A stretch of DNA of 64,000 nucleotides. It comes from Acidobacteriaceae bacterium (GTDB lineage Bacteria; Acidobacteriota; Terriglobia; Terriglobales; Acidobacteriaceae). The notes beneath the pieces were generated by a model. That model was not told the origin of the DNA. It saw only the letters and a program-made list of their open reading frames with translations, and did no database searches. The DNA lies in the NCBI GenBank assembly GCA_030037705.1, contig JASHQE010000039.1, positions 37,468 through 101,467 of the forward strand. The letters run 5' to 3'. Both the position numbers and the translations under genes were made by a program. This document shows, piece after piece, positions 1 to 64,000 of the stretch (its first letter is position 1; each line of letters begins with the position of its first letter).

Positions 1-722
1 ATTCGGTCATTGCAGTCAGTCAATCGGTGGCCGAGACGATGGCGAAACGGGGAATTGTCAGAAGTAAGATACGGGTTGTCCTCAATCGGACGCTCGGAAG
101 CCGGCGCAGTTCAGAACTGATCGACGTTGCACCTGCGAATCTGAAGAGGCCATCCATTGTTACCGTCTGCGGCATGACGCAGCGCAAGGGCATTGAAGAG
201 TTGATCATCGCCTTCGAGATGGCCGGCGAAAAACTGCCGGAGGCGCATCTCTACATTGTGGGCGACGGACCGGAACGGGAGAGGTTTGAGCAGCAGGCGC
301 GCCGGTCGAAACTGCGCGATCGGATCCACTTCGAAGGTTTCCAGGCAGTGCCACAGGCCTATATGTTGAGCACCGATGTTTTTGTGCTGGCCTCGCGGCG
401 GGAATCGTTTGGGCTCGTGCTCATCGAGGCGCGCGAGGCTGGCTGCGCGATTGTTGCGACTGATGTCGATGGCATTGCAGAGGCGCTCGATGGCGGCCGC
501 GCCGGGATGCTCGTGCCGCCACAGAATGTGGAAGCTCTGGCAGGTGGGCTGTGCGCAATGCTGGAAGATCGTGACGCACGGAATCTGTGGAAGAGCAGGG
601 CGCGTGAAGGTCTTGCAGAATATCGCGTGAATGTGATGGCCTATGAGGTCCGGCACGTTTATGAAGAGATTGTGCCGGCAGGAAAGTGGCAGGCACCTTC
701 GAGCGTAGCGTGGCTCAAATGA
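1..722 (+). CDS. Glycosyltransferase family 4, 3' part (cut by window edge)
   Basis: C-terminal part of a GT-B glycosyltransferase (Glycos_transf_1), probably adding a sugar to the EPS lipid-linked intermediate on the cytoplasmic side. The frame is open to base 3, and the residues before the GTG at 27 (VIAVSQSVAETMAKRG) match the usual end of the GT4 N-terminal domain, so the GTG is internal and the gene begins outside the window. Visible are the nucleotide-sugar-binding start (TVCGMTQRKGIEEL), the GDGPERE segment, and the donor-site ESFGLVLIEA with its acidic residues. The gene converges on the glycosidase at 803, 80 bp away. The family is clear; the sugar and acceptor are unknown. Confidence 0.88.
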   Translation, partial: SVIAVSQSVAETMAKRGIVRSKIRVVLNRTLGSRRSSELIDVAPANLKRPSIVTVCGMTQRKGIEELIIAFEMAGEKLPEAHLYIVGDGPERERFEQQARRSKLRDRIHFEGFQAVPQAYMLSTDVFVLASRRESFGLVLIEAREAGCAIVATDVDGIAEALDGGRAGMLVPPQNVEALAGGLCAMLEDRDARNLWKSRAREGLAEYRVNVMAYEVRHVYEEIVPAGKWQAPSSVAWLK

Positions 723-802
723 TGCGAGCGCCATCTGCTGCTTCGTTCCGCGCTGTTTGAGAAATGTGGCCTGAGCAATGTGGTCGACAGCGGAACTCTC
801 CG

Positions 803-2173
803 CTATTGCACAATCCTTATCACCATGGGATGATCGGGAATCTCCACTGCAAACTCAGCTCGGTTTGCATATGTTTTCACCGGATCCGATTGGATCAACG
901 GTTCATAAAGGGCTACACTCCTGGCTTTATGGCTGAGCGTCAGAAGAGCCGGACAGCGCGGATTAACCAGATCGATCTGCGCTTTTTCATCATAGCTCGA
1001 TACCTCCTGCCAAAGCACCAGATCAAATTCTCCAGTGGATTTCTGCAGCAAGAGGTGATGAATATGAGGATCTTTGGAACTAAGCGACCAGGACAATGAG
1101 CCAAGTTGCCGTGGTGTCTCTGTATCTCTCAACTCGGCAATCAGATTCTTGAGCGCGAAGAAAGCCGGTTTTTCCGAACCGTCGGAGCGGATAAGCCCCC
1201 AGTGCAGTTGGAAGTGATTGAGCGCCGGGTCTGCGGCCTCGTCGAGAAATTCGTAGAGGTACGTGCGTGCAATGCCGTTCGCAAAATTTTCAAGGTAGAG
1301 GCGTGGAATATAGCGGGCGGCAGCCGCTTCTGAAATGCCGGGCTGATCGCTGTGATCTTTGATGCCATTGTGATAACCAGTTTCAGTGATCACGATCTTC
1401 TTGGCCCCAGACATCATCCTGGCAAAATCAATCTGCTGGGGAAATATAACCGATGGCTCTTTCGCAGCAGGATAGGGATGAAGGTTGCCTTCATCAACAT
1501 ATGCGCTGATATCGCCGAGATCGGAGGCTTGGCTAGCGAATGCCAGAGAGGGCGCGATGATCTGGATGACGCTTCTATTCGGAAGTGATTGCGCGGCTTT
1601 GAAGATAGCTTGCTGATAGTCGCGATCGACGGATAGCCAGTTGGGTATTTTGCTGATATCGAGTTCGTTGGGCCCTTCGAAAGATTCGATCGTCCGGCCG
1701 GAAAGCTCGTCTATATTCGCGAGCAGCGCAGGGGGCATTTCGCCGAGTTTGCTTCTTGGATCGAGCACGGCATCGAAACGGATGCCGAGTTTACCCAACT
1801 CGATCCACCGGCCATAGAGAGTGCGGTTGTAATCCGCATTCTGGAGATGAGCGCCATCGCGAAGATGGCGGATTCCGAGGCTCTGCAACTCGCGAGAGAT
1901 GAATGAAAAATTTCCATATTGCGTATCAAAGTAATTCAGGTGCGTATTAACGCCAATGCTGTTGACAAAGTCGAAAGCGCTGCGCGCCGTGTCAGGCGCG
2001 GGCGTAATGGATGCTGCGTGTCCAGGCTGCGTAGGGACCGCGTCACCATAGGGATTGCCCGTGATGAGCATGAATGCAAGCAGCGGTGTCATCACACAGG
2101 AAGCAAGCCAGGAAGGACCAGATGGTGATACAAACAATGTTTTCATTTTCGTGAAGCCAACCAAACGAATCAT
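803..2173 (-). CDS. Secreted clan GH-A-like glycoside hydrolase
   Basis: Predicted exported TIM-barrel glycosidase. In the longest frame, FEGPNELD (about residues 169-176) looks like the clan GH-A acid/base 'NE' motif and VITETGYHN (about 265-273) carries a candidate nucleophile Glu268; NLHPYP precedes it, as often in GH-A enzymes. A hydrophobic stretch (about residues 26-42) fits a signal peptide. The longest frame begins with TTG at 2185; I prefer ATG 2173, and ATG 2146 (MKTLFVSPSG) is also possible because none has a strong ribosome site. It lies at the EPS locus edge, divergent from the LuxR gene, so a role in EPS trimming or turnover is likely but inferred. The substrate cannot be told; GH39 or GH5-like subfamilies are alternatives. 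Confidence 0.75.
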   Translation of the reverse strand: MIRLVGFTKMKTLFVSPSGPSWLASCVMTPLLAFMLITGNPYGDAVPTQPGHAASITPAPDTARSAFDFVNSIGVNTHLNYFDTQYGNFSFISRELQSLGIRHLRDGAHLQNADYNRTLYGRWIELGKLGIRFDAVLDPRSKLGEMPPALLANIDELSGRTIESFEGPNELDISKIPNWLSVDRDYQQAIFKAAQSLPNRSVIQIIAPSLAFASQASDLGDISAYVDEGNLHPYPAAKEPSVIFPQQIDFARMMSGAKKIVITETGYHNGIKDHSDQPGISEAAAARYIPRLYLENFANGIARTYLYEFLDEAADPALNHFQLHWGLIRSDGSEKPAFFALKNLIAELRDTETPRQLGSLSWSLSSKDPHIHHLLLQKSTGEFDLVLWQEVSSYDEKAQIDLVNPRCPALLTLSHKARSVALYEPLIQSDPVKTYANRAEFAVEIPDHPMVIRIVQ

Positions 2174-2334
2174 GAGAGCGTCCAAATCAACAAGTTATGT
2201 CTGTGCACCAATGCTTTAGATGCGCGTGAAGCGGCGCTGAGACGCTGCGAAAAAAACGTGCAGTGAAAAAGGCGCTGGCTAGACGCGCTCTTTCTTCTGA
2301 AGAGCCTTGAAGCCGAAACCAGAAAAAACTACAA

Positions 2335-2376
2335 CGCGGCTTTGTCGAGTTAACAGGTTTTTAACCTGAAGCCGCG
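2335..2376 (+). promoter_or_regulatory. Nested leader hairpin abutting the LuxR ribosome site
   Basis: Outer arms CGCGGCTT (2335-2342) and AAGCCGCG (2369-2376) pair perfectly. Inside, CAGGTT (2354-2359) and AACCTG (2363-2368) form a second stem with a TTT loop that stacks directly on the outer arm. The next bases are the Shine-Dalgarno sequence AGGTGAGG of the gene at 2388. In mRNA this could modulate translation initiation; a DNA operator is the alternative. Confidence 0.5.
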
Positions 2377-2387
2377 AGGTGAGGTCT

Positions 2388-3041
2388 ATGGGTGACATTC
2401 AGGTTGTATTGGCGGACAATCAGCCGCTTACTCTCTCCGGTTTGCGCAGCGCTGTAGCAGATCACGCCGACATCCAGGTGCTTGCAGAGTGTGAAAATCG
2501 TGAGCGGCTCATGGACGCGGTGCGACATCACAGCCCGGATGTCCTGCTGGTGAGTACAGAGATTCTTCAGGAGGAACTTGGCGTGCTTGAGCGTCTCGTC
2601 ACGGAGATGGAATCGACGCGCGTGATTGTTTTGACGAGCCGCAAAGATCCCGATTTTCTTGAGGGAGCGCTGCGCTGCGGAGCCAGGGGAATCTTTCAGC
2701 GTGAGTGGCCTGTCCAGCAGATACCGGTGGCCATTCGTAAAGTAACGAGCGGCGGAGTGTGGCTTGAGCAAACAGTTGCGGAGAAGGTGCTCGAGGAAAT
2801 TCTGAACCGGCGCAAGGCACCGGATCTGGATGAGCAGAAGATTACGAGCCTGACTGCGCGCGAACGCGAAGTGATTGGGCTCATCTGCGAGGGGCTCCGC
2901 AATAAGGAGATTGCCAGCCGCCTACACATCAGCGGTGCGACGGTTTCACATCATCTGACTTCGATCTTTCGCAAGCTGGAGGTCGAGGACAGGACCTCGC
3001 TTGTCATCTACTCCGCAAAACACGGGCTGGCGTCATTCTAG
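2388..3041 (+). CDS. LuxR/NarL-type regulator with degenerate receiver
   Basis: Two-domain DNA-binding regulator of about 217 residues: receiver domain (about 1-120) and C-terminal LuxR/GerE helix-turn-helix (about 150-215; LTAREREVIGLICEGLRNKE, then ATVSHHL). I chose ATG 2388 because AGGTGAGG sits just upstream; the track's GTG at 2379 lies inside that ribosome site. The receiver fold is recognisable (VVLADNQPL), but the residue expected to be the phospho-accepting Asp is Ser56 (PDVLLVSTE) and the conserved Lys region reads GIFQREW, with Arg instead. Phosphorelay control is therefore unlikely; it may respond through protein contact or a ligand. It diverges from the glycosidase gene and no histidine kinase is in the window. 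A role in EPS control is inference from position. Confidence 0.88.
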   Translation: MGDIQVVLADNQPLTLSGLRSAVADHADIQVLAECENRERLMDAVRHHSPDVLLVSTEILQEELGVLERLVTEMESTRVIVLTSRKDPDFLEGALRCGARGIFQREWPVQQIPVAIRKVTSGGVWLEQTVAEKVLEEILNRRKAPDLDEQKITSLTAREREVIGLICEGLRNKEIASRLHISGATVSHHLTSIFRKLEVEDRTSLVIYSAKHGLASF

Positions 3042-3181
3042 AACAGTTCAGGAAATAGCCGCTCAGGAAACAGCCGCTGATGAGCAGGGCTGCTGCTCTC
3101 TCCGTACAGAGGCGAGACTTGCCCATGGAACGTGGATGAAGTTTGCTGCGGCGCGCAAGCGGGAACCGATTGCGATGCCGA

Positions 3182-3204
3182 AGGCGAGACACCCGGTCTC
3201 GCCT
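3182..3204. terminator. Candidate terminator between convergent genes
   Basis: Perfect 9-bp inverted repeat AGGCGAGAC / GTCTCGCCT with a five-base loop, between the 3' ends of the LuxR gene (3041) and the convergent lipoprotein gene (3225). There is no T-run on either side, so intrinsic termination is plausible rather than certain. Confidence 0.45.
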
Positions 3205-3224
3205 CAGAATTGCGCAAGGACTGC

Positions 3225-5144
3225 TTAAGGAATTGAGACAGTGGCCGTGTTCGACGGAACGCTTTCAACTCCGGATGAATCGACGCTTTCCACGATGTAA
3301 TCGTAGGCTTGCCCATTCACGATGTTGTTGTTGTCTGTATACGCCAGTTGCGTGTCGCTCACGGTGCCCATAAGCGTATAAGTTGAGGCGCCGCTCGGCG
3401 ACCGATAGATGTTATAGTTTGCCACCGGATCCGTAGAACTCGTCGGGGCCTGCCAGCTGAGATCAACCACATAAGAAGACGCTACCCCTGTGCCGCTCAG
3501 CGAGATGGTTGCGGTGGGATTGGTGGACGAGTTGCTGCTGACGGTCAATTGTCCAGTGACGGCACCTGCCGCGGTGGGATCGAACTGAACGCTCAGGGTG
3601 GCAGCCTGTGGCGCAGTCAGCGTTAATGGGAAGGTGGCCCCGGAGAACGAAAAGCCGGTCCCGGTGATCGTTACCGAATTGACGGTTACAGGCTGGCCTC
3701 CGGTGGAGCTTAAGGTCACCGTCTGCGTCGTGGGCGTATTCAGATTCACGTTGCCGAAACTGATGCTGGTTGAGTTGATGGTCAATAGCGGCGACGAAGA
3801 GATTGCTTGCAGAGTAAAGGTTGTGGAGACCGAGCCGGCGCTTGCCGTCAAGGTTATGGTTTGCGTGCTCGATACCGAAGAAACGGTTGCCGAAAATGTG
3901 GCGGTGGTTGCGCCCGCTGCCACCGTCACCGAAGCTGGCACCGTTACCGCCGAGTTGTTGCTGGCCAGGTTTACAGTGAATCCGCCGGTCGCGGCTGCCG
4001 CATTCAGCGTTACCGTGCAACTATCGGTACCCGATCCGGTGATGGACGAGCTTGTGCAAGAGAGCCCCGTGAGCACCGGCACGCCTGTGCCGCTCAGGGC
4101 AATGGTTGTGGAAGCTCCGGCCGAGGAGTTGCTGGTCAGAGTCAATTGGCCTGTTGCCGCGCCTGCCGCGGTGGGATCGAACTGCACCGTGAGCATCGTC
4201 GAGCTACCCGAGCTAAGGGTGACCGGGAAGCTAGCTCCGGGAATCGTGAAGCCCGCACCTGATATGGTCGCGGAATTGATGGTCAGGGCTGAGCCTCCTG
4301 AAGAGGTGAGGGTAAGCACCTGCGTGGTCGGCGTATTTACCCCCACGCTTCCGAAGGCTACGCTGGTCGAGCTAACAGTTAGCGATGGACTGGATGTCTC
4401 TGCCTGAAGCGTGAAGGTCTGCGAGGTTCCTCCAGCCGTGGCCGTCAATGTGGCTGACTGGTCGGTGGAGACTGCCGCGACTGTAGCCGTGAAGGTCGCC
4501 GTGGTAGCGCCGGCGGCAACGCTTACCGAGGCTGGCACCGTGACGGCTGCATTGCTGCTGGACAAGGTCACCGTCGTGCCGCTGCTCGGAGCCGCTGTAT
4601 TGAGAGTGACTGTGCAGGAGTCTGTTCCCGGTCCCACGACCGAGCTGTTGGCGCAGGTAAGTGCGCTCGGCGCAGGAGTTACCACCGCAACACCCGTGCC
4701 GCTCAAACTGACCGTCGCGGTGTTGTCGGTGGTCGAATTGGTTGTGACCGTCAACTGCCCGGTCGCTGCGCCCGCAGCGGTCGGATTGAACTGCACGGTC
4801 ACGCTGTAACTGCCGCCGCCCGAGGACAAGATGATGGGCGTGGTGCCCTGGCTAGTTATGGAGAACCCGCTGCCGGTTACGCTCAGATTCGAAATTTGGA
4901 TCGCAGAGGAGCTCAGATTCACGACTGAGACAGTGGCATTGGCTGTGCTGCCGACATTCACGGAACCGAAGCTGACGCTGGTCGGCGAGACCTCGATGGC
5001 ACCCGTGATGGCACCGGCCGCTACCGAGGTTCCCCCACAGCCTGAAAGCGCGAGAGGCAATAACGCCGCAATCAAGAGGAATGCAACAGAAAACCAGCCG
5101 CTACCGTGTGGAATATCGAGGTGGCTTGACGCGCCACGAGACAT
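3225..5144 (-). CDS. Choice-of-anchor-D / Ig-like repeat lipoprotein
   Basis: Large exported protein with a lipobox (LALSGC) after a hydrophobic stretch, so probably acylated at that Cys and membrane-anchored. The mature part repeats a beta-sandwich module (SxxFGxVxV...QFxPTAAGAATGQLT...LSGTGV, ASH/choice-of-anchor-D type) at least three times, alternating with Calx-beta-like modules (TVPASVSVAAGATTATF), and ends in a fibronectin type III-like domain (VVDLSWQAP...YNIYRS...VNGQAYDYIVESVD). Such proteins are usually surface adhesion or scaffolding components. ATG 5144 gives a normal lipoprotein signal; ATG 5225 adds 27 residues and has a GAGG about 12 bases upstream, so the start is open. DNA repetition makes this region prone to assembly error. 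Ligand unknown. Confidence 0.8.
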   Translation of the reverse strand: MSRGASSHLDIPHGSGWFSVAFLLIAALLPLALSGCGGTSVAAGAITGAIEVSPTSVSFGSVNVGSTANATVSVVNLSSSAIQISNLSVTGSGFSITSQGTTPIILSSGGGSYSVTVQFNPTAAGAATGQLTVTTNSTTDNTATVSLSGTGVAVVTPAPSALTCANSSVVGPGTDSCTVTLNTAAPSSGTTVTLSSSNAAVTVPASVSVAAGATTATFTATVAAVSTDQSATLTATAGGTSQTFTLQAETSSPSLTVSSTSVAFGSVGVNTPTTQVLTLTSSGGSALTINSATISGAGFTIPGASFPVTLSSGSSTMLTVQFDPTAAGAATGQLTLTSNSSAGASTTIALSGTGVPVLTGLSCTSSSITGSGTDSCTVTLNAAAATGGFTVNLASNNSAVTVPASVTVAAGATTATFSATVSSVSSTQTITLTASAGSVSTTFTLQAISSSPLLTINSTSISFGNVNLNTPTTQTVTLSSTGGQPVTVNSVTITGTGFSFSGATFPLTLTAPQAATLSVQFDPTAAGAVTGQLTVSSNSSTNPTATISLSGTGVASSYVVDLSWQAPTSSTDPVANYNIYRSPSGASTYTLMGTVSDTQLAYTDNNNIVNGQAYDYIVESVDSSGVESVPSNTATVSIP

Positions 5145-5484
5145 TCGCCGTGCGTGACCCACGCCAGAACGCACACCACGAACTGCGCACTCAGGGCCCA
5201 CTGGAGGACAAACTAACTCGTACATCTCTACGCCTCAAAAAAAATTCAGGGCAACTGAGAGTTCTGCAAGTTCAAAACTTCACTTTGTTAATACTCACTG
5301 GAGTATAACACGGTTCGATCCTGTCAAATTACCGAGGTTGGTTACCGCAGTGCAACTTTCATGTTATGTCGCGTATTTGAATGAATATAATCGGTTTATC
5401 TCAATCTAAACAGCAATTTCCTGGGGGAAATCTAACCTTTTTTGAGGCTGAAATCGAGAAAAAATAAAAAGAAGGCGAAAACTG

Positions 5485-5504
5485 GTAACTGAGTAAGTGG
5501 TTAC
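5485..5504. promoter_or_regulatory. Inverted GTAAC-N10-GTTAC site
   Basis: GTAAC (5485-5489) and GTTAC (5500-5504) are separated by 10 bases, about 630 bp upstream of the AAA+ regulator gene. The octamer CTGGTAAC here (5482-5489) also occurs, reversed, twice in the UpxY leader. A shared operator is possible; the motif is short, so chance is not excluded. Confidence 0.3.
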
Positions 5505-5665
5505 TCATGCGCTATATCCAGAAAGGTTCTTCTGCGACTTAATAGCCAGAATTATTCTTCCTAATTCTCTCTTCTACAGCAGGGCAGAGGCGCACAGGCC
5601 GCAAAACAGGCACGCATTCTCGAGTGACTTATTGCGGATTACCCGTGTGTATTACGGAAGTTCCA

Positions 5666-5694
5666 TTGACACTGATGGTTCTTGCAAGGATGAT
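5666..5694 (+). promoter_or_regulatory. Possible sigma-70 promoter
   Basis: TTGACA (5666-5671), a 17-base spacer and GATGAT (5689-5694). The -35 is perfect and the -10 matches 4 of 6. If used, it gives the gene at 6135 a leader of about 430 bases. Confidence 0.3.
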
Positions 5695-6134
5695 AAATGC
5701 ACTATAGGAAAGACGCGGTCCACAATGCTTTCCTACGCTGCGAAAAAAGAAAATCAAAGGACAGCGTATGAGTTTGACTGGACATTGGGCCGTTCGATGG
5801 GACATAACTATCCGCTCTGTGCAACCGGAGCGGTTTAGGTGCTCATACACTTACGAATGCAGAATTTGTTCTACCGGTGGCAACAGAAGCCGCTTATTGG
5901 CCGCTACCGCAAACAGAGATTGGCTATGAGCATCGTATCGACGAATCCGTTGAGACGATGACTTGCATGTCGCTCCTGTAATTGCACAGTCCAGCATGAA
6001 ATATAAAAGTGGACGACACCCTGATCCGCTTGGATGAGGGCAGTGCTTGCGTTGAATGGCGGCTATCCCAACGGGCCCAGAAATCAGTTCTTGTCCGATG
6101 GTAAGCCTGCGGAAGACTTTACTGAAGGTGCCTT

Positions 6135-7655
6135 GTGAGTCCATTTTTGCTTGTTTTAGCCCTGGTTCAAAGTGCCGAGACGCGCGCATTCGTAAAAAGA
6201 GTTCTTGAGAGCGCTGGTCATCGAGTCATCGAAGCGGACGGATACCAGCAAACTCAATTGCTTTTGAGCAATGGCCTTTCACCCGACCTCCTGTTGCTTG
6301 CGTGTTCTCCTGCCAACTCGACTGAAATGTCTCAATGCCAACGGCTCTTGAGGAGCGTTCCGGCTGACCGCGTCTGTCTGGTTGCGGGAGTCGGCGAAGA
6401 CAAACTGCGGACGGAAGCTCGCGCACTTGGCATCAGACAGATTCTGTCGAATCCGGTTACGCGTTGCGAGATTGAATCCATGATGGAGAGTCTGAGTCAA
6501 GCGCAAGAGAGGCCTCTCGCGCCTGATTCGGTTCTAGCTTCTTCTGCAACGGCAAATGTGCGCGAGCTTGAAGCTTCGATAGACATGCCCGCGCTGCCCT
6601 ACATCGAAGAATTAGGCGGCGATCATTTCTTTCTTGCGGCGTCTCCAAAGATGCTGGAGATCCATCGCCAAGTGAAGCTGCTCGCGGAGACCGATGTGAA
6701 CGTGCTGATCCTGGGCGAGAGCGGCACGGGAAAAGAGGTCATCGCTCAGTTGATTCACCGGAATTCGCAAAGAGCGAACGATAAGTTCCTGAAGGTGAAT
6801 TGCGCGGCGCTGCCGGCTGACTTGCTGGAAAGCGAGCTCTTCGGGCACCGTCAGGGAGCTTTCACTGGAGCCATCAAGGACCAGCCGGGCAAGTTCGAAC
6901 AGGCGAACGGTGGCACGCTGCTGCTCGACGAAATCGGCGAAATCGGCGTACAGATCCAGGCCAAGCTCCTGCACGTGCTGCAGGACGGGCAGTTCACCCG
7001 CCTGGGCGGGCAAACGTGCACCAAAGTGAACGTAAGAGTTCTCGCCGCCACCAATATCCAGATGGACAGTGCATTAGTCGAGAAGACCTTCCGGGAAGAT
7101 CTTTATTACCGTCTGAGTGTGTTCACGATTCATGTTCCTCCGCTGCGAGAGCGGCGCGAAGAGATTCCCTACTTGATGGAGGAGACGATCCGTCGAGCGC
7201 CGGCTGCGATGAAGGGCCGCGCGGCAAGTGTGCTTTCTTCACGCTTGCTTGATGCGGCACTGCTCTACGACTGGCCGGGCAATCTGCGCGAACTGAGGAA
7301 TTTTGTGATCCGCACGATCATCATGCGCGACCCGGAGGCCGCAGCGCGCGAGTTGGAATCTAAAGTCGAAGGGCCATGCGGAGCATTTCAGGCAAGCTGC
7401 GCCAGCACAAAATCGCTTCAGGGCTTGGGAATGAGATCGGTTGTGCGCGATCTCAAGGAACGGACCGAAATGCAGATGATTCAAGATGCGCTGGAGATTT
7501 CCCGCTGGAATCGCCGCAAGGCTGCGCAATCGCTCAATATCAGTTATCGGGCTCTGCTCTATAAGATTCAGCAGCATCGCCTAACGCCAAGAACGGATAG
7601 AGATATGAATGGAGAATCTGGCGTCAACTATTCCGTCGAGAACAGCGCGACATAA
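6135..7655 (+). CDS. NtrC-type sigma-54 activator with degenerate receiver
   Basis: Bacterial enhancer-binding protein of 506 residues. A receiver-like domain (about 1-125) is followed by a complete AAA+ domain: Walker A GESGTGKE, intact GAFTGA loop (ELFGHRQGAFTGA), Walker B GGTLLLDEIGE, and FREDLYYRL with both arginine-finger positions. A Fis-type helix-turn-helix closes it (NRRKAAQSLNISYRALLYKI). It should activate sigma-54 promoters by ATP hydrolysis. The receiver lacks the acidic pair (LLVLALVQ) and the phospho-Asp is Ala56 (PDLLLLACSP), so classic phosphorylation is not possible. GTG 6135 follows AAGGTG at a usable distance. It resembles PrsR-like regulators of exosortase-linked EPS loci; its target is probably this locus, by inference. 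Confidence 0.9.
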   Translation: MSPFLLVLALVQSAETRAFVKRVLESAGHRVIEADGYQQTQLLLSNGLSPDLLLLACSPANSTEMSQCQRLLRSVPADRVCLVAGVGEDKLRTEARALGIRQILSNPVTRCEIESMMESLSQAQERPLAPDSVLASSATANVRELEASIDMPALPYIEELGGDHFFLAASPKMLEIHRQVKLLAETDVNVLILGESGTGKEVIAQLIHRNSQRANDKFLKVNCAALPADLLESELFGHRQGAFTGAIKDQPGKFEQANGGTLLLDEIGEIGVQIQAKLLHVLQDGQFTRLGGQTCTKVNVRVLAATNIQMDSALVEKTFREDLYYRLSVFTIHVPPLRERREEIPYLMEETIRRAPAAMKGRAASVLSSRLLDAALLYDWPGNLRELRNFVIRTIIMRDPEAAARELESKVEGPCGAFQASCASTKSLQGLGMRSVVRDLKERTEMQMIQDALEISRWNRRKAAQSLNISYRALLYKIQQHRLTPRTDRDMNGESGVNYSVENSAT

Positions 7656-8134
7656 CCAACACCGATTGCTGTTTACAAGTAGGAACTTTTGGCTGACTAA
7701 CCGGGACTAATTTGTCGTTACGCACATCGCTGCCAGCAGCGAGTGTGCGTTCCAGTCGCTTCACTCCTGAAACGAGTGCTGCCTAAGCTGTGTCTGCGCG
7801 AGTGGATAAGGAGGATTGTTTTGCGGATGAACGAAAAAATCCTGCGCGCAACCCGTTGGCAGTTAGGCGATAAACAGAAAGAAGGCGGTGTCGGATTGAC
7901 AGGAGAAGTGAAACGCTATGCACACATTGAACACGAAGTATGCAAAGCTTTGCAGAGTTATAGCCAGGCGCGGAAGAGATAGCGGCGCCATTACTCGAAA
8001 ATGCCCTAAAAAATGAAGACAGAACCCAGTGAATCGATTCGAAGTAAGTTCATCGTGATTTTACCTGCGATCCATATTTTGGCGAGATGCGTGCAGTAAC
8101 TTGGAACAGAACACTTTAACTCCGTCGGAGAACC
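7656..8134. other. Intergenic region between the two AAA+ regulators
   Basis: About 480 bases. ORF 7743-7982 (79 residues) has no family features and I do not accept it. No convincing promoter, hairpin or repeat stood out. Confidence 0.4.
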
Positions 8135-9166
8135 ATGCCCGCTGAATTGCACCAGGGCTTTCAAATAGATCCTGCAGATTTGCCAAGTGAAGCGGTCGTT
8201 TTTGGCAATACCGCAGCGATGCTTGAAGTGCGTGACAAGATCGAGTGCGCGCGGGAAGGCGATTTTCCCGTGCTTCTGCAGGGAGAGAGCGGAACAGGCA
8301 AGGATTTGCTTGCGCGGTATCTGCATCTGCGGTCAGGGCGGCGTGAAGGGCCATTTGTAAAGCTAAGTTGCGCGGCTGTCGCTCCAGGCCTGCTGGAAGG
8401 CGAGCTGCTCGGATACGAAGAGGGCGCCGCTCCGGGAACGGACGAGATCCGGTGCGGGTTAGTCGAGATTGCAAGTGGCGGCACTCTGTTTCTGGATGAG
8501 ATTGGACAGATGAGTTGGACGCTGCAGAGAAAGCTCCTCCATTTGTTGCAGAATGGCCGCTATTTTCGGGTTGGAGGGCGTGAGGAGCGGCAAGCGCAGG
8601 TCCGCATTGTTTGCGCAACAAACGTTAATTTGGCAAAGGCCATCGAGAAAGGAACCTTTCGGCGCGACCTGTTCCATCACATGGGAGTTATGTATCTACG
8701 CCTCTCGCCATTACGCGAGCGCAAAGAGGATATTCCTCAACTGTGGGATTTCTTTGCGGAGAAACTGGCGAGAAAATTCGGAAAGCAGGCTCCTCAATTG
8801 ACGCCCGAGGTGCTGCAGGTTCTGGAGCAGTGGAATTGGCCGGGCAATCTGTGCGAGCTGGAGAATTGCATCGCGAGGGTCATCATTTTGGGGGACGAAG
8901 AAGGGATTGGTGAGGAACTCCGGCGCCAGGCGGCGTTTACGAGCGCGATGGAGGGTCAACCGGAGAGGGGTTGGCGTTCTAAGAGCGTCTTGCGCCCGGC
9001 AGCGGCGGATGCGGTAATTTTGCAGGTTCTGCAGGCTAACCGTTGGAACCAGCGAAAAACGGCCGGGGAGCTGAAACGGAGCTACCGCTCGCTGCTCTAT
9101 AGGTTGAGAAACTCGGGTGTACTGCAGCGGCCAAGAAGCCGCCGGGGATTTTCACGTCCGGAGTGA
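8135..9166 (+). CDS. Receiver-less NtrC-type AAA+ regulator with altered GAFTGA
   Basis: 343-residue paralogue of the preceding regulator that begins almost directly with the AAA+ domain. Walker A (GESGTGKD) and Walker B (GGTLFLDEIGQ) are intact and a Fis-like helix-turn-helix is present (NQRKTAGELKRSYRSLLYRL). The sigma-54-contacting loop GAFTGA has become GAAPGT (YEEGAAPGTDE), and the second arginine-finger position is His (FRRDLFHHM). Known GAFTGA Phe and Thr substitutions usually abolish sigma-54 activation, so it may act as a repressor, an ATPase partner of the intact paralogue, or through another contact. ATG 8135 is at the natural domain start. It lies directly upstream of the UpxY leader, so EPS control is likely by position. 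Confidence 0.85.
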   Translation: MPAELHQGFQIDPADLPSEAVVFGNTAAMLEVRDKIECAREGDFPVLLQGESGTGKDLLARYLHLRSGRREGPFVKLSCAAVAPGLLEGELLGYEEGAAPGTDEIRCGLVEIASGGTLFLDEIGQMSWTLQRKLLHLLQNGRYFRVGGREERQAQVRIVCATNVNLAKAIEKGTFRRDLFHHMGVMYLRLSPLRERKEDIPQLWDFFAEKLARKFGKQAPQLTPEVLQVLEQWNWPGNLCELENCIARVIILGDEEGIGEELRRQAAFTSAMEGQPERGWRSKSVLRPAAADAVILQVLQANRWNQRKTAGELKRSYRSLLYRLRNSGVLQRPRSRRGFSRPE

Positions 9167-9269
9167 TTTACCGGAGAACGGAAGCGCTGACCTGTTTGTG
9201 CGGTTTGGGCTCAGATTGCGAGAGGGGCAGCACAGATGGTACTGCGGCATGCGGGGTGAATGCGGGCAG

Positions 9270-9291
9270 CGGTAACGGCTCGAAGTTACCG
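9270..9291. promoter_or_regulatory. Inverted repeat CGGTAAC-N8-GTTACCG
   Basis: Seven-base arms CGGTAAC (9270-9276) and GTTACCG (9285-9291), about 370 bp before upxY. Its half-site recurs in the tandem repeats at 9373-9411, suggesting one dimeric regulator; the protein is not identified. Confidence 0.4.
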
Positions 9292-9372
9292 GCGCGAGGG
9301 CAAAGAAACAGAGGACAGTGGCTTTGCCGGGGGATTGGGATTAAATGGGCGATGAAAGCCTATCACGTGCAT

Positions 9373-9411
9373 TTGGAAGCTGTTACCAGTGCATATTGGA
9401 AGAGTTACCAG
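9373..9411. promoter_or_regulatory. Tandem direct repeats, candidate activator site
   Basis: TTGGAAGCTGTTACCAG (9373-9389) and TTGGAAGAGTTACCAG (9396-9411) are near-identical and start 23 bases apart, about two helical turns, so both would face the same side of the DNA. This fits an upstream activating site about 250-290 bp before upxY, possibly for an AAA+ regulator encoded just upstream. Confidence 0.45.
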
Positions 9412-9658
9412 GGGTTCAGGACGCTAGCACAAACCGGGAATTGTCACTCCCCGGTCGGGTCTAAGATTTTGAAATAGGGAAGATGTGCTCCAGTATCGGG
9501 ATACCCTTACCGGCCGGTGCAGGCATGTTAGAGCGTGAGGCGCTCGACGTGTGAGGAGCTTAGAAAGAAAATGGGTCTGTGACCCACAGGGCGAAGCTAT
9601 GTCTAGGCGGCTTCATTGGAAGAGAACCGCATACCTGCGGAAGAGGTGAGAAAACGGC

Positions 9659-10276
9659 ATGCCGATGCCACCGAAAATCGACAGCAGCTCGTACGAGGGA
9701 TCTCCTTGGTGGGCCCTTTACACGCGACATCAGCACGAAAAAACGGTGGCGGAGATGCTCATGACGAAGGGCTTCGATGTTTTTCTGCCGCTGTATGATT
9801 CCATGCGCCGTTGGAAGGACCGGAAAAAGATGCTTTCTCTTCCGCTTTTTCCCTGCTATGTCTTCGTGAGAGGGAACATCGAGAGAAAGCTGCAGGTTGT
9901 AACCACGCCGGGCGTGCACATGATTCTCTACCATGGCGAGCATCTCGCCATCATCCCCGAACAGGAAATTCAGGCGATCCGGGCTGCAGTGGAGGGAAGC
10001 TTTCGCGTAGAGCCTCACCCGTTTCTCAAATGCGGAGATCGGGTTCGCGTGCTGCGCGGCTCGCTTGCGGGGGTTGAGGGCATTCTGAGCCGCAAGAAGA
10101 ATCTTTATCGCCTGGTGCTCTCCGTCGACATGCTCGCGCAGTCGGTTGCGGTAGAGATCGATGCTGCCGATGTGGAGCCGGTGAACGGGCGCGGATCAGC
10201 CGGCGCATCGCAGGCCGGGCAGTTTGGCGGGCTGGGTATCTTCCCCAAGCCAATCGCTCTGGGCAGGAGCCAGTGA
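9659..10276 (+). CDS. UpxY-type transcription antiterminator (NusG paralogue)
   Basis: 205-residue specialised NusG homologue: N-terminal NGN domain beginning WWALYTRHQHEKTVAEML, with LPLFPCYVFVRG, and a C-terminal KOW-like segment (KCGDRVRVLRGSLAGVEGIL). By analogy with UpxY and RfaH it would bind RNA polymerase and let it read through the long EPS operon. ATG 9659 is eight bases after AGAGGTGAG. The stop overlaps a GTG (10273) in the frame of the next gene, suggesting coupling. Being first in the export block supports the role. The C-terminal tail of about 30 residues after the KOW region is unusual and glycine-rich. Family assignment is strong; the RNA or DNA element it recognises is unknown. 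Confidence 0.9.
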   Translation: MPMPPKIDSSSYEGSPWWALYTRHQHEKTVAEMLMTKGFDVFLPLYDSMRRWKDRKKMLSLPLFPCYVFVRGNIERKLQVVTTPGVHMILYHGEHLAIIPEQEIQAIRAAVEGSFRVEPHPFLKCGDRVRVLRGSLAGVEGILSRKKNLYRLVLSVDMLAQSVAVEIDAADVEPVNGRGSAGASQAGQFGGLGIFPKPIALGRSQ

Positions 10277-10362
10277 AACCGGAAGAGCCCGCGCGCGGAT
10301 GGCGCGTGGGTGAGACGAGCGGCGCGAGGCGCCGAGCCCTACTTATCCCCGCAGTTGGAACT

Positions 10363-11025
10363 ATGATGAACATCAGGCCCGATCGTTTTATGCAGCTGAG
10401 GCTTCTGGCTGTTTTCTTTTCGGTTTTCGTGCTCAGCCTGCCTGCTCCCGGCCAGGATACTCACGAAGCTTCGCCCGCCGCTGCGCCCGACGCAACTTCA
10501 CAATCCGCAACGCAACCCGCCAAGAATGTGACGGATGACAGTTTCGTGATCGGAAACGATGATGTCCTGTCGATCAATGTCTGGAACGAGCCGGATTTCA
10601 ATAAACAGTCATTGCCGGTGCGGTCGGATGGAAAGATTTCGCTGCCGCTCATCGGAGAGGTTCAGGCGGCCGGCCTGACGCCGTTGCAATTGCAACAGGA
10701 TATCGCGACCAAACTGCGCTCCTTCATCACCCAGCCTGACGTCACGGTGATCGTGCTGCAGATCAACAGTCAAAAGTTCAATATCCTGGGGCGGGTGGCT
10801 AAGCCGGGATCGTATTCGCTTACAGCGACAACAACCGTGATCGATGCCATTGCGGAGGCCGGCGGATTCCAGGATTTCGCGAAGCAAAAAGATATCTATA
10901 TTCTGCGGAAGAGCCCGAACGGCGTGGAGTCCCGCATTCCTTTTAACTATAAAGACGTGATCCGAGGCAAACATCCTGAACAGAACATCAAGCTCGAGCC
11001 GCACGACACAATCGTCGTGCCGTAA
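10363..11025 (+). CDS. Polysaccharide export protein, Wza/Poly_export family
   Basis: Periplasmic/outer-membrane export component. A signal peptide (LRLLAVFFSVFVLSLPAPGQ) is followed by a Poly_export domain (DDVLSINVWNEPDFNKQSLPV, SDGKISLPLIGEV) and SLBB-like segments (FNILGRVAKPGSYSL, DAIAEAGGF). No lipobox is evident, unlike E. coli Wza. The track starts at GTG 10273, overlapping the upxY stop and preceded by AGGAG, but that puts about 40 charged residues before the signal peptide; ATG 10363 gives a normal export signal. The start remains open. At 220-250 residues it is shorter than Wza (about 380), as in GumB/EpsE-type exporters of exosortase-linked loci. It is followed by barrel, GumC and kinase genes in the usual export-block order. 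Confidence 0.88.
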   Translation: MMNIRPDRFMQLRLLAVFFSVFVLSLPAPGQDTHEASPAAAPDATSQSATQPAKNVTDDSFVIGNDDVLSINVWNEPDFNKQSLPVRSDGKISLPLIGEVQAAGLTPLQLQQDIATKLRSFITQPDVTVIVLQINSQKFNILGRVAKPGSYSLTATTTVIDAIAEAGGFQDFAKQKDIYILRKSPNGVESRIPFNYKDVIRGKHPEQNIKLEPHDTIVVP

Positions 11026-11035
11026 AGGGCGATCG

Positions 11036-12370
11036 CTGCCGGCACAAGTCTGGCTGGGCTTCGCATTGCTGCTGGCTTTACCCGTCTGGCCGCAAGTGGC
11101 CAGCCCTATCGAAGGTGCTCCCGTTACGACCACAGACGATGAGATGGCGACGCCTCCGCCGGTAAGCGGAGCCGCGTTTCCAACTGCGGTAGGAGCGGAG
11201 ACGCGATCGAATTACATCCGCGGCGGCGTGAACTTTCAGACTTCGTATATCGACAATCTGTATGGGGGCACTGCCGGCCATCCGATTGGCGAAACCACGT
11301 TTTCACTTCTGCCCACGGTTACCATAGACCAGACCACTCCGAGACAGCACCGGCTTATCTCGTACAGTCCGGGATTTATATTTTACCGGCCTACGAGCTC
11401 GCTCGATGAGGTGAATCAGAACGCGGTGGCGGAATATCAGTTGCGGCTGACGCCGCACAGTTCGATCAGCCTCAACGATACCTTTCTGGACAGTTCCACC
11501 TCGTTCCTCTCCTCGAATTCGGAGGTGGGCGGCACGGTCTCCGGCTCAGCCCAGTCGGCAACTCCCGAGATCGTTCCTCCTTTTGCGCAAGAGTTGAGCA
11601 ATCAAGCCAACGCCGAGTTCAGCGTGCAGACGGGCCGCGACACGATGATCGGCATATCGGGAATGGCGACGCTGCTGCACTATCCCAACCCATCCGAGAC
11701 CTCGGGACTTTACGATTCAAGCTCGCGCGGAGGTTCGGCGTTTTACAACCGCCGGCTCACCGAGTCGCAGTATGCAGGCGCAACCTACGCATACTCGCAG
11801 TTCCTGACGTATCCGCCGAACTCGACAAGCGAGACGCAGACGCATACGATCTCTGCGTTTTACACGCTTTATCTGAAAAAGCAGCTTTCGCTCTCGATAT
11901 CCGGAGGGCCGCAATATTACTTAGTGACGCAACCCCCTTTCCCGAGCTCGAGCGCGTGGCAGCCCTCTATTATGGCCAGCATCGGCTGGCAGGGGCAGCG
12001 CACGAGCTTCGCCGCCAGTTATCTGCGGGAAGTGACGGGAGGCGGCGGGTTGCTGGGAGCCTACAAGACAAGCAGTGCGAATATCTCCGCACGCTGGCAG
12101 ATCGCTCGTAACTGGACTGCAGGTGTGGGAGGGGCTTATGCGAACTACTCGAATGTAAGCCCAGCCCTGTTCTCATCGACTGCGGGCGGCCACTTCATTT
12201 CGGGAGACACGACCCTGGAGCACTCGTTTGCCAAGCAGCTCCTGGTGGGACTGGAATACGACCGCATGCACGACAGCTATGGCGGAGTCACTTCCTTGAC
12301 TGCCAACCCGAACAGTGACCGCGTTTCCGGGTCGATTTCCTGGCAGTTCATGCGGGCAATAGGACGATAA
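11036..12370 (+). CDS. Outer-membrane beta-barrel protein of the EPS export block
   Basis: Predicted outer-membrane barrel of about 440 residues, rich in alternating amphipathic strands and ending in a strand with aromatics (VSGSISWQFMRAIGR). It resembles the PEP-CTERM/XrtA-associated outer-membrane proteins encoded between Wza and GumC genes and probably completes the export channel. The only standard start is TTG 11066, which cuts into the signal peptide. Ten codons upstream a CTG at 11036, preceded by AAAGGG at good spacing, gives a complete signal (PAQVWLGFALLLALPVWPQVA). No ATG, GTG or TTG lies between that CTG and the upstream stop near 10958. I favour CTG initiation; a sequencing error is the alternative. 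Confidence 0.75.
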   Translation: MPAQVWLGFALLLALPVWPQVASPIEGAPVTTTDDEMATPPPVSGAAFPTAVGAETRSNYIRGGVNFQTSYIDNLYGGTAGHPIGETTFSLLPTVTIDQTTPRQHRLISYSPGFIFYRPTSSLDEVNQNAVAEYQLRLTPHSSISLNDTFLDSSTSFLSSNSEVGGTVSGSAQSATPEIVPPFAQELSNQANAEFSVQTGRDTMIGISGMATLLHYPNPSETSGLYDSSSRGGSAFYNRRLTESQYAGATYAYSQFLTYPPNSTSETQTHTISAFYTLYLKKQLSLSISGGPQYYLVTQPPFPSSSAWQPSIMASIGWQGQRTSFAASYLREVTGGGGLLGAYKTSSANISARWQIARNWTAGVGGAYANYSNVSPALFSSTAGGHFISGDTTLEHSFAKQLLVGLEYDRMHDSYGGVTSLTANPNSDRVSGSISWQFMRAIGR

Positions 12371-12373
12371 ACC

Positions 12374-13963
12374 ATGCCGGAAGAATTCGAAGAACAAAAA
12401 TCGCAGTTTGACATTGGGCGCTATCTCGACATCGCGCGGCGCCGTTATATCCATTTCCTGGTGCCGCTCTTTGTGGGCTGGATTCTGGTATGGGGTTCGA
12501 GCTGGGTTCTGCCGCCGCGTTATAAGTCGAGCACGCTGATCCTGGTAGAGCAGCCGACGATGCCCAGGAACTACGTGACGCCCAACGTGAGCGACGACCT
12601 GCAGGACCGTTTGCAGAGCATTACGCAGCAGATTCTAAGCCGGACGCGGCTTCTGCTGATCATTGACAAGCTGCATCTCTATGGAGGCCAACAGGGCCGC
12701 ATGACGCCGGACGGAAAAGTTGCGGCGATGCGCAAAGATATCGACATCGAGCTGGTTCGCGACCCATCTGGGGCGATTACCGCATTTCGCGTCTCCTATT
12801 CGGCGCCGGATCCCCACACCGCGCAGGAGGTGACCAGCGAGCTGACCAACCTGTTTATCGATGAGAATACGAGGGTGCGCGAGCAGGAATCGGAAGATAC
12901 CACGGAATTTATCAAGAGCCAGTTGACGAGCGCGAGCGCAAGTCTTTCCGACCAGGAAGCCAAGGTGCGGGCCTTCCAGGCAACACACGAAGGCGAACTA
13001 CCGACACAGCAGGCGAGCAATCTGCAGATTCTGAGCGGGCTCCAGGCGCAGCTGCAGGGTGAGCAGGATGCGCTGAATACCGCAAAACAGCAGCGGGTTT
13101 ACGCGCAGTCGCTAATTGATCAGTACCGGGCTGTCCAGGGCACGACGCGGACGGCGACCGGAGCGCCGACCGGCATGGCGATCATTGATCAGCAACTCGA
13201 CACGCTCAGGCAAAAACTCGCCGACCTGAGCACGCGATACACAGATCAGTATCCGGAAGTGCAGCAGGTGAAGGACGAGATTGCCAAGACGGAAAAAGAG
13301 AGGGAGCAGGCCCTCGCGAATCTAAAAAACGATAAGGACAAGAGCAGCGGCGATATGCAGGCCGTGACCGATCCTGCGCAAGGCGCGCCACTCTTGCAAA
13401 TGCAGAGCCAGCTCAAGGCGGATGATATCGAGATTGCCAACCGTGAGCAGGCAATCACAAACCTGAAGGCCAGAATCAATGACTATCAGGGACGTTTGAG
13501 CGAGGAGCCTGCCGTCGAGCAGCAACTGGCGGATCTGACACGGGGGTACGATCAGTCGAAAGCCAACTTTGATGACCTGCTGAAGAAAGAAAACGATTCG
13601 CAGATGGCGACCAGCATGGAGCAGATGCAGGAGGGCGAACGGTTCACGATGCTGGATCCGCCAAGCCTGCCGCTCAAACCGGATTTTCCCAACCGCCTCA
13701 AGATGTGCGGAGCCGGAGTCGGCGCAGGGCTTGTGCTGGGAATTGCCCTGGTGGCCGGGCTAGAGTTTCTGGACGATCGCATGCATGGCGAAAAGGAGAT
13801 TCAGGCTCTTCTGCCGGTGGCGGTCATCTCCGAGATTCCGGAGATTGTTACACCGTCGGATGTGCGCAGCGGCAAGATTAGAATGGCACTAGGGTGGACA
13901 GTGGCCGCGTTTGTTGTTTTAAGCATCCTGGCTGGCACCGCGGTCAGCTATCTGCACGACTAG
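12374..13963 (+). CDS. Chain-length determinant, GumC/Wzz-type polysaccharide co-polymerase
   Basis: Inner-membrane protein controlling EPS chain length and linking polymerisation to export. It has an N-terminal Wzz segment (DIGRYLDIARRRYIHFLVPLFVGWILVW, first membrane helix), a long periplasmic coiled-coil region (about residues 170-430; many Q/E/K-rich heptads), the conserved proline-rich stretch before the second helix (MLDPPSLPLKPDFPNR), and membrane segments near 450 and at the C-terminus (WTVAAFVVLSILAGTAVSYL). At 529 residues it matches exosortase-linked GumC-like proteins. There is no fused kinase domain; the kinase is separate at 14948. It starts three bases after the barrel gene stop. 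Confidence 0.93.
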   Translation: MPEEFEEQKSQFDIGRYLDIARRRYIHFLVPLFVGWILVWGSSWVLPPRYKSSTLILVEQPTMPRNYVTPNVSDDLQDRLQSITQQILSRTRLLLIIDKLHLYGGQQGRMTPDGKVAAMRKDIDIELVRDPSGAITAFRVSYSAPDPHTAQEVTSELTNLFIDENTRVREQESEDTTEFIKSQLTSASASLSDQEAKVRAFQATHEGELPTQQASNLQILSGLQAQLQGEQDALNTAKQQRVYAQSLIDQYRAVQGTTRTATGAPTGMAIIDQQLDTLRQKLADLSTRYTDQYPEVQQVKDEIAKTEKEREQALANLKNDKDKSSGDMQAVTDPAQGAPLLQMQSQLKADDIEIANREQAITNLKARINDYQGRLSEEPAVEQQLADLTRGYDQSKANFDDLLKKENDSQMATSMEQMQEGERFTMLDPPSLPLKPDFPNRLKMCGAGVGAGLVLGIALVAGLEFLDDRMHGEKEIQALLPVAVISEIPEIVTPSDVRSGKIRMALGWTVAAFVVLSILAGTAVSYLHD

Positions 13964-13974
13964 GTTCCTTTACA

Positions 13975-14964
13975 ATGTATAAAGCTTTTTTCAAGCTTAC
14001 GCGCGACCCGTTCGAGCTCACGCCGGATCCGAATTGCTTCGTTCCAACCAAGCACCACGATGAAGCGCTCGCTTCTCTTTATTACGGCGTTCGGCGGCAT
14101 AAGGGACTGGTCGTCGTAACCGGCGAGGTAGGAACCGGAAAGACATTGCTGCTTCGATGCCTGCTTCGGCTTTTGGAGCAAAGCAAAGACATCGCTTATG
14201 CCTATGTTTTCAACAGCACGCTGAGTCCCACGGAGTTTCTGGAGTACGCAGTTTCCGATTTCGGGCTTTCGGCTGCTGGAAAGAATAAGTGCGAGCTGCT
14301 CACGGAGCTCAGTAAATTCCTGATTGCTCGCGGCACCAAACAAATGACTACGGTGCTGATCGTGGACGAGGCTCACCAGTTGTCTCCCGAGACACTGGAG
14401 GAGATACGATTGCTGTCGAATTTGGAGACGTCAACCGAGAAGCTGGTGCAAATCATGCTGGTGGGGCAGCCCGAACTGGATGAAAAACTGGACTCGGTGG
14501 GACTCAGGCAATTGAAACAGCGGATCGCGCTGCGCACGCAGCTCGTGCCGCTTACGGCCGAAGAAACGAAGACATACATTGAGAAGCGCCTGCGGATTGC
14601 CGGAGCTGACCCAAGCGTGTCGACGCTCTTTTCACCACAGGCTATTGTGAAGGTGCATCGGTATTCTCAGGGTCTGCCCCGCTTGATTAATACAATTTGC
14701 GAGAACTCTCTGATTACTGCCTATGCGCGGCGCGCATCCGCTGTTTCCGCGGAGATTGTGGAGCAGGTGGCGCAAGAGTTCCGTCTGGACGGGTTGGGTC
14801 CCGCTGCGAACGGTGGCGCAGAGTTCCGCGGCGAGACAAACGCGGCCCATCGGCCGGGCAGTAATTTGGAGAGGCACGTGGCGTTGCGAGGGGCCGTCGC
14901 GAGCGAATCCGGCTTAGAGAGGCCGGTTGCCCTCGAAGTGAGTAGTTATGAGTCAGATATTTGA
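13975..14964 (+). CDS. ExeA-like AAA ATPase (XrtA-associated type)
   Basis: Cytoplasmic P-loop ATPase of about 329 residues with the family opening MYKAFFKLTRDPFELTPDP, Walker A GEVGTGKT (about residues 44-51), Walker B VLIVDEAHQLS, and a sensor region (LVGQPELDEKL...LKQRIALR). Such proteins accompany exosortase/EPS loci and the general secretion ATPase ExeA; their EPS role is not well defined. ATG 13975 gives the canonical N-terminus; the track start at 13894 adds 27 unrelated residues. Its 3' end overlaps the kinase gene by 17 bases, implying coupled translation. The C-terminal 60 residues are low in conservation. Confidence 0.9.
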   Translation: MYKAFFKLTRDPFELTPDPNCFVPTKHHDEALASLYYGVRRHKGLVVVTGEVGTGKTLLLRCLLRLLEQSKDIAYAYVFNSTLSPTEFLEYAVSDFGLSAAGKNKCELLTELSKFLIARGTKQMTTVLIVDEAHQLSPETLEEIRLLSNLETSTEKLVQIMLVGQPELDEKLDSVGLRQLKQRIALRTQLVPLTAEETKTYIEKRLRIAGADPSVSTLFSPQAIVKVHRYSQGLPRLINTICENSLITAYARRASAVSAEIVEQVAQEFRLDGLGPAANGGAEFRGETNAAHRPGSNLERHVALRGAVASESGLERPVALEVSSYESDI

Positions 14965-15892
14965 TGCATTGCTCAGATCGGAGACGGATCGGGCAGGCAA
15001 AGATCCTGAAGCACAGGTGGCTACTGAGCTTTTGCAGCGCGTCGAGAGTCTCGCTGCGTCGCGATGGGAGTCTGTCGATCTTGCTTCAGAAGCCGAGCCA
15101 CAGGCGCACCTTGAGTTGCTGAAAGCGCCACAGCCTGGGACAGTCAATGGATTGCAGCCTGGTAAGCACGACGAGCGCGTAGTTGCGCTGGACCGGGTCA
15201 AATCTCTGTCCCTTTCGCCGGCGTCGGGCGGCCGGCTGGTGTGCCTGACCGACACGGAGGAGCCGACGGCAGAAGCATTTCGCTTGTTGGGCGTGCGGCT
15301 GAGAGACCTTCGCCGCACGCAGTCCTTGAGGAAAGTGCTCATCACCAGCACTGTTCCGCGCGAGGGCAAGAGCACGGTGGCCGCCAATCTTGCCTGTACG
15401 CTGGCGCACAAGGCCGAAGAGAAGATTCTGCTGCTCGAAGGCGATGTGCGGAGGCCTTCGCTTTCTGACGCCTTTGATCTGGGAAGAATTCCGGGACTCT
15501 GCGAGTGCCTGCAGGGTAAGCGCAGCCTGCAAGACAGCATTTACCGCATCGAGAAAGCGGATCTCTGGATTTTGCCGGCAGGCATTGCACCGAAGACCCC
15601 GCTCGAATTGCTGCAATCGGAAAAATTGCCTCGCCTGATGGACCAGTTGGCCTCGTTGTTCGATTGGGTGATTGTCGATTCTCCGCCCATCCTGCCTCTT
15701 GCCGACACAAGCGTCTGGACCAGGATGGTAGATGGAATCCTGCTCGTCAGCCGTCAAGGCGTAACAGAGAAAAAACAGTTGGAGCGGGGAATTCAGGCGA
15801 TCGAACCTGGAAAGCTGATCGGAGCCTTGCTGAACTGTTCTAAAACTTCAGCCTATAGCAGCTATTATTATCGTACTTCCGCCGGGTCCTGA
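14948..15892 (+). CDS. CpsD/CapB-type tyrosine autokinase
   Basis: Bacterial tyrosine kinase that, by phosphorylating its own tyrosine tail, regulates the GumC/Wzz partner and so polymer length. It shows Walker A (TSTVPREGKST), Walker A' (LLLEGDVRRPS), Walker B (WVIVDSPPI) and a C-terminal tyrosine cluster (YSSYYYR). The first 80 residues are a variable adaptor. At 314 residues it is a stand-alone cytoplasmic kinase needing the GumC C-terminus for activation. It overlaps the ATPase gene and is the last gene of the export block. Confidence 0.93.
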   Translation: MSQIFDALLRSETDRAGKDPEAQVATELLQRVESLAASRWESVDLASEAEPQAHLELLKAPQPGTVNGLQPGKHDERVVALDRVKSLSLSPASGGRLVCLTDTEEPTAEAFRLLGVRLRDLRRTQSLRKVLITSTVPREGKSTVAANLACTLAHKAEEKILLLEGDVRRPSLSDAFDLGRIPGLCECLQGKRSLQDSIYRIEKADLWILPAGIAPKTPLELLQSEKLPRLMDQLASLFDWVIVDSPPILPLADTSVWTRMVDGILLVSRQGVTEKKQLERGIQAIEPGKLIGALLNCSKTSAYSSYYYRTSAGS

Positions 15893-15899
15893 TAACGTT

Positions 15900-15927
15900 C
15901 GGTTCCGCGATCGATCCACGGGAACCG
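15900..15927 (+). terminator. Hairpin after the kinase gene
   Basis: CGGTTCC (15900-15906) pairs perfectly with GGAACCG (15921-15927), eight bases after the kinase stop, followed by ATCTTTCCTTCC rather than a clean T-run. It may mark partial termination between the export block and the priming transferase gene. Confidence 0.35.
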
Positions 15928-16109
15928 ATCTTTCCTTCCACTGAAATTGCACTTTACGCTGAGAGCGTATGCCGCCCATCGGCTCGCATGAGTGCGTTGC
16001 GATGCGCGGTGCCTGTCTCATCCTTCCCACCCCAAACATGTTTTTATCCCCTTGGTTCGCAGTGCCTGCATCGGCACCAGACACAACCAACCAGTTTAGA
16101 GAGGAGTAA

Positions 16110-17261
16110 GTGTTGACTATGCGAAGCGAGAATGGTGCCTCATCCATGGCCGATCCTCTATTGGAGTCCATATCGGCGGCGCAGCGGCTGCCCCTGGACG
16201 AAGAAACCTTCAGACGGATGATTGCAATTGAGCGCAAGCGGACTGAGCGCTCGAAGACCCCCTTTCTGCTGATGCTTCTGGAGATCACCAACCGGAAAAG
16301 CCCGGAACAGAACAAAGCGACGCTTGAAACGATCGTGACCGCGCTTATGGCCTCCAGCCGCGATACGGATATCGTCGGATGGTACCAGTCGTGCGCCATC
16401 GTTGGCGTCCTGTTTACTGGGCTGGTTGGCAGCGATAAGAACTCAATTGCCGACATGATCGTCAACCGCGTGAGCGCTACGCTTCTGGACGAATTGACCG
16501 TGGAGACCTTCAAAGAGGTCAGTATCTCTTTCCACTTCTTCCCCGACGATTGGGATCACGAAAAGCCGGGACGGCTCAGCAATCCCGCTCTGTATCCCGA
16601 CCTGGTGAAGCACGAGAAAGGCAGGCGGCCGCTGTTGCTGGCTAAGCGGCTGATCGATGTCATTGGCAGCGCGGTGATGCTCATTCTCTGCGCTCCCGTG
16701 TTTCTTGTGATCGCGCTCGCCGTCAAATTGACCTCGAAAGGGCCTGTGTTTTTCCGGCAGCAGCGCGTCGGTCAATATGGAAAGAGCTTCACGTTTTTGA
16801 AGTTTCGGTCCATGCATGTGAACAACGACAACAGCGTGCACAGGGAATATGTGAAACGGCTGATCGAAAGCAAGCCCGGTTGCGAGAACGGCACCGGCAA
16901 GAGCGTCTATAAGCTGACGAACGATAAACGGATTACGCCGCTGGGTAAGCTTCTGCGCAGGACCAGCCTCGACGAATTGCCGCAGTTCCTAAACGTTTTG
17001 TGGGGAGACATGTCGTTGGTAGGTCCTCGTCCTCCGATTCCTTATGAGCTGGCCGCTTATCAGACGTGGCATCGCAGGAGGCTTCTCGACGTAAAGCCGG
17101 GCATCACTGGCTTGTGGCAGGTTACGGGCCGCAGCAGCGTGAAGTTCGATGAGATGGTCCGTCTGGATCTCCGGTACGCCATGTCCTGGAGCCCGTGGCT
17201 CGACCTCAGGATTCTTATCCGCACACCTCTCGCGGTCATCAAGGGATCGGGCGCGTGCTGA
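16110..17261 (+). CDS. Priming sugar-1-phosphate transferase with GGDEF-like N-terminus
   Basis: Polyprenyl-phosphate glycosylphosphotransferase that loads the first sugar phosphate on undecaprenyl phosphate. The C-terminal half has the membrane entry helix (KRLIDVIGSAVMLILCAPVFLVIALAV), KFRSMHVNND, the catalytic region RRTSLDELPQFLNVLWGDMSLVGPRP, and PGITGLWQVTGRS. The N-terminal 160 residues are not the usual CoA-binding-like or multi-helix domain. They resemble a GGDEF fold (FRRMIAIERKRTERSKTPFLLML, RDTDIVGWY) with the GGDEF signature replaced, so it is probably non-catalytic and perhaps regulatory. Starts GTG 16110 or TTG 16113 follow GAGGAG; the choice is uncertain. It lies alone between a 217-base gap and the sugar trio. 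Confidence 0.9.
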   Translation: MLTMRSENGASSMADPLLESISAAQRLPLDEETFRRMIAIERKRTERSKTPFLLMLLEITNRKSPEQNKATLETIVTALMASSRDTDIVGWYQSCAIVGVLFTGLVGSDKNSIADMIVNRVSATLLDELTVETFKEVSISFHFFPDDWDHEKPGRLSNPALYPDLVKHEKGRRPLLLAKRLIDVIGSAVMLILCAPVFLVIALAVKLTSKGPVFFRQQRVGQYGKSFTFLKFRSMHVNNDNSVHREYVKRLIESKPGCENGTGKSVYKLTNDKRITPLGKLLRRTSLDELPQFLNVLWGDMSLVGPRPPIPYELAAYQTWHRRRLLDVKPGITGLWQVTGRSSVKFDEMVRLDLRYAMSWSPWLDLRILIRTPLAVIKGSGAC

Positions 17262-17367
17262 TCGCATACGCTGTTCCCGATCGAACATCGACTTCTTCGA
17301 ATGGGCAAGAACAACTCCTTACTTAGAGGTTTCTAAATTAAGTCAGCGAACGAAAGAGATAAAACAC

Positions 17368-18366
17368 ATGAACTTTGGCGTGATCGGTTATGGATATTGG
17401 GGCCCGAATATCGTGCGCAACCTGATGACCCTGGAGGGGTCACAGGTGTGCGCCATTGCGGACTTAAGCCCTACGGCGCGAGCACGCGCACAGAAGGCTT
17501 ATCCGGGAGTCACGGTGACGCCCAATGCCGCCGAAGTGATTACATCGCCGGAAATCGATGCGATCGCTGTGATCTCCCCTGTTTGGACGCACTACGAGTT
17601 GGCGAAGGCTGCGCTCGAAAACGGCAAACACGTCTTTGTCGAGAAGCCCTTCACAAGTACAGCCGCGCAGGGCGAAGAATTAATCAATCTTGCCTTGCGG
17701 AAGAACCTCAAGATCATGGTGGATCACACCTTTCTTTTTACGGGTGCGGTCCGGCGTATTGCTCAGCTCATTGATCAGGGCGAGCTAGGGAGCCTTTATT
17801 ATTACGATTCGACGCGCGTCAACCTGGGGCTCTTTCAACACGACATCAACGTCCTGTGGGATCTTGCTCCGCATGATCTGTCGATCATGGATTACCTCAT
17901 CAAGGCCAACCCGGAAGGGGTCGTCGCAACTGGAGAAGGGCATTTGAACGGGCATGAGGATGTGGCGTACATGACCATCTATTTCCCGGACCGCGTGATC
18001 GCGCACATCAACGTCAACTGGCTTTCACCTGTAAAGGTGAGAACGACGCTGATCGGCGGCGAAAAGCGGATGCTGGTGTGGAACGATCTCGAGGCTGATG
18101 AGAAGGTCAAGATCTACGACAAGGGTGTGCAGATCACCAACCAGGAAGGCGTCTACAAACTGCTAGTCAACTATCGCTCCGGCGATATGTGGTCGCCGCA
18201 GCTGGAACAGGTTGAGGCGCTGCAGCAGGAGCTTTCCTATTTCGTGGATTGCGTGTCGGCGGGGAAGGAACCATTCAACAACGGACCCGCAGGATTACGA
18301 GTCGTGAAAATGCTGGAAGCGGCCAGCCAGTCGCTCAGCAAGAAGGGCTCTCTTGTTTATTTATGA
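17368..18366 (+). CDS. wbpB: Gfo/Idh/MocA oxidoreductase, WbpB-like 3-dehydrogenase
   Basis: NAD-dependent sugar dehydrogenase with Rossmann motif GVIGYGYWGPNIVRNL, EKPFTS and the active-site Lys of the family, about 332 residues. With the next two genes (acetyltransferase, aminotransferase) it forms the WbpB-WbpD-WbpE-type set. There it oxidises C3 of UDP-GlcNAcA before transamination and acetylation to UDP-GlcNAc(3NAc)A. ATG 17368 gives the proper N-terminus; the track's start at 17149 is inside the previous gene. The stop overlaps the next ATG (ATGA), so translation is coupled. The symbol follows gene order and family, and the exact substrate is inferred. Confidence 0.85.
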   Translation: MNFGVIGYGYWGPNIVRNLMTLEGSQVCAIADLSPTARARAQKAYPGVTVTPNAAEVITSPEIDAIAVISPVWTHYELAKAALENGKHVFVEKPFTSTAAQGEELINLALRKNLKIMVDHTFLFTGAVRRIAQLIDQGELGSLYYYDSTRVNLGLFQHDINVLWDLAPHDLSIMDYLIKANPEGVVATGEGHLNGHEDVAYMTIYFPDRVIAHINVNWLSPVKVRTTLIGGEKRMLVWNDLEADEKVKIYDKGVQITNQEGVYKLLVNYRSGDMWSPQLEQVEALQQELSYFVDCVSAGKEPFNNGPAGLRVVKMLEAASQSLSKKGSLVYL

Positions 18367-18869
18367 ACTCCTATAACTGCATTGCAGAGAGCGTCAAGCT
18401 CGGTAAAGATGTAAAGCTGTCCCAATTCATCAATCTATACGGATGCGAGATCGGAGATGAGACGAAGATCGGCGCGTTCGTGGAGATCCAGAGGAATGCG
18501 ACCATCGGCAAGCGCTGCAAAATCTCAAGCCACACCTTCATCTGCGAAGGCGTGGTGATCGAGGACAACGTCTTTATCGGCCACGGCGTGATGTTCACGA
18601 ACGATTCTTATCCTCGGGCCACAGCCCGCGGCGGAAGCCTGCAGACCGAAGCGGATTGGAAGGTCGAGCCGACGGTGATCCGCAAGGGCGCTTCGGTCGG
18701 TTCGGGTGCAACGATCCTATGCAATCTCAGCGTGGGAGAAAACGCGATTGTCGGCGCGGGTAGCGTGGTCACGAAAGATGTTCCGGCCAATGCCATTGTC
18801 GCTGGTAATCCGGCTAAAGTACTTCGTTATATCGAAGAAAACGTGGAGGCAACGAATGTCCGTTCCTAG
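18363..18869 (+). CDS. wbpD: Hexapeptide N-acetyltransferase, WbpD-like
   Basis: Left-handed beta-helix acyltransferase of about 168 residues with hexapeptide repeats (VKLGKDVKL, IGAFVEIQRNATIGKRC, ASVGSGATILCNLSVGENAIVGAGSVVTKDVP) and the terminal NPAKVLRY. In the WbpB/D/E pathway it acetylates the 3-amino group of the nucleotide sugar. ATG 18363 shares bases with the preceding stop (ATGA). The track's 18249 start is an extension into the upstream gene. Its end overlaps the aminotransferase gene by 14 bases. Family and neighbours agree. Confidence 0.87.
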   Translation: MNSYNCIAESVKLGKDVKLSQFINLYGCEIGDETKIGAFVEIQRNATIGKRCKISSHTFICEGVVIEDNVFIGHGVMFTNDSYPRATARGGSLQTEADWKVEPTVIRKGASVGSGATILCNLSVGENAIVGAGSVVTKDVPANAIVAGNPAKVLRYIEENVEATNVRS

Positions 18870-20094
18870 CAATATTCCTTTCCTCGATCTGGTAACACCG
18901 CACGTGGAGCTTGAAAACGAGCTTACCGAGGTATTCCACAAGGCGCTGCACACCGCCGGTTTCATTGGCGGTCCCATGGTGGAGGGGTTCGAGAATGCTT
19001 TTGCTGCGTTCTGCAATACAAAACATGCTGCCGCTATAAGCAGCGGGACGGATGCACTGCGCTTCGCGCTTATGGCATGTGGCGTGCAAAACGGCGATGT
19101 TGTGCTGACGGTGCCGCACACGTTCATTGCTACGACAGAGGCGATCTCGCAGGCTGGGGCGTTGCCGGAGTTCATCGATATCGATGAGCAGACCTATAAC
19201 ATGTCGGTGGAACGGCTGCAGTTCTTTCTCGAAGAGCAGTGCACACGCAACAGTGCGGGTAAGCTGATCAGCGACCGGAGCGGCCGGCCGGTGACGGCGA
19301 TTGTCCCGGTTCACTTGTATGGCCAGATTGCGGATATGGATCCGATTCTCGAGCTCGCCGATGCGTATGGCCTCATGGTGATCGAAGACGCCTGCCAGGC
19401 TCACGGAGCCGAGTACTTTTCGCGCAAGGCCAATCGCTGGATGAAGGCGGGCTCGATGGGGCGCGCCGCTGCATTCAGTTTTTATCCTGGAAAGAACCTT
19501 GGAGCATGCGGCGAAGCGGGCGCTGCCACAACGAACGATGACGAGATTGCCCGCAAGATCAAGATGCTGCGCGATCACGGCCAGGCGCAAAAGTACTATC
19601 ACGATATCGAGGGCTACAACGGCCGGCTGGACGCGATTCAGGCTGGGCTGCTGCAGGTGAAGCTGGCGCACCTGGCGAAGTGGAATGCACAGCGCCGCGA
19701 ACGGGCGGAGGAGTACAACCGCCTGCTTGCCGGCACCGACGCCATCACGTGTCCCTACGAACCATCCTGGTCGCGAGCCGTATATCACCTGTATGTAATC
19801 CGTACGGCCGATCGCGATGGCATGATGAAGCACCTCAAGGACGCGGGCATTGCGACAGCAATTCACTATCCGATTCCGCTGCACATGCAGAGGGCCTACT
19901 CCTGGCTCAATTACAAAGCAGAGGATTTTCCGGTTGCGTCGCGCGTTGCCGCCGAGATTGTGTCCTTGCCGATGTTTCCGCAACTGACGGCAGAGCAACA
20001 GGAGCGCGTGGCCCAGGAGACACTTGCCTTTGCCTCCAAACCTGCTCTCCAACCCGCGGTGAACGCAACAGCACTCGCAGAAGTTACCGCATAA
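18856..20094 (+). CDS. wbpE: DegT/DnrJ/EryC1 aminotransferase, WbpE-like
   Basis: PLP-dependent sugar aminotransferase of about 412 residues. It opens IPFLDLVTPHVELENELTEV, has the SSGTDALRFAL cofactor region, EDACQAHGAEY, and the PLP-binding Lys in AFSFYPGKNLGACGE. It would install the 3-amino group on the 3-keto uronic acid made by the dehydrogenase at 17368. ATG 18856 follows GGAGG with six-base spacing; the track's 18706 start is spurious. It forms a tightly overlapping operon with the two preceding genes. A dTDP- or UDP-3-keto-6-deoxysugar substrate is the alternative. Confidence 0.9.
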   Translation: MSVPSNIPFLDLVTPHVELENELTEVFHKALHTAGFIGGPMVEGFENAFAAFCNTKHAAAISSGTDALRFALMACGVQNGDVVLTVPHTFIATTEAISQAGALPEFIDIDEQTYNMSVERLQFFLEEQCTRNSAGKLISDRSGRPVTAIVPVHLYGQIADMDPILELADAYGLMVIEDACQAHGAEYFSRKANRWMKAGSMGRAAAFSFYPGKNLGACGEAGAATTNDDEIARKIKMLRDHGQAQKYYHDIEGYNGRLDAIQAGLLQVKLAHLAKWNAQRRERAEEYNRLLAGTDAITCPYEPSWSRAVYHLYVIRTADRDGMMKHLKDAGIATAIHYPIPLHMQRAYSWLNYKAEDFPVASRVAAEIVSLPMFPQLTAEQQERVAQETLAFASKPALQPAVNATALAEVTA

Positions 20095-20133
20095 CCGGCA
20101 CGGGACAACTATTACAGGTTGCGTAGGATTCGC

Positions 20134-21324
20134 ATGGTATCGAACAACGTTGCAGAGAGAACGGTCTCGCCGGATCTTGGGACGGAAGTGACGGCAATGC
20201 AGCAAGGCGCGTCAGTCCGGAGTGGTTCCGGGGAGAGGCGTACCGTTCCGGCCGGACCGCGGCGCAAGGTATGGATCGATCTCGAAAACTCCCCGCATGT
20301 TCCGTTCTTCGGGCCGATCATGCAGGAGCTCGAAAAGCTAAATTACGAGATCGTGCTGACCGCCCGGGATTGCTTTCAGGTATGTGAGCTGGCGGACATG
20401 GCCGGACTGAGATATCGCAAGATCGGTCGCCACTACGGGAAGAACCGCTTAGCGAAGCTGGCCGGGCTGGGAATTCGCGTGCTGCAACTGGCTCCATTCA
20501 TTCTGCGGCAGAGACCGGCGATCAGTGTTTCGCATGGCTCCCGCTCATTGATTGTGCTCTCCGCTCTGCTGGGCATTCGCAGCATCACCATCGCCGACTA
20601 CGAGCATGCCGATCTCCGGCTTACGAAGTGGCTGGGCTCGGAGCGCAAGAAGTGGATCATGACGCCAGAGGTGATTCCGTCTGAGGTCTTTACCAAGAAC
20701 GGAATGCGCCAGGATCACGTGCTGCATTATCCGGGGATCAAGGAAGATGTCTATGTGCCATATTTTCTGCCCGACCCGGCGTTAAAAACTTCCTTCGGGT
20801 TCACTGCAGCGGACGTGGTTGTGGTGATCCGGCCACCGGCGACCGAGGCGCACTATCACAATCCTGAAAGCGAAAAATTATTGATGGCTGTCCTCGAGAT
20901 GCTCGAAGAACATCCGAACGCGCGGGTGGTTCTGCTGCCTCGGACCCATAAGCAGGAAGCAGAGCTGCGCAAGGCTAAACCGCAGTTATTTACCACGGGA
21001 AAAATCATGGTGCCGGAACACGCGGTGAACGGGCTGGACCTGATCTGGTACTCGGACCTTGTGATCAGCGGCGGAGGCACGATGAATCGCGAGGCCGCGG
21101 CTTTGGGCATTCCGGTCTATAGCCTCTTTCGCGGCACGCTGGGAGCGGTGGACAGACACTTGGCCGAGGTGGGCAAACTGATTCTTCTCGAAAGCGTAGA
21201 GGATGTGCACGAGAAACTGAAGCTGGTGCCGCGCGAGAAGACGCCTGCCTTCCGGCCGGGACAGGGAGCCGCGCTTCAGGCAGTGGTGAACCACATTCAC
21301 GCGGTCATGGAAAGTCGAGGCTGA
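20134..21324 (+). CDS. DUF354 family protein (GT-B-like)
   Basis: About 396 residues with DUF354 features: KVWIDLENSPHVPFFGPIM near the start, SHGSRSLIVLSALLGI, DYEHADLRL and YSDLVISGGGTMNREAAALG near the end, giving the two Rossmann-like halves seen in UDP-GlcNAc 2-epimerases and glycosyltransferases. Members occur in polysaccharide loci of archaea and bacteria; the reaction is not established. ATG 20134 follows TAGGA at five bases; the first 40 residues are low in conservation. It lies 39 bases after the aminotransferase and four before the next gene, in one operon. It may be a glycosyltransferase for the diacetamido sugar, by inference. Confidence 0.8.
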   Translation: MVSNNVAERTVSPDLGTEVTAMQQGASVRSGSGERRTVPAGPRRKVWIDLENSPHVPFFGPIMQELEKLNYEIVLTARDCFQVCELADMAGLRYRKIGRHYGKNRLAKLAGLGIRVLQLAPFILRQRPAISVSHGSRSLIVLSALLGIRSITIADYEHADLRLTKWLGSERKKWIMTPEVIPSEVFTKNGMRQDHVLHYPGIKEDVYVPYFLPDPALKTSFGFTAADVVVVIRPPATEAHYHNPESEKLLMAVLEMLEEHPNARVVLLPRTHKQEAELRKAKPQLFTTGKIMVPEHAVNGLDLIWYSDLVISGGGTMNREAAALGIPVYSLFRGTLGAVDRHLAEVGKLILLESVEDVHEKLKLVPREKTPAFRPGQGAALQAVVNHIHAVMESRG

Positions 21325-21328
21325 CGGG

Positions 21329-22438
21329 ATGCTTTCAGAGGCAGTGATGAACCGCGAGCAGCAGGACGTGGGTGCCCGGGGCATCTCCGAATTGTGCGAT
21401 CTGGCAGCGCGGGGGCTGGTTCCCATGCTCGATCCGAAGGCGCAGATCTTTTGCAACATCTACAACCAGACCGCCCAAGGAATGCAGCGCGAGGAGCTGT
21501 CGCCGCGCTACACGATGATGACCCTGTTGGGGCTGCAGCGGTACGAGCAGTCCGGCCGCCGCTCGCCCGTAGCGATCGCGCCAGTGCTGGAGAGGCTGCT
21601 CGGGGATACGCGTTGGCTCACAAGTGCGGGCGACCTGGGACTGCTGCTCTGGACCTGCTCGGAACTGGCGCCGGAGCGATTGCCGAAGGTCTATGAAGCA
21701 GTGCGGGCGCAGGAAGCCTTGACGCGCTTTGCCGATGGACGGCAGGGCTGCACGATGGAAGTGGCGTGGTACCTCACCGGGCTGGCGTCTTGCCTGATGG
21801 TTGGAGACGTGGGTCTTCCTGGACTAGAGAAACAGATCGCAGCGGCGCGGACAATCCTCAAGGACAACTGCGGAAAATCCGGTGTGTATGGGCATCGCAG
21901 CCGCAAGGCGGGCTACATCCGGCACAGGATCGGCAGCTTTGCCGACCAGGTGTATCCCACCATCGCCTTTGCACATCTGGCTCAGGCGCAGGGCAATGAA
22001 GATGCGCGGGCCATGGCGCTCCGTACTGCGACAAAAATGTGCGAACTGCAAGGGCCGCTCGGCGAGTGGTCGTGGCAATACGATGCGGCGACGGGCAGAG
22101 TCGTGAGCCGCTATCCGGTCTATTCGGTGCATCAGCACGCGATGGCGCCCATGATGCTGCTTGCCGCAGCCGAGGCTACGGGGCGCGACTTCAGCGCTGC
22201 CATCTACAAGGGGCTGGCGTGGATCAGCGGCAACAACGAGATGCATCGCGATTTCATCGAGCCTTCGCTCGGCTTGGTTTGGCGGTGCATCTACCTTGAG
22301 GCGTTCGATAAGTATGTGGATGTCGCTCTGCGATTTTTCCAGTTGCGCAACGGTGTTGCTCCTGTTCAGTTGAAAGTTCGTTACGAGTGCCGGCCCTATG
22401 AATTGGGTTGGCTGCTCTATGCCTTTGCGGGAAAGTGA
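21329..22438 (+). CDS. Unrecognised alpha-helical protein, possibly an (alpha/alpha) toroid
   Basis: 369 residues, no signal peptide or membrane segment. The sequence is mostly helical with aromatic loops such as GPLGEWSWQYDAATG, YPVYSVHQHAMAPM and HRIGSFADQVYPTIAF, a pattern seen in six-hairpin glycosidase-like or terpene-cyclase-like toroids, but I do not recognise a family. His, Trp and acidic residues in these loops could form an active site. It starts four bases after the DUF354 gene and ends before a miniature element, so it belongs to the WbpB/D/E operon. The function may be sugar or polysaccharide modification in the cytoplasm. This is a real gene by context and codon pattern. Confidence 0.7.
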   Translation: MLSEAVMNREQQDVGARGISELCDLAARGLVPMLDPKAQIFCNIYNQTAQGMQREELSPRYTMMTLLGLQRYEQSGRRSPVAIAPVLERLLGDTRWLTSAGDLGLLLWTCSELAPERLPKVYEAVRAQEALTRFADGRQGCTMEVAWYLTGLASCLMVGDVGLPGLEKQIAAARTILKDNCGKSGVYGHRSRKAGYIRHRIGSFADQVYPTIAFAHLAQAQGNEDARAMALRTATKMCELQGPLGEWSWQYDAATGRVVSRYPVYSVHQHAMAPMMLLAAAEATGRDFSAAIYKGLAWISGNNEMHRDFIEPSLGLVWRCIYLEAFDKYVDVALRFFQLRNGVAPVQLKVRYECRPYELGWLLYAFAGK

Positions 22439-22486
22439 ACCCGCCATCGTCCCGTTCCGGTAACCTCGCTTCAAGTTTTCCAGCCG

Positions 22487-22612
22487 GTATCTCCGGTAGT
22501 GGGTCAGTTTGAATATTTTTCTCTCAGGGGCTAAAGCCCCGATTAATTTTTTGACCAGTTGACGTACGGGCTAAAGCCCGTACCCTTCAAACTGACCCAC
22601 CACCGTATCTCC
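22487..22612. mobile_element. 110-bp MITE with 8-bp target duplication
   Basis: The element (22495-22604) has 19-base terminal inverted repeats, GGTAGTGGGTCAGTTTGAA against GGTGGTGGGTCAGTTTGAA (18/19). It is flanked exactly by the direct repeat GTATCTCC (22487-22494 and 22605-22612). Inside are two palindromes, GGGGCTAAAGCCCC and GTACGGGCTAAAGCCCGTAC. No coding capacity. An 8-base duplication fits families such as IS1595 or IS66; the source transposase is not in the window. Confidence 0.85.
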
Positions 22613-22625
22613 TGATCGCCAATGT

Positions 22626-23837
22626 ATGCGCGCACTCTATAGTTTTCCGCACAAACTGGGCGCTGATCGCATCTGCTATACAGCTTGGCAGCAGGTGAAC
22701 GGGCTGGTTTCAGCCGGCGCAGAGGTTGCGCTCTATGCGGGAGCGCTGACGCGCCCGGTACCCGATTCCGTTGAGGTGCACACGACGCTTGCGCGCGGCA
22801 AGCTGCGCCTGCCGTACAAGCTCGTTGGCAAGCTGCGGGCGCTTGCGCTGCACGACAAGATCGTCGCGCATCAACTGAAGAAGTTTGCCGGCAAAATCGA
22901 CGTGGTTCACGTCTGGCCCTGCGCAGCATTGGCAACCATCGCGGCGGCGAAGCGGCTGGGGATTCCTACGGTGCTGGAACGGCCGAATGCGCACACGCGG
23001 TTTTGCTATGAGGTGGTCGCTGCGGAGCATCGGCGCGTCGGGATCCAGACGCCGCACGATGATTACCTGCCGAATGAAGCGGTGCTGGCACGGGAAGAGG
23101 CGGAGTTTGCCGCATGTGATTTTCTGCTTTGCGCATCGGAGTTTGCGGCCAAGAGCTTCCTCGATCTCGGCTACCCGCAACAGAAGATCCTTCGGCATCG
23201 TTACGGCTTTGATGAGACGGCATTCTTCCCTGCCGCCACAGTGCGCGAGCGCGGAAGGCCATTTACTGCACTTTTTTGCGGGGTCGATGCAGTGCGGAAG
23301 GGCTTGCATCTGGCCATGGAAGCATGGCTGGCCTCGTCCGCCAGCAAGGATGGCGTGTTTTGGATCGCCGGCGAACTCATGGACGAATTCAAGAACCGGT
23401 TTGCAGAATATCTTGCACATCCCAGCATCGTGCAGCTCGGCCATCGTCATGATGTACCGCAGTTGATGCAAAAAGCCGATATTTTGCTGATGCCGTCCAT
23501 CGAAGAGGGGTTCGGCTTGGTCTGTGCGGAGGCGATTGCCGCTGGATGCGTGCCCCTGGCTTCCGACGCCTGCACGGAGATGTGCCGTCACATGGAAAAT
23601 GCGCTGGTGCACAAGGTCGGGGATGTTGCCGCTTTGCGCCAGCAAATCTCCCAACTGTATGACAATCCAGAACTGCTGGCCGCACTGCGGGCCGGAGCGT
23701 TGCGGAGTCGAGGGGAATGGACGTGGTCAGAGGCGGGTATAGCCCTGGTGGAAGCGTACCGGCAAGCTGTTGGCAGCCGCAGCACTGCCAGTTCTAACTG
23801 TGGGGCAGCCTTCGAGATTTCGCGGAGCAGGGCGTAG
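22626..23837 (+). CDS. Glycosyltransferase family 4
   Basis: 403-residue GT-B enzyme. The N-domain begins MRALYSFPHKLGADRICYTAW. The C-domain shows FCGVDAVRKGLHLAMEAW, then the donor-binding stretch MPSIEEGFGLVCAEAIAAGCVP with the EX7E-type acidic pair. HVWPCAALATIAAAK and ERPNAHTRFCYE are typical of the inner-loop region. It probably adds one hexose to the growing lipid-linked unit in the cytoplasm. ATG 22626 lies only 13 bases after the MITE flank, so the element may supply part of the upstream sequence and no clear ribosome site is visible. Donor sugar unknown. Confidence 0.9.
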   Translation: MRALYSFPHKLGADRICYTAWQQVNGLVSAGAEVALYAGALTRPVPDSVEVHTTLARGKLRLPYKLVGKLRALALHDKIVAHQLKKFAGKIDVVHVWPCAALATIAAAKRLGIPTVLERPNAHTRFCYEVVAAEHRRVGIQTPHDDYLPNEAVLAREEAEFAACDFLLCASEFAAKSFLDLGYPQQKILRHRYGFDETAFFPAATVRERGRPFTALFCGVDAVRKGLHLAMEAWLASSASKDGVFWIAGELMDEFKNRFAEYLAHPSIVQLGHRHDVPQLMQKADILLMPSIEEGFGLVCAEAIAAGCVPLASDACTEMCRHMENALVHKVGDVAALRQQISQLYDNPELLAALRAGALRSRGEWTWSEAGIALVEAYRQAVGSRSTASSNCGAAFEISRSRA

Positions 23838-23983
23838 GGACCAATTTGATTCTGTGAATTCGAAGATTCATATTGAGGAAAATAGGGGTACTTTGGTGCG
23901 GTAATTTTCTCGGGGTTGGGGTCGCGTAAACTAAAGTAATGTTTCAAGGGCCCCGATATCGTGGAGTGAAGGAGACCCCGCTC

Positions 23984-25588
23984 ATGGCAAGACGTATTAC
24001 CCGATTTTTCCTTTTCGCGGTCTGCGCGACCTTTCTCGGGAACAACCTGTTCGCCGCAGCAAACTGTCCTGCGTCAGTTCCGTCCGGCATAACCTCGTGC
24101 TATTTCGCCGATTTCGCGAGCGGCTCGGACACCAATGCGGGCACCAGCGAGGCCGCGCCGTGGCAACATTTCCCCGGCATGATCGGCTGCACAAAAAACT
24201 GCTCCAGCACTACCCCGGCGGCAGGTGAGGGCTTCATTCTGAAGGGTGGAGATACCTGGACCAGCGCGGCGCTCGGCTGGTATTGGATTTGGAGTGGTAC
24301 GAGCACGACGTCCTCACCGGGATGCAGTGGCAGCGGCTGTATCTACATAGGGGTCGATCCAAACTGGTATACCGGCAGCGCTTGGGCCCGGCCGATCCTG
24401 AATGCGGGAGGTGCGGCTCTCACGGGCGGCACGCTGGGCAACACGATTTTTGGCTGTTACTGCAATTACGTTGTTTTCGATAATGTCGAGCTGACGGGAT
24501 TGTACTGGAGCGGCGTTCCGGCTTATGGAACCGGCAATAACATCGGTTTGGCCGGCGGCTCTCCTGGGATCGGCACCAATGACACGTTCGAGCACCTGTA
24601 TATTCATGGATGGTCGCACGGCTCCTCTTCAAGTGGCACAGTCGAGAATCCTTGCGGTTTTACCGGCGATACGGGCGATCCGAACAACAACGTCAATACA
24701 ATTCTTGAATACAGCGTCATCAGCGGCGCTGATACGACGCAAGACAGTTGCTCGCTCGTCTTCGGCAGCCCGCCCTATGTTGCGTATAACGTCTTCGAGT
24801 ATGGTTCCTCGGCCATGGTGATTGATGGGACAACCACCGTCCACGACAATATTGTGCAGAACGTCGTGACGTCGTTTGATTCCTCGGCCCATGAAAACGG
24901 ACTCGAAATCAACTTCAGCAAAAATGTGACGGTATACAACAATATCTTCCGGCATATCGGCTCAGGTTCGCTGACAGTTTGGCTCGCTCCGGATTCCGGT
25001 TCGACAACCTACTTTTTCAACAACGTGGTGTATGACACGGATATCACCAATGTGCTCGATCTTGCGGCCAGCCTGAACGGGGGAACGGGCTCGGACGTGC
25101 TCTGGAACAACACGGTCGAGTGTGGGCCAGACTCCAATCCGGACGTAGTATGCGTGGCGAACATAAGTTCTGCGGTCAAGTCTGTGACCCTCCAGAATAA
25201 TTTGTTCATCACGAATGCCGGAAGTTATTGGAGCACGGGCGGAGTAACGCCGACCCTCGGCAACAATATTCTGATGACCAAGACAACCGCGACCTCGCAA
25301 GGGTATACCTCGTCGGAAGCGTACGCCTTTTCTCCCACTGCGGCATACCCGACAGATGCAACACCAAGCCAGGGAAGTTCGGCGACTTCGCTCTGCTCGG
25401 CTTCGGGAGCCGGCGCTTGCAGCAACGATACGACCTACGCAGTGGTCTATAACACAACGAACCACACAGTAAGCTCGCCTGCGCGGACCAGCAATGCATG
25501 GAGCAGTCCTCCGGATGTGGGTGCTTACTCCTATACCAAGGCGCCGTCTCCACCACAGAATGTCCAAGGGACGCCACAACCGCAATAG
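23984..25588 (+). CDS. Secreted parallel beta-helix protein
   Basis: About 534 residues with a signal peptide (RFFLFAVCATFLGNNLFAAANC) and a right-handed beta-helix body rich in N/G/S turns (NVELTGLYWSG, NTILEYSVISGAD, VTVYNNIFRHIGSG, VTLQNNLFIT). Such folds are typical of polysaccharide lyases, epimerases and hydrolases, so extracellular EPS processing or binding is likely but unproved. No catalytic triad is clear by eye. The C-terminus ends with a PPQNV tail also seen in the protein at 51488. ATG 23984 follows AAGGAG; ATG 23939 has no ribosome site. About 145 bases separate it from the GT4 gene. Confidence 0.8.
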   Translation: MARRITRFFLFAVCATFLGNNLFAAANCPASVPSGITSCYFADFASGSDTNAGTSEAAPWQHFPGMIGCTKNCSSTTPAAGEGFILKGGDTWTSAALGWYWIWSGTSTTSSPGCSGSGCIYIGVDPNWYTGSAWARPILNAGGAALTGGTLGNTIFGCYCNYVVFDNVELTGLYWSGVPAYGTGNNIGLAGGSPGIGTNDTFEHLYIHGWSHGSSSSGTVENPCGFTGDTGDPNNNVNTILEYSVISGADTTQDSCSLVFGSPPYVAYNVFEYGSSAMVIDGTTTVHDNIVQNVVTSFDSSAHENGLEINFSKNVTVYNNIFRHIGSGSLTVWLAPDSGSTTYFFNNVVYDTDITNVLDLAASLNGGTGSDVLWNNTVECGPDSNPDVVCVANISSAVKSVTLQNNLFITNAGSYWSTGGVTPTLGNNILMTKTTATSQGYTSSEAYAFSPTAAYPTDATPSQGSSATSLCSASGAGACSNDTTYAVVYNTTNHTVSSPARTSNAWSSPPDVGAYSYTKAPSPPQNVQGTPQPQ

Positions 25589-25621
25589 CAGCCCGGTTAC
25601 GGCACACGAAAGACCGCGGGT

Positions 25622-25650
25622 CGGCTGAAGGACGTAAGAGCCTTCAGCCG
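25622..25650 (+). terminator. Perfect 10-bp hairpin after the beta-helix gene
   Basis: CGGCTGAAGG and CCTTCAGCCG pair fully around a nine-base loop, 34 bases after the stop. No T-run follows, so it is a candidate terminator or mRNA-stabilising hairpin. Confidence 0.5.
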
Positions 25651-26011
25651 ATCGATGGTGTGGATCGTTGCCTCTCTTCGGACCGGCGCGCCGGTTCCGG
25701 GAATATAGATAAGAGCCTGTTTCTACACGTAAGTTATATTCAACCCACTCGGTCTCATTTTTCCCGCTGAGTTTATCCCTGTCTATCTTCACTCTCCGTC
25801 ATTCCGGGGCGGGATATTAGAGCAGTTCCCAAATTCATATGGACTTTTTAAAAGTCGTATAGGGCGGCGTTTTCTTGAGGAAAACGCCACTTGGCAGGCA
25901 TGCTTTCGGACTGCACCAATTTGGGAACTGCTATAAACCCAAAGCAGATTAAAAACAGGTCAGAGCCGGAGCGGCGGCTTGCGAGAATCAATCCGAACCC
26001 AGCAGGTTTCG
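25651..26011. other. Intergenic region with a MITE
   Basis: About 360 bases between the beta-helix and methyltransferase genes. Its middle is a TA-flanked miniature element (25818-25935). Nothing else recognisable was seen; the promoter of the downstream operon may lie in the last 75 bases. Confidence 0.4.
25818..25935. mobile_element. TA-flanked 114-bp MITE, copy 1
   Basis: The element (25820-25933) is bounded by TA dinucleotides and has terminal inverted repeats (GAGCAGTTCCCAAATT against AATTTGGGAACTGCTA) plus an internal GGCGTTTTC/GAAAACGCC hairpin. A copy of exactly the same length and high similarity lies inverted at 62800-62917. The TA boundary and lack of coding capacity suggest mobilisation by an IS630/mariner-type transposase, which is not in the window. 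Confidence 0.85.
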
Positions 26012-27028
26012 ATGCAAACGCAGACAGAACTTGAAACGCAGCAAGCATCTGAAAGAAGCAAGTCGAGTACAGCGTGTCCAGGATGCGGCAGGGGGCAGGG
26101 CGTAGTATTCCTGTCTGCGCCGGATCGCTTTCACGGCAGAGACCAGATATACGAACTGGAGCGTTGTCCCGTGTGCGCACTGGTGTGGCTGAAAGATCCG
26201 CCGCCTCCGGAGCGCATGGGCGAGCACTATGGGCCGGATTACGACCGCTCTGTGGCGGCAGCGGGTGATTCGCCGGCGCGATGGAGCGGCCGCGTCAAGG
26301 TCCTCCGCCAGCTCAGGAGTGGCGGCTCTCTGCTCGATCTTGGATGCAGCTCGGGCGGATTTCTGCAGGCTGTGGCGAGTCCGTCCTGGCGGCTTTATGG
26401 CATCGAGATGTCAGAGAGCGTGGCGCAGCGGGCGGAGTCCGCATCGGGGGCGCAGGTCTTTGTCGGCGATATTCTCGACGCTCCTTACGCACCGGCGAGC
26501 TTCGATGTGATCACCTGCTTCCATGTATTCGAGCATCTTTATGAGCCGCTTGCCGTGCTGAAGAAAGTAGCGGAGTGGCTGAAACCCGGCGGCCTGTTCT
26601 ATCTCATGGTTCCGAATATCGATTCGGCTGGCGCGAAGGTCTTCAAAACATACTGGTATGCGCTGGAACTCCCTCGCCATCTCTCGCATTTCTCGCCAAA
26701 GTCACTGAGCAGCCTGGCTCGATCGGCCGGTCTTGAAGAGGAATCGCTCACTACGCATCGCGAACCGTTCATCGAAAACAGCGTTCGCTATTGGCTGGAC
26801 GAAATGTTTCGGCGCGTGGGCACGCTTCGTACGCCACTGGCGAAACGGCAGACACCCGGCATTCCGTATCGGATTGCGCGCAAGGCATTCCGTTTGACGG
26901 CGCTTCCGGTGCTCAACGGATTGGTCGCGCTGGCGGGAGACGGTGAGAGCATTCACGCGATATTCAGAAAACCAGGCTTAGGTGGACGCACTGCCGAAAG
27001 GGACCTGACATGGACGCCACGCGGCTAA
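26012..27028 (+). CDS. SAM-dependent methyltransferase with zinc-ribbon N-terminus
   Basis: Class I methyltransferase (Methyltransf_23 type), about 338 residues. An N-terminal Cys pair set (CPGCG...CPVC) probably binds zinc. The SAM site LLDLGCSSGGFLQ follows, with FDVITCFHVFEHLYEPL and LKPGGLFYLMVPN. It is likely to methylate a sugar hydroxyl or carboxyl of the EPS unit. The track's TTG 25979 adds 11 residues; ATG 26012 is preferred. The last 19 bases overlap the FkbM gene. Confidence 0.87.
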   Translation: MQTQTELETQQASERSKSSTACPGCGRGQGVVFLSAPDRFHGRDQIYELERCPVCALVWLKDPPPPERMGEHYGPDYDRSVAAAGDSPARWSGRVKVLRQLRSGGSLLDLGCSSGGFLQAVASPSWRLYGIEMSESVAQRAESASGAQVFVGDILDAPYAPASFDVITCFHVFEHLYEPLAVLKKVAEWLKPGGLFYLMVPNIDSAGAKVFKTYWYALELPRHLSHFSPKSLSSLARSAGLEEESLTTHREPFIENSVRYWLDEMFRRVGTLRTPLAKRQTPGIPYRIARKAFRLTALPVLNGLVALAGDGESIHAIFRKPGLGGRTAERDLTWTPRG

Positions 27029-27798
27029 AAGCAGAACATGTACTTTATGGGTTGGGTTTGTACGGCGCCGCGCGGACACTTTACAGAATGACTCCGTCAG
27101 GCCGGCGGGCAAAGCGGGACCGGGTTCTGAAGCGTAACTTTTTCTCGCAACTCGTCCGGTCCGGCGATCTGGTCTTTGATATCGGTGCGAACCTGGGCAA
27201 CTACTCGGAGATATTTGCCTCTTTAGGGGCGCATGTCACGGCCCTCGAACCGAATCCGGACTGCGTCGACCATATTCGCCGGTCTTATCCCGCGCAATCG
27301 ATCGACGTCATCAGCGCGGCGGTGGGTTCTTCGGCCGGTGTCGCCACGATTCGCCTGGCCAAGCGCAGCGACATGTCTTCGATGTCCACGGATTGGATCC
27401 ACGCGATTGGCGAAGCGCAAAAACTCGACGACTCGGTCTGGTCCAACCAGCTAACGGTCCCGGTGATCACGCTGGACTCGCTGATCGAGAAATACGGGAT
27501 GCCTAAATTTGTCAAGATCGACGTGGAAGGATTCGAGGAAAGCGTCCTTGCCGGTCTTTCAGCGCAACCGGAGCTCCTGTCTTTCGAATTCAACACGAAT
27601 TTTCTGGACGCGGCTGTTCGGTGCGTCCGGCAACTCAAGAACCTGACGAATTCCCGCTTCAATTTCGTGATTGGCGAGCCGTTCCGGTTCGAACTCGACG
27701 AATGGGTGGACTCAAGCCGTTTGGTTACGAAGCTCGAGTCTCTCGAACGCAATCTGGGATACGGCGATATCTTTGTGCGGAGCCCCGCGGCGGCGTAA
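27010..27798 (+). CDS. FkbM family methyltransferase
   Basis: 262-residue SAM-dependent O-methyltransferase of the FkbM family: LVFDIGANLGNYSEIFASLG (SAM site), ALEPNPD, and the signature FVKIDVEGFEESVLAGL. In polysaccharide loci these enzymes methylate sugar hydroxyls. The gene overlaps the preceding methyltransferase by 19 bases and is 24 bases from the polymerase gene, so all three are co-transcribed. Position of methylation unknown. Confidence 0.92.
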   Translation: MDATRLKAEHVLYGLGLYGAARTLYRMTPSGRRAKRDRVLKRNFFSQLVRSGDLVFDIGANLGNYSEIFASLGAHVTALEPNPDCVDHIRRSYPAQSIDVISAAVGSSAGVATIRLAKRSDMSSMSTDWIHAIGEAQKLDDSVWSNQLTVPVITLDSLIEKYGMPKFVKIDVEGFEESVLAGLSAQPELLSFEFNTNFLDAAVRCVRQLKNLTNSRFNFVIGEPFRFELDEWVDSSRLVTKLESLERNLGYGDIFVRSPAAA

Positions 27799-27822
27799 CT
27801 GCTGTCCAAACTCTGAAGACTC

Positions 27823-29250
27823 ATGCAAGCTTATACCATACGATTCGGCGGCGGCGCTGACCAGACTATCCTGCATCCAGCGGTGCTGGTTGCGATGCTG
27901 CTGGCGATGGCGCTGTTTTTTGTGCTCCCGCGCCGCTATGTTGTTATTCCGTTTCTGGTCACGATCTTTCTGGTTCCGCAAGGCCAACAGCTCTATGTTG
28001 GCGGCGTCCACCTGTTCGTCAATCGGCTCCTGGTATTGGGCGCATTTATCCGGGGCATGATCTCCAAAGAGCCCCGTCAAAGATCGGTGTATGCCGGAGG
28101 GTGGACCTCGATCGACACAGCTACGGTTTGCTACATGGTCATTGTGGCGGCCGCCACGACGATGCAGTACATGACCGTCCCTGCCTTCGTGAATCAAGTC
28201 GGTTATGTATGGGATTACGTTCTTGGTTATCTTGCGTTGCGCACTCTTGTTCGCGATGAACGGGACGCGGTTTTAGCGATTCAATGCTGTGCGGCTTTGA
28301 CCGTCATCTTTGCGATTACGATGACGATTGAGCAGAAGGAGATGATGAATGTCTTCGGTTTGCTCGGCGGCATTCTTGCCAAGCCGGAGGTGCGCGAAGG
28401 CAAGATCCGTTCGCAGGGAGCCTTTCAACATGCTCTGACCGCTGGAACGTTCGCCGCTACGGCGATTCCGCTGTTCTTCCTGATGTGGAAGAAACGAGTG
28501 ACGAGATGGCTGGCCGCGATCGGCATCGTCTGCGCAACCGTGATGGTTGTCGATACACAGACGAGCACGTCGCTGATGACAGAGGCGGCTGGCATTTTTG
28601 CGGTTTTCCTGTGGTCGCTGCGCAAAAAGATGAAGACTGTGCGCATCACTCTGGTGGTCGGTCTGATCGCTCTGGCCATGGTGATGAAGGCGCCGGTGTG
28701 GTTCGTCATCGCTCACGTTGACCTGACGGGCTCTTCCTCCAGCTATCAACGCGCGGAGCTGATCGATCAGTTCATCAACCACTTCAGCAACTGGTGGTTG
28801 ATGGGAACGACAGCTGCGTCTACCTGGGGCTGGGACATGTGGGACGCGCAAAATATGTACGTCTCGATCGGAGAAGCCGGAGGGCTGGCGGCTCTTGTTT
28901 TTTACATCCTGGTGATCTCCAGAAGCTTTAGCAGGCTCGGCAACGCGAGAAAGCGCGCCCAATCCAAGCAACAGGAGTGGCTCCTCTGGTTTCTTGGCGC
29001 GGCGCTGTTTGCTCATGTAGTGGCGTTCTTCGGCGTCAATTACTTTGATCAGGCGCGTATCTGCTGGTTTCTGCTGATCAGCATGATCTGTGCGACTACG
29101 GCGCCGCTGCTGAACCGATCCCGCACTATGCCGGCTCAGGTGGTCGTGCATGTGAATCTTCCGGCTGAAGCACAGGAGGCGGGCACGACGGCGCGCTCAA
29201 CGTCTGCATTGCCAAGTGGCAGAAGCCGATTCTTACCCAGGCGCAGGTAA
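27823..29250 (+). CDS. O-antigen ligase/polymerase-like membrane protein (Wzy candidate)
   Basis: 475-residue polytopic membrane protein with about ten hydrophobic segments (AVLVAMLLAMALFFVLP, PFLVTIFLVP, AAALTVIFAITM and others). A larger loop holds QGAFQHALTAGTFAA, and SSSSYQRAELIDQFINHF is followed by AQNMYVSIGEAGGLAALVFYI. The 'RxxL/YRxxL...H..Y' arrangement is typical of Wzy_C/O-antigen ligase proteins. It is the only such protein here, so it is the likely polymerase of the Wzx/Wzy pathway. Wzy proteins are too divergent to assign linkage. It starts 24 bases after the FkbM gene. Confidence 0.85.
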   Translation: MQAYTIRFGGGADQTILHPAVLVAMLLAMALFFVLPRRYVVIPFLVTIFLVPQGQQLYVGGVHLFVNRLLVLGAFIRGMISKEPRQRSVYAGGWTSIDTATVCYMVIVAAATTMQYMTVPAFVNQVGYVWDYVLGYLALRTLVRDERDAVLAIQCCAALTVIFAITMTIEQKEMMNVFGLLGGILAKPEVREGKIRSQGAFQHALTAGTFAATAIPLFFLMWKKRVTRWLAAIGIVCATVMVVDTQTSTSLMTEAAGIFAVFLWSLRKKMKTVRITLVVGLIALAMVMKAPVWFVIAHVDLTGSSSSYQRAELIDQFINHFSNWWLMGTTAASTWGWDMWDAQNMYVSIGEAGGLAALVFYILVISRSFSRLGNARKRAQSKQQEWLLWFLGAALFAHVVAFFGVNYFDQARICWFLLISMICATTAPLLNRSRTMPAQVVVHVNLPAEAQEAGTTARSTSALPSGRSRFLPRRR

Positions 29251-29253
29251 AGC

Positions 29254-30129
29254 ATGACGGACTTATCGACACGTTATGTCGTTGTTACGCCGGTTCGCGA
29301 TGAGCAGCAGTACCTGCCGCTCACGATCGAGAGCATGGTAAAGCAGACGATCCGCCCGCAACAGTGGGTGATCGTGAACGACGGCTCAAAAGACCGCACC
29401 GGCCAGATTATCGAGGAAGCAGCCCGTCAGCACTCGTGGATTCGCGCAGTGCATCGCGGCGACCGCGGCTTCCGGAAGTGGGGCGGCGGTATCATCGAAG
29501 CGTTTTACGACGGTTTTCATGCTCTCGATTGCACCGACTGGGAGTTCATGAGCAAGCTCGATGGCGACTTGTCGTTTGGGGCGAATTATTTTGAATCGAC
29601 CTTCGTCAAATTTCGTGAAAATCCGAAGCTCGGCATCGGCGGCGGAGTGCTGTATCACGATGAGAATGGCCAGAGAGTGCTTGAAAACCATCCCAAGTTT
29701 CACGTGCGCGGCGGCGTGAAGATCTACCGGCGCGGTTGTTGGGAGGCCATCGGCGGACTGTGGGTCGGGCCCGGTTCCGACACCATCGATGAAGTAAAAG
29801 CCAACATGTTGGGATGGACGACCAGCAGCTTCTTCGACATTCACATGACCCATCACCGCTTTACGGGGGCCTCGTGGGGCAAGTGGGGAGGGTTGGTGAA
29901 AGACGGAAAGATTGATTACGTCGCGGGATATCATCCGTTGTTTCTAGCCGCAAAGTCCATTGTCCGCCTGGCGCGGCGGCCCTATTTCCTGGGATCGTTT
30001 GCTCTCGTCTACGGCTATATAACCGCTTATCTGAACCGTGTTCCGCAGGTGGATGACCCGTCGGTCATTCGCTATCTGCGCCAGCAGCAACTGGCGCGGC
30101 TCTTTGGAGGCGAGACGATTTGGAAATAA
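29254..30129 (+). CDS. Glycosyltransferase family 2
   Basis: 291-residue GT-A enzyme: VVVTPVRDEQQYLPLTIESM at the start, WVIVNDGSKDRTGQI (nucleotide binding), and SKLDGDLSFG where the DxD-type acidic pair would bind the metal and donor. The basic C-terminal region has a hydrophobic stretch (FLGSFALVYGYITAYL) that may associate with the membrane. It follows the polymerase by three bases and overlaps the next GT2 gene by ten. Donor unknown. Confidence 0.9.
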   Translation: MTDLSTRYVVVTPVRDEQQYLPLTIESMVKQTIRPQQWVIVNDGSKDRTGQIIEEAARQHSWIRAVHRGDRGFRKWGGGIIEAFYDGFHALDCTDWEFMSKLDGDLSFGANYFESTFVKFRENPKLGIGGGVLYHDENGQRVLENHPKFHVRGGVKIYRRGCWEAIGGLWVGPGSDTIDEVKANMLGWTTSSFFDIHMTHHRFTGASWGKWGGLVKDGKIDYVAGYHPLFLAAKSIVRLARRPYFLGSFALVYGYITAYLNRVPQVDDPSVIRYLRQQQLARLFGGETIWK

Positions 30130-31169
30130 ACGCCCAATGCGATGCCTTTCCGCCAGCGCCGTTGCACCGCGCCGCCGGCGAACGGAAGCACGACAAAGCA
30201 AATGAGAGTGCGGCCAGGTTCCCGCATCTCTCGATTATCTGCGTCAACTGGAACTCCCTCGAATATCTGGCCGAGTGCGTGACCAGCCTGTATGAGCACA
30301 CGCCGCGTGTGCCGTTCGAGGTGATTGTTGTAGATAATGCCTCGCCGGAGGGCGGGCTGGAGCAATTCGCCGAACAGTTTCCGCAGGTGCGACTCGTCCG
30401 GAGCGAGAAAAACCTGGGCTTTGCGGGAGCCAATAACCTGGGTTTCCGGCATTCCTTCGGACGGTACATTCTTCTTCTTAATCCAGACACCAGGATTATC
30501 GGCTCCGCTATCGACCTTATGCTTGAGCAGCTCTCCTCGCTGCCTGACGCGGGCATCGTAGGCTGCACGCTCTTAAATACGGACCTGACGGTTTCGACGA
30601 GTTCGATCCAGAGATTCCCTACGATCCTGAACCAGCTTCTCACCGCCGAGTCACTGCGCGTGCGTTTTCCCGGATTGCCGCTTTGGAATATCGCACCACT
30701 TTTTGCCGAGCAGAACGGCCCTATCAAAGTGGATGTGATTCCCGGAGCATGCATGATGTTGAAGCGCGAAGTCTTCGAGCGGGTCGGCCTGCTGACGGAA
30801 GATTACTTCATGTATGCCGAGGACATCGACCTGAATTACAAGGTAAGCAAACTCGGCCTTTCGAGCTACTATGTGGGCCGGGCGCAGATCATCCATCACG
30901 GCGGAAAGAGCAGTTCGCGCCAAAAAGTGTCGCAATGGTCCACCATCATGATTCATCGTGCGATGGTGAAATACTTTCGCTTCAGCCGTGGCAGGCTATA
31001 CGCGGCCGGCTATCGCAGCGCGATGGGATGCTCGGCTGTGCTGCGCTTGATGATTCTTGCAGCGCTGTATCCCTTTGGTGATCGGCAGGGGATTCGCTGG
31101 GCGATGGAAAAGTGGCATGCGATTCTGAGATGGTCCGTAGGCCTTGAGCAACTGGAAGCTGGCCGATAG
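30120..31169 (+). CDS. Glycosyltransferase family 2, rhamnosyltransferase-like
   Basis: 349-residue GT-A enzyme similar in layout to WbbL-type rhamnosyltransferases: LSIICVNWNSLEYLAECVTSL, EVIVVDNASPEGG, EKNLGFAGANNLGF, LLLNPDTRI (metal site), and PGACMMLKREVFERVGLLTEDYFMYAEDIDL. TTG 30120 lies inside the end of the previous gene; the first 35 residues are poorly conserved, so a later start is possible. It acts in the cytoplasm on the lipid-linked unit. Rhamnose as donor is a family-based guess. Confidence 0.9.
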   Translation: MEINAQCDAFPPAPLHRAAGERKHDKANESAARFPHLSIICVNWNSLEYLAECVTSLYEHTPRVPFEVIVVDNASPEGGLEQFAEQFPQVRLVRSEKNLGFAGANNLGFRHSFGRYILLLNPDTRIIGSAIDLMLEQLSSLPDAGIVGCTLLNTDLTVSTSSIQRFPTILNQLLTAESLRVRFPGLPLWNIAPLFAEQNGPIKVDVIPGACMMLKREVFERVGLLTEDYFMYAEDIDLNYKVSKLGLSSYYVGRAQIIHHGGKSSSRQKVSQWSTIMIHRAMVKYFRFSRGRLYAAGYRSAMGCSAVLRLMILAALYPFGDRQGIRWAMEKWHAILRWSVGLEQLEAGR

Positions 31170-31192
31170 CAAACAGTCGGGAGAGATTTACT

Positions 31193-33118
31193 GTGTGCGG
31201 CATTTGCGGTAAGTTGAATTTTAATCGTGATGCGAAAGTATCCCCTGTGCTGGTGCGCGCGATGGCCGATACCATTGCGCACCGCGGACCGGATGACGAG
31301 GGTTACTTTATCGCTGGCCAGGTCGGGCTGGGATTCCGGCGCCTCTCCATCATCGATCTAGCCACGGGCCATCAACCGCTCTCCAACGAGGATGAAACCG
31401 TATGGATCGTATTCAACGGCGAGATTTATAACTACCAGGAACTGCGCAGTTATCTGGTCGCGAAGGGGCATGTCTTCAAAACGCATACCGACACGGAGGT
31501 CATTGTTCACCTCTACGAGGAGTTTGGTGAAGATTGCGTCGCAAAGCTGCGAGGGATGTTCGGGTTTGCGATCTGGGACAGCAAGCGCGCAAGCCTGTTT
31601 ATCGCCAGGGATCGCGTGGGCATCAAGCCCATCTACTATTGGATCTCGGATAAGTCCATCGTCTTTGCATCAGAGATCAAGGCCATCCTTGCCGATCCTG
31701 AGTTTGTGCCGGAAGTTGTTCCGGAGATGATCGACCGGTTTCTCACTTTTTACTACGTTCCTGGTGAGGAGACGTTGCTGCGCAACGTGTATAAGCTGGC
31801 TCCGGGTTGTTCGATGCTTATCCGGAATGGCAAGGCGACGATTCGACAATACTGGAACCTCAAGTTTCATCCCGTTCCATGCAGCACACGCGAGGCCGAG
31901 GAAACACTCTGCACTCTGCTTGACGAGTGCGTGCGGATGCACATGATCAGCGATGTGCCCGTGGGATTTCTTCTGAGCGGTGGTGTGGATTCGACGGCAA
32001 TGCTGGGCATGGCCGTGGGCAAGACGGATCACCCCTTGAGCAGCTTCACGCTTGGGTTTGCGAGCCCGGGACTGGCAGACGAGCGGCCATACGCGCGGCT
32101 TGCCGCAGAGCGATTTGGATCCGAGCATCATGAGATGTCGATCACCGCGCAGGAGTTCGCGGACTTTCTGCCGCGGTTTGCATGGTATATGGAAGAGCCG
32201 GTCTGTGAACCGCAGGCGGTTGCGCTCTATTACGTGACCAGATTGGCTGCGCAATACGTGAAGGTGCTGATCTCCGGAGAGGGTGGCGACGAGGCGTTCG
32301 CCGGATATTCGATTTACCGCAACCTGCTGTGGCTTGAGCGGTTCAAGAAAGCGATTTGGCCGCTCAAAGGAGCGCTGTCCTCCGCGCTTTCGCGCATGAA
32401 TGCGGCGCACCCTTCACACCGGCTGGAAAAATACGGACCGTTGCTGAGGATGCCGTTCCAGTCCTATTACTACAGCCGCACTTCCAGCCCGAGCCGCTAT
32501 TTCAACGCACACGGGGACGATTTATATACAAACGACTTCTCGACGCGTCATGTGGATCGCGCGTTCTCTACCGAGCCGGCGACGCGCTATATGACCGATG
32601 GCGCGGCACGCGGCATTGTGAACCGAATGCTGTACGTCGACACGAAGACCTCGTTGCCGGATGATCTTCTGCTGAAAGCGGACAAAATGACGATGGCCAA
32701 CTCGGTTGAGCTGCGCGTGCCGTTTCTCGATCATAAGTTTCTTGAGTTTGCCGCATCGCTGCCCGAAAACATGAAGGTTCACGGCTTTACAACGAAGTAT
32801 CTCGCCAAAGTAGCGCTGCGCGATAAGGTGCCGGTAGAGATCCTGCGGCGCAAAAAAGTCGGTTTCCCGGTTCCATATGAATTGTGGATGCGGAATGAAT
32901 TGAAGGATTGGGTGCACGACATTCTGCTGGATAGCCAGGCACTGAACCGGGGCTACTTCAGCAAAAAATCGCTTGAACACCTGATTGATCAGGATCGCGA
33001 ACATCGGATCTATCCCAAGGAGATTCTTTCTCTGGTATCGCTCGAACTTTGGCATCGCTCCTTTGTGAGCGGAACGAGAAACGCGGCTCCAGCCGCTCAT
33101 CCTGTGGCTGCTCTCTAG
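31193..33118 (+). CDS. asnB: Asparagine synthase-type amidotransferase
   Basis: 641-residue class II glutamine amidotransferase. Cys2 (MCGICG after initiator removal) is the glutaminase nucleophile and FNGEIYNYQELR is the glutamine site. The synthetase half has the PP-loop LLSGGVDSTAMLG and ISGEGGDEAFAGY. It makes an amide from glutamine and ATP. In EPS loci these enzymes (for example WbmI and WbpS homologues) are thought to amidate uronic acid residues. With the WbpA/B/D/E set here, a diacetamido uronic acid is a good candidate substrate. A housekeeping asparagine synthetase is the alternative. GTG 31193 is fixed by the required N-terminal Cys. It lies 23 bases after the GT2 gene. Confidence 0.93.
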   Translation: MCGICGKLNFNRDAKVSPVLVRAMADTIAHRGPDDEGYFIAGQVGLGFRRLSIIDLATGHQPLSNEDETVWIVFNGEIYNYQELRSYLVAKGHVFKTHTDTEVIVHLYEEFGEDCVAKLRGMFGFAIWDSKRASLFIARDRVGIKPIYYWISDKSIVFASEIKAILADPEFVPEVVPEMIDRFLTFYYVPGEETLLRNVYKLAPGCSMLIRNGKATIRQYWNLKFHPVPCSTREAEETLCTLLDECVRMHMISDVPVGFLLSGGVDSTAMLGMAVGKTDHPLSSFTLGFASPGLADERPYARLAAERFGSEHHEMSITAQEFADFLPRFAWYMEEPVCEPQAVALYYVTRLAAQYVKVLISGEGGDEAFAGYSIYRNLLWLERFKKAIWPLKGALSSALSRMNAAHPSHRLEKYGPLLRMPFQSYYYSRTSSPSRYFNAHGDDLYTNDFSTRHVDRAFSTEPATRYMTDGAARGIVNRMLYVDTKTSLPDDLLLKADKMTMANSVELRVPFLDHKFLEFAASLPENMKVHGFTTKYLAKVALRDKVPVEILRRKKVGFPVPYELWMRNELKDWVHDILLDSQALNRGYFSKKSLEHLIDQDREHRIYPKEILSLVSLELWHRSFVSGTRNAAPAAHPVAAL

Positions 33119-33154
33119 AGCGAAGACCACCAGACAGCCTGCGGCGAACAAGCT

Positions 33155-34981
33155 ATGTACGAGACAGAAGCGAATCGGCAAAAAGAATCGCGCGACCAGA
33201 TTCCGTCTGACGTTCTTGCGTGCTTTGCAGAACTCAAGGGAGTGGTAGCGCGCCGCACGGTGCTTCCATGGAGCGAGCACTGCACCGAGTGCGTCTGGCC
33301 CAGCTGTTATACCACCTGCGATCTGTATAGCGCGCGTGAAGACGGCCGGTGCCGTCGATTCGTGGATGGCATGGTTCGTATTGATTGTCCGGAATCTTTG
33401 AATGCTTATCTTGTGAAGGTCACCTTCAAGCGGTGGGCAAAGTTGTGGACGCCCGGAAATATCCGGCTTCGCTCCTTCGCGAGCGCGCTGCGCGCAGAAA
33501 GCCGCGATTACCGCATTGGATCAACGCTCAACGCATTGCCTTTGCCCAAGACGATTCGCACGCTCGCGACCGGAAAGCGATATAGCCTGAAGAAGAGGCT
33601 TGCGTATCGCGCACATGCCGACACAACACTGCCCAATTTTTTCATGCTGGAATGCTACAACCCAGGCGCTGACGCTGTCAGTCTTTCGTTCACTATTCGT
33701 TCCGTGGGCGAGATGGTGACGATCCCGTTTCAGAAGCTGATCGAGCTTGCTCCCGGTTTTCATCGCGTGCGTATTCCATGCAATGAGATCGCGGCGATCG
33801 TTGATCTGCATCACCCGTTCAACGTAGAGATTATTCCCAATGGCGAGGCGGACGGAATCACTCTGATTTTTGGATTGACTGATTTTGTTCAGGAGATGCC
33901 GCGACCGACGGCAAACGAAAAGACCGGCACAGACAATACGCAGCCGAAGATCAAGTGCGTTATCTGGGATCTCGATAATACGCTATGGGACGGAATCCTG
34001 ATCGAGGACGGGGCTGAGAAGCTTAGACTGAAGCCGGGAATCCGCGAAACGCTTCAGGCGCTGGATGAGCGCGGCATTCTTCTTTCGGTTGCGAGCAAGA
34101 ATAATCGTGACGAGGCTTGGGCAGTCCTCAAGCAGATGAGGCTCGATGAGTTGTTTCTGGCTCCGCAGATCTCCTGGGGCCCGAAGAGCGAGGCCATTCG
34201 CGAGATTGCGCATCGGCTGAATATTGGACTTGATACGTTTCTCTTCGTGGATGACTCTACCTTCGAGCGGCAGGAAGTAGCTTCCGCTCTTCCGGAGGTG
34301 CGGGTTCTCGACGCCCTGAGATTCGAAGAGATACTGGACCTCGAGGAGTGCAAGGTGCCTGCAACGGCGGAGAGCCGCGAGCGGCGCAAGATGTATCAGG
34401 TGGAGGCGGAAAGACAAAACCGCGCCTCTGGTTTTGCTGGCGACTACGTGGCGTTTTTGCGCGACTGCGAGATCCGCATCAACATTCTCCCGCTTGCCGA
34501 CGAAAACCTGGAGCGAGTGCATGAACTGACGCAGCGCACCAACCAGATGAATTTCTCAGGCAACCGGTATGACCGGGATAAACTTCGCCAGGTGCTCGCG
34601 ACACCGTGGCTTGATGCGTATGTGCTCGAGGTGGAAGACCGGTTCGGCAGCTACGGCATGGTGGGCTTCTGCATTGTAGACAGCCGGGAGCCGTTGATGA
34701 CCGATCTGATGTTCAGTTGCCGCATTCAGTCGAAGCGCGTAGAGCACGCATTTCTGGCTTGGTTGATTCAACGGTATAGAGGCACGCCCGGCAAAGATAT
34801 GTGGGCCAGCTACCGCAAGACGGAGAAGAATGCCCCTTCGGGGAGGGTGTTTGCGGATATTGGCATGGAAGAGGTTGAGATCGTGAACGGGGTTTCGCGG
34901 TTGGTGTTCCGCAAAGACGCAGTGATTCCGGACGACGGCGTTGTGACGATCAATGCGCAAACGCCGGCGGCCGTTGCGTAA
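33155..34981 (+). CDS. fkbH: FkbH-type HAD-IIIC protein with Cys-rich N-terminus
   Basis: 608 residues. The C-terminal part is FkbH: HAD motif VIWDLDNTLWDGI (about 269-281), SVASKNN, FVDDSTFERQEV, then the GNAT-like section with RTNQMNFSGNRYD. FkbH proteins take 1,3-bisphosphoglycerate and load a glyceryl-derived unit on an acyl carrier protein. The first 250 residues are unusual: a cysteine cluster (CTECVWPSCYTTC...GRC) that might bind metal, then a beta-rich region that could be carbohydrate-binding-like. A second FkbH at 37752 precedes a carrier protein gene. It is 36 bases after asnB and three before the deacetylase gene. Attachment of a glyceryl or lactyl group to the EPS is inferred. 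Confidence 0.88.
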   Translation: MYETEANRQKESRDQIPSDVLACFAELKGVVARRTVLPWSEHCTECVWPSCYTTCDLYSAREDGRCRRFVDGMVRIDCPESLNAYLVKVTFKRWAKLWTPGNIRLRSFASALRAESRDYRIGSTLNALPLPKTIRTLATGKRYSLKKRLAYRAHADTTLPNFFMLECYNPGADAVSLSFTIRSVGEMVTIPFQKLIELAPGFHRVRIPCNEIAAIVDLHHPFNVEIIPNGEADGITLIFGLTDFVQEMPRPTANEKTGTDNTQPKIKCVIWDLDNTLWDGILIEDGAEKLRLKPGIRETLQALDERGILLSVASKNNRDEAWAVLKQMRLDELFLAPQISWGPKSEAIREIAHRLNIGLDTFLFVDDSTFERQEVASALPEVRVLDALRFEEILDLEECKVPATAESRERRKMYQVEAERQNRASGFAGDYVAFLRDCEIRINILPLADENLERVHELTQRTNQMNFSGNRYDRDKLRQVLATPWLDAYVLEVEDRFGSYGMVGFCIVDSREPLMTDLMFSCRIQSKRVEHAFLAWLIQRYRGTPGKDMWASYRKTEKNAPSGRVFADIGMEEVEIVNGVSRLVFRKDAVIPDDGVVTINAQTPAAVA

Positions 34982-34984
34982 GTC

Positions 34985-35734
34985 ATGGGCCTGCGTTCGC
35001 AGCTAGGTAAGATCAGGGCAACGTACCTCAGCTCACGGTGCAGGCGGACCGTTGCACTCGGGAACCTGGGGCCGATCGTAACCTTTACCTTCGATGATTT
35101 TCCAAGGACGGCGCTGACCGCAGGAGCCACGATCCTTGAGCGGTTCGGTGCGCGGGCTACGTATTATGTTGCGATGGGATTGATGGATAGCGAAAATCGT
35201 CTCGGCGAGCAGTTTCACCGCGACGATCTCCATACTCTGGCCGGGCGCGGGCATGAGATAGCCCTTCACGGATTCAAGCACCTGTCGGCCAGGAGGACCC
35301 CGGTAGAGAAATTTGCAGACGATGTGGCCGAGGGCAGACGGGCAATTCAGGAGTGCATTCCGGCAGGCGCATCGAATAACTTCGCGTATCCGTACGGCGA
35401 AGCGACTTTAGCAACCAAGCACCGGCTTGGCCCAAATTTAGCAAGCTCGCGAGGAACAATTGGGGGACTCAACGGACCCGAAGTGGATCTGAATCTGCTG
35501 CGCGCGAATTCCTTGTACGGGGACGAAGAACAAGTGGGGCGGGCGCGCCGGCTCATTCTCAGAAATCAGGTAGAAAAGTCCTGGTTAATCTTCTATTCGC
35601 ACGACGTTGCGGAAAAGCCTTCGCCTTACGGCTGCACACCTTTGCTGCTGCAAGAGACCGTTGCCTTCGCCGTGGCTCAGGGCGCACGGTTGATGACCGT
35701 CGCCGATGTGGTGACGAAACTGCAAGCGGTGTAG
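34985..35734 (+). CDS. NodB-type polysaccharide deacetylase
   Basis: 249-residue carbohydrate esterase 4 family protein: metal and catalytic motif TFTFDDFPRT, the His motif ALHGFKHLSA, and YPYGEAT. The C-terminal SHDV contributes the last motif. It removes N-acetyl groups from sugar residues. No signal peptide is seen, so it probably acts in the cytoplasm on precursors, which is less usual than for exported members. It starts three bases after the FkbH gene. Confidence 0.88.
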   Translation: MGLRSQLGKIRATYLSSRCRRTVALGNLGPIVTFTFDDFPRTALTAGATILERFGARATYYVAMGLMDSENRLGEQFHRDDLHTLAGRGHEIALHGFKHLSARRTPVEKFADDVAEGRRAIQECIPAGASNNFAYPYGEATLATKHRLGPNLASSRGTIGGLNGPEVDLNLLRANSLYGDEEQVGRARRLILRNQVEKSWLIFYSHDVAEKPSPYGCTPLLLQETVAFAVAQGARLMTVADVVTKLQAV

Positions 35735-35784
35735 AAGCGCAGGAACAGATCATTTCAACCGCTGCCCTATTTTCAGACTTGTTG

Positions 35785-35812
35785 TTGTAGTTCAGCCTTG
35801 TTCAATTAGGAT
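35785..35812 (+). promoter_or_regulatory. Weak promoter candidate before the epimerase
   Basis: TTGTAG (35785-35790), a 16-base spacer and TAGGAT (35807-35812). It would give an almost leaderless transcript for the ATG at 35822, which has no clear ribosome site. Both boxes are imperfect. Confidence 0.25.
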
Positions 35813-35821
35813 CGTTGCTCT

Positions 35822-36931
35822 ATGCACATTCTTCATGTAGTGGGAGCCAGACCGAATTTCATGAAAGCGGCACCGGTGCTTCGGGCGCTCGGAAAGCGAA
35901 TGCATGTTCGCCAGAGCCTGGTTCATACGGGACAGCACTATGACGTGAATATGTCCGATGTGTTCTTTCGTCAACTCGGCATTCCCACTCCGGATGTGAA
36001 TTTAGGAGTTGGTTCGGGGAGCCATGCGCGACAGACCGCTGAGATCATGAACGGGCTGGAAGGCGTGATGCTGGAGCGCAAGCCGGACGTCGTTCTGGTG
36101 TATGGAGATGTGAACTCGACCGTGGCGGCTGCACTGGTGTGCGCCAAGCTGCTCATTACCGTAGCTCATGTCGAAGCGGGGCTGCGTTCGTTCGACAGGA
36201 CAATGCCGGAAGAAGTGAACCGCATCGTCACCGACCAGCTTGCCGATATTCTGCTCACTCCATCCGAAGATGGCGATCGCAATCTTCGCGCTGAAGGCAT
36301 CGCGGCCGAAAAGATTCATCGAGTCGGAAACGTCATGATTGACTCGCTGGTAGAGCTTTTGCCGGCTACGGCCGACGTTCCCAGGAATGGCTTAGCGGAT
36401 CAGTACGCTCTGGTTACGCTGCACCGGCCGTCGAATGTCGACGACAGCGCAACGCTCAATGGAATTATCGAGATGCTCGTGGAACTGAGCGCCGCTATCC
36501 AGGTCGTTTTTCCCGTGCATCCCCGAACGCGCCAGCGCATGGAGACGCTCACAGCCGATTTCTCTCGCCTTCACTTGCTTGAGCCGCTGCCGTACATCGA
36601 ATTTCTAGCTCTGCAAAAAAACGCGACCGTCGTGATCACTGACTCCGGAGGAATTCAGGAAGAAACAACGTATCTTGGTGTGCCCTGCCTGACCATGCGC
36701 GATAACACCGAGCGCCCGATTACAGTGGAGATGGGCACTAACATCCTGATTGGGCAGAGCGGGCGCAGGCTGCTCGACGAGGTACAACGAATTCTTCGCG
36801 GCGAGGCAAAGGTGGGAGTGGTTCCGCCTCTATGGGACGGCTATACTGGCGAAAGAATCGCAGAAATCCTCTGCGGCGCAGGCGCGGATTTTACTGGGGC
36901 CTCTGCAGGCGTGCGGATGGCCGGTCGCTGA
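35822..36931 (+). CDS. wecB: UDP-HexNAc 2-epimerase (WecB/WbpI family)
   Basis: Non-hydrolysing 2-epimerase of 369 residues: GARPNFMKAAPVLRAL at the start, VHTGQHYDVNMSD, VYGDVNSTVAAAL, HVEAGLRSFDRTMPEEVNR, the active-site TDSGGIQEETTYLG, and TERPITVEMGTN. WecB makes UDP-ManNAc from UDP-GlcNAc, while WbpI homologues act on UDP-GlcNAc(3NAc)A. Because WbpA, B, D and E-like enzymes are also here, the second role is quite possible, so the symbol is provisional. The gene is separated by 87 bases from the deacetylase and starts a new group. Confidence 0.93.
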   Translation: MHILHVVGARPNFMKAAPVLRALGKRMHVRQSLVHTGQHYDVNMSDVFFRQLGIPTPDVNLGVGSGSHARQTAEIMNGLEGVMLERKPDVVLVYGDVNSTVAAALVCAKLLITVAHVEAGLRSFDRTMPEEVNRIVTDQLADILLTPSEDGDRNLRAEGIAAEKIHRVGNVMIDSLVELLPATADVPRNGLADQYALVTLHRPSNVDDSATLNGIIEMLVELSAAIQVVFPVHPRTRQRMETLTADFSRLHLLEPLPYIEFLALQKNATVVITDSGGIQEETTYLGVPCLTMRDNTERPITVEMGTNILIGQSGRRLLDEVQRILRGEAKVGVVPPLWDGYTGERIAEILCGAGADFTGASAGVRMAGR

Positions 36932-36997
36932 TTGGCATTCGCTCTGCGCACAATCGGATTCCAGAGTCTTGTTCCCTAACGTCCAAGCAAATTCCCT

Positions 36998-37720
36998 ATG
37001 ACTACCGGTAAATCCCGCATCCGCTTTGAAGATCCGCTTACCTATTTAAGCCGGTTCATCTCCAGGCTCTACAGTTGGTGGATTTCTACGATGTATCCCT
37101 TCGCGTCTCGCGGAAAAAAGCTCACGTTTCATTTTCCATTCCGATTGGATAGGAGGGAAGCTAACCAGATCAGCCTGGGAAATTCGATCACGATTGGAAA
37201 GGATGCCTGGCTGAATACCGTGGGTGAGAACCACGGTGAGGTAAAGATCGTGATCGAAGATCATTGCAATATTGGTGCGCGCGATATTTTTTCCGCCAGA
37301 AATTCGATTCATATTGAGCGCGACGTGATGATTGCTACATCCGTTTTGATCCAGGATCACCACCATGCCTATGAAGACATCACGCTGCCGATTAGTCATC
37401 AAGGAGTAACACCCGGGGGCCGCATCCGGATTGGGCAGGGCTCGTGGATTGGCCAGGGTGCAGCCATCGTCTGCAATGAAGGAGAACTGGTGATCGGCGC
37501 GAACTGCGTAATTGGATCAAATGCACTGGTGACCAGAAGCTACCCGCCGAACTCGGTGATCATCGGAAATCCGGCGAGGCTTGCAAGGCAGTTTAACCCC
37601 GCTAAGGGAGCCTGGGTTGGCGGCGAGGCCGGACGTACCATTGCGGCGGATGCGCCCCGTCCGAGTGCTGGCGGAAAAACGATCGATGCACTGCAAAACG
37701 CAGTGCCGGCTGCCGATTGA
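36998..37720 (+). CDS. Hexapeptide acyltransferase (WcaF/CysE-like)
   Basis: 240-residue left-handed beta-helix acyltransferase: ISLGNSITIGKDAWLNT, VIEDHCNIGARDIFSARNSIHIERDVMIATSVLIQDHHHAYED with the catalytic His region, IGQGSWIGQGAAIVCNEGELVIGANCVIGSNALVTRSYPPNSVIIGNPARLARQ. It probably O-acetylates an EPS sugar. The C-terminal 30 residues are a disordered extension. It lies 66 bases after the epimerase and 31 before the second FkbH gene. Confidence 0.88.
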   Translation: MTTGKSRIRFEDPLTYLSRFISRLYSWWISTMYPFASRGKKLTFHFPFRLDRREANQISLGNSITIGKDAWLNTVGENHGEVKIVIEDHCNIGARDIFSARNSIHIERDVMIATSVLIQDHHHAYEDITLPISHQGVTPGGRIRIGQGSWIGQGAAIVCNEGELVIGANCVIGSNALVTRSYPPNSVIIGNPARLARQFNPAKGAWVGGEAGRTIAADAPRPSAGGKTIDALQNAVPAAD

Positions 37721-37751
37721 CAGGGAAACGATTCTTCGATTCAGGTCAGAA

Positions 37752-39482
37752 ATGAAGTTAGTTGAAGCGCTCAATATCACCAGAGCAATGCAGCAACGGA
37801 AGCTTCCTATGCTTCGCTGCTTTCTTGCGACCGGATTCAACGCTCTGCACCTGAAGACGTTTCTTGCCGCGGAACTGAGCCTTGTCTTTGCTGAACAGAA
37901 GATCGAAGTGCTGGACGGACTTTACGGAGACCTGCTCGGCAACATTGACCGGCTGGCCAAGAGCGATTGCGAAATCGGTGTCGTGCTGATCGAATGGTCC
38001 GATCTCGATCCGCGGCTCGGGATTCGCAGCACGGCGCGATGGACTGCGAACGAACTCAAGAACATCGTGACGACGGCGAAGGCGCGGGCTGCGCAGATGC
38101 AAAGAACGATTGAAGAAGCCAGCCAACACGCACCCGTGGTGGCATGCCTGCCGACGTTGCCGCTTCTGCCCTTCTCATTTACTCCGAGCTGCCAATCCGG
38201 TTCATGGGATGTGGAACTCCGCGGCATCATGCAGTCTCTAAGCTCTGTACTCGCTGAGAGTGGTCAGGTTCGCGTTCTTAACGCACAGCGTCTCGATCTG
38301 GATTCCCCACTTAAAGATCGCCACGATATTGAATCGGAAGGACTCAGCGGGTTTCCGTATCGCCTGCCCCATGCGTCAGCCGTAGCCGGTTTGATTGCTC
38401 GTCTTGCGCAGCGGCCGGTTCCAAAGAAGGGACTGATTACGGATCTCGACGAGACGGTGTGGAGCGGCATTCTGGGCGAGAATGGCGTCGACGGAATCTC
38501 CTGGGATCTGGAACACCATAGCCAGATGCATGCTCTCTATCAGCGGTTTCTGGGCGCATTGATGAGCGAAGGTGTGATGGTGGCAGTTGCCAGTAAGAAC
38601 GATCCTGAGCTGGTGGAGCAGGCTTTGCAGCGCAGCGATCTTGCTGTTTCTGCAGGAGGCATTTTCCCCATCGAGGCCAATTGGAAGCCTAAGTCGCAGT
38701 CGGTCTCGCGTATTCTCGAAACCTGGAATGTAGGAGCGGATTCAGTGGTGTTCATTGACGATAGCCCACTTGAACTGGCGGAAGTAAAGGCCGCACATCC
38801 GCAGATCGAATGCCTGCAGTTTCCAACCGGAGACAGCGCAGCGATTTACGAGCTCATCGTCAGGCTGCGTGACCTATTCGGCAGGAGTGCGGTCTCTGAA
38901 GAGGATTCGATTCGCGTCGAGAGCATCCGGAGGTCGCAGGCCGGCATGGCCTTGCGCGGGACACCCGCACTGGAGGAATTTCTCGAACAGGCGGAAGCCG
39001 AGGTCAGTTTTAACCTCTCCAAAACGCCGCTTGATCCGCGAGCCTTCGATCTTGTCAACAAGACGAACCAGTTCAACCTGAACGGCAACCGCTATACAGA
39101 AGCGAACTGGAAGAAATTTCTTGACGATCCGGCAAGCTTTCTGATGGTCGTTTCGTATCAGGATAAGTTTGGGCCGCTGGGAAAAATTGCGGTGGTCGCC
39201 GGTGGGTACAGAGAAAGAAAGCTGATGGTCCACACGTGGGTCATGAGCTGCCGGGCGTTTTCGCGCCAGATTGAATACCGGTGCCTGGCCGAGCTGGTTG
39301 CGCGATTTGATTTCGACGAGATTGAGTTTGCTTATCAACAGACGGAGAGGAACGGGCCTCTCCGTGAATTCCTCAGCGAGATATTGAAGACACCTCCCTC
39401 GCCGAACTGCGTGATGGCCCGGAGGGAGATGGAAGACCGCTTGGAATTTGTGATGAAGCCGCAGGAGGTTAGTAATGGATGA
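37752..39482 (+). CDS. fkbH: FkbH-type HAD-IIIC protein, second copy
   Basis: About 576 residues. The N-terminal 200 residues match FkbH proteins (RKLPMLRCFLATGFNALHLKTFLAAEL, CEIGVVLIEWSDLDPRLG). The HAD domain has ITDLDETVWSGILGENG, VAVASKNDPELV and VVFIDDSPLELAEV; the GNAT-like end has NKTNQFNLNGNRYTE. This is the canonical layout, unlike the first copy. It overlaps the acyl carrier protein gene by eight bases, so it is probably the enzyme that loads that carrier with a glycerate-derived unit. ATG 37752 follows CAGGTCAG; the track's 37581 start extends into the upstream gene. Confidence 0.9.
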   Translation: MKLVEALNITRAMQQRKLPMLRCFLATGFNALHLKTFLAAELSLVFAEQKIEVLDGLYGDLLGNIDRLAKSDCEIGVVLIEWSDLDPRLGIRSTARWTANELKNIVTTAKARAAQMQRTIEEASQHAPVVACLPTLPLLPFSFTPSCQSGSWDVELRGIMQSLSSVLAESGQVRVLNAQRLDLDSPLKDRHDIESEGLSGFPYRLPHASAVAGLIARLAQRPVPKKGLITDLDETVWSGILGENGVDGISWDLEHHSQMHALYQRFLGALMSEGVMVAVASKNDPELVEQALQRSDLAVSAGGIFPIEANWKPKSQSVSRILETWNVGADSVVFIDDSPLELAEVKAAHPQIECLQFPTGDSAAIYELIVRLRDLFGRSAVSEEDSIRVESIRRSQAGMALRGTPALEEFLEQAEAEVSFNLSKTPLDPRAFDLVNKTNQFNLNGNRYTEANWKKFLDDPASFLMVVSYQDKFGPLGKIAVVAGGYRERKLMVHTWVMSCRAFSRQIEYRCLAELVARFDFDEIEFAYQQTERNGPLREFLSEILKTPPSPNCVMARREMEDRLEFVMKPQEVSNG

Positions 39483-39723
39483 GCAGCAGGCGCGCCTGGC
39501 GAACTGCTTTCTGGCAGTTTTTCCGGATTTGAGCGCAGACGAGATCAGCAGCGCAACATCGGCCACCGTGCCAAGCTGGGATTCTGTGGCCGGAGTTACG
39601 CTTCTGGCAGTCGTTGAGGAGGAGTTTGGCATCGCTCTCGAAACGGACGACCTGTCGCGGTTTGATTCGTTTCAAGATTTTTTAACGTATCTCCGGCAAA
39701 CGGAAGTTGGCGAGCGGAGCTGA
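39475..39723 (+). CDS. Acyl carrier protein of the FkbH pathway
   Basis: 82-residue carrier protein. Ser37 in PSWDSVAGVTLL is the expected phosphopantetheine site, followed by the acidic helix (VVEEEFGIALE) and DLSRFDSFQDFLTYL. Overlap of eight bases with the FkbH gene and the ribosome site AGGAGG inside that gene show tight coupling. It probably carries a glyceryl-type three-carbon unit for transfer to EPS. The transferase is not identified; the neighbouring acyltransferase is a candidate. Confidence 0.9.
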   Translation: MDEQQARLANCFLAVFPDLSADEISSATSATVPSWDSVAGVTLLAVVEEEFGIALETDDLSRFDSFQDFLTYLRQTEVGERS

Positions 39724-39760
39724 CGAGGCGCAAGGCACCTCGTTCCGAATCGAAGCAGCT

Positions 39761-40825
39761 ATGAAGAATGTGTCACAACCATTCGTAAGCGTGATTGTTC
39801 CCGTCTACAACGAAGAGGAGCATCTGCCGGAGTGCATCGAGAGCATTTTGGCGCAGACCTATCAGAACTGGGAGTGCACGATTGTCAACAACAAGAGCAC
39901 GGATGGGTCGCTGGAGATCGCGCGCAGGTATGCGGCCAAAGACGCGCGGATACGGGTGCACGACAACGAGCAGTTCCTGGCCATGCTCGCGAATCACAAC
40001 TCCGCAATAAGATTGATCTCGCCCCGAAGCAAGTACTGCAAGGTGGTTCTCTCTGACGATCTTATCTTTCCCGATTGCCTGGAAAAGATGGTCGCAGTTG
40101 CTGAGGCTTATCCCTCGGTCGGGGTCGTCAGCTCCTACCAATTGCATGGACAGATCGTGCGCTCGGCGGGATTGCCGTACACACAGCAACTGGTCGGCGG
40201 ACGTGAGGCATGCCGCCAGTTTCTGCTGCAAACGCTCATCCTCTTCGGCACGCAGACATCGGTGCTCTATCGCTCGGATCTGGTCCGGAGCAGAGATCCG
40301 TTCTATCTTGAGACGAACATGTGTGCGGATTTCGAGGCCTGCTTCGCGCTTTTCAGGAACTCGGATCTTGGATTCGTTCACCAGGTGCTGACATATTCCA
40401 GGCCGCGGCCCGAATCGATCGGAAGAGTTTCATCCGATACGGGAGCGAATTACGGCAGTCTGCTTGAGATTCTTCTCACCTATGGGAAAGAATGCTTGAG
40501 CGAGGACGAGTATCAGTATTGCCTGGATCTGCAGCTCTCGCAATATTATGAGTTTCTTGGGCGCCGCCTGTGGGTGGAACGCGACCGAGGCTTCTGGGCG
40601 TTCCACAAAAAAACTCTCGATGATGCAGGCGTTGGTTTCAGCCGTGCGCGCGTGGCGATGGCAGCCTTTGGCGCGCTATGGAAGGCGGCAACAAGTCCCA
40701 ATGCGGCGTTTGAACGCATGAAGAGGCTGGTTGCATTCAAGAGAATCAGAGGCCGCCAAGTGCGGCAAGTGGTTTCAGGATTCGAGCAAGTTTCAATCGG
40801 AGAAGGAGCAGGGCAACATAAATAG
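39761..40825 (+). CDS. Glycosyltransferase family 2
   Basis: 354-residue GT-A enzyme: VSVIVPVYNEEEHLPECIESILAQTYQNWECTIVNNKSTDGS, VVLSDDLIFPDCLEKM (metal site), and FEACFALFRNSDLGFVHQVLTYSR. ATG 39761 gives the standard N-terminus; the track's TTG 39707 adds 18 residues and overlaps the carrier gene. It belongs to the same operon, 37 bases after the carrier gene. Donor unknown. Confidence 0.9.
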   Translation: MKNVSQPFVSVIVPVYNEEEHLPECIESILAQTYQNWECTIVNNKSTDGSLEIARRYAAKDARIRVHDNEQFLAMLANHNSAIRLISPRSKYCKVVLSDDLIFPDCLEKMVAVAEAYPSVGVVSSYQLHGQIVRSAGLPYTQQLVGGREACRQFLLQTLILFGTQTSVLYRSDLVRSRDPFYLETNMCADFEACFALFRNSDLGFVHQVLTYSRPRPESIGRVSSDTGANYGSLLEILLTYGKECLSEDEYQYCLDLQLSQYYEFLGRRLWVERDRGFWAFHKKTLDDAGVGFSRARVAMAAFGALWKAATSPNAAFERMKRLVAFKRIRGRQVRQVVSGFEQVSIGEGAGQHK

Positions 40826-40876
40826 GTGTGAAGAGCGGCCGAGGCGATTGTACGATGCGCTCGAATGGGAAGATGA

Positions 40877-42139
40877 ATGAGTCAGATTGAGATGGACTGC
40901 AGCAAACGAAGGGTCTGGCTCTTCGGGCACTTTGGACTTACAAACTTCGGCAATGAAAGTACGTTGCAAGCGTTTCTCTTTCATATCCATCGGCTGATGC
41001 CGAACGCTCAGGTCACTTGCATCTGCACCGGCCCCATAGCCACAGCGAATGCCTACGGCATTGCGACCCTGCCGATCAGCCGCACGATCATCAGTGCCTG
41101 GACTCCGGAAAGCCGCGTGGGGAGAATGTTTCGCTCGCTCCTCTTGGGAGCGCCCTGTGAGATCTACAGGTGGCTGGATGGCTTGCGGACGCTGAAGCCG
41201 AACGATATATTCATTATCCCCGGGACCGGCCTTGTGAGCGACGCTTATGGGCTTACCGGCTGGGGACCCTATAACTTATTCAAATGGTCGTTGATTGCGA
41301 AAGTCCGACGTTGCAAGTTATTGGTCGTCAGTGTAGGCGCAGGACCTCTCTACGGGCGTCTCGGCCGTTTTTTTGCTAAGTCGGCGCTTGCGTTGGCGGA
41401 TTTTCGTTCATATCGCGATGCATCGTCGCTTCGATATTTGAAGAGCATCGGCTTCGAGAAGCCACGGGATCGAGTATATCCCGATCTCGCATGGGGCTTA
41501 CCTCTGAATCACGCTGTTTGCAATGACGCTCGCGGCAGACGCGAAGATGCAGCCGATCACAGACGCATAGTGGGCGTGGGTGTCATGCTCTACGCGGGCA
41601 AGTACAGCGTCGAGAATCCCGAGGATAAGACATTTCGCGCTTATCTCGATAAACTGGTCGGTCTGATCCAGTGGCTTTTGGCCAGAGATTACAACGTCCG
41701 GCTGTTGATTGGAGATCTTTGTGATGAACCGGTAATTGAGGAGTTCAAAAGTACTTTGAGAGAAAGGCTTCCGGAGTACGACGAACGCCGTATTCTTCAC
41801 GGCAACGTTGTTACGGTCGACCAACTATTGGCGCAGATCGCCGAAACGGAATTTGTCGTCGTTACGCGCTTCCATAACGTTCTGCTGGCTTTCATGAGCG
41901 AGAAGCCGGTGGTTGCCATTTCGTTTCATCATAAGGTTGCATCCTTAATGGACGCTGCAGGCCTATCGGAGTACTGCCTCGACATCAACACGTTCAGCGA
42001 AGACGAGCTGATCTCTAAAGCACTCCAGGTAGAGAAAAATGCGGGGAAATTGGTAAGCCTGATCAAAGAGCGTACGCAGGCGTACCGCGCGGCTCTTGAC
42101 GAACAATATAAGCAGATTCTGGAAGAAGTAAACGCCTGA
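40877..42139 (+). CDS. Polysaccharide pyruvyl transferase family protein
   Basis: 420 residues of the PS_pyruv_trans family (CsaB/WcaK type): GHFGLTNFGNESTLQAFLFHI at the start, DIFIIPGTGLVSD, VVSVGAGPLYGRL, FRSYRDASSLRYLKSIG, and VVTRFHNVLLAFMSEKPVVAISFHHKV near the end. It transfers pyruvate from phosphoenolpyruvate to form a ketal on a sugar, adding negative charge to EPS. It lies 51 bases after the GT2 gene. Some members of this fold are glycosyltransferases, so the exact reaction is a family-based call. Confidence 0.87.
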   Translation: MSQIEMDCSKRRVWLFGHFGLTNFGNESTLQAFLFHIHRLMPNAQVTCICTGPIATANAYGIATLPISRTIISAWTPESRVGRMFRSLLLGAPCEIYRWLDGLRTLKPNDIFIIPGTGLVSDAYGLTGWGPYNLFKWSLIAKVRRCKLLVVSVGAGPLYGRLGRFFAKSALALADFRSYRDASSLRYLKSIGFEKPRDRVYPDLAWGLPLNHAVCNDARGRREDAADHRRIVGVGVMLYAGKYSVENPEDKTFRAYLDKLVGLIQWLLARDYNVRLLIGDLCDEPVIEEFKSTLRERLPEYDERRILHGNVVTVDQLLAQIAETEFVVVTRFHNVLLAFMSEKPVVAISFHHKVASLMDAAGLSEYCLDINTFSEDELISKALQVEKNAGKLVSLIKERTQAYRAALDEQYKQILEEVNA

Positions 42140-42170
42140 CATTAGTGATCACGAGAGGAAGTTTCGCAGC

Positions 42171-42815
42171 ATGGCGCAAGTTACGGAAAATTACTACAAG
42201 CATGAGTTTTGGGCTACCGAGAACCTTCGCTACGTAAAGCCGCACTTCCGGCTGGCAAAAGCGGCGCGCATTGTGAACCGGCTTGCGAAGGGCAAAAAAT
42301 GTGAGCTTCTTGACGTAGGGTGCGGACCGGCGACGCTTGCGCAGGAATTAGACGGCAATATTCAGTACCACGGCATCGACATCGCTATTCAGCGTCCGGC
42401 GGCGAATCTGATCCAGTCTGATTTTCTTGCTGAGCCTATTCAGTTTAGCGGAAAGCAGTTCGATATCGTGGTGGCTCAGGGCGTCTTTGAGTACGTGGGC
42501 AAGCATCAGATTGAAAAATTTAAAGAGATCAAGAAACTGCTCAAGCCGGGAGGTGTCTTCCTGGCTTCCTATGTGAACTTCGATCATCTGCACAGCAGAA
42601 TCTACGAGCCGTACAGCAATGTGCAGCCGCTTGACGAATTTCATGTAAGCCTTCAAAGTATTTTTCGCATCGATCGCTATTTCCCAACGTCGCATCACTG
42701 GTATCACCGCGAGCCGAATCGGGAGTGGCTGAAGGCGATTCAGATGAGAATCAACGTGACTATCCCGATGCTGAGCCGTCGATTTGCCGTAGAGTACTTT
42801 TTCCTCTGCTCGTAA
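42171..42815 (+). CDS. Class I SAM-dependent methyltransferase
   Basis: 214 residues with the SAM-binding signature CELLDVGCGPATLAQEL, the acidic loop HGIDIAI, FDIVVAQGVFEYVG and LLKPGGVFLASYVNFDHL. The C-terminal tail is aromatic (YFPTSHHWYHREPNREWLK). It probably methylates an EPS sugar or lipid-linked precursor. It starts 31 bases after the pyruvyl transferase gene and is followed by a hairpin, so it ends this operon. Confidence 0.85.
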   Translation: MAQVTENYYKHEFWATENLRYVKPHFRLAKAARIVNRLAKGKKCELLDVGCGPATLAQELDGNIQYHGIDIAIQRPAANLIQSDFLAEPIQFSGKQFDIVVAQGVFEYVGKHQIEKFKEIKKLLKPGGVFLASYVNFDHLHSRIYEPYSNVQPLDEFHVSLQSIFRIDRYFPTSHHWYHREPNREWLKAIQMRINVTIPMLSRRFAVEYFFLCS

Positions 42816-42897
42816 AATCTGCAACAGCCGCCGTTCAACATGCTAGAACTGATTGCATAAAACAGTTCTGTAACAGAGAACGGCTTCAGTCGCGCCG

Positions 42898-42919
42898 AAA
42901 ACCCTCTAACAAGGGTTTT
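42898..42919 (+). terminator. Intrinsic-type terminator after the methyltransferase
   Basis: AAAACCCT (42898-42905) pairs with AGGGTTTT (42912-42919) around a six-base loop, and the descending arm ends in TTTT. It marks the end of the 26-42.8 kb operon or subgroup. Confidence 0.6.
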
Positions 42920-43003
42920 AACCACCCGATAGCTTTTCTTCTTCCTTTGGGCCTATTTGCGCAACCAGCTCTTGAGACGTTTTAAGATATAAATTATCTA
43001 CAC

Positions 43004-43531
43004 ATGCGTTTTTGTGAAACTAAGCTATCCGGCGTTTATGCAATTTACCTCGAACCTCATTTGGACGAGCGGGGATTCTTCGCGCGGTTGTGGTGCCACC
43101 GGGAGTTTAAAGAGAACGGCTTGAATCCAAATCTGGTGCAGTGCAATATGTCGTTCAATGCCAAGCGAGGGACGCTGCGCGGGATGCATTACCAGGCGGC
43201 GCCTCATGCTGAGGCGAAATTGATTCGATGCACAAAGGGAGCGATTTACGATGTTGCCGTTGACCTTCGGCCATCGTCGCCGACATATAAACAGTGGGTT
43301 GCTCAGACGCTGACGGCGGAAAACCGGACGATGCTGTATGTTCCGGAGGGTTGCGGCCACGGTTTCCTAACGCTCGAAGATGAGAGCGAGGTCTTCTACC
43401 AGATGTCGGAGTACTATGCGCCGGAAGCCGCACGCGGGTTCCGATGGAATGATCCAGCGTTCGGGATCTCGTGGCCAGAGAAGGTAGAGGTTATTTCAGA
43501 GAGAGATGCTACCTACCCTGAGTTCGCGTGA
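43004..43531 (+). CDS. dTDP-4-dehydrorhamnose 3,5-epimerase-like protein
   Basis: 175-residue cupin of the RfbC family: GVYAIYLEPHLDERGFFARLW, the catalytic His in RGMHYQAAP, and MSEYYAPEAARGFRWNDPAFGI. RfbC epimerises 4-keto-6-deoxy nucleotide sugars at C3 and C5. Here the neighbours suggest a CDP-sugar or C-methylated sugar rather than dTDP-rhamnose, as no RfbA, B or D genes are present. It starts a new group after the terminator and overlaps the next gene by 26 bases. The symbol is left blank because the substrate is doubtful. Confidence 0.88.
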   Translation: MRFCETKLSGVYAIYLEPHLDERGFFARLWCHREFKENGLNPNLVQCNMSFNAKRGTLRGMHYQAAPHAEAKLIRCTKGAIYDVAVDLRPSSPTYKQWVAQTLTAENRTMLYVPEGCGHGFLTLEDESEVFYQMSEYYAPEAARGFRWNDPAFGISWPEKVEVISERDATYPEFA

Positions 43532-44861
43532 TTCTGTGAGCCTCTTGAAGGAGATGGATGGCAATGACGCTGTGGAGCTCGGCGTCACGCTGCACAATTT
43601 CGCCGCGAGTTTATACCCGATCTGCCGTAGCATCACTGGCGACGGAATTCGGAAGACGCTGGGCATGATTGGAGAGCGGATTCCGCTTGAGCTTCGCGAG
43701 GTGCCCACCGGGACACCGGTCTTTGACTGGACCGTACCCAAAGAGTGGAATATTCGCGATGCGTATATCAAAACTGCTGACGGCCGGCGCATCGTCGATT
43801 TTCATCAGTGCAATCTGCATGTGATGAATTACAGTACGCCGGTTCATGCGACGTTGCCGCTCAAAGAGATCAGGCCGCATCTGTTCACGCTTCCCGATCA
43901 TCCGGATTGGATACCGTATCGGACCTCTTATTACAAGGAGGACTGGGGTTTTTGCTTATCGCATCGTCAGTTGCTGCAACTTGAAGACGGGGAATATGAG
44001 GTGTGCATCGATTCCTCGCTCGATGAGGGGCATTTGACCTATGGAGAATGCTATTTGCCGGGGCAGTCAAAAGAGGAGGTTTTGATCTCATGCCACGCCT
44101 GCCATCCGTCTCTGGCAAATGACAACCTATCCGGGCTATCGGTGGCGACGTTTCTGGCGCAATCGCTGTCCCGGCGGGACCTGCGCTATTCGTACCGGTT
44201 CCTGTTTCTTCCCGGCACGATTGGAGCCATCAGTTGGCTGGCGCAAAACCGAGAGAGCGCCAGCCGTATTCGGCACGGACTGGTCTTGACGTGTATCGGA
44301 GACGCGGGTGGATTCCACTATAAAAAGAGCCGGCGCGGCGATGCTGAGATCGACCGCGCCGTTGCGTGCATTTTGAGAGATTTTGGCGGACCCTCCGCGA
44401 TACTGGAGTTTTCGCCTTACGGATACGATGAGCGGCAATATTGCTCGCCCGGCTTCAATCTTCCAGTGGGTTGCCTGATGCGGAGCGTGTGGGGAACGTT
44501 CCCGGAGTATCATACGTCGGCCGACAATCTGGAGTTCATTCAATCGGATTCTCTAGCTGAGTCGCTCCGCGTGTGCGCCGCGATTGTTGATGTGCTTGAG
44601 GGAAATCGCAGATATGTGAATCAAAGCCCTTATTGCGAACCGCAGCTTGGGAAACGAGGTCTTTATAAGTCGACCGGCGGGACGGCAATCGGCGAGGAGA
44701 TCAATGCCCGGCTGTGGGTGCTGAATTTCTCTGACGGCGAGCACTCGCTGCTCGATATCGCCGAACGCTCGGGTATCTCATTTGCAGCTATAAGAGAGGC
44801 TGCATCGTTGCTCCATGATGCAGGCTTGCTCATCGCCGTTTCAGATGACGATGCCGCGTGA
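43506..44861 (+). CDS. DUF4910/DUF2172 aminopeptidase-like protein
   Basis: 451 residues. The body resembles M28-type zinc aminopeptidases, with candidate ligands in SCHACHPSLANDNLSGL and EYHTSADNLEF; the C-terminus (LLDIAERSGISFAAIREAASLLHDAG) looks like a winged-helix. This family is found in polysaccharide loci near C-methyl and CDP-sugar genes; its substrate is not established and may be an amino-acylated or N-acylated sugar. It overlaps the RfbC-like gene. ATG 43554 is an alternative start, directly after AAGGAG. Confidence 0.83.
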   Translation: MLPTLSSRDSVSLLKEMDGNDAVELGVTLHNFAASLYPICRSITGDGIRKTLGMIGERIPLELREVPTGTPVFDWTVPKEWNIRDAYIKTADGRRIVDFHQCNLHVMNYSTPVHATLPLKEIRPHLFTLPDHPDWIPYRTSYYKEDWGFCLSHRQLLQLEDGEYEVCIDSSLDEGHLTYGECYLPGQSKEEVLISCHACHPSLANDNLSGLSVATFLAQSLSRRDLRYSYRFLFLPGTIGAISWLAQNRESASRIRHGLVLTCIGDAGGFHYKKSRRGDAEIDRAVACILRDFGGPSAILEFSPYGYDERQYCSPGFNLPVGCLMRSVWGTFPEYHTSADNLEFIQSDSLAESLRVCAAIVDVLEGNRRYVNQSPYCEPQLGKRGLYKSTGGTAIGEEINARLWVLNFSDGEHSLLDIAERSGISFAAIREAASLLHDAGLLIAVSDDDAA

Positions 44862-45041
44862 GAAAAAAGAAGTCGAAGGCAGGGAGGAGCAGGCAGGACC
44901 TCAATATATTTACAAAAATTCTTTTATTTTAAATCGCTTCATACATAGCTAGAAATAAGCTCAGACGCAACCTGTTGCGAGAATCACTACAAACATCATC
45001 GCGCATTCACAAAGCGGCGCAATGATTCAAAGAGGAGAGAT

Positions 45042-46094
45042 ATGAAAGTTCTGTTGACGGGTCACAGCGGGTATATAGGAACGGTAGCCGGGCCCATGTT
45101 GACTGCAGCCGGGCACGAGGTTGTGGGATTGGACACGGATCTGTACGGGGCCTGCAACTTTGGAGCGGGGCCGCGAGTAATTCCGGAGATCCGTAAAGAT
45201 CTTCGTGACCTGACAAAGTCCGATCTGGATGGATTTGAGGCGGTCGTGCACCTGGCCGCGCTGTCGAACGATCCGATCGGCAATCTGAACCGTCAGCTCA
45301 CCTACGACATTAACCATCTCGCTTCTGTGCGTCTCGCGGAACTCGCCAAGGAAGCTGGGACGACACGGTTTGTGTTTGCATCTTCGTGCAGCACCTATGG
45401 AGCGGCGGGCGATGGGTTTCTCGACGAAACCTCAGGCCTGAACCCGGTGACGCCGTACGGCGAATCGAAGGTCTACGTAGAGCGCGATGTGGCCAAGCTG
45501 GCGAGCGATAGCTTCACCCCCACGTATATGCGGAATGCGACGGCCTATGGGGCGTCGCCACGGCTGCGGCTCGATATCGTGCTGAATGATCTGGTCGCAT
45601 CGGCGTTGACGACGGGCCGAATCTACATCAAGAGTGACGGCACACCATGGCGGCCGATCGTGCACATCCGCGACATTATCGGCGCGATGATTGCCGTGCT
45701 CGATGCGCCGCGCGAGGCGGTGCATAATCAGACCTTCAACGTGGGCCGGAACGACGAGAATTTCCGCATCCGCGAACTCGCTGAAATTGTCGCTCAGGTG
45801 GTTCCCGGCTGCCGGATCGAGTATGCGCCTGGCGGCGGGCCGGATCTGCGTTGCTATCGCGTGAACTTCGACAAGATCGGCCGCCTGCTGCCTGGATTCC
45901 GTCCGCAGTGGACGGCGCGCAAAGGCGCCGAGGAACTCTACGCGGCCTACAAGAACGCGGGGCTCACGGCCGCAGACGTCGAGAACGGACGCTATGTTCG
46001 GATCAGCGAGATTCGCCGGCAGCAGCAGGCCGGAAAACTAGATAGTGACCTGCACTGGACCAGCAAGCTTGCTGAAGCCACAGTGGGCGTATAA
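45042..46094 (+). CDS. NAD-dependent epimerase/dehydratase (extended SDR)
   Basis: 350-residue extended SDR: NAD site [31 protein letters not shown], and the catalytic Tyr/Lys in TPYGESKVY. It probably epimerises or reduces a nucleotide sugar. A strong ribosome site (GAGGAGAGAT) precedes ATG 45042 after an AT-rich 180-base gap that likely holds a promoter. Following genes encode a C-methyltransferase and a cytidylyltransferase, so a CDP-linked branched sugar is likely. A CDP-glucose 4,6-dehydratase role is possible but the N-terminus does not look like RfbG. Confidence 0.88.
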
Positions 46095-46107
46095 GGGAGC
46101 GTAATCG

Positions 46108-47382
46108 ATGAGCACAGTTCCAGCACTTCAAGAGATTGAGACACAGCAGTCCGCCACCGCTACCTGCCACTTTTGTGGCGCCGGGCTCAAGGAAACCTTT
46201 GTCGACCTCGGCATGTCTCCGCTTTGCGAAAGCTATCTCGCAGCGGCGGATCTGAACCGTGGCGAAACCTTCTATCCGCTCCATGTCTATGTCTGCTCGA
46301 ATTGCTTTCTCGTGCAGTTAGAGGAGTACGAACGCGCCGAGAATATCTTTAGCGATTACGCCTATTTTTCGTCGTTTTCGGATTCCTGGCTCCGTCATGC
46401 GGATCACTACTGCGGGCAGATGAAGTCGCGCCTCGGTCTAAACGAGAAAAGCTTTGTTGTCGAGGTGGCCAGCAACGACGGTTATCTTCTGCAGTACTTC
46501 GTGCAGCGTGGCGTTCCGGTGCTGGGCATTGAGCCGGCGGCGAATGTCGCCGAAGCCGCGGTGAAAAAGGGCGTGCCGACACTGGTGAAGTTCTTTGGCG
46601 TGGAACTGGCGCAGGAGCTGGCAGAGCAGGGACGCAGCGCGGATCTGGTGCTGGGCAATAACGTGCTCGCGCAGGTGCCGGACCTGAACGACTTCGTCGA
46701 AGGTTTGAAGATCCTGCTCAAACCCGAAGGCGTGCTGACGCTCGAGTTTCCGCATCTTTCGAGATTGATCGAGCACAACGAGTTCGACACGATTTACCAC
46801 GAGCATTTTTCCTATTTCTCGCTGCTGACGACAGTGCGCATCATGGAGGCGCATGGGCTGAAGGTGTTCGACGTGGAGGAGCTGCAGTCCCATGGCGGTT
46901 CGCTGCGCGTCTTTGCATGCAGAGCCGAGGCACAAACGCATCCGATCGGGCCCAATGTCGCCCGCATCCTAGAAGCGGAACGGTCTGAGGGACTCGATAC
47001 GCTCGAAGGCTACCGGAGTTTCGCGCGGCAGGTGAAGGAGACCAAGCTTGCGCTTCTCGAACTGCTTCTGCAAGCGGCACGCGAAGGCAAGAAAGTGGCG
47101 GGTTATGGCGCGCCGGGCAAGAGCGCTACGCTGCTGCACTACTGTGGCATCGGGAAGGACCTTATCGAGTACACGGTCGATCGCAGTCCTTATAAGCAGG
47201 GGCGGTTCCTGCCCGGAACGCATATTCCGATCCATCATCCCGACCGCATTCAAGAGACCAAGCCGGATTATGTCGTGATCCTACCCTGGAACCTGCAGCG
47301 GGAGATTGTGGAGCAGCTCAAGTACATCCGCGAGTGGGGCGCAAAGTTCATTGTGCCGATACCGAAAGCAACCATTCTCTAG
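46108..47382 (+). CDS. Sugar C-methyltransferase (TylC3-like)
   Basis: 424 residues in the three-part layout of NDP-hexose C-methyltransferases. There is an N-terminal zinc-binding domain (CHFCGAGL...CSNCF), a SAM domain with VVEVASNDGYLLQYF and GIEPAANVAEAA, and a C-terminal domain with VAGYGAPGKSATLLHYCGI. It would add a methyl carbon to a keto-sugar, making a branched deoxysugar. It lies 13 bases after the SDR gene and 21 before the cytidylyltransferase. Confidence 0.9.
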   Translation: MSTVPALQEIETQQSATATCHFCGAGLKETFVDLGMSPLCESYLAAADLNRGETFYPLHVYVCSNCFLVQLEEYERAENIFSDYAYFSSFSDSWLRHADHYCGQMKSRLGLNEKSFVVEVASNDGYLLQYFVQRGVPVLGIEPAANVAEAAVKKGVPTLVKFFGVELAQELAEQGRSADLVLGNNVLAQVPDLNDFVEGLKILLKPEGVLTLEFPHLSRLIEHNEFDTIYHEHFSYFSLLTTVRIMEAHGLKVFDVEELQSHGGSLRVFACRAEAQTHPIGPNVARILEAERSEGLDTLEGYRSFARQVKETKLALLELLLQAAREGKKVAGYGAPGKSATLLHYCGIGKDLIEYTVDRSPYKQGRFLPGTHIPIHHPDRIQETKPDYVVILPWNLQREIVEQLKYIREWGAKFIVPIPKATIL

Positions 47383-47403
47383 AAAGGGAGGAGCGGCCAG
47401 GTT

Positions 47404-48255
47404 ATGAAGGTAGTGCTGTTTTGCGGCGGAGCGGGCATGCGGCTTCGCGGATACGCGGACGACGTGCCCAAGCCGATGGTGCAGATCGGAACGCGGCCGA
47501 TCATGTGGCATCTGATGAAGTACTATGCCCACTTCGGGCACAAGGATTTCATCCTGTGCCTGGGATACAAAGGCAACTGCATCAAGGATTATTTTCTGCA
47601 CTACGATGAATCGGTTTCGAACGATTTCGTCTGGTCGCACGGCGGAAAAAAGGTGGAGTTCCTGAGTCGTGACATGGATGACTGGACGATCACGTTCGTG
47701 GAGACCGGCGCGAATGCCAATATCGGGCAGCGGTTGAAAGCGATCGAGCCGTATATCCAGGACGACGAGATGTTCCTCGCCAACTATGGAGACGGTCTGA
47801 GCGATCTGCCGCTTCCCACCCTGCTTGAAAAGTTCCGAGGGAGCAATGCCATTGCGTCGATGCTGCTGGTTCAGCCAACGGCGAGCTTCGACATCGTCTA
47901 TACGCAATCGGAGGGCGCGGTAAAGGAGATTTGTCCGATCACGCGCACAGATTTCTGGATCAACGGCGGATTTTTCGCCATGCGCCGCGAGATCTTCGAA
48001 TACATCCAACCGGGTGAAGAGCTGATCCGCGAGCCGTTCCAGCGTTTGATCGACAAGCAGGCGCTGCTGGCGTACAAGTACTCCGGCTTCTGGCAGTGCA
48101 TGGATACGTTCAAGGACAAGCAGCATCTGGAAGAACTCAACCAGGGCGCGGCGCCATGGAAGGTGTGGAGTTCTGTTGCGAACGCACCGGCTGACGGAGA
48201 ATGCAAGCCCGGGCAGCAGAGCGAGCCGGCATTGGCGGTGTCTACGCGTCTATGA
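47404..48255 (+). CDS. rfbF: Glucose-1-phosphate cytidylyltransferase-like (RfbF)
   Basis: 283-residue sugar nucleotidyltransferase: VVLFCGGAGMRLRGYADDVPKPMVQIG, DFILCLGYKGNCIKDYF, MFLANYGDGLSDL and FWINGGFFAMRREIFEYI. RfbF makes CDP-glucose, the entry to CDP-deoxysugars. The protein is about 25 residues longer than Salmonella RfbF because of a C-terminal tail. ATGA overlap with the next gene shows coupling. The usual partner, CDP-glucose 4,6-dehydratase, is not in the window. Confidence 0.9.
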   Translation: MKVVLFCGGAGMRLRGYADDVPKPMVQIGTRPIMWHLMKYYAHFGHKDFILCLGYKGNCIKDYFLHYDESVSNDFVWSHGGKKVEFLSRDMDDWTITFVETGANANIGQRLKAIEPYIQDDEMFLANYGDGLSDLPLPTLLEKFRGSNAIASMLLVQPTASFDIVYTQSEGAVKEICPITRTDFWINGGFFAMRREIFEYIQPGEELIREPFQRLIDKQALLAYKYSGFWQCMDTFKDKQHLEELNQGAAPWKVWSSVANAPADGECKPGQQSEPALAVSTRL

Positions 48256-48902
48256 TGCCTTTGAACCTGAGCACACGCGCTGACGCAGGCTTGAAGATTC
48301 TATGCATGGGGGCGCACTCGGATGATATCGAGATCGGCTGCGGAGGGACGATCCTCACCCTGGCCGAGCGGTATCCGGGATGCGAATTTCACTGGGTTGT
48401 TTTCACCGCGCGCGGAGTGCGGGAGACGGAAGCCAAGCGCGCTGCGGAACTGTTTGCAGGATCGCGTTTACGAGGGACCTATCTCAAAACATTGCGCGAT
48501 GGCTTTCTGCCTTACGACGGCGACGAGGTGAAGGCCGTCTTTGAGGATGAGCTGAAGCCGATAAATCCCGATCTCATCTTCACGCATAATAACAAGGATG
48601 CGCATCAAGATCATCGGCTGCTCTCGGAACTAACCTGGAACACTTTCCGCAATCACCTGATTCTCGAGTACGAGATTCCGAAGTATGACGGCGACCTGGG
48701 ACGGCCCAGCGTTTTTGTGCCGCTGAAATGCGAGACCTGCGATGCGAAGGTTGCCCATCTGATGGATGCCTTTGGATCGCAGCGGAACAAGCGCTGGTTC
48801 GAGCCGGAGACCTTTCTTGCTCTGATGCGGCTGCGGGGAATGGAATGCGTCGCGGAGAGCGGTTACGCCGAGGCTTTCTACTCGCGCAAACTGGTGTTGT
48901 AA
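48252..48902 (+). CDS. PIG-L family deacetylase
   Basis: About 216-residue zinc-dependent N-deacetylase: metal motif GAHSDDIEIGCGGT and HNNKDAHQDHRLLSE. Such proteins deacetylate GlcNAc-type residues in lipids, mycothiol-like thiols and sugars. ATG 48252 overlaps the RfbF stop; the track's 48201 start adds 17 residues inside rfbF. It is the last gene of the CDP-sugar group, 68 bases before the flippase. Confidence 0.9.
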   Translation: MMPLNLSTRADAGLKILCMGAHSDDIEIGCGGTILTLAERYPGCEFHWVVFTARGVRETEAKRAAELFAGSRLRGTYLKTLRDGFLPYDGDEVKAVFEDELKPINPDLIFTHNNKDAHQDHRLLSELTWNTFRNHLILEYEIPKYDGDLGRPSVFVPLKCETCDAKVAHLMDAFGSQRNKRWFEPETFLALMRLRGMECVAESGYAEAFYSRKLVL

Positions 48903-48970
48903 TCGCCGGACTGCTGGCCACGAAGCTTTGAAACAGGATTGAATGCGAAGATCGCTTCGCAAAGGACACG

Positions 48971-50446
48971 ATGAAGGATTTAAAAGAACGGACGCTGCGG
49001 GGCGGCATCGCGAGAAGCTGTGGTCTGGCGGCACGATTTGGCCTGCGGCTGGTCACGCTCATGATCCTGGCACGGCTCCTGGACCCCAAAGACTTTGGGC
49101 TCGTGGGGATGGTGACTGCGTTCACCGGGGTTCTGGATATATTTCGCGACTTTGGCCTTTCTGCCGCTACGGTGCAGCGTGTTTCTGTGACGCAAGAACA
49201 GGTCTCTACCTTATTTTGGATCAATATCGCCTTCGGCGTCGTCCTCGCGGTGTTTATGGCGGTCATAGCGCCGGGTATTGCCGCCTTCTATCATGAGCCG
49301 CGGTTGGTCTGGGTAACGGTGGTGCTGGCGAGTGGACTGATTTTGAATGCGGCCGGCGTGCAGCACTCGGCGCTGCTGCAGCGCGAGATGCGCTTCACGA
49401 CGCTTGCCGTCATTGACGTGATTGCGCTGGTCGTGGCCGGAATAGTCGCCGTCGCTGGCGCTAAGGCCGGTTATGGATACTGGTCTCTCGTTGCCATGAC
49501 GGTCTCGCTTCCTCTCACCACGGCCATGGGCGTATGGCTGGCTACGGGCTGGATTCCGGGTCCTCCGCGCCGGCAATCGGGCGTGCGTTCGATGATGCGT
49601 TTCGGCGGCACGCTGACGGTGACCGGTCTCACCGTTTATCTCGCCAACAATCTGGACAAGGTTCTGCTCGGACGTTTTTGGGGAGTGGATGCACTGGGTT
49701 TATATGGACGCGCCTATCAGCTCATCAATATTCCTACGAGCAATCTGAATTCCGCCGCGGGCGAAGTGGCATTTTCCGCGCTCTCGCGGCTCCAGGACGA
49801 TCCGGCGCGGCGGAGGAACTATTTTCTGAAAGGTTTCTCGTTGGTGTTGGGACTGACTCTGCCGATTACGATTGCCTGCGCTCTCTTTGCCAACGATGCT
49901 GTGGTCGTTCTTCTCGGACCCAAGTGGAAAGACGCCGCGCCGATCTTCCGGCTCCTCGCGCCCACGATTCTGGTCTTTGCCGTGGCGAACCCGTTATCGT
50001 GGCTGCTCTCGGCCAGCGGGCTGATCGCCCGGCAGATGAAAATGTCGCTGGTGATTGCTCCCGGCATGATTCTCGGTTATGTGATTGGATTGCCGTACGG
50101 GCCTAAAGGCGTTGCGTGCGCGTATTCGATTGTGATGATGGCCTGGGTGTTGCCGCTGATCGCGTGGGCGGTTCATGGCACGGAGATTTCTTTTTGGGAT
50201 GTCGTGCGAACCGCAGGCCCGCCGCTGCTTTCAAGCTTTGCGGCTGGAGCGCTGGCCTTGGGTGTCGGGCTCACGCTGGCTCACGGCTTTTCGCCTTTGG
50301 TCCGCCTAATCATCGAGAGTGGTGTGCTGATCGCAGTGTTTCTTGCGGCCGTGATGCTGGTGGCAGGGCAAAGATCACTTTACTTTGGGCTATTGTCCGG
50401 AGCATTGGGCTTATCGGGCAAGAACAAAGTGCCCGCTTCGGCTTAG
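48971..50446 (+). CDS. Wzx-type oligosaccharide flippase
   Basis: 491-residue MOP-superfamily membrane protein with about 12 to 14 hydrophobic segments (LRLVTLMILARLL, VLAVFMAVIAPGIAAF, PITIACALFANDAVVVLLG and others). It has the family pattern RLLDPKDFGLVGMVTAF and ALGLYGRAYQLINIPTSNLNSA, close to the TuaB/WzxC type. It flips the undecaprenyl-linked repeat unit to the periplasm. It is the only flippase seen, pairing with the polymerase candidate at 27823. Confidence 0.93.
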   Translation: MKDLKERTLRGGIARSCGLAARFGLRLVTLMILARLLDPKDFGLVGMVTAFTGVLDIFRDFGLSAATVQRVSVTQEQVSTLFWINIAFGVVLAVFMAVIAPGIAAFYHEPRLVWVTVVLASGLILNAAGVQHSALLQREMRFTTLAVIDVIALVVAGIVAVAGAKAGYGYWSLVAMTVSLPLTTAMGVWLATGWIPGPPRRQSGVRSMMRFGGTLTVTGLTVYLANNLDKVLLGRFWGVDALGLYGRAYQLINIPTSNLNSAAGEVAFSALSRLQDDPARRRNYFLKGFSLVLGLTLPITIACALFANDAVVVLLGPKWKDAAPIFRLLAPTILVFAVANPLSWLLSASGLIARQMKMSLVIAPGMILGYVIGLPYGPKGVACAYSIVMMAWVLPLIAWAVHGTEISFWDVVRTAGPPLLSSFAAGALALGVGLTLAHGFSPLVRLIIESGVLIAVFLAAVMLVAGQRSLYFGLLSGALGLSGKNKVPASA

Positions 50447-50456
50447 AGAAACCGCG

Positions 50457-51197
50457 ATGGCCTCTGAGCAGAAGTTTCGTCCGCTGGCGGGATGCACCGC
50501 CGTCGTCACTGGCGCAAGCAGCGGGATCGGCCGGGCGCTTGCCGTTGCTCTTTCTCGGGAAGGAGTGCGGATCTGTGCCGTGGGAAGAAATCACATCGCA
50601 CTTGCGGAGACGGCGGCTGCCGCGCAGAAAGACGCACCGATTACCGTCTTTCCCGCGGATATCACGATCGAAGAGGAGATGGGTAGTCTTCTCAAGTATC
50701 TGCATGAAGCCGGCAGCCTAGACATTCTCATTCATTCGGCCGCGGTTTTCTCTCAGCAACCGATGGAACGGGCGCGAACCGAGGACCTGGACCTGCAATA
50801 TGCAGTGAATGTGCGAGCACCGTACCGATTGACGCAGCAGGTTTTGCCGCTGCTCGTCGCCGCGCAAGGACAAATCGCCTTCATCAACTCCAGTGCAGGC
50901 CTGGCGGTGAAACGCGCGGAGATTGGGCAATACGCGGCGACGAAACATGCGTTGCGGGCGATCGCGGACAGTTTGCGGGCAGAGGTTAACCCCCAAGGGG
51001 TCCGCGTCCTTTCGGTCTATCTCGGACGGACGGCGACACCGATGCAGGAAGCAGTCTTCCGCGCCGAAGGCAAGATATATCATCCTGAAGCATTGCTGCA
51101 GCCAGAGGATGTTGCTTCTGTCATTGTCCACACGCTCAAACTTCCGCCGACTGCCGAAGTAACGGATATCAACATCAGGCCCATGCGCGCAGTTTAA
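50457..51197 (+). CDS. Short-chain dehydrogenase/reductase
   Basis: 246-residue classical SDR: TGASSGIGRALAVAL, VNVRAPYRL, INSSAGLAV and the YAATKHAL catalytic Tyr/Lys. It is NAD(P)-dependent; a sugar or lipid substrate cannot be told. ATG 50457 is ten bases after the flippase stop; the track's 50385 start is inside that gene. It is the last gene of this group, followed by a 290-base gap. Confidence 0.88.
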   Translation: MASEQKFRPLAGCTAVVTGASSGIGRALAVALSREGVRICAVGRNHIALAETAAAAQKDAPITVFPADITIEEEMGSLLKYLHEAGSLDILIHSAAVFSQQPMERARTEDLDLQYAVNVRAPYRLTQQVLPLLVAAQGQIAFINSSAGLAVKRAEIGQYAATKHALRAIADSLRAEVNPQGVRVLSVYLGRTATPMQEAVFRAEGKIYHPEALLQPEDVASVIVHTLKLPPTAEVTDINIRPMRAV

Positions 51198-51368
51198 CGA
51201 ATGGTTCTATAATGAATCAGACACTCGGGCCAAAAAAGAGAGCCGATAGGCCGGATGAGCCGTTCGGGACCGGCAAGCGCCATTCTAAGGCATTTGTGCA
51301 GGGCTGTTGCGAAGGGGCGCGGTTTTGAAAATTTTATTTCCTAGAAAAGGAAAACTGCATTGCGGGAA

Positions 51369-51398
51369 TTGCCTGGTTCGCATCCAAATGCTTAATAA
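51369..51398 (+). promoter_or_regulatory. Possible promoter of the secreted-protein gene
   Basis: TTGCCT (51369-51374), 18-base spacer, TAATAA (51393-51398), about 90 bases before the GTG at 51488. Both boxes are close to consensus, but the spacing is one longer than ideal. Confidence 0.35.
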
Positions 51399-51487
51399 TT
51401 TTCGTTACTTGCGAGAGAGCGGCCGCGAACTGATAGACTGAGCGTTCAAAGGCCCTCAACCCCGCATACGCGAAGAAGGACGTCACG

Positions 51488-52984
51488 GTGCGACGCTTTC
51501 CCCTCCTCTTATCAGTACTTCTCTGGTGCTCGCTCGCTTGGGCACAGACGCCAACGCTGGTGCAACATGTAAGCTGCCCCAATTCCGGTGAGCTTGGCAG
51601 CGGGATCGGCGGCGCGATGAGCAGCACGCCAACCTATCAATGCCCTTTACCGGAACCTACGCAGGCGGGGAACGCGATCCTTCTGGGGCTTTTCTCCGAC
51701 AACACCGGAAACCCCAAATGGACAGTTTCCGACGATAAATCGAATACCTGGACACTTGCGGGCAGCACCACAGACAGCAACGGCAATATCTTGGCTGTGT
51801 ATTATGCGCTGAACGTGGCGGCAGGAACCCGGATGTTATCGGTCAAGAATTCCGGGGGCACGAACGGCTATACTGCGGTCTCTGCAAGCGAATACTATAA
51901 CGTTGCTGCGTCTTCCGCACTCGATGCGCAAGTCTGCAGTGCGGGCGCGAGTTCCAAGTCAATTTCCGCAGGAAGTATTACGCCGGGAACTGCCGGAGAC
52001 CTGTTCTGGCAGTGGGCTGCCGATACGAACAGTGCGGCGGTAGCTTCATTCACAGCCGGTTCGCAGTCGAATATTACCTGGCAGCTCAACGGCACGGATA
52101 TTAACGCTTCAGATGCGACGCAGGCGGGCGTCTATAGCTCGACAAGTGCAATCACTCCGACCTTCTCGAGCGGCACGGCGGAGCCTTTCGACTCGTGTGT
52201 CGTGGCTCTTAAGGCGGCGAGCGCGGGAAATCCTCCTACGCAATCCTTCCGCATTGTGCACATGCTGCACGCAGAGATGAATTCGACCTCTGCAGGTTCG
52301 TATGCTGTTGAGATGCCCACGTCCGGCAATTTGTTCGTAATCTCTTTTTCCTCGGGCGGAAATACGATAAGTTCCATCACCGGCAGCCCTTCGAACACGT
52401 GGACAAACACCGGCGGGCCCACCAATCCTGATAATCAGTCTACCTATGCGGATCAGCAGATCTATTACGCGGCGAACGCTTCACCCTCAAACTCGATGAC
52501 CTTGAGCATCGGTCAAACCGGCACTTTGACGGGCACCGTGTATATGCTCTACGACTTCGTCGGCGCAGCAACTTCGCCTTTTGACGTGGACTCGGGTGGT
52601 CAGGAAGGAGATCAGGGCAGCGAGGCGACGCAGCTTTCAACGTGTACGGGTTGCCTGACTCCTTCATCGCCTAATGAAGTGATCTTAGGCAATGTCGGTC
52701 AGGACTGGTGCACGGCTACGGGTATCTTGACGCCCAGCGGAGCCTTGTTCGATGCGGCCACTTATACCGGTAACAGCGTGAATGGTCCTGAGCCGGTGGA
52801 TCAGAACAATGGGTGGTTCCACTATTACGACGTCGCGGCCAGCGCGCTTTCTGCTAGCTGGAGTTATACCTGCGGCAGCTATGCTCAAGCAGGATGGGCG
52901 GGCAGGCTGGCTGCATTCAAAGGGGCAACCGGCAATCAACCGGAGCCGCCGACCAATGTGAAGGCTGCGGTTGTTCAGCAATGA
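51488..52984 (+). CDS. Secreted protein with an internal domain duplication
   Basis: 498 residues with a signal peptide (RRFPLLLSVLLWCSLAWAQ) and two similar beta-rich halves. Both contain a GN(A/L)(I/F)(L/V) start, an NTWT strand, a YYAxN strand, and end in a segment like VVALKA or RLAAFKGA. I do not recognise the family; the halves look like jelly-roll domains. The C-terminus is PPTNVKAAVVQQ, like the beta-helix protein at 23984. GTG 51488 follows AAGGA. Extracellular matrix or EPS binding is plausible. Confidence 0.75.
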   Translation: MRRFPLLLSVLLWCSLAWAQTPTLVQHVSCPNSGELGSGIGGAMSSTPTYQCPLPEPTQAGNAILLGLFSDNTGNPKWTVSDDKSNTWTLAGSTTDSNGNILAVYYALNVAAGTRMLSVKNSGGTNGYTAVSASEYYNVAASSALDAQVCSAGASSKSISAGSITPGTAGDLFWQWAADTNSAAVASFTAGSQSNITWQLNGTDINASDATQAGVYSSTSAITPTFSSGTAEPFDSCVVALKAASAGNPPTQSFRIVHMLHAEMNSTSAGSYAVEMPTSGNLFVISFSSGGNTISSITGSPSNTWTNTGGPTNPDNQSTYADQQIYYAANASPSNSMTLSIGQTGTLTGTVYMLYDFVGAATSPFDVDSGGQEGDQGSEATQLSTCTGCLTPSSPNEVILGNVGQDWCTATGILTPSGALFDAATYTGNSVNGPEPVDQNNGWFHYYDVAASALSASWSYTCGSYAQAGWAGRLAAFKGATGNQPEPPTNVKAAVVQQ

Positions 52985-53151
52985 GGAATACCATTCAGCC
53001 TATAGCATGTTTTTAGAATCCGATTCTGTTCGTGTGGCATGTGTGAGATCCAGTAATAAGCCGGGGTCCATTCGATAGGTAATTCGCGGCAGTCATGGAT
53101 GAAACACACTCTAGGTCTCTGACCATTTGATTAAATACTACCTCTGGGTGC

Positions 53152-53195
53152 CCCGGGTCATCCGCCGTGGCGGACGGCGGCGGATGAGACCCGGG
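53152..53195. repeat. Long GC-rich hairpin repeat
   Basis: CCCGGGTCATCCGCCG pairs with CGGCGGATGAGACCCGGG with a two-base bulge. The neighbouring CTCTGGGTGCCCC resembles CTCTGGGGCACCC near 63935, and a shorter TCCGCCGCGGCGGA hairpin lies at about 63889, so this is one member of a dispersed intergenic repeat. Confidence 0.6.
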
Positions 53196-53233
53196 AGAGC
53201 ACGCATAGGTAAGGCTGTCTTGCGACCCCTGAT

Positions 53234-54433
53234 ATGTCGAAGAAAGTAGCTGTGATCGGTGGAGGTATCGTCGGTTTAGCGACCGCGTACCAGATCCTGC
53301 AGCGATTCCCGTCCGTACGATTACTTCTCTTGGAGAAAGAAGCGGGCCCTGGCCGGCATCAGACCGGGCATAATAGCGGGGTCCTGCATTGCGGACTCTA
53401 CTATAAGCCGGGCTCGACAAAGGCTCGTCTGGCAGTGCAGGGAATCCGAAGGATGGTTGCCTTTTGCGCGGAGCAAGATGTTCCGTACGAATTGTGCGGC
53501 AAGGTCGTGGTGGCCACGGAACCGGAAGAGATTCCCCGTTTACATGCGCTGTTTGAGCGCGGCACCGCAAACGGGCTGGAAGGTCTCAAGCTACTTGGCC
53601 CTGAAGAGATTCGTGAGATCGAGCCCCACGCAGCGGGCCTTATGGGAATCCGCGTTCCTCAGGAAGGGATCGTTGATTATCCGGCGGTCACTGCTGCAAT
53701 GGTCCGGCAAATTCAGGATCGCGGCGGTGAGATCCACTTCTCCTCGGAAGTGACCAGGCTCCAGAATGGAAACGGGTGGCGCATTCAATCGACTGGCGGC
53801 GAGTATGAGGCGGATTTTTTGATCAATTGTGCCGGATTGCACTGCGATCGTGTAAGCCGTATGGCGGGCAACAGTGATCCCACAAAGATAGTTCCGTTCC
53901 GCGGGGAGTACTACAAGCTGAAAAAAGAGCGGCAGTATCTGGTCCGGAATCTGATCTATCCGGTGCCGGATCCGAAGTTTCCTTTTCTGGGGGTACATTT
54001 CACGCGGCTGATCCACGGTGGCGTGGAAGCAGGGCCCAATGCCGTGCTAGCCTTCGCGCGTGAGGGATACCGGAGTTCCGATTTCTCGTTGCGCGATATG
54101 ATGGAAACGCTATCTTATAGCGGATTCTGGCGATTCTTTCTGCGCTATCCGGCTTTGTGCTGGGAAGAATTCAAGCGCTCTTACAGCAAAATGCTTTTTT
54201 GCCGGTCATTACAGCGGCTCGTGCCGGAGCTGCAGATCGACGATCTTGATCAAGGCGGATCTGGTGTTCGTGCGCAGGCGCTCTCGCCGGCGGGCGAGCT
54301 TGTGCAGGACTTTCACTTTGTGCGGCAGCCGCAGGCTCTTCATGTTTTGAATGCTCCAAGCCCTGCCGCAACGGCAAGCCTGGCAATTGCCGATGAAGTG
54401 ATCGATCGGGCGCAGGATATGATTGCATCTTAG
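53234..54433 (+). CDS. lhgO: L-2-hydroxyglutarate oxidase (LhgO-like)
   Basis: 399-residue FAD-dependent oxidoreductase: dinucleotide site VAVIGGGIVGLATAYQIL, the family motif GRHQTGHNSGVLHCGLYYKPGS and NCAGLHCDRVSRMAG. LhgO oxidises L-2-hydroxyglutarate to 2-oxoglutarate and passes electrons to the membrane quinone pool. This is central metabolism, not EPS synthesis, so its place in the locus is unexplained; it may instead oxidise a related hydroxy acid. No clear ribosome site precedes ATG 53234. It stands alone between intergenic gaps. Confidence 0.9.
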   Translation: MSKKVAVIGGGIVGLATAYQILQRFPSVRLLLLEKEAGPGRHQTGHNSGVLHCGLYYKPGSTKARLAVQGIRRMVAFCAEQDVPYELCGKVVVATEPEEIPRLHALFERGTANGLEGLKLLGPEEIREIEPHAAGLMGIRVPQEGIVDYPAVTAAMVRQIQDRGGEIHFSSEVTRLQNGNGWRIQSTGGEYEADFLINCAGLHCDRVSRMAGNSDPTKIVPFRGEYYKLKKERQYLVRNLIYPVPDPKFPFLGVHFTRLIHGGVEAGPNAVLAFAREGYRSSDFSLRDMMETLSYSGFWRFFLRYPALCWEEFKRSYSKMLFCRSLQRLVPELQIDDLDQGGSGVRAQALSPAGELVQDFHFVRQPQALHVLNAPSPAATASLAIADEVIDRAQDMIAS

Positions 54434-54562
54434 ACAAGAGCAGGTTAAGTTAGAACCAACAGATGAGATTTTTCATATGTGCGCAGTCAAGAATGTGTGC
54501 CGTTACTCATCGGCAAATGAGCAGGACCGCGGAATTCTCACGATCTTAGGGGCAAAATCGCG

Positions 54563-55831
54563 ATGCATCGCTCACATATAGTGTTTTTGATCGAAAACAC
54601 TTCTTTTCTAAAGGATAGGAGAGTTCGACAAGAAGCATTGACATTGAGGCGAAATGGGTACGACGTCTCAGTCGTATGCCCCGGAGGCACGGGGCCAGAT
54701 GCCGCGGCTCACGAGATCATCGACAATATCGCCATCTATCGCTATTGGCAGCCATGGCAGGGCAGAGACTTCCTGAGCTATTTGCTGGAATATGGATGGG
54801 CGATGATATGCACGCTCCTGATTGTTGGCTGGATATGGGTGAGGGAAGACTTCGATGTTCTCCATGCGGCTAATCCGCCGGATCTGTTTTGGCTGGTCGC
54901 GCTGCCATTTGTGGGTGTGGGAAAGCAATTCGTGTACGACGAGCACGATCTGTGCCCAGAGCTGCTACACTCCAGGGTCGGCCACAGTGTCGCGCTTCGC
55001 GAACTCTTCCTGTTGCTCGAGCGCTGTTCCTATTGGTTAGCGGATCTGGTGGTCGTAACAAATCAATCGGCCTACGAAAGCGCTCTGGCGCGCGGCGCTA
55101 AATCGGAAAAACTCTGTATCGTTCGCAACGGCCCCGATTTGGATTACTTTATTGACGTGAAGCCACGGTCGGAACTGAAGGGCGGGGCAGAGCATCTTGC
55201 GCTTTATGTTGGTACCATGGCGCCGCAGGACGGCGCAGAGCGTATTTTGAGTGCAGCTCATCATATTGTCCACACCCGCGGCCGGCGCGACGTGAGGTTT
55301 GCGCTCTTGGGAAGCGGGGAATGTGTTCCCGATCTTAAAGCAATGGCGAAGACGCTTGAGATCGAACCATATATAGATTTCCTGGGCTGGATCGACGGTT
55401 CTGACCTTCTCAGCTACTATGCAACGGCTGATGTGTGTTTGGCGCCGGAGCCGCCGGTTGAGTTCAACCAGAGATCTTCCTTTATCAAGCTCACCGAGTA
55501 TATGTGCTACGGCAAAGTTACAGTGTCTTTTGACTTGCTGGAGTCGCGGCGAACTCTTGGCGGCTCCGGAATCTTTGTTGAGCGGGATGACCTTGCCCTA
55601 TTTGGTGATTCCATTCTTGCAATTCTCGATGCGCCCGGGCTTCGTCAGCGGATGGGCGAGATTGGCGCGGAGCGTCTTCGCAGATCCTTTCATTGGGGGC
55701 CTTGCAGCAAAGTATTGATGGATGCCTACGAGAAAGTGATTTGGAATCGGGAGCCATTGCATATGGAGATTGCCGGTCATAGCGGACAATCCAACTGTTC
55801 ACCGGAACACATGGATCATTTCAATCGCTAA
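54563..55831 (+). CDS. Glycosyltransferase family 4
   Basis: 422-residue GT-B enzyme: FLKDRRVRQEALTLRRNGYDVSVVCP, YDEHDLCPELL, LYVGTMAPQDGAERIL at the C-domain start and LAPEPPVEFNQRSSFIKLTEYMCYGK in the donor site. A hydrophobic stretch (WAMICTLLIVGWIWV) suggests membrane association. It resembles WbuB/WcaL-type enzymes. ATG 54563 follows TAGGGG. Donor unknown. Confidence 0.9.
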   Translation: MHRSHIVFLIENTSFLKDRRVRQEALTLRRNGYDVSVVCPGGTGPDAAAHEIIDNIAIYRYWQPWQGRDFLSYLLEYGWAMICTLLIVGWIWVREDFDVLHAANPPDLFWLVALPFVGVGKQFVYDEHDLCPELLHSRVGHSVALRELFLLLERCSYWLADLVVVTNQSAYESALARGAKSEKLCIVRNGPDLDYFIDVKPRSELKGGAEHLALYVGTMAPQDGAERILSAAHHIVHTRGRRDVRFALLGSGECVPDLKAMAKTLEIEPYIDFLGWIDGSDLLSYYATADVCLAPEPPVEFNQRSSFIKLTEYMCYGKVTVSFDLLESRRTLGGSGIFVERDDLALFGDSILAILDAPGLRQRMGEIGAERLRRSFHWGPCSKVLMDAYEKVIWNREPLHMEIAGHSGQSNCSPEHMDHFNR

Positions 55832-56036
55832 AGCATAGGTTGAGGTTGCTTATTTAACTCGGAGTAGTTTTACCTTAATTGAGAAATGTAATCCGCACAT
55901 TGAGTGTGGCAATTGCAAGCCTTGAAGCATATCAGTTCATTCATCCAGTGCAAGTAAAAGTGCTACGCATGGGACTCCAGAAAATTTCGGGCAAACGCAT
56001 TCGGGCAACATCTTCTGAATATACAAGGGGGAGATT

Positions 56037-57383
56037 GTGACGTTGACTTCTTTAGATCGTACCGCTGAACTCAAACATCGGATTGAAACACGCGAGGCCC
56101 GGATCGGCATCGTTGGCATGGGCTATGTCGGGCTGCCGCTCGCTCTTTTGTTTAGCGAACAGCGGTTCAAGGTGGCAGGTTTTGATATCGATGATCGCAA
56201 AGTGGAGAAGCTGAATCAGGGGGGATCGTATATCGTGCGCATCCCCGGCACCGAAATCCAGGTGGCGCAGCAGAACGGATTTCGCGCGACTGCCGATTAT
56301 AGCGAGATTGCGCAGATGGATGTCGTGATCATCTGCGTTCCCACACCGCTTGATGAATATCACGAACCCGATCTTAGTTATGTTTCGGGAACGGTGCGCA
56401 GCATCGCACCGCATCTCCATGAGGGACAACTCGTGGTGCTGGAGAGCACAACCTATCCTGGAACAACGGAAGAGATCGTCGTTCCTCTGCTCGAACAGGG
56501 AAACCCAGCCGGTCTACGCGTGGCCCGAGATGCGGTAAGTAACGGTTTCTATGTGGCCTTTTCTCCTGAGCGGGAAGATCCCGGCAACGACACGGTAGCG
56601 CGGCGAGATATTCCGAAGGTTGTGGGCGGTTGCGGGCCGGCGGCGCTCGAGCTGGCGTGCGCAGTTTATTCCTCCATCTTCAATCGCACGGTTCCTGTTT
56701 CCTCGCCGGCCGCCGCCGAGATGACCAAGCTGCTTGAGAACATTTATCGTTGCGTCAACATCGCATTGGTGAATGAGCTGAAGCAGTTATGCCTGCGCAT
56801 GGGAATCGATCTGTTCGAAGTCATCAATGCGGCCAAGACCAAGCCGTTTGGATTTCAGGCGTTCTATCCGGGTCCCGGCCTGGGCGGCCACTGTATTCCT
56901 ATCGATCCGTTTTACCTGTCCTGGAAGGCCAAGCAGTTTGATTTTCACACGCGCTTTATCGAGCTGGCCGGCGAAGTGAATAACGCGATGCCTTACTTTG
57001 TTGTGGAGAACGTGATTGAGGCATTGAGCCAGCATCACAAATCTCTGCGCGGATCGCGGATTCTGATTCTCGGTATGGCCTACAAGCGCGACATCGACGA
57101 TCTGCGCGAGTCGCCTTCATTGACCATCATCGAGTTGCTGCAAAAACGCGGAGCGATCGTCGCATATAACGATCCGTTCTTTCCGACGGTCGGACAGGGC
57201 CGCAAATATGCGCTGAATATGACCAGCACACCCCTGGATCGAATCCCAGAGTTCGATTGTGTGCTGATCGCAACCGATCACTCGCAATATGACTACCAAA
57301 ACATCGTGAAGCAGGCTAATCTGGTTGTGGATACGCGCGATGCAACCCGAGGCATTCACTCCGACAAGATCGTAAGGTGCTGA
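56037..57383 (+). CDS. wbpA: UDP-GlcNAc 6-dehydrogenase (WbpA-like)
   Basis: 448-residue nucleotide sugar dehydrogenase: RIGIVGMGYVGLPLALLFSE, VPTPLDEYHEPDLSYV, VLESTTYPGTTEE and the catalytic Cys in GPGLGGHCIPIDPFYLSWK. The SPERED..DPGN region fits the WbpA/WecC branch rather than UDP-glucose dehydrogenases. It would oxidise UDP-GlcNAc to UDP-GlcNAcA, the substrate for the WbpB/D/E-type trio at 17-20 kb. GTG 56037 follows GGGGGAG. It is 205 bases downstream of the GT4 gene and seems to have its own promoter region. Confidence 0.92.
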   Translation: MTLTSLDRTAELKHRIETREARIGIVGMGYVGLPLALLFSEQRFKVAGFDIDDRKVEKLNQGGSYIVRIPGTEIQVAQQNGFRATADYSEIAQMDVVIICVPTPLDEYHEPDLSYVSGTVRSIAPHLHEGQLVVLESTTYPGTTEEIVVPLLEQGNPAGLRVARDAVSNGFYVAFSPEREDPGNDTVARRDIPKVVGGCGPAALELACAVYSSIFNRTVPVSSPAAAEMTKLLENIYRCVNIALVNELKQLCLRMGIDLFEVINAAKTKPFGFQAFYPGPGLGGHCIPIDPFYLSWKAKQFDFHTRFIELAGEVNNAMPYFVVENVIEALSQHHKSLRGSRILILGMAYKRDIDDLRESPSLTIIELLQKRGAIVAYNDPFFPTVGQGRKYALNMTSTPLDRIPEFDCVLIATDHSQYDYQNIVKQANLVVDTRDATRGIHSDKIVRC

Positions 57384-57516
57384 TGAGCGAGGGCCGGGCC
57401 CGCCCGGCTCGCGCCATCGCGGCATAAAACATTGCATCAGTCCTCGGGTAGGTTTTGAGGCACGCAGTCCGATACGCCTGCCCCAGGTCATCTATTCTTG
57501 ATTATTTAAACTATAG

Positions 57517-57547
57517 GTTGCAGCGGGCGTGCTCGTTGCGCTGCAAC
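57517..57547 (+). promoter_or_regulatory. Hairpin before the TPR lipoprotein gene
   Basis: GTTGCAGCG (57517-57525) pairs perfectly with CGCTGCAAC (57539-57547), and GGAG, the ribosome site of the GTG at 57561, follows directly. It could be an operator or leader hairpin. Confidence 0.4.
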
Positions 57548-57560
57548 TGGAGAACCCGAC

Positions 57561-59888
57561 GTGAGTTTCTCTTTTAAATGGCAGCCGATGCTGGCCGTGA
57601 GCCTTGTGGCTGTTCTTCTCTCAGCATGCTCATTCGATCCCAACGTTCGCAAGCAGAAGGATTTTCAAAACGGACAAAGCTTCTTCGACAAAGGGGAGTA
57701 CCGTGCAGCCACGGCAGAGTATGCGCGTGCTATTAAGGTCGATCCCAGTTACGCGGATGCGCACTTTCAGCTTGCACAAAGCTATATGCTGCTGCAAGAG
57801 CCTGACCGCGCTTACCAGGAGTTCGCCCGTACGGTAGAACTGCGGCCTAACGATTACCATGCTCGCCTCGCGATCGCGAATCTGGCGATCATGACTCGGA
57901 ATTTCAAGCAGGCGAAGGAGCAGACCGATTGGCTGCTGAAGGCGCGGCCGAACGACCCTGCCGTGCACTCGGCCATCGCAAGCCTTCTGGCCGCACAGGA
58001 CGATATTCCGGGCGCAATTCAAGAGGCGCAACAAACCGTCGCGCTTGCGCCGGATCGTTGGGAGCCTTATCTGACCTTAGCTCTCTTGCAGGCGAAGGAC
58101 GGTCAGGAAGATGCTGCGGAGGCCAGTTTCAAGAAGGTTATTGAGATGGACCCGAAGGAAGTAAAGGCGCGCGTGCTGCTCGGGACCTACTATCAATCAC
58201 GCAATCGTCTGGATGATGCAGAACACGAATTCCGCGATGCGATCGCTGCAGGTCCCGACAAGATGGCTCCGCGCACAGCGCTGGCTGGGCTTTATATGGC
58301 GGAGGGAAAGCCGGACCGGGCCGAGAACACTTTGGAACAGGCCAAGCAAGATCTTCCGCATGATCCGGAATGCCTGCTGGCGTTGAGTAATTTCTATTAT
58401 GTTACGGGAAATCTGGATAAGGCGGTCGGCGAGTACGATGCGCTTTATGCCGCGCACCCGAGCGACATTACGATCAAGAAAAAATACATACAGCTTTTGA
58501 TTCAAACCAAGCACTATGACAAGGCGCAGCAACTCGACAACGAGATCCTGCAGGCCAATGCCAATGACAGCGACGCTCTGGTTTATCGCAGCCAGATGCA
58601 GATAAGCGAAGGCGATATAAACGATGCCGCGCAGACTTTACAGACCGTAGTTACAAACGCTCCCAATGACAGCCTGGCGCACTACGTGCTGGGCGTTGCT
58701 CTCAATAAACAGGGTTATCCGGAGCGCGCCGAAAGCGAGTGGAAGGAGGCTCTGCAGCTCAATCCGAACTTTCTGGATGCGCAGCGCGCGATTGCCGACG
58801 AAGCGATGTTGAAGGGTGATATGACTGCTCTTCAAGACGCTGCCAACCAGATCATCCGGCTTGAGCCCGGGTCCCCGGAAGGTTACGCACTGCGCGCTCT
58901 TTCCAGCATCAATCGCAGCCAGTTTGAAGAGGCCGAGCGGGATGTTCGCAGGGCAATTTCGGTTGCTCCACAGAGCGCCTTCGGCTATGTGGAACTGGGT
59001 AACCTCAGGTTCGCGCAGAAACAATATACCGATGCCGCTAAGGCTTACCAGGACGCCTTGGATCGCAACGCCGGATCGATGGATGCGCTGCGCGGACTGA
59101 TGAATACATATAATGCGGAAAAACAACCCGACAAAGCCATTGCAGCGGCGCAGGCGCAGGTGAGTAAGTCACCCGAGAATAGCAATTTTTACGAGTTACT
59201 CGGCTCTGCCCTTTTTCATTCCAAGAAAGATCTCGGCGGTGCAGAAGCAGCCTTTCAGAAGGCTGCCACACTCGACGGGCATAATGCCGATGCCTGGATT
59301 CAACTTTGCCAGGTGCAGGCAACCAAAGGCGAGATCGACCAGGCCATTGCCACGGGTGAGGATGGGCTCAAGCTGAATCCACACCAGTCCGGTCTTGATA
59401 TCCTCATGGGAGATTTGTACGTGGCACGTTCGGACTGGAAAAAAGCGGAGGACGCCTACCAAGCCGCCCTGGTAGTGAGTCCGCAAAATCCCATCGCTTC
59501 CAATGATCTTGCCCGAGTGATACTCGATAGCGGCGGCAATGTCGATGTTGCACTGTCTTTGGCGCAGACCGCGCAAAAGCAGTTGCCCAACTCGCCGGCC
59601 GTGGTCGATACGTTTGGGTGGATCTACTATCACCGGGGCATGTACCAACTGGCAATGACGTCTCTCCAGGAGGCGCTGGCGCTTGAACAAAAGAGCCAAC
59701 TATCCGAAGATCCGGATATTCAGTATCACCTGGGCATGACCTACGAGAAAACCAAGCAGCCTGCGCTGGCCAGGGAACACTTTGAGGATGCCTTGAAAGC
59801 CGATCCGAACTATCGTGGCGCCTCTGAGATCCGCGCTGAATTAGCACATCTCCAGTCGGCGGGAACAACGGCGACGGCTCATCCCTGA
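57561..59888 (+). CDS. TPR-repeat lipoprotein, PrsT-like
   Basis: 775 residues. The signal peptide ends with the lipobox LLSAC, then about 18 tetratricopeptide repeats fill the protein (for example GEYRAATAEYARAIKVDPSYADAHFQLAQ, AYQDALDRNAGSMDALRGLM). TPR lipoproteins of this layout (PrsT) accompany exosortase A EPS loci and resemble scaffolds such as AlgK or BcsC repeats, helping to assemble the export machine in the periplasm. Assignment to PrsT is by layout and neighbourhood. GTG 57561 is near GGAG; the start is well supported by the signal. Confidence 0.88.
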   Translation: MSFSFKWQPMLAVSLVAVLLSACSFDPNVRKQKDFQNGQSFFDKGEYRAATAEYARAIKVDPSYADAHFQLAQSYMLLQEPDRAYQEFARTVELRPNDYHARLAIANLAIMTRNFKQAKEQTDWLLKARPNDPAVHSAIASLLAAQDDIPGAIQEAQQTVALAPDRWEPYLTLALLQAKDGQEDAAEASFKKVIEMDPKEVKARVLLGTYYQSRNRLDDAEHEFRDAIAAGPDKMAPRTALAGLYMAEGKPDRAENTLEQAKQDLPHDPECLLALSNFYYVTGNLDKAVGEYDALYAAHPSDITIKKKYIQLLIQTKHYDKAQQLDNEILQANANDSDALVYRSQMQISEGDINDAAQTLQTVVTNAPNDSLAHYVLGVALNKQGYPERAESEWKEALQLNPNFLDAQRAIADEAMLKGDMTALQDAANQIIRLEPGSPEGYALRALSSINRSQFEEAERDVRRAISVAPQSAFGYVELGNLRFAQKQYTDAAKAYQDALDRNAGSMDALRGLMNTYNAEKQPDKAIAAAQAQVSKSPENSNFYELLGSALFHSKKDLGGAEAAFQKAATLDGHNADAWIQLCQVQATKGEIDQAIATGEDGLKLNPHQSGLDILMGDLYVARSDWKKAEDAYQAALVVSPQNPIASNDLARVILDSGGNVDVALSLAQTAQKQLPNSPAVVDTFGWIYYHRGMYQLAMTSLQEALALEQKSQLSEDPDIQYHLGMTYEKTKQPALAREHFEDALKADPNYRGASEIRAELAHLQSAGTTATAHP

Positions 59889-60007
59889 ATTTGCTAGATG
59901 CGGATTGAAAGCCGCTGGCCGTTCCGTGCTGTGAGCTTTGGGCACAGCCGGAAGAGAAGCGGCCATTGTGCAGCTCTTTGCGGGGGCGCAAGAGCGCGCA
60001 TCTCATA

Positions 60008-60051
60008 CTCTTCCCGATAGGTGACTAACGGGTTCTGGTAACCGGGAAGAG
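60008..60051. promoter_or_regulatory. Hairpin with GGTAACC in the loop
   Basis: CTCTTCCCG (60008-60016) pairs with CGGGAAGAG (60043-60051). The loop holds CTGGTAAC (60035-60042), the octamer also found near 5482 and, inverted, in the UpxY leader. It may be a terminator-like structure after the TPR gene, or an operator for the gene at 60233. Confidence 0.35.
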
Positions 60052-60133
60052 GTACCCAAAAACTTCACCCTTTCGGATACACCAGGTGATTCTTAGGTTA
60101 TGTGTTTCCAACGAGTTGCAAAAACTATCTGCT

Positions 60134-60161
60134 TTGACAACGGACCGTATCGCGCTACGAT
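60134..60161 (+). promoter_or_regulatory. Sigma-70-type promoter of the PEP-CTERM-like gene
   Basis: TTGACA (60134-60139), 16-base spacer, TACGAT (60156-60161), about 70 bases before ATG 60233. The boxes match 6/6 and 4/6. Confidence 0.6.
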
Positions 60162-60232
60162 GAAACGAACGAGGGCGAACTATGCAAGTGCCCGTTAGCT
60201 TTGTTCATACACGAGAGTGGAAGGGGAAAATC

Positions 60233-60973
60233 ATGAAAATTAGAGCTATAAAGTTGGCAGGGCTAGCTGGATCGCTGCTGTTCTGCTTTGGGCTCCCAGC
60301 GATGGGGCAGCAACAGGTAACTGTACAATTCACAGGAGGTTATACCACAACTTGGGGGAATGCCAGCGGAGATTACGGCGCCGGAATTTACAGCGGCAAC
60401 ATTGACAACACGGCTTCTTCTGGCATCATCTGCGACGACTTCAACGATGAGATTTATGACGGTGAAACGTGGACGGCAAATGCCTTCCAGGCCTCGAGCT
60501 TGAATGCAAGCAATATCGGGGAGACCCTGTTTGGCAACACAATCGGGCTCACGGGCTATGCGGAGATCGGCACATTGGTCAGCATGATGTTCGACGGCAC
60601 GTCTACCTACGGCAGCATCACCGGAATCACCCAAGCCGAGCTCTCTTCGGCCATCTGGGACATCGGCATCGGAGGCGGGCTCCAGGGCCTCAATTCGACT
60701 GCCACTGCTCTTGTGGCTGCTGTGGAAGCGGCATTTGGCTCGAATGCAACCGAAGCCCAAGCCTATCTTTCCACATTGACGAATCTTTTTATCCTGACTC
60801 CGAATCCTGAGGGTCCCGGCGAGCCTCAGGAGATGTGGACTGAGGCGTCAATGGTGCTGCCGGCCCCGGAAGGCGGCGCGGCAATGTTGTACCTGCTGCT
60901 TGCGGGAATCACCTGTTTTGGAGCGATGTTCTTCAACGCGCGCAGGCAAGTCAGAGGATCAGTGACGGCATAA
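60233..60973 (+). CDS. Secreted protein with a PEP-CTERM-like C-terminal sorting signal
   Basis: About 246 residues with a signal peptide (KLAGLAGSLLFCFGLPAMGQ), a beta-rich body with ICDDFNDEIYDGETW (a Cys-Asp-Asp-Phe motif common in PEP-CTERM proteins), and a tripartite tail. The tail has a PAPEGG motif, a hydrophobic helix (AMLYLLLAGITCFGAMFF) and a basic end (NARRQVR). This matches the architecture of exosortase substrates, with PAPEGG in place of the usual PEP. ATG 60233 follows AAGGGGA; ATG 60182 adds 17 residues. It is preceded by its own promoter and followed by a strong terminator, so it is a monocistronic gene. Recognition by an exosortase is inferred, as none is in the window. Confidence 0.8.
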   Translation: MKIRAIKLAGLAGSLLFCFGLPAMGQQQVTVQFTGGYTTTWGNASGDYGAGIYSGNIDNTASSGIICDDFNDEIYDGETWTANAFQASSLNASNIGETLFGNTIGLTGYAEIGTLVSMMFDGTSTYGSITGITQAELSSAIWDIGIGGGLQGLNSTATALVAAVEAAFGSNATEAQAYLSTLTNLFILTPNPEGPGEPQEMWTEASMVLPAPEGGAAMLYLLLAGITCFGAMFFNARRQVRGSVTA

Positions 60974-61095
60974 CTGCGTTGATGAGCTGGTTTTGTTGGG
61001 CGGGTTCGGGTCCGGCACCAAAGCATGCCGTGACTCCGGGCAATTGACCTGGACCGGGTTGTATACCGCCCCTAGCGCTCTAATTTAACTCATCT

Positions 61096-61126
61096 GAGGA
61101 GATCGCAAAGCGATCTCCTCGTTTTA
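61096..61126 (+). terminator. Strong rho-independent terminator
   Basis: GAGGAGATCGC and GCGATCTCCTC form an 11-bp perfect stem with an AAA loop, followed by GTTTTATC. It ends the PEP-CTERM-like transcript and insulates the AAA+ gene downstream. Confidence 0.88.
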
Positions 61127-61180
61127 TCTCGCTATTCCTAAGCAAATCTAATACAAGCCTCCATACAATCCTTTTCTATT

Positions 61181-62485
61181 TTGGATCAGCTCAGTGCATT
61201 TTGCGCATTGGAGCCGGTCTCATCCATCAGATTCATCAACCAGGTTCATCAACTCACCAAGCATATGAGACCTCTTGGAGACCATCAACTCGAGTTAGTT
61301 GTGCGTAGTAATCTTTCCGCTGCGGATAAGAGAATCGAGATCGATCTTATGAGCGAGGATATCGAGTCCGTCGGAAACGGGCGATTTTTTATCGGAATTA
61401 GCCCGGTTACGAAGAAGCTCCGCGCTGAAATCGTATTACTTGCGGAGGTTGACGCGCCGGTGTTCCTTTTCGGTGAGGCTGGCAGCGGAAAAGAAACGGC
61501 TGCACGCCTGCTGCACGAACTCTCTGTCCGCTCCGGATTCGCATTCGCAAAGGTGAATTGCCCGGCTCTTCCGGAAGATCTCCTTGAACGGGAGATCTTT
61601 GGAGCGGCTGGAGTGACAGGCTATTCAAAGGCGAAACGCGGCAAGCTGGAACTCTGTGACCGCGGCACAATCTTTCTGGAAGAAATGACGGAGATGCCGC
61701 TGCGCCTGCAAGCCGAATTGGTGCGGATGCTTGAGAGCAGACGGCTTAACAGGGGAGAGGCGTCGGAAGACATGGAACTCGATGTGCGCGTCGTGGCGTC
61801 GAGTTGTATGTCGATCGAGCAAGCGGTTTCTGAGCGCAAGTTGCACCCCGGTCTCTTGCGCCTGTTCGGCGCGTATGAGCTTAGAGTGCCTGCGCTGCGA
61901 GAGCGCAAAGAGGAAATCCCCTTCCTGTCGCGCCATTTCATGCACCGTACTGCGAGGCAGTACGGCTTGCCCCCGCGGGAATTTCTCCCAGCAGTGACTG
62001 AAGCCTGGCAAGCGCACAACTGGCCGGGAAATCTGCGCGAGCTGGAACAGGCCGTAAAGCGTCACTTGGTCATAGGCAGCAAAGCATTCGATTTGGGAAA
62101 TAATCTGTTCGGCGCGAAAGGCGGAGCGCAAGAACCCGCAGGTACGGAGCTTCAGGTTGCGTTCTTGCAGCGTCAGGCACCCGGCGGCATCTGCGGTTAC
62201 AGATCTCTCAAGGCGCTGCTGCAGAGCGTCAAGGAAGAGGCCGAGAGGAGCGCGATTGCCTTCGCTCTGGAAAAAACAGGCTGGAATAGAAAGGCCGCCG
62301 CGCGGCTTCTTAAGACGAGCTATCGGACGGTTTTGTACAAAATAGAGCAATACCAGATGCATTCTCCCAGTGCTCCCGCATCTGCTGGCGTCGCTGAATC
62401 CGGCGGGAAGCAGGCGGAGTTCCGCAGCAGCCATCGGGACGATGTGCCGGCTGCCGATCTCTCGCGGATCAAAGGTGAAAGATAA
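61181..62485 (+). CDS. Strongly degenerate NtrC-type AAA+ regulator
   Basis: 434-residue protein with the order of a sigma-54 activator but altered key sites. Walker A (GEAGSGKE) is kept. Walker B is IFLEEMTEM instead of FLDEIGEM. The GAFTGA loop is shortened to GVTGY (FGAAGVTGYSK), and the arginine-finger stretch reads LHPGLLRLF, with both Arg positions lost. The Fis-type helix-turn-helix is intact (NRKAAARLLKTSYRTVLYKI). It can probably bind DNA but may neither hydrolyse ATP normally nor contact sigma-54. No receiver is present; the N-terminal 65 residues are unlike known sensors. TTG 61181 is the longest start; ATG 61265 or 61349 are possible. Confidence 0.82.
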   Translation: MDQLSAFCALEPVSSIRFINQVHQLTKHMRPLGDHQLELVVRSNLSAADKRIEIDLMSEDIESVGNGRFFIGISPVTKKLRAEIVLLAEVDAPVFLFGEAGSGKETAARLLHELSVRSGFAFAKVNCPALPEDLLEREIFGAAGVTGYSKAKRGKLELCDRGTIFLEEMTEMPLRLQAELVRMLESRRLNRGEASEDMELDVRVVASSCMSIEQAVSERKLHPGLLRLFGAYELRVPALRERKEEIPFLSRHFMHRTARQYGLPPREFLPAVTEAWQAHNWPGNLRELEQAVKRHLVIGSKAFDLGNNLFGAKGGAQEPAGTELQVAFLQRQAPGGICGYRSLKALLQSVKEEAERSAIAFALEKTGWNRKAAARLLKTSYRTVLYKIEQYQMHSPSAPASAGVAESGGKQAEFRSSHRDDVPAADLSRIKGER

Positions 62486-62506
62486 AGATGAAAGATAAGC
62501 GCAAGC

Positions 62507-62648
62507 TAGTATGGTGTCCCAGAAATTCGTAGCATAATTGGCAAGGAGCAACCGCAGATCCTTCGGCTCCGTTTGGCCCAAAAGCTGGCCAAACTTCGCT
62601 CAGGATGACAGGCGCATTTTTGATACGAACTTCTGAGACAGGACACTA
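62507..62648. mobile_element. TA-flanked MITE, type A copy 1
   Basis: Bounded by TA at both ends with imperfect terminal repeats (GTATGGTGTCCCAGAAATTCGTA against GTGTCCTGTCTCAGAAGTTCGTA, 18/23). The middle holds CCGCAGATCCTTCGGCTCC and CTTCGCTCAGGATGACA around a GTTTGGCC/GGCCAAAC hairpin. A second copy lies at 62946-63086. Confidence 0.75.
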
Positions 62649-62700
62649 GGCTGTACCGACATATAGACCAACTCTAAGTTGCTGAAAAGTAAATCAAGCA

Positions 62701-62754
62701 CTGTCATGTTGAGCGAAGTCCGCCGCGGCGGAGAGCCGAAACATCTGCGGTTCG
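62701..62754. repeat. Reverse copy of the type A core repeat
   Basis: CTGTCATGTTGAGCGAAG followed by a CCGCCGCGGCGG palindrome and ACATCTGCGGTTC is, in reverse complement, like the core of the type A elements (CCGCAGAT...CGCTCAGGATGACAG). A further fragment begins at the right edge of the window (about 63984). Confidence 0.6.
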
Positions 62755-62799
62755 CTTCGTGCTCCACGCATTCAATGGAAAACTTGCTCATTTTGCCCA

Positions 62800-62917
62800 T
62801 ATAGCAGTTCCCGAATTGGTGTAATCCGAAAGCACGCCCGCCAAGTAGCGTTTTCCTCAAGAAAACGCCACCCTACACGACTTTCAAAAAGTCAATATTC
62901 ATTCGGGAACTGCTCTA
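62800..62917. mobile_element. TA-flanked 114-bp MITE, copy 2 (inverted)
   Basis: Reverse-complement relative of the element at 25818-25935, exactly the same length (62802-62915 between TA dinucleotides), with the same terminal AGCAGTTCCC repeats and the internal GTTTTC/GAAAAC hairpin. By eye nearly nine in ten bases agree. Confidence 0.85.
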
Positions 62918-62945
62918 GGTTATCAGGCTATATGTCGATACGCCC

Positions 62946-63086
62946 TAGTGTGGTGAGTCAGAAGTTCATAACATAAGTCGAAGTCCCGAACCGCAGATCC
63001 TTCGACTCCGTTTGGCCTAAAAACGGCCAAACTCCGCTCAGGATGACAGCGGCAATTATGTTGCGGATTTAAGACTCAGGACACTA
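62946..63086. mobile_element. TA-flanked MITE, type A copy 2
   Basis: Same layout and core as 62507-62648 (CCGCAGATCCTTCGACTCC, GCTCAGGATGACAG). Ends are GTGTGGTGAGTCAGAAG and, inverted, GTGTCCTGAGTCTTAAA. Its right TA (63085-63086) is also the left TA of the next element. Confidence 0.75.
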
Positions 63087-63218
63087 GAGCTGGTTGCATA
63101 AATGGCCTGGTCAGGTAAAGAAACTTCTCTCAGGGGCTAAAGCCCCAGTGTTCATGAGGCTTTTGCGGCACGACTCAAGTCGTGCCCTGTTACGAAACCA
63201 TTTATGCAACCAGTTCTA
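63085..63218. mobile_element. TA-flanked MITE, type C
   Basis: Terminal inverted repeats GAGCTGGTTGCATAAATGG and GAACTGGTTGCATAAATGG (18/19), flanked by TA. Inside are GGGGCTAAAGCCCC (63133-63146) and GCACGACTCAAGTCGTGC (63168-63185). The TCTCTCAGGGGCTAAAGCCCC core is shared with the element at 22495-22604, although the ends differ. Confidence 0.8.
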
Positions 63219-63226
63219 GGAATCAC

Positions 63227-63718
63227 TTACTCAATGTGGCAACTGGCCAAGCCGCGCTTTTCTAAATAGCGCTGGTGATACTCTTCCGCGCGCCAGAAGG
63301 TTTGCGCCGGCTCAACTTTGGTGACGATGCGCTTGGGCTTGTAGGCGCCCTCGGCTGTCAACTGCTCGATCTTGGCGCGGGCCTGCTGCTCCTGCTCGGG
63401 TGAATGGTAAAAGATGGCCGAACGGTACTGGGTGCCCCAGTCCGGACCCTGGCGATTGAGCATCGTGGGATCGTGAAGCGCGAAGAACGCGTCCAGCAAC
63501 TGCGCATAGCTGACCTGTGCAGGGTCAAAGTCCAGCTCGACCACCTCGGCGTGGCCGGTCTTGTCGGTGCATACATCCTTGTACGTGGGATGATCGAACG
63601 CCCCGCCCTCGTAGCCGACGGCCGTCGCCGCTACGCCTGGAATGGCCGCAAAAGCCGCTTCCACGCCCCAGAAGCATCCTGCTCCGAATGTCGCTTTTTC
63701 TGTGCTCATGCCTTTCAT
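63227..63718 (-). CDS. msrA: Peptide-methionine (S)-S-oxide reductase MsrA
   Basis: 163-residue repair enzyme that reduces methionine-S-sulfoxide in proteins using thioredoxin. The catalytic GCFWG (Cys15) is followed by [21 protein letters not shown] and [16 protein letters not shown]; a C-terminal Cys (SCHIE) may act as resolving residue. ATG 63718 or ATG 63709 are both possible starts. It lies just outside the EPS locus, next to the MITE cluster, and appears unrelated to it. Confidence 0.96.
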
Positions 63719-63779
63719 GATGCGCCAAAGGCCGATTCGGTGACAAACACAGGGAAGAGACTGGAGGAGATGAGCTGAC

Positions 63780-64000
63780 CCTGGTTTGAAGGAACCCCAG
63801 GATCTGCGCGGAGCGCTTGACTCCCTCCGCTACGCGTCGGTCGCTCAGGATAACAGTGCTGGGGGGATTTGTGGTATCCCAGGTCTTCCGCCGCGGCGGA
63901 CAGACCCTTCGACTTCGCTCAGGGCAGGCTCTGGGGCACCCGGCGTGGTAACGGCGCGCAAAGCCAGACCACTCATTCAAGCGCTGTCATGTTGAGCGGA
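63780..64000. repeat. Repeat-rich intergenic end of the window
   Basis: Contains CGCTCAGGATAACAG, a TCCGCCGCGGCGGA hairpin, CTTCGACTTCGCTCAGGGCAGG, CTCTGGGGCACCC and, at the edge, CTGTCATGTTGAGCG. All are fragments of the repeats seen at 53152-53195 and 62507-63086. No gene is supported. Confidence 0.55.

Follow-up and report, generated by a model that had tools for sequence, protein, structure and literature searches.

Conserved descendants of sigma-54 activators without the sigma-54 contact loop in an exopolysaccharide gene cluster of the Acidobacteriaceae

Two proteins of an exopolysaccharide (EPS) gene cluster in an Acidobacteriaceae MAG, from a soil bacterium, have lost the loop through which their ancestors contacted sigma-54 and, by the measure of dN/dS, are not decaying but are retained by natural selection. 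Both proteins (here P2 and P3) are encoded together with an intact NtrC-type activator, P1, in the window, the 64,000-nucleotide stretch of DNA that was analysed, and all three match the Pfam families Sigma54_activat (PF00158), AAA_lid_14 and HTH_8 (PF02954). From motif states, orthology, selection, operon order, dyads and promoters, all read from sequence, we derive a model to which we assign a probability of roughly 0.55: P1 would drive the operon via sigma-54, P2 would feed back on P1, and P3 would act as a sigma-54-independent DNA-binding regulator. Activators devoid of the GAFTGA motif were previously known as scattered cases; the dozens of orthologues compared here form a stepwise natural series, which runs from intact proteins through loss of the loop and of the Arg fingers to deletion of the motor and in which target site and promoter class are traceable in each genome. 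This makes it testable how a sigma-54 activator turns into an ordinary transcription regulator, and whether promoter or protein changes first, and it provides a candidate EPS control circuit for the Acidobacteriaceae, soil bacteria that form a large group and have received little study.

P1 (6135..7655, forward strand; defined by ORF, Pfam and motif alignment) has a complete ATPase site, with the motifs GESGTGKE, GAFTGA (aa 241-246; 6855-6872), LLLDE and FREDLYYRL, both Arg fingers (7089-7115) and a Fis-type HTH (7506-7568). Its N-terminal domain resembles a receiver only weakly (Response_reg, 15.9 bits vs a cut-off of 30.2) and has no phospho-acceptor Asp. A sigma-54 gene is encoded in the source genome. 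Downstream of P1 lies a candidate enhancer dyad, AAGTATGCAAAGCTTTGCAGAGTT (TGCA-N6-TGCA; 7936..7959, strand not assigned), the one site in the 5.1-Mb genome that matches the enhancer motif perfectly, and 40 bp upstream of the P2 start there is a sigma-54 -24/-12 element, TGGCGAGATGCGTGCA (8080..8095, forward strand). This element is conserved in register and present in all EPS-linked P2 promoters, and dyad and element together stand ahead of P2 at 17/17 loci, which, like the loci behind the other counts given here, are related and do not represent 17 independent events. The promoter was detected solely by footprinting relatives; a strict TGGCAC-N5-TTGCW scan of the window returned matches no more numerous than in shuffles. 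Bound at the dyad at 7936, P1 would switch on the promoter at 8080, from which P2, UpxY, Wza and the following genes would be read. UpxY is a transcription antiterminator, a NusG paralogue of the UpxY/RfaH type (9659..10276, forward strand), and the core EPS operon genes (10273..17261, forward strand) encode Wza, an unassigned protein (no Pfam match), a Wzz-like chain-length protein, an XrtA-type ATPase, a tyrosine autokinase and a sugar-phosphate transferase, in an order kept across P2- and P3-type loci. A conserved leader element ahead of UpxY, GGGTCTGTGACCCACAGGGCGAAGCTAT (9573..9600, forward strand), may be an ops-like antiterminator site; a c-di-GMP riboswitch was ruled out there, as the element has no Rfam match at the gathering threshold or at E<=1.

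P2 (8135..9166, forward strand), the first gene of this predicted sigma-54-driven operon, encodes an activator-derived AAA+ protein with a dead L1 loop, in which GAAPGT (aa 97-102; 8423-8440) replaces GAFTGA; its other motifs read GESGTGKD, LFLDE and FRRDLFHHM. Its ATPase site is incomplete, as the second Arg finger is changed (R168 to H; region 8657-8683) and the conserved sensor-II Arg has become C (PGNLCEL; 8840-8860), and its HTH (9044-9106) is altered (LKRSYR vs L-x-I-S-Y-R), scoring just 22.9 bits with HTH_8 (cut-off 22). P3 was listed as an ORF with a TTG start (61181-62485), but the true start is probably the ATG at 61265, since homology begins at that position, giving 406 aa (61265..62485, forward strand). 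Its motifs are GEAGSGKE, GAAGVTGYS (a loop that aligns with two residues fewer), IFLEE and LHPGLLRLF; Walker B is EE, both Arg fingers are gone, the ATPase site is incomplete, and the receiver-like N-terminal domain that orthologues retain is missing; the conserved HTH lies at 62282-62344. In structure predictions, both P2 and P3 are modelled with a confident AAA+ core and HTH. The first-pass annotation had placed the three ORFs correctly, and alignment confirmed the loop, Walker B and Arg-finger states that it gave; its description of the DNA-binding ends as intact holds for P1 and P3 and less so for P2.

The motif losses exceed chance and are not a quirk of one genome. Among homologues, again from related loci, all 42 P1-type and 36 of 37 non-EPS P2-type proteins have an intact GAFTGA, compared with three of the 17 EPS-linked P2s and one of 33 P3s. 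A first, broad sample of P2s had suggested that P2 decays only in this genome, an idea dropped after genus-level orthologues were included. In the tree, the P3 clade (support 0.998) is nested in the P1-type clade with an intact protein (L055) as sister, and the EPS-linked P2s form a clade of their own (0.993) whose basal members (L061 and L170) are intact. By this phylogeny, the ancestors of P3 were P1-type activators and those of P2 were P2-type activators, and the losses, lying in separate lineages, are therefore two independent events, so that the single graded series first proposed gives way to two conversions. P3-like matches outside the family Acidobacteriaceae are intact P1-type proteins.

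Selection bears directly on the reading that P2 and P3 are paralogues drifting towards pseudogenes as selection on them relaxes, which we regard as very unlikely. The loops vary freely in length and sequence, and several P2 orthologues are devoid of the HTH or, in some cases, of Walker B; nevertheless, omega (dN/dS) for EPS-linked P2 pairs is 0.08-0.17, with likelihood-ratio values of 92-212 vs omega = 1, comparable to intact P1 pairs (0.03-0.16), although dS is high (>2) wherever the window's own P2 or P3 enters the comparison. Purifying selection is found on degenerate P2s, HTH-less copies included, and on P3; reading frames stay open across long divergence, the P3 HTH is near invariant, and operon positions and sites are conserved. 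The view that these losses are not random decay is thus borne out. Free variation among orthologues, which had been named as a sign against it, is indeed seen in the loop; combined with purifying selection elsewhere, it points to loss of sigma-54 coupling and not to decay. P2 and P3 erode differently. In the P3 family the HTH is the best conserved part (mean 0.92) and the loop the least (0.27), and the clade combines bEBP ancestry, a lost GAFTGA and a kept HTH; P2 fits this description with an altered HTH. In EPS-linked P2s, conservation is 0.90 for Walker A and 0.92 for sensor II vs 0.61 for the HTH, which is missing altogether from four orthologues where Walker A is still kept.

As the first product of a presumably P1-driven operon, P2 would most likely feed back on P1 by entering P1 rings via its AAA+ domain, as a damping or tuning subunit in a wiring analogous to that of FleQ and FleT. 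In Rhodobacter sphaeroides, FleQ drives, via sigma-54, an operon encoding the second activator FleT (PMC7277832), and paralogous bEBPs such as FleQ-FleT, HrpR-HrpS and the VnfA paralogues form mixed complexes (PMC7277832, PMC9542535). The window may parallel those systems, in that P2, a second bEBP gene, lies behind a conserved sigma-54 element and dyad, with P1 as its presumed activator; unlike FleT, EPS-linked P2 has lost part of its ATPase site together with GAFTGA, the P1-P2 complex is a proposal, and P1 has a receiver-like domain where FleQ/FleT and HrpR/S have no N-terminal domains. The same parallels leave some room for P2 as a still positive co-activator, the active form being mixed P1-P2 rings with GAFTGA supplied by P1 subunits only: sigma-54 elements precede P2 genes, EPS-linked or not, as FleQ drives FleT (PMC7277832), bEBP hetero-oligomers exist (PMC9542535), and most EPS-linked P2s retain both Walker motifs and sensor II. 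However, the window P2 is without the second Arg finger and the sensor-II Arg, and some other P2s have lost the Walker B Asp, so that ring activity would be reduced, and we hold this possibility to be somewhat unlikely. The retained Walker A of P2 is no proof of the mixing with P1 that the preferred role as a damping subunit supposes.

P3 most likely acts solely via its DNA-binding end at TGCA-N6-TGCA sites. Upstream of UpxY in P3-type operons, this dyad occurs at 17/17 (related) loci, with 0.19 expected and other spacers giving 0-2, and in 14 of the 17 it overlaps a sigma-70-like TTGCA[GC]-N17-TANNNT promoter (spacing 17 bp in 13, 18 in one). Two of the 17 have a strict sigma-54-like match within 800 bp. 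In the window, the only exact intergenic dyad is the candidate P1 enhancer, 53 kb from P3, with no exact dyad at the P3 or PEP-CTERM promoters and one-mismatch sites at chance level. Because the recognition helices of P1 and P3 are nearly alike and TGCA-N6-TGCA, with the same half-sites and N6 spacing, recurs at promoters of P2- and P3-type operons alike, it is plausible that the two proteins share a DNA site. This, and the single exact dyad, would suit competition of P2 and P3 with P1, which the first-pass annotation had supposed, for DNA at one enhancer, but for P2 a plain competitor role at DNA is not supported, given that its HTH is altered in the window and that four orthologues have none. 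Moreover, there are genomes (G119, G141 and G070 among them) in which P3 is the operon-resident regulator and the dyad persists although a search at E<=1e-95 yielded no P1-type protein, which speaks against P3 having arisen to compete with P1; we consider such competition unlikely. Mutual exclusion of P3 and EPS-linked P2 was also considered and dropped, since one genome (G216, the source of locus L028) encodes P1, P2 and an AAA-less P3 together.

That P3 and its kin activate sigma-70 promoters instead of repressing them appears rather unlikely, even though bEBPs without GAFTGA both activate and repress such promoters (PMC10274813, PMC3162934), R. capsulatus NtrC and VpsR being able to activate them (PMC10274813), Caulobacter NtrC offering a further parallel, and P3-type operons appear to carry a sigma-70-like, not a sigma-54, promoter. 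The dyad overlaps the -35 element and spacer in 14/17 loci, a position usual for repressors. In addition, the window P3 has neither receiver nor Arg fingers, and in two orthologues (L028 and L029) the AAA+ domain is deleted in frame, leaving receiver and HTH (Response_reg and HTH_8 matches in L028), so an ATP-driven step cannot be general. Repression or autoregulation by P3 would be likeliest, as in most relatives P3 lies inside the EPS operon and the site overlaps the sigma-70-like promoter core; in view of the activating precedents, a repressor role is no more than probable. More broadly, and at just short of even odds, this EPS operon family may more than once have turned the sigma-54 activator resident in it into a regulator that works without sigma-54. 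TGCA-N6-TGCA would then serve as an enhancer upstream of a sigma-54 promoter in operons of one type and as an operator within a sigma-70-like promoter in those of the other, and erosion would go as far as full AAA+ excision to a receiver-HTH protein. On this broader reading, P2 and P3 would mark the two possible outcomes, P2 as a partner reduced to the motor and P3 as a regulator reduced to DNA binding.

Known bEBPs without GAFTGA include VpsR, TyrR, DhaR, HupR, R. capsulatus NtrC and Caulobacter NtrC (PMC3162934, PMC10274813). P2 and P3 resemble the VpsR, TyrR, DhaR, HupR and NtrC cases in descent from a sigma-54 activator, a damaged L1 loop and (as predicted for P2 and P3) sigma-54-independent control, in some cases of polysaccharide genes. 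Unlike in these cases, which include VpsR, a regulator with c-di-GMP binding as a feature, the P2/P3 loop varies without constraint, in sequence as in length, throughout a clade, one EPS operon has suffered the loss in two of its paralogues, and AAA+ was deleted in two P3 orthologues. These two share the architecture of RegA/PrrA/ActR-type regulators, which consist of a receiver and a Fis-type HTH, but they arose by AAA+ loss from an NtrC-type protein and their receiver acidic pocket is degenerate.

The setting also recalls PrsR/PrsK/PrsT of the PEP-CTERM/exosortase system (PMC1569441), with an NtrC-type regulator near EPS genes, a PrsT-like TPR protein and a PEP-CTERM-like protein. It differs in target site and operon, no PrsK was seen nearby, and P1, P2 and P3 score 281.0, 234.3 and 188.4 bits with the PrsR model (TIGR02915), all far under its 502.6 cut-off. 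No exosortase is encoded in the window, both exosortases of the genome (PF09721) lying on other contigs (C131 and C329). The upstream neighbour of P3 encodes a PEP-CTERM-like surface protein with a C-terminal PAPEGG-TM-RR tail (60233..60973, forward strand), which gave no match in a family search and is preceded by a putative sigma-70-like promoter, TTGACA-N16-TACGAT (60134..60161, forward strand), a consensus match only. Upstream lies a PrsT-like TPR lipoprotein (57561..59888, forward strand; TIGR02917 300 bits, slightly under the 312 cut-off), which is likewise a neighbour at four other loci (L023, L029, L120 and L223), and the PEP-CTERM-like gene is itself a conserved neighbour of P3 in relatives.

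The motif states given for the three NtrC-type AAA+ paralogues P1 (6135-7655), P2 (8135-9166) and P3 (listed at 61181-62485) in the first-pass annotation were borne out by sequence and alignment. P2 has also lost its sensor-II Arg (PGNLCEL), and its Fis-type DNA-binding end (HTH) reads LKRSYR in place of L-x-I-S-Y-R, the form in nearly all kin. For P3, ATG 61265 is very probably the true start, since the homology shared by all orthologues begins there; P3 lacks the receiver-like domain that these orthologues retain, and the N-domain of P1, a weakly receiver-like fold, has no phospho-acceptor Asp. AlphaFold models built on 11-sequence alignments predict the AAA+ core and the HTH with confidence in both P3 (mean pLDDT 75.9) and P2 (78.4), the best structural matches of the P3 model being sigma-54 activators, e.g., NtrX, NtrC1, ZraR, FlrC and PspF. 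The window comes from contig C61; the draft Acidobacteriaceae genome to which it belongs (5.13 Mb; completeness 85%) carries a sigma-54 gene and about a dozen further NtrC-type activators, in nearly all of which the GAFTGA (L1) loop is intact or close to it.

Searches at family and genus level yielded about 190 proteins, which were aligned and placed in a tree. The loop is intact in 42/42 P1-type proteins and in 36 of the 37 P2-type proteins without exopolysaccharide (EPS) linkage, and is acceptable in 3/17 EPS-linked P2 proteins (gene order P1-P2-UpxY-Wza) and in a single P3 protein of 33. The P3 clade (support 0.998; sister, the intact L055) is nested within the P1-type clade, and EPS-linked P2 forms a separate clade (0.993) with intact basal members (L061, L170); since the two sit apart, their losses are independent, support within each being modest. 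P3-like matches outside the Acidobacteriaceae are intact P1-type proteins, so among the sampled genomes the conversion looks confined to this family. A further activator-like protein of G112 (L147, 16079-17146), directly 5' of Wza, misses the whole L1 loop, perhaps the third loss to have occurred independently beside Wza. Non-EPS P1/P2 pairs (L144-L153) flank a conserved gene of ~310 aa in divergent orientation.

The proposal that these changes reflect something other than random decay was supported by pairwise codon models, in which omega lies far from 1 for EPS-linked P2 pairs (0.08-0.17; dS unsaturated, 0.49-0.74, in three), similar to intact P1 pairs (0.03-0.16). It is also well below 1 for HTH-less P2s and P3, at high dS. 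Judged by conservation, P2 and P3 are eroding in two opposite ways: the P3 clade keeps the HTH best (0.92) and the loop least (0.27), and EPS-linked P2 keeps Walker A (0.90) and sensor II (0.92), with an HTH mean of 0.61. The P2s of L139, L171, L172 and L219 lack the HTH, with no remnant in the other reading frames of the adjoining DNA. In the P3 orthologues L028 and L029, the whole AAA+ domain is deleted in frame, leaving receiver and HTH (~235-265 aa); the L028 protein matches Pfam Response_reg and HTH_8 over cut-off and gives no Sigma54_activat match. L028 is contig C75 of G216 (100% identity). The P1 and P2 of this genome rank among those nearest to the window's own, so G216 has a P1-P2-P3 triad with an AAA-less P3.

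P1 and P2 lie upstream, and P3 downstream, of an EPS locus encoding an UpxY-type NusG paralogue, Wza, a chain-length protein, an XrtA-type ATPase, a tyrosine autokinase, sugar transferases and a flippase, and ending in PrsT-like TPR and PEP-CTERM-like proteins. P3 follows PrsT and a PEP-CTERM-like gene in L120, L125/L023, L223 and L029 as in the window; most P3 genomes instead place P3 between UpxY and Wza, giving UpxY-P3-Wza-(unassigned gene)-Wzz-ATPase-kinase. Thus, both operon types have a GAFTGA-less activator-derived protein next to UpxY/Wza.

Footprinting against G213 and G216 revealed a dyad, AAGTATGCAAAGCTTTGCAGAGTT (7936-7959), and, 144 bp beyond it and 40 bp 5' of the P2 start, a -24/-12 sigma-54 element, TGGCGAGATGCGTGCA (8080-8095). 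The dyad is the only perfect match to the enhancer motif in the whole genome. In the promoters of EPS-linked P2 genes, TGCA-N6-TGCA is present in 17/17 (0.09 expected) and is followed by a sigma-54 element; it also lies 5' of UpxY in 17/17 P3-type operons (0.19 expected; any other spacer, 0-2). These counts overstate independence because the loci are related to each other. The TGCA dyad is found upstream of UpxY in 0/14 P2-type loci, upstream of Wza in 0/14 P3-type loci and only once 5' of non-EPS P2 genes, 13/14 of which have a sigma-54-like element (within ~65 bp of the start in 12). In P3-type operons, the dyad overlaps a sigma-70-like promoter, TTGCA[GC]-N17-TANNNT, in 14/17 (spacing 17 bp in 13, 18 in one), and strict sigma-54 elements within 800 bp occur in only 2/17. 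G119, G141 and G070 keep both dyad and P3; since no P1-type protein was found there at E<=1e-95, P3 is the best candidate binder in these genomes.

In the best reading, P1 bound at the enhancer dyad would drive sigma-54 transcription of P2-UpxY-EPS, and P2, the first product, would most likely tune P1 by mixing into its AAA+ ring, a wiring that would resemble that of FleQ to FleT. P3 would act at TGCA-N6-TGCA through DNA alone; repression is its most likely effect, given that the site in relatives covers the -35 element and spacer. From the earlier suggestion that the damaged paralogues compete with P1, we keep that P3 could also occupy the P1 enhancer in this genome; the rest of that model was not retained. 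Established cases of GAFTGA-less activators that act at sigma-70 promoters are TyrR, DhaR, HupR, VpsR and NtrC of R. capsulatus and Caulobacter (PMC3162934, PMC10274813); what is new relative to these is two independent conversions within one operon family, together with an apparent promoter-class change and complete motor loss in some members. PrsR/PrsK/PrsT are predicted PEP-CTERM gene regulators in Proteobacteria (PMC1569441); P1, P2 and P3 all fall below the PrsR model cut-off.

A leader element, GGGTCTGTGACCCACAGGGCGAAGCTAT (9573-9600), for which Rfam gives no match, is near-identical across four genomes of the genus; a similar one, GTGACCCAGAGGGCGAAGCTATG, directly precedes UpxY in P3-type loci, and the UpxY antiterminator may be recruited to the leader element as to an ops site. 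At 90-490 bp 5' of UpxY in the P3-type operons of L121-L136, the sigma-70-like promoter is preceded by another conserved dyad, AGAGA-N6-TCTCTA, and by a block, GAGA...TTCGCGGAG, where a different regulator probably binds. Despite the PEP-CTERM-like and PrsT-like proteins within the window, two exosortases lie outside it (G000:C131 and G000:C329). An ASPM/HYDIN-type Ig-repeat protein (3225-5225, minus strand) recurs near EPS loci of relatives.

Follow-up and report, generated by a model that had tools for sequence, protein, structure and literature searches.

The stretch of DNA that we analyzed (the window, 64,000 nucleotides) comes from a soil acidobacterium of the Acidobacteriaceae, and its region from about 9.6 to 57 kb is an EPS locus encoding Wza, Wzz, a tyrosine kinase, a sugar transferase, Wzx, Wzy and glycosyltransferases. 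Within this locus lie two FkbH genes separated by three genes, with an acyl carrier protein (ACP) gene following the second; the span from FkbH1 to the ACP gene is 6.6 kb, all on a single strand. The features considered below are these:

33155–34981, + strand: FkbH1, 608 aa, with a Cys-rich/CBM-like N-terminus, a HAD-IIIC domain and a GNAT-fold C-terminal domain (TIGR01686, orthologs, fold search, tree)
33155–33907, + strand: N-terminal region of FkbH1, residues 1–251, a Cys cluster followed by a CBM-like beta-sandwich (alignment, AF2 and Foldseek)
34718–34720, + strand: codon of FkbH1 Cys522 (SCR motif), candidate acyl-thioester residue (FkbH1 alignment)
34985–35734, + strand: NodB/HfsH-type polysaccharide deacetylase (PF01522, NCBIfam HfsH match, motifs, adjacency in relatives)
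36998–37720, + strand: WbbJ-like hexapeptide acyltransferase (NF007240)
37752–39482, + strand: FkbH2, 576 aa, with a BF1531-type N-terminal domain, a HAD-IIIC domain and a C-terminal domain carrying the SCR Cys (TIGR01686, BF1531 profile match)
39475–39723, + strand: discrete ACP, 82 aa, with Ser37 in a WDSV attachment motif (PF00550, alignment with solved ACPs)
43506–44861, + strand: DUF4910/DUF2172/HTH_47 aminopeptidase-like protein (Pfam)

The original prediction had placed two FkbH proteins, an ACP and a hexapeptide acyltransferase in an EPS locus lacking a polyketide synthase (PKS), and this inventory was confirmed. Both FkbH proteins scored above the curated TIGR01686 cut-off of 146.65 bits (255 bits for FkbH1 and 226 bits for FkbH2). 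A PKS gene just outside the window had been named as one finding that would overturn the proposed route, and a PF00109 search of the genome, which is about 85% complete, found none; the ketosynthase-like matches were limited to a FabF-sized gene and a weak match of 397 aa, both on other contigs. Within the EPS locus Pfam detected no ketosynthase domain, whether of a PKS or of a FabH-like tetronate synthase. The genome also encodes AcpS.

FkbH1 orthologs align over their full length at 46–60% identity, and the residues D272, D274, T276, S314, K344, D366, D367 and C522 were invariant in a 15-sequence alignment, with Cys522 equivalent to the invariant C501 of the FkbH2 alignment. The HAD domain resembles BF1531 and MDP-1, and the C-terminal domain resembles GNAT N-acetyltransferases such as SpeG, as judged by model and fold search. 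Both domains are intact by sequence, and glyceryl loading from 1,3-bisphosphoglycerate is their predicted activity. The N-terminal region matched no family in Pfam or PDB sequence searches. It contains a Cys cluster at residues 43–66, in which C43, C46, C51, C55 and C66 are invariant, and its AF2 model (pLDDT 84) gave CBM11 modules as the top Foldseek matches (E 1.5e-4), a weak resemblance with TM values of 0.40–0.55. The whole model had a pTM of 0.45, and the relative placement of the domains is unsure. A plasmid search for full-length FkbH1 beyond the known phyla returned no match reaching 80% coverage.

FkbH2 is built differently. Its profile matched BF1531 (3slr) over profile positions 12–392 (1.5e-89), and its HAD catalytic residues and C-terminal-domain Cys were invariant in a 16-sequence alignment. 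Its start was set at the ATG at 37752, which is backed by homologs and spacing; the longest-ORF start at 37581 lies too far upstream. The start of the ACP gene and the end of FkbH2 share 8 nt; the ACP aligned with solved ACPs in phmmer and scored 20.6 bits to PF00550, just under the cut-off of 20.8. From these sequence features we assign the ACP to FkbH2 and class the two as an ordinary long FkbH/discrete-ACP unit with the architecture of BF1531 and of tetronate AbyA2-AbyA3. The hexapeptide gene ends 31 nt before FkbH2, and its product (81.8 bits to NF007240, below that model's cut-off) is a candidate acyltransferase for FkbH2-ACP. In one relative, L084, a PglD-like hexapeptide gene overlaps FkbH and is followed by an ACP gene, so that the acyltransferase-FkbH-ACP order recurs there, with a hexapeptide gene only distantly similar to that of the window. 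A conserved partnership of FkbH2 with the hexapeptide gene was rejected, as among near relatives only L084 has such a gene upstream.

The two FkbH proteins fell into deeply separate clades of the tree, the FkbH1 clade (support 96/92) being sister to the short polyketide-type FkbH proteins. The tree rules out a duplicated pair; the original prediction had treated the two as a pair. It also had both FkbH proteins charging the one ACP, with the hexapeptide enzyme then passing the three-carbon acyl group on to a sugar. The genes do lie within 6.6 kb on the same strand, and the tetromadurin cluster also contains two FkbH proteins (PMC7489565), but there each FkbH has its own ACP. No ACP was found near the FkbH1-type gene in any of the other 19 loci, the window being the sole exception, whereas 29 of 40 other long FkbH genes have an adjacent ACP gene. 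FkbH1 is the only FkbH in 12 of 19 genomes (split into two fragments in one of these), and its relatives occur without FkbH2 and the ACP but always beside, or one gene away from, a deacetylase gene. Given also the phylogenetic distance and the three intervening genes in the window, we consider a carrier shared by both FkbH proteins very improbable. The broader idea, that a sugar receives a three-carbon acyl group with no PKS involved, is well supported as a general reading. The original model stands for FkbH2-ACP, but its specific mechanism of two FkbH proteins loading one carrier is not supported.

The gene that does accompany FkbH1 is the de-N-acetylase gene at 34985–35734, which starts 3 nt past FkbH1 and whose link to FkbH1 had been missed in the original prediction. 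Its product scored 56.6 bits to PF01522 and retains the metal motifs TFDD (at residue 35) and HGFKH (HxxxH, at 95). Its N-terminus, MGLRSQLGKIRATYLSSRCRR, has no hydrophobic stretch as judged by eye. The top NCBIfam match was HfsH, at 167.7 bits against an equivalog cut-off of 400, which places the protein as a relative of HfsH and not HfsH itself.

We surveyed this pairing across 20 distinct FkbH1-type loci in Acidobacteriota, Gemmatimonadota and Prevotella, setting aside L125 and L126 (whose contigs are those of L062 and L064) and L066 and L075 (cut by contig ends). A deacetylase gene directly adjoins the FkbH1-type gene in 19 of the 20 loci; it encodes a CE4 enzyme in 18 and a YdjC-family enzyme in L077, and in L063 a CE4 gene lies one gene away. 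The adjacent deacetylases thus stem from at least two enzyme families. The counts are not independent, since most of the relatives are MAGs of related lineages. The CE4 gene is upstream of the FkbH1-type gene in Prevotella and downstream in Acidobacteriota, so the pairing either arose more than once or survived rearrangement. Spacing was 3–4 nt or an overlap in unrelated contexts, and in Gemmatimonadota (L060 and L061) the pair sits amid non-EPS genes. No CE4 gene was found within 60 nt of other, non-FkbH1-type FkbH genes. The deacetylase is the most conserved neighbor of FkbH1; AsnB was also considered as one and rejected, its adjacency not being kept in relatives. Gene order of this kind indicates cooperation, and specifies neither the sequence of reactions nor a common acceptor.

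It is conceivable that the two enzymes act on the same polymer at different residues, the deacetylase leaving free amines that make a cationic, adhesive EPS, as with HfsH, and FkbH1 serving as an independent decorating enzyme or solely as a sugar or acyl phosphatase. EPS loci do cluster decoration genes, and HfsH deacetylation by itself alters adhesion (PMC8449245). Tight pairing nevertheless persists in unrelated contexts, including loci with no other EPS genes, and with deacetylases of different families, and we regard this explanation as improbable. A joint pathway fits better because the pair has been kept across contexts and deacetylase families, and the constancy of the pairing suggests a swap in which an acetyl group is removed and glycerate added.

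We propose, at what we judge to be even chances, that the window encodes two independent three-carbon acylation modules within one EPS locus, one of them performing this acetyl-to-glyceroyl swap. In the first, FkbH1 and the NodB/HfsH-type deacetylase, an amino sugar in a cytoplasmic intermediate (probably the lipid-linked repeat) would lose its N-acetyl group to the deacetylase, and the CBM-like region would anchor FkbH1 to the glycan. Phosphoglyceryl would move from 1,3-bisphosphoglycerate to Cys522 and be dephosphorylated there by the HAD domain, and the GNAT-fold domain would hand glyceroyl to the exposed amine, a step that probably requires no dedicated ACP. In the second, FkbH2 and its ACP would yield glyceryl-ACP in the manner of tetronate clusters, and an acyltransferase, either the hexapeptide enzyme or a different one, would attach the acyl group at another position on a sugar. 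The group added to sugars is probably glycerate. We infer the 1,3-bisphosphoglycerate donor, the glyceroyl group, the amine acceptor and the direct transfer; the FkbH1 donor could be some other acyl phosphate. The protein at 43506–44861, which we take to be a probable member of the Cj1295 family, is a possible second amide-cleaving enzyme.

FkbH1 may instead draw on housekeeping AcpP or, in the window, on the ACP of FkbH2, the acyl-ACP then acylating the deacetylated sugar through FkbH1 or another acyltransferase. All characterized FkbH proteins pass their acyl group to a carrier protein (PMC3625739; PMC7489565), the carrier-using short polyketide FkbH proteins are the sister group of FkbH1, AcpP is present in every genome, and the window ACP is 4.5 kb from FkbH1. 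Other FkbH families, however, keep an ACP gene adjacent, as the other 19 FkbH1-type genes do not, and the fused CBM-like region of the FkbH1 model would suit direct handling of the glycan. We find this carrier-dependent swap doubtful, though less so than action at separate residues. Direct transfer is itself advanced tentatively, at somewhat under even chances: a carrier-free FkbH branch in Acidobacteriota, Gemmatimonadota and Bacteroidota, combining a carbohydrate-binding domain with phosphatase and GNAT-fold domains, would move glycerate from glycolytic 1,3-bisphosphoglycerate directly to deacetylase-freed sugar amines and so make N-glyceroyl amino sugars in EPS.

FkbH enzymes are familiar as components of assembly lines for polyketides and peptides. 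N-glyceroyl amino sugars occur in bacterial glycans, as a D-glyceroyl amide on QuiNAc4N in the Pragia fontium O-antigen (PMC10609480) and in methylated form on Campylobacter flagellin, and the literature on these glycans that we examined assigns no acyl-transfer enzyme to them. If our proposal is true, the deacetylase-tied FkbH branch is a candidate for this missing enzyme, and our analysis suggests FkbH1 and its deacetylase for a swap whose enzymes had not previously been identified. The two genes form a cassette suitable for expression and testing, and would offer a route to glycans with defined N-acyl groups.

Among known systems, the FkbH proteins of tetronate and methoxymalonate pathways that act with discrete ACPs (Tmn16, AbyA2-AbyA3, Mad7-Mad8 and OzmB) share the HAD-IIIC and C-terminal domains and the catalytic residues of both window proteins. 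FkbH2, like AbyA2 (622 aa) with AbyA3 (78 aa), is a long form with an adjacent ACP of about 80 aa, although no PKS was found in the genome here; FkbH1 departs from these systems in its N-terminus, in its relatives' lack of a dedicated ACP and in its deacetylase partner. BF1531 of Bacteroides fragilis is matched by FkbH2 through the N-terminal and HAD domains, nearly the whole solved construct, and by FkbH1 in the HAD domain only. In Nod factor synthesis, NodB bares an amine that NodA then N-acylates, as proposed for FkbH1 and its deacetylase, but NodA belongs to another family and uses a long fatty acyl group from ACP. The FkbH homologue Tmn16 forms glyceryl-S-ACP in vitro (PMC3625739). In Caulobacter, HfsH is a cytosolic CE4 deacetylase of the same kind as that of the window, and HfsK, which has a GNAT fold like FkbH1, is proposed to acylate the amines that HfsH exposes (PMC5362036); HfsK lacks a HAD domain and is encoded apart from hfsH. 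A literature search for gellan-type glyceryl transferase genes as a precedent found no gene. The original prediction called its route little described, which is fair, except that a precedent exists in Campylobacter (PMC3068675; PMC7099621). Cj1295 of C. jejuni is proposed to cleave the acetamido group of pseudaminic acid, letting a 2,3-di-O-methylglyceroyl amide replace it (PMC3068675), and the flagellar glycan locus contains the FkbH gene cj1302 (PMC7099621). The Cj1295 deacylase is of an aminopeptidase-like family, whereas the partner of FkbH1 is a CE4 enzyme; in its proposed amide exchange on an amino sugar and its FkbH gene in the locus, this system is the nearest precedent for the module that we propose.

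The window is the terminal part of a 101-kb contig from a 5.1-Mb genome that is 85% complete. Its EPS locus (about 9.6-57 kb, + strand) encodes NusG-like, Wza, Wzz, tyrosine kinase, sugar transferase, WbpB/D/E-like and glycosyltransferase proteins, as well as Wzy, AsnB, WbpI/WecB-like, Wzx and UDP-sugar dehydrogenase proteins. A gene for a protein with three HYDIN/ASPM/Cep192-type Ig-like repeats (3225-5225, - strand) adjoins the locus, and a secreted protein with a PEP-CTERM-like C-terminus is encoded 3' of it (60182-60973). The FkbH genes and their neighbours are as follows.

33155-34981, +, FkbH1, inside the EPS locus
34985-35734, +, NodB/HfsH-type deacetylase, 3 nt 3' of FkbH1
35822-36931, +, UDP-GlcNAc 2-epimerase-type gene
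36998-37720, +, WbbJ-like hexapeptide transferase, 31 nt 5' of FkbH2
37752-39482, +, FkbH2
39475-39723, +, acyl carrier protein (ACP), 8-nt overlap with FkbH2

The 85% complete genome has no FkbH gene besides this pair and, as originally noted for the window, no PKS accompanies them, none being found anywhere in that assembly. AcpS, which could activate the ACP, is encoded.

The original observation was confirmed in part. The original prediction that both FkbHs share one carrier was right in kind for FkbH2 and the ACP, but wrong for FkbH1, which belongs to a separate clade and is paired with a deacetylase. When the catalytic domains of 63 FkbHs were placed in a maximum-likelihood tree, the FkbH1 clade (19 members, support 96/92) was sister to short polyketide-type FkbHs, whereas FkbH2 fell in a distant clade of long FkbHs, mostly ACP-linked; judged by sequence, the two are different things. 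The FkbH2 family profile matched the solved Bacteroides fragilis protein BF1531 (3slr) over profile positions 12-392, and FkbH2 therefore has the long architecture, like the tetronate FkbH AbyA2 (622 aa), which adjoins the ACP AbyA3 (78 aa) (PMC3625739). The FkbH1 N-terminal region, which matched no Pfam family, contains an invariant Cys cluster followed by a beta-sandwich whose best structural matches were CBM11, CBM61 and CBM30 (E down to 1.5e-4, TM 0.40-0.55), a resemblance to carbohydrate-binding modules that is suggestive only.

One GTDB genome scan and two phylum/class searches yielded 20 different FkbH1-type loci whose flanks were usable, window included, mostly from MAGs of a few lineages; those close relatives of FkbH1 that carry names come mostly from MAGs of soil Acidobacteriota. 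A CE4 (NodB-type) deacetylase gene directly adjoined the FkbH1-type gene in 18 of the 20. At locus L077, from the same genus, the gene overlapping the FkbH1-type gene belongs to the YdjC family (PF04794, 157 bits), and at locus L063 a methyltransferase and then a CE4 gene follow it. The deacetylase lies upstream in the two Prevotella loci, with only about 25% identity to that of the window, and in two Gemmatimonadota loci the pair sits beside nickel-transport or DNA-repair genes, with no EPS genes adjacent. Among the other FkbH genes examined, CE4 lay within 60 nt in none and within about 1.3 kb in nine (Fisher p about 1e-15, which treats related loci as independent and means 'not chance' only). 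No paper linking FkbH to a polysaccharide deacetylase was found in the open-access literature.

An ACP profile found no carrier in the 20 FkbH1-type loci except that of the window (L054, L055 and L065 having little sequence on one side), while for other long FkbHs the same profile detected a nearby ACP in 29 of 40 cases. FkbH1 was the sole FkbH in 12 of 19 genomes, one of the 12 being split in two fragments and the MAGs being incomplete. FkbH1 might be served by AcpP or by the carrier of FkbH2; our main finding, which we judge better for FkbH1 than the mechanism first proposed, is that its branch pairs with a deacetylase and apparently lacks a carrier.

The HAD phosphatase residues D272, D274, T276, S314, K344, D366 and D367, together with Cys522, are kept in all of 15 FkbH1 orthologs; work on OzmB reportedly identified an acyl-enzyme Cys in FkbH. 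In the FkbH1 AF2 model (pLDDT 81.5; relative position of the domains uncertain, pTM 0.45), the HAD domain resembles BF1531 and MDP-1, and the C-terminal domain resembles amine-acting GNAT N-acyltransferases (SpeG). The window deacetylase has intact metal motifs and no obvious export signal. FkbH proteins transfer glyceryl from 1,3-bisphosphoglycerate to an ACP (PMC7489565), as did Tmn16 in vitro according to its citation in PMC3625739. We infer that the deacetylase would expose the amine of a sugar intermediate in the cytoplasm, on which FkbH1 would then place glyceroyl, probably by direct transfer.

FkbH2 and its ACP are a conventional FkbH-carrier unit. In relatives such units stand beside an MBOAT (loci L088, L108), a GNAT (L080, L090, L104) or a PglD-like hexapeptide gene (L084), and because these neighbours differ, glyceryl-ACP looks like a common currency drawn on by several acyltransferases. 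The original prediction had the hexapeptide acyltransferase move a three-carbon acyl group to a sugar; lying 31 nt from FkbH2, it would be the likeliest user of glyceryl-ACP, a link that is weak because the gene is not conserved. A MaoC-SDR fusion beside some units (L078 9581-11050, L084 9182-10363, L104 10002-11462) could convert glyceryl-ACP to pyruvyl- or lactyl-ACP, and a small glyoxalase-fold protein encoded beside other such units (PF13669, methylmalonyl-CoA epimerase-like; L081 9424-10158, L096 7690-8118, L108 9375-9851) is a possible C2 epimerase of glyceryl-ACP yielding L-glyceryl. A Rahnella plasmid (L129) carries a similar FkbH, MaoC and SDR set. On the Paludibaculum fermentans plasmid pPfer1 (L127 12001-15660), an FkbH2 ortholog (45% identity) in a plasmid EPS locus has no recognisable ACP beside it; a GT2 and then a polysaccharide deacetylase follow, with GNAT and MBOAT genes near.

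The window also holds a WbpA/B/D/E/I-like set (17149-20094, 35822-36931, 56037-57383), which points to a 2,3-diacetamido uronic acid as an EPS constituent and a possible acceptor for the N-acyl swap. A DUF4910/DUF2172/HTH_47 aminopeptidase-like gene (43506-44861), whose product we presume to belong to the Cj1295 family, and a PIG-L gene (48201-48902) make, with the deacetylase, three candidate amide-cleaving enzymes of the locus. N-glyceroyl sugars exist, as in the D-glyceroyl amide of the Pragia fontium O-antigen (PMC10609480). For C. jejuni, cleavage of an acetamido group by Cj1295 has been proposed, making way for 2,3-di-O-methylglyceroyl (PMC3068675), and the FkbH gene cj1302 lies in the same glycan region (PMC7099621); this is the nearest precedent for the acetyl-to-glyceroyl swap that we propose for FkbH1 and its deacetylase.
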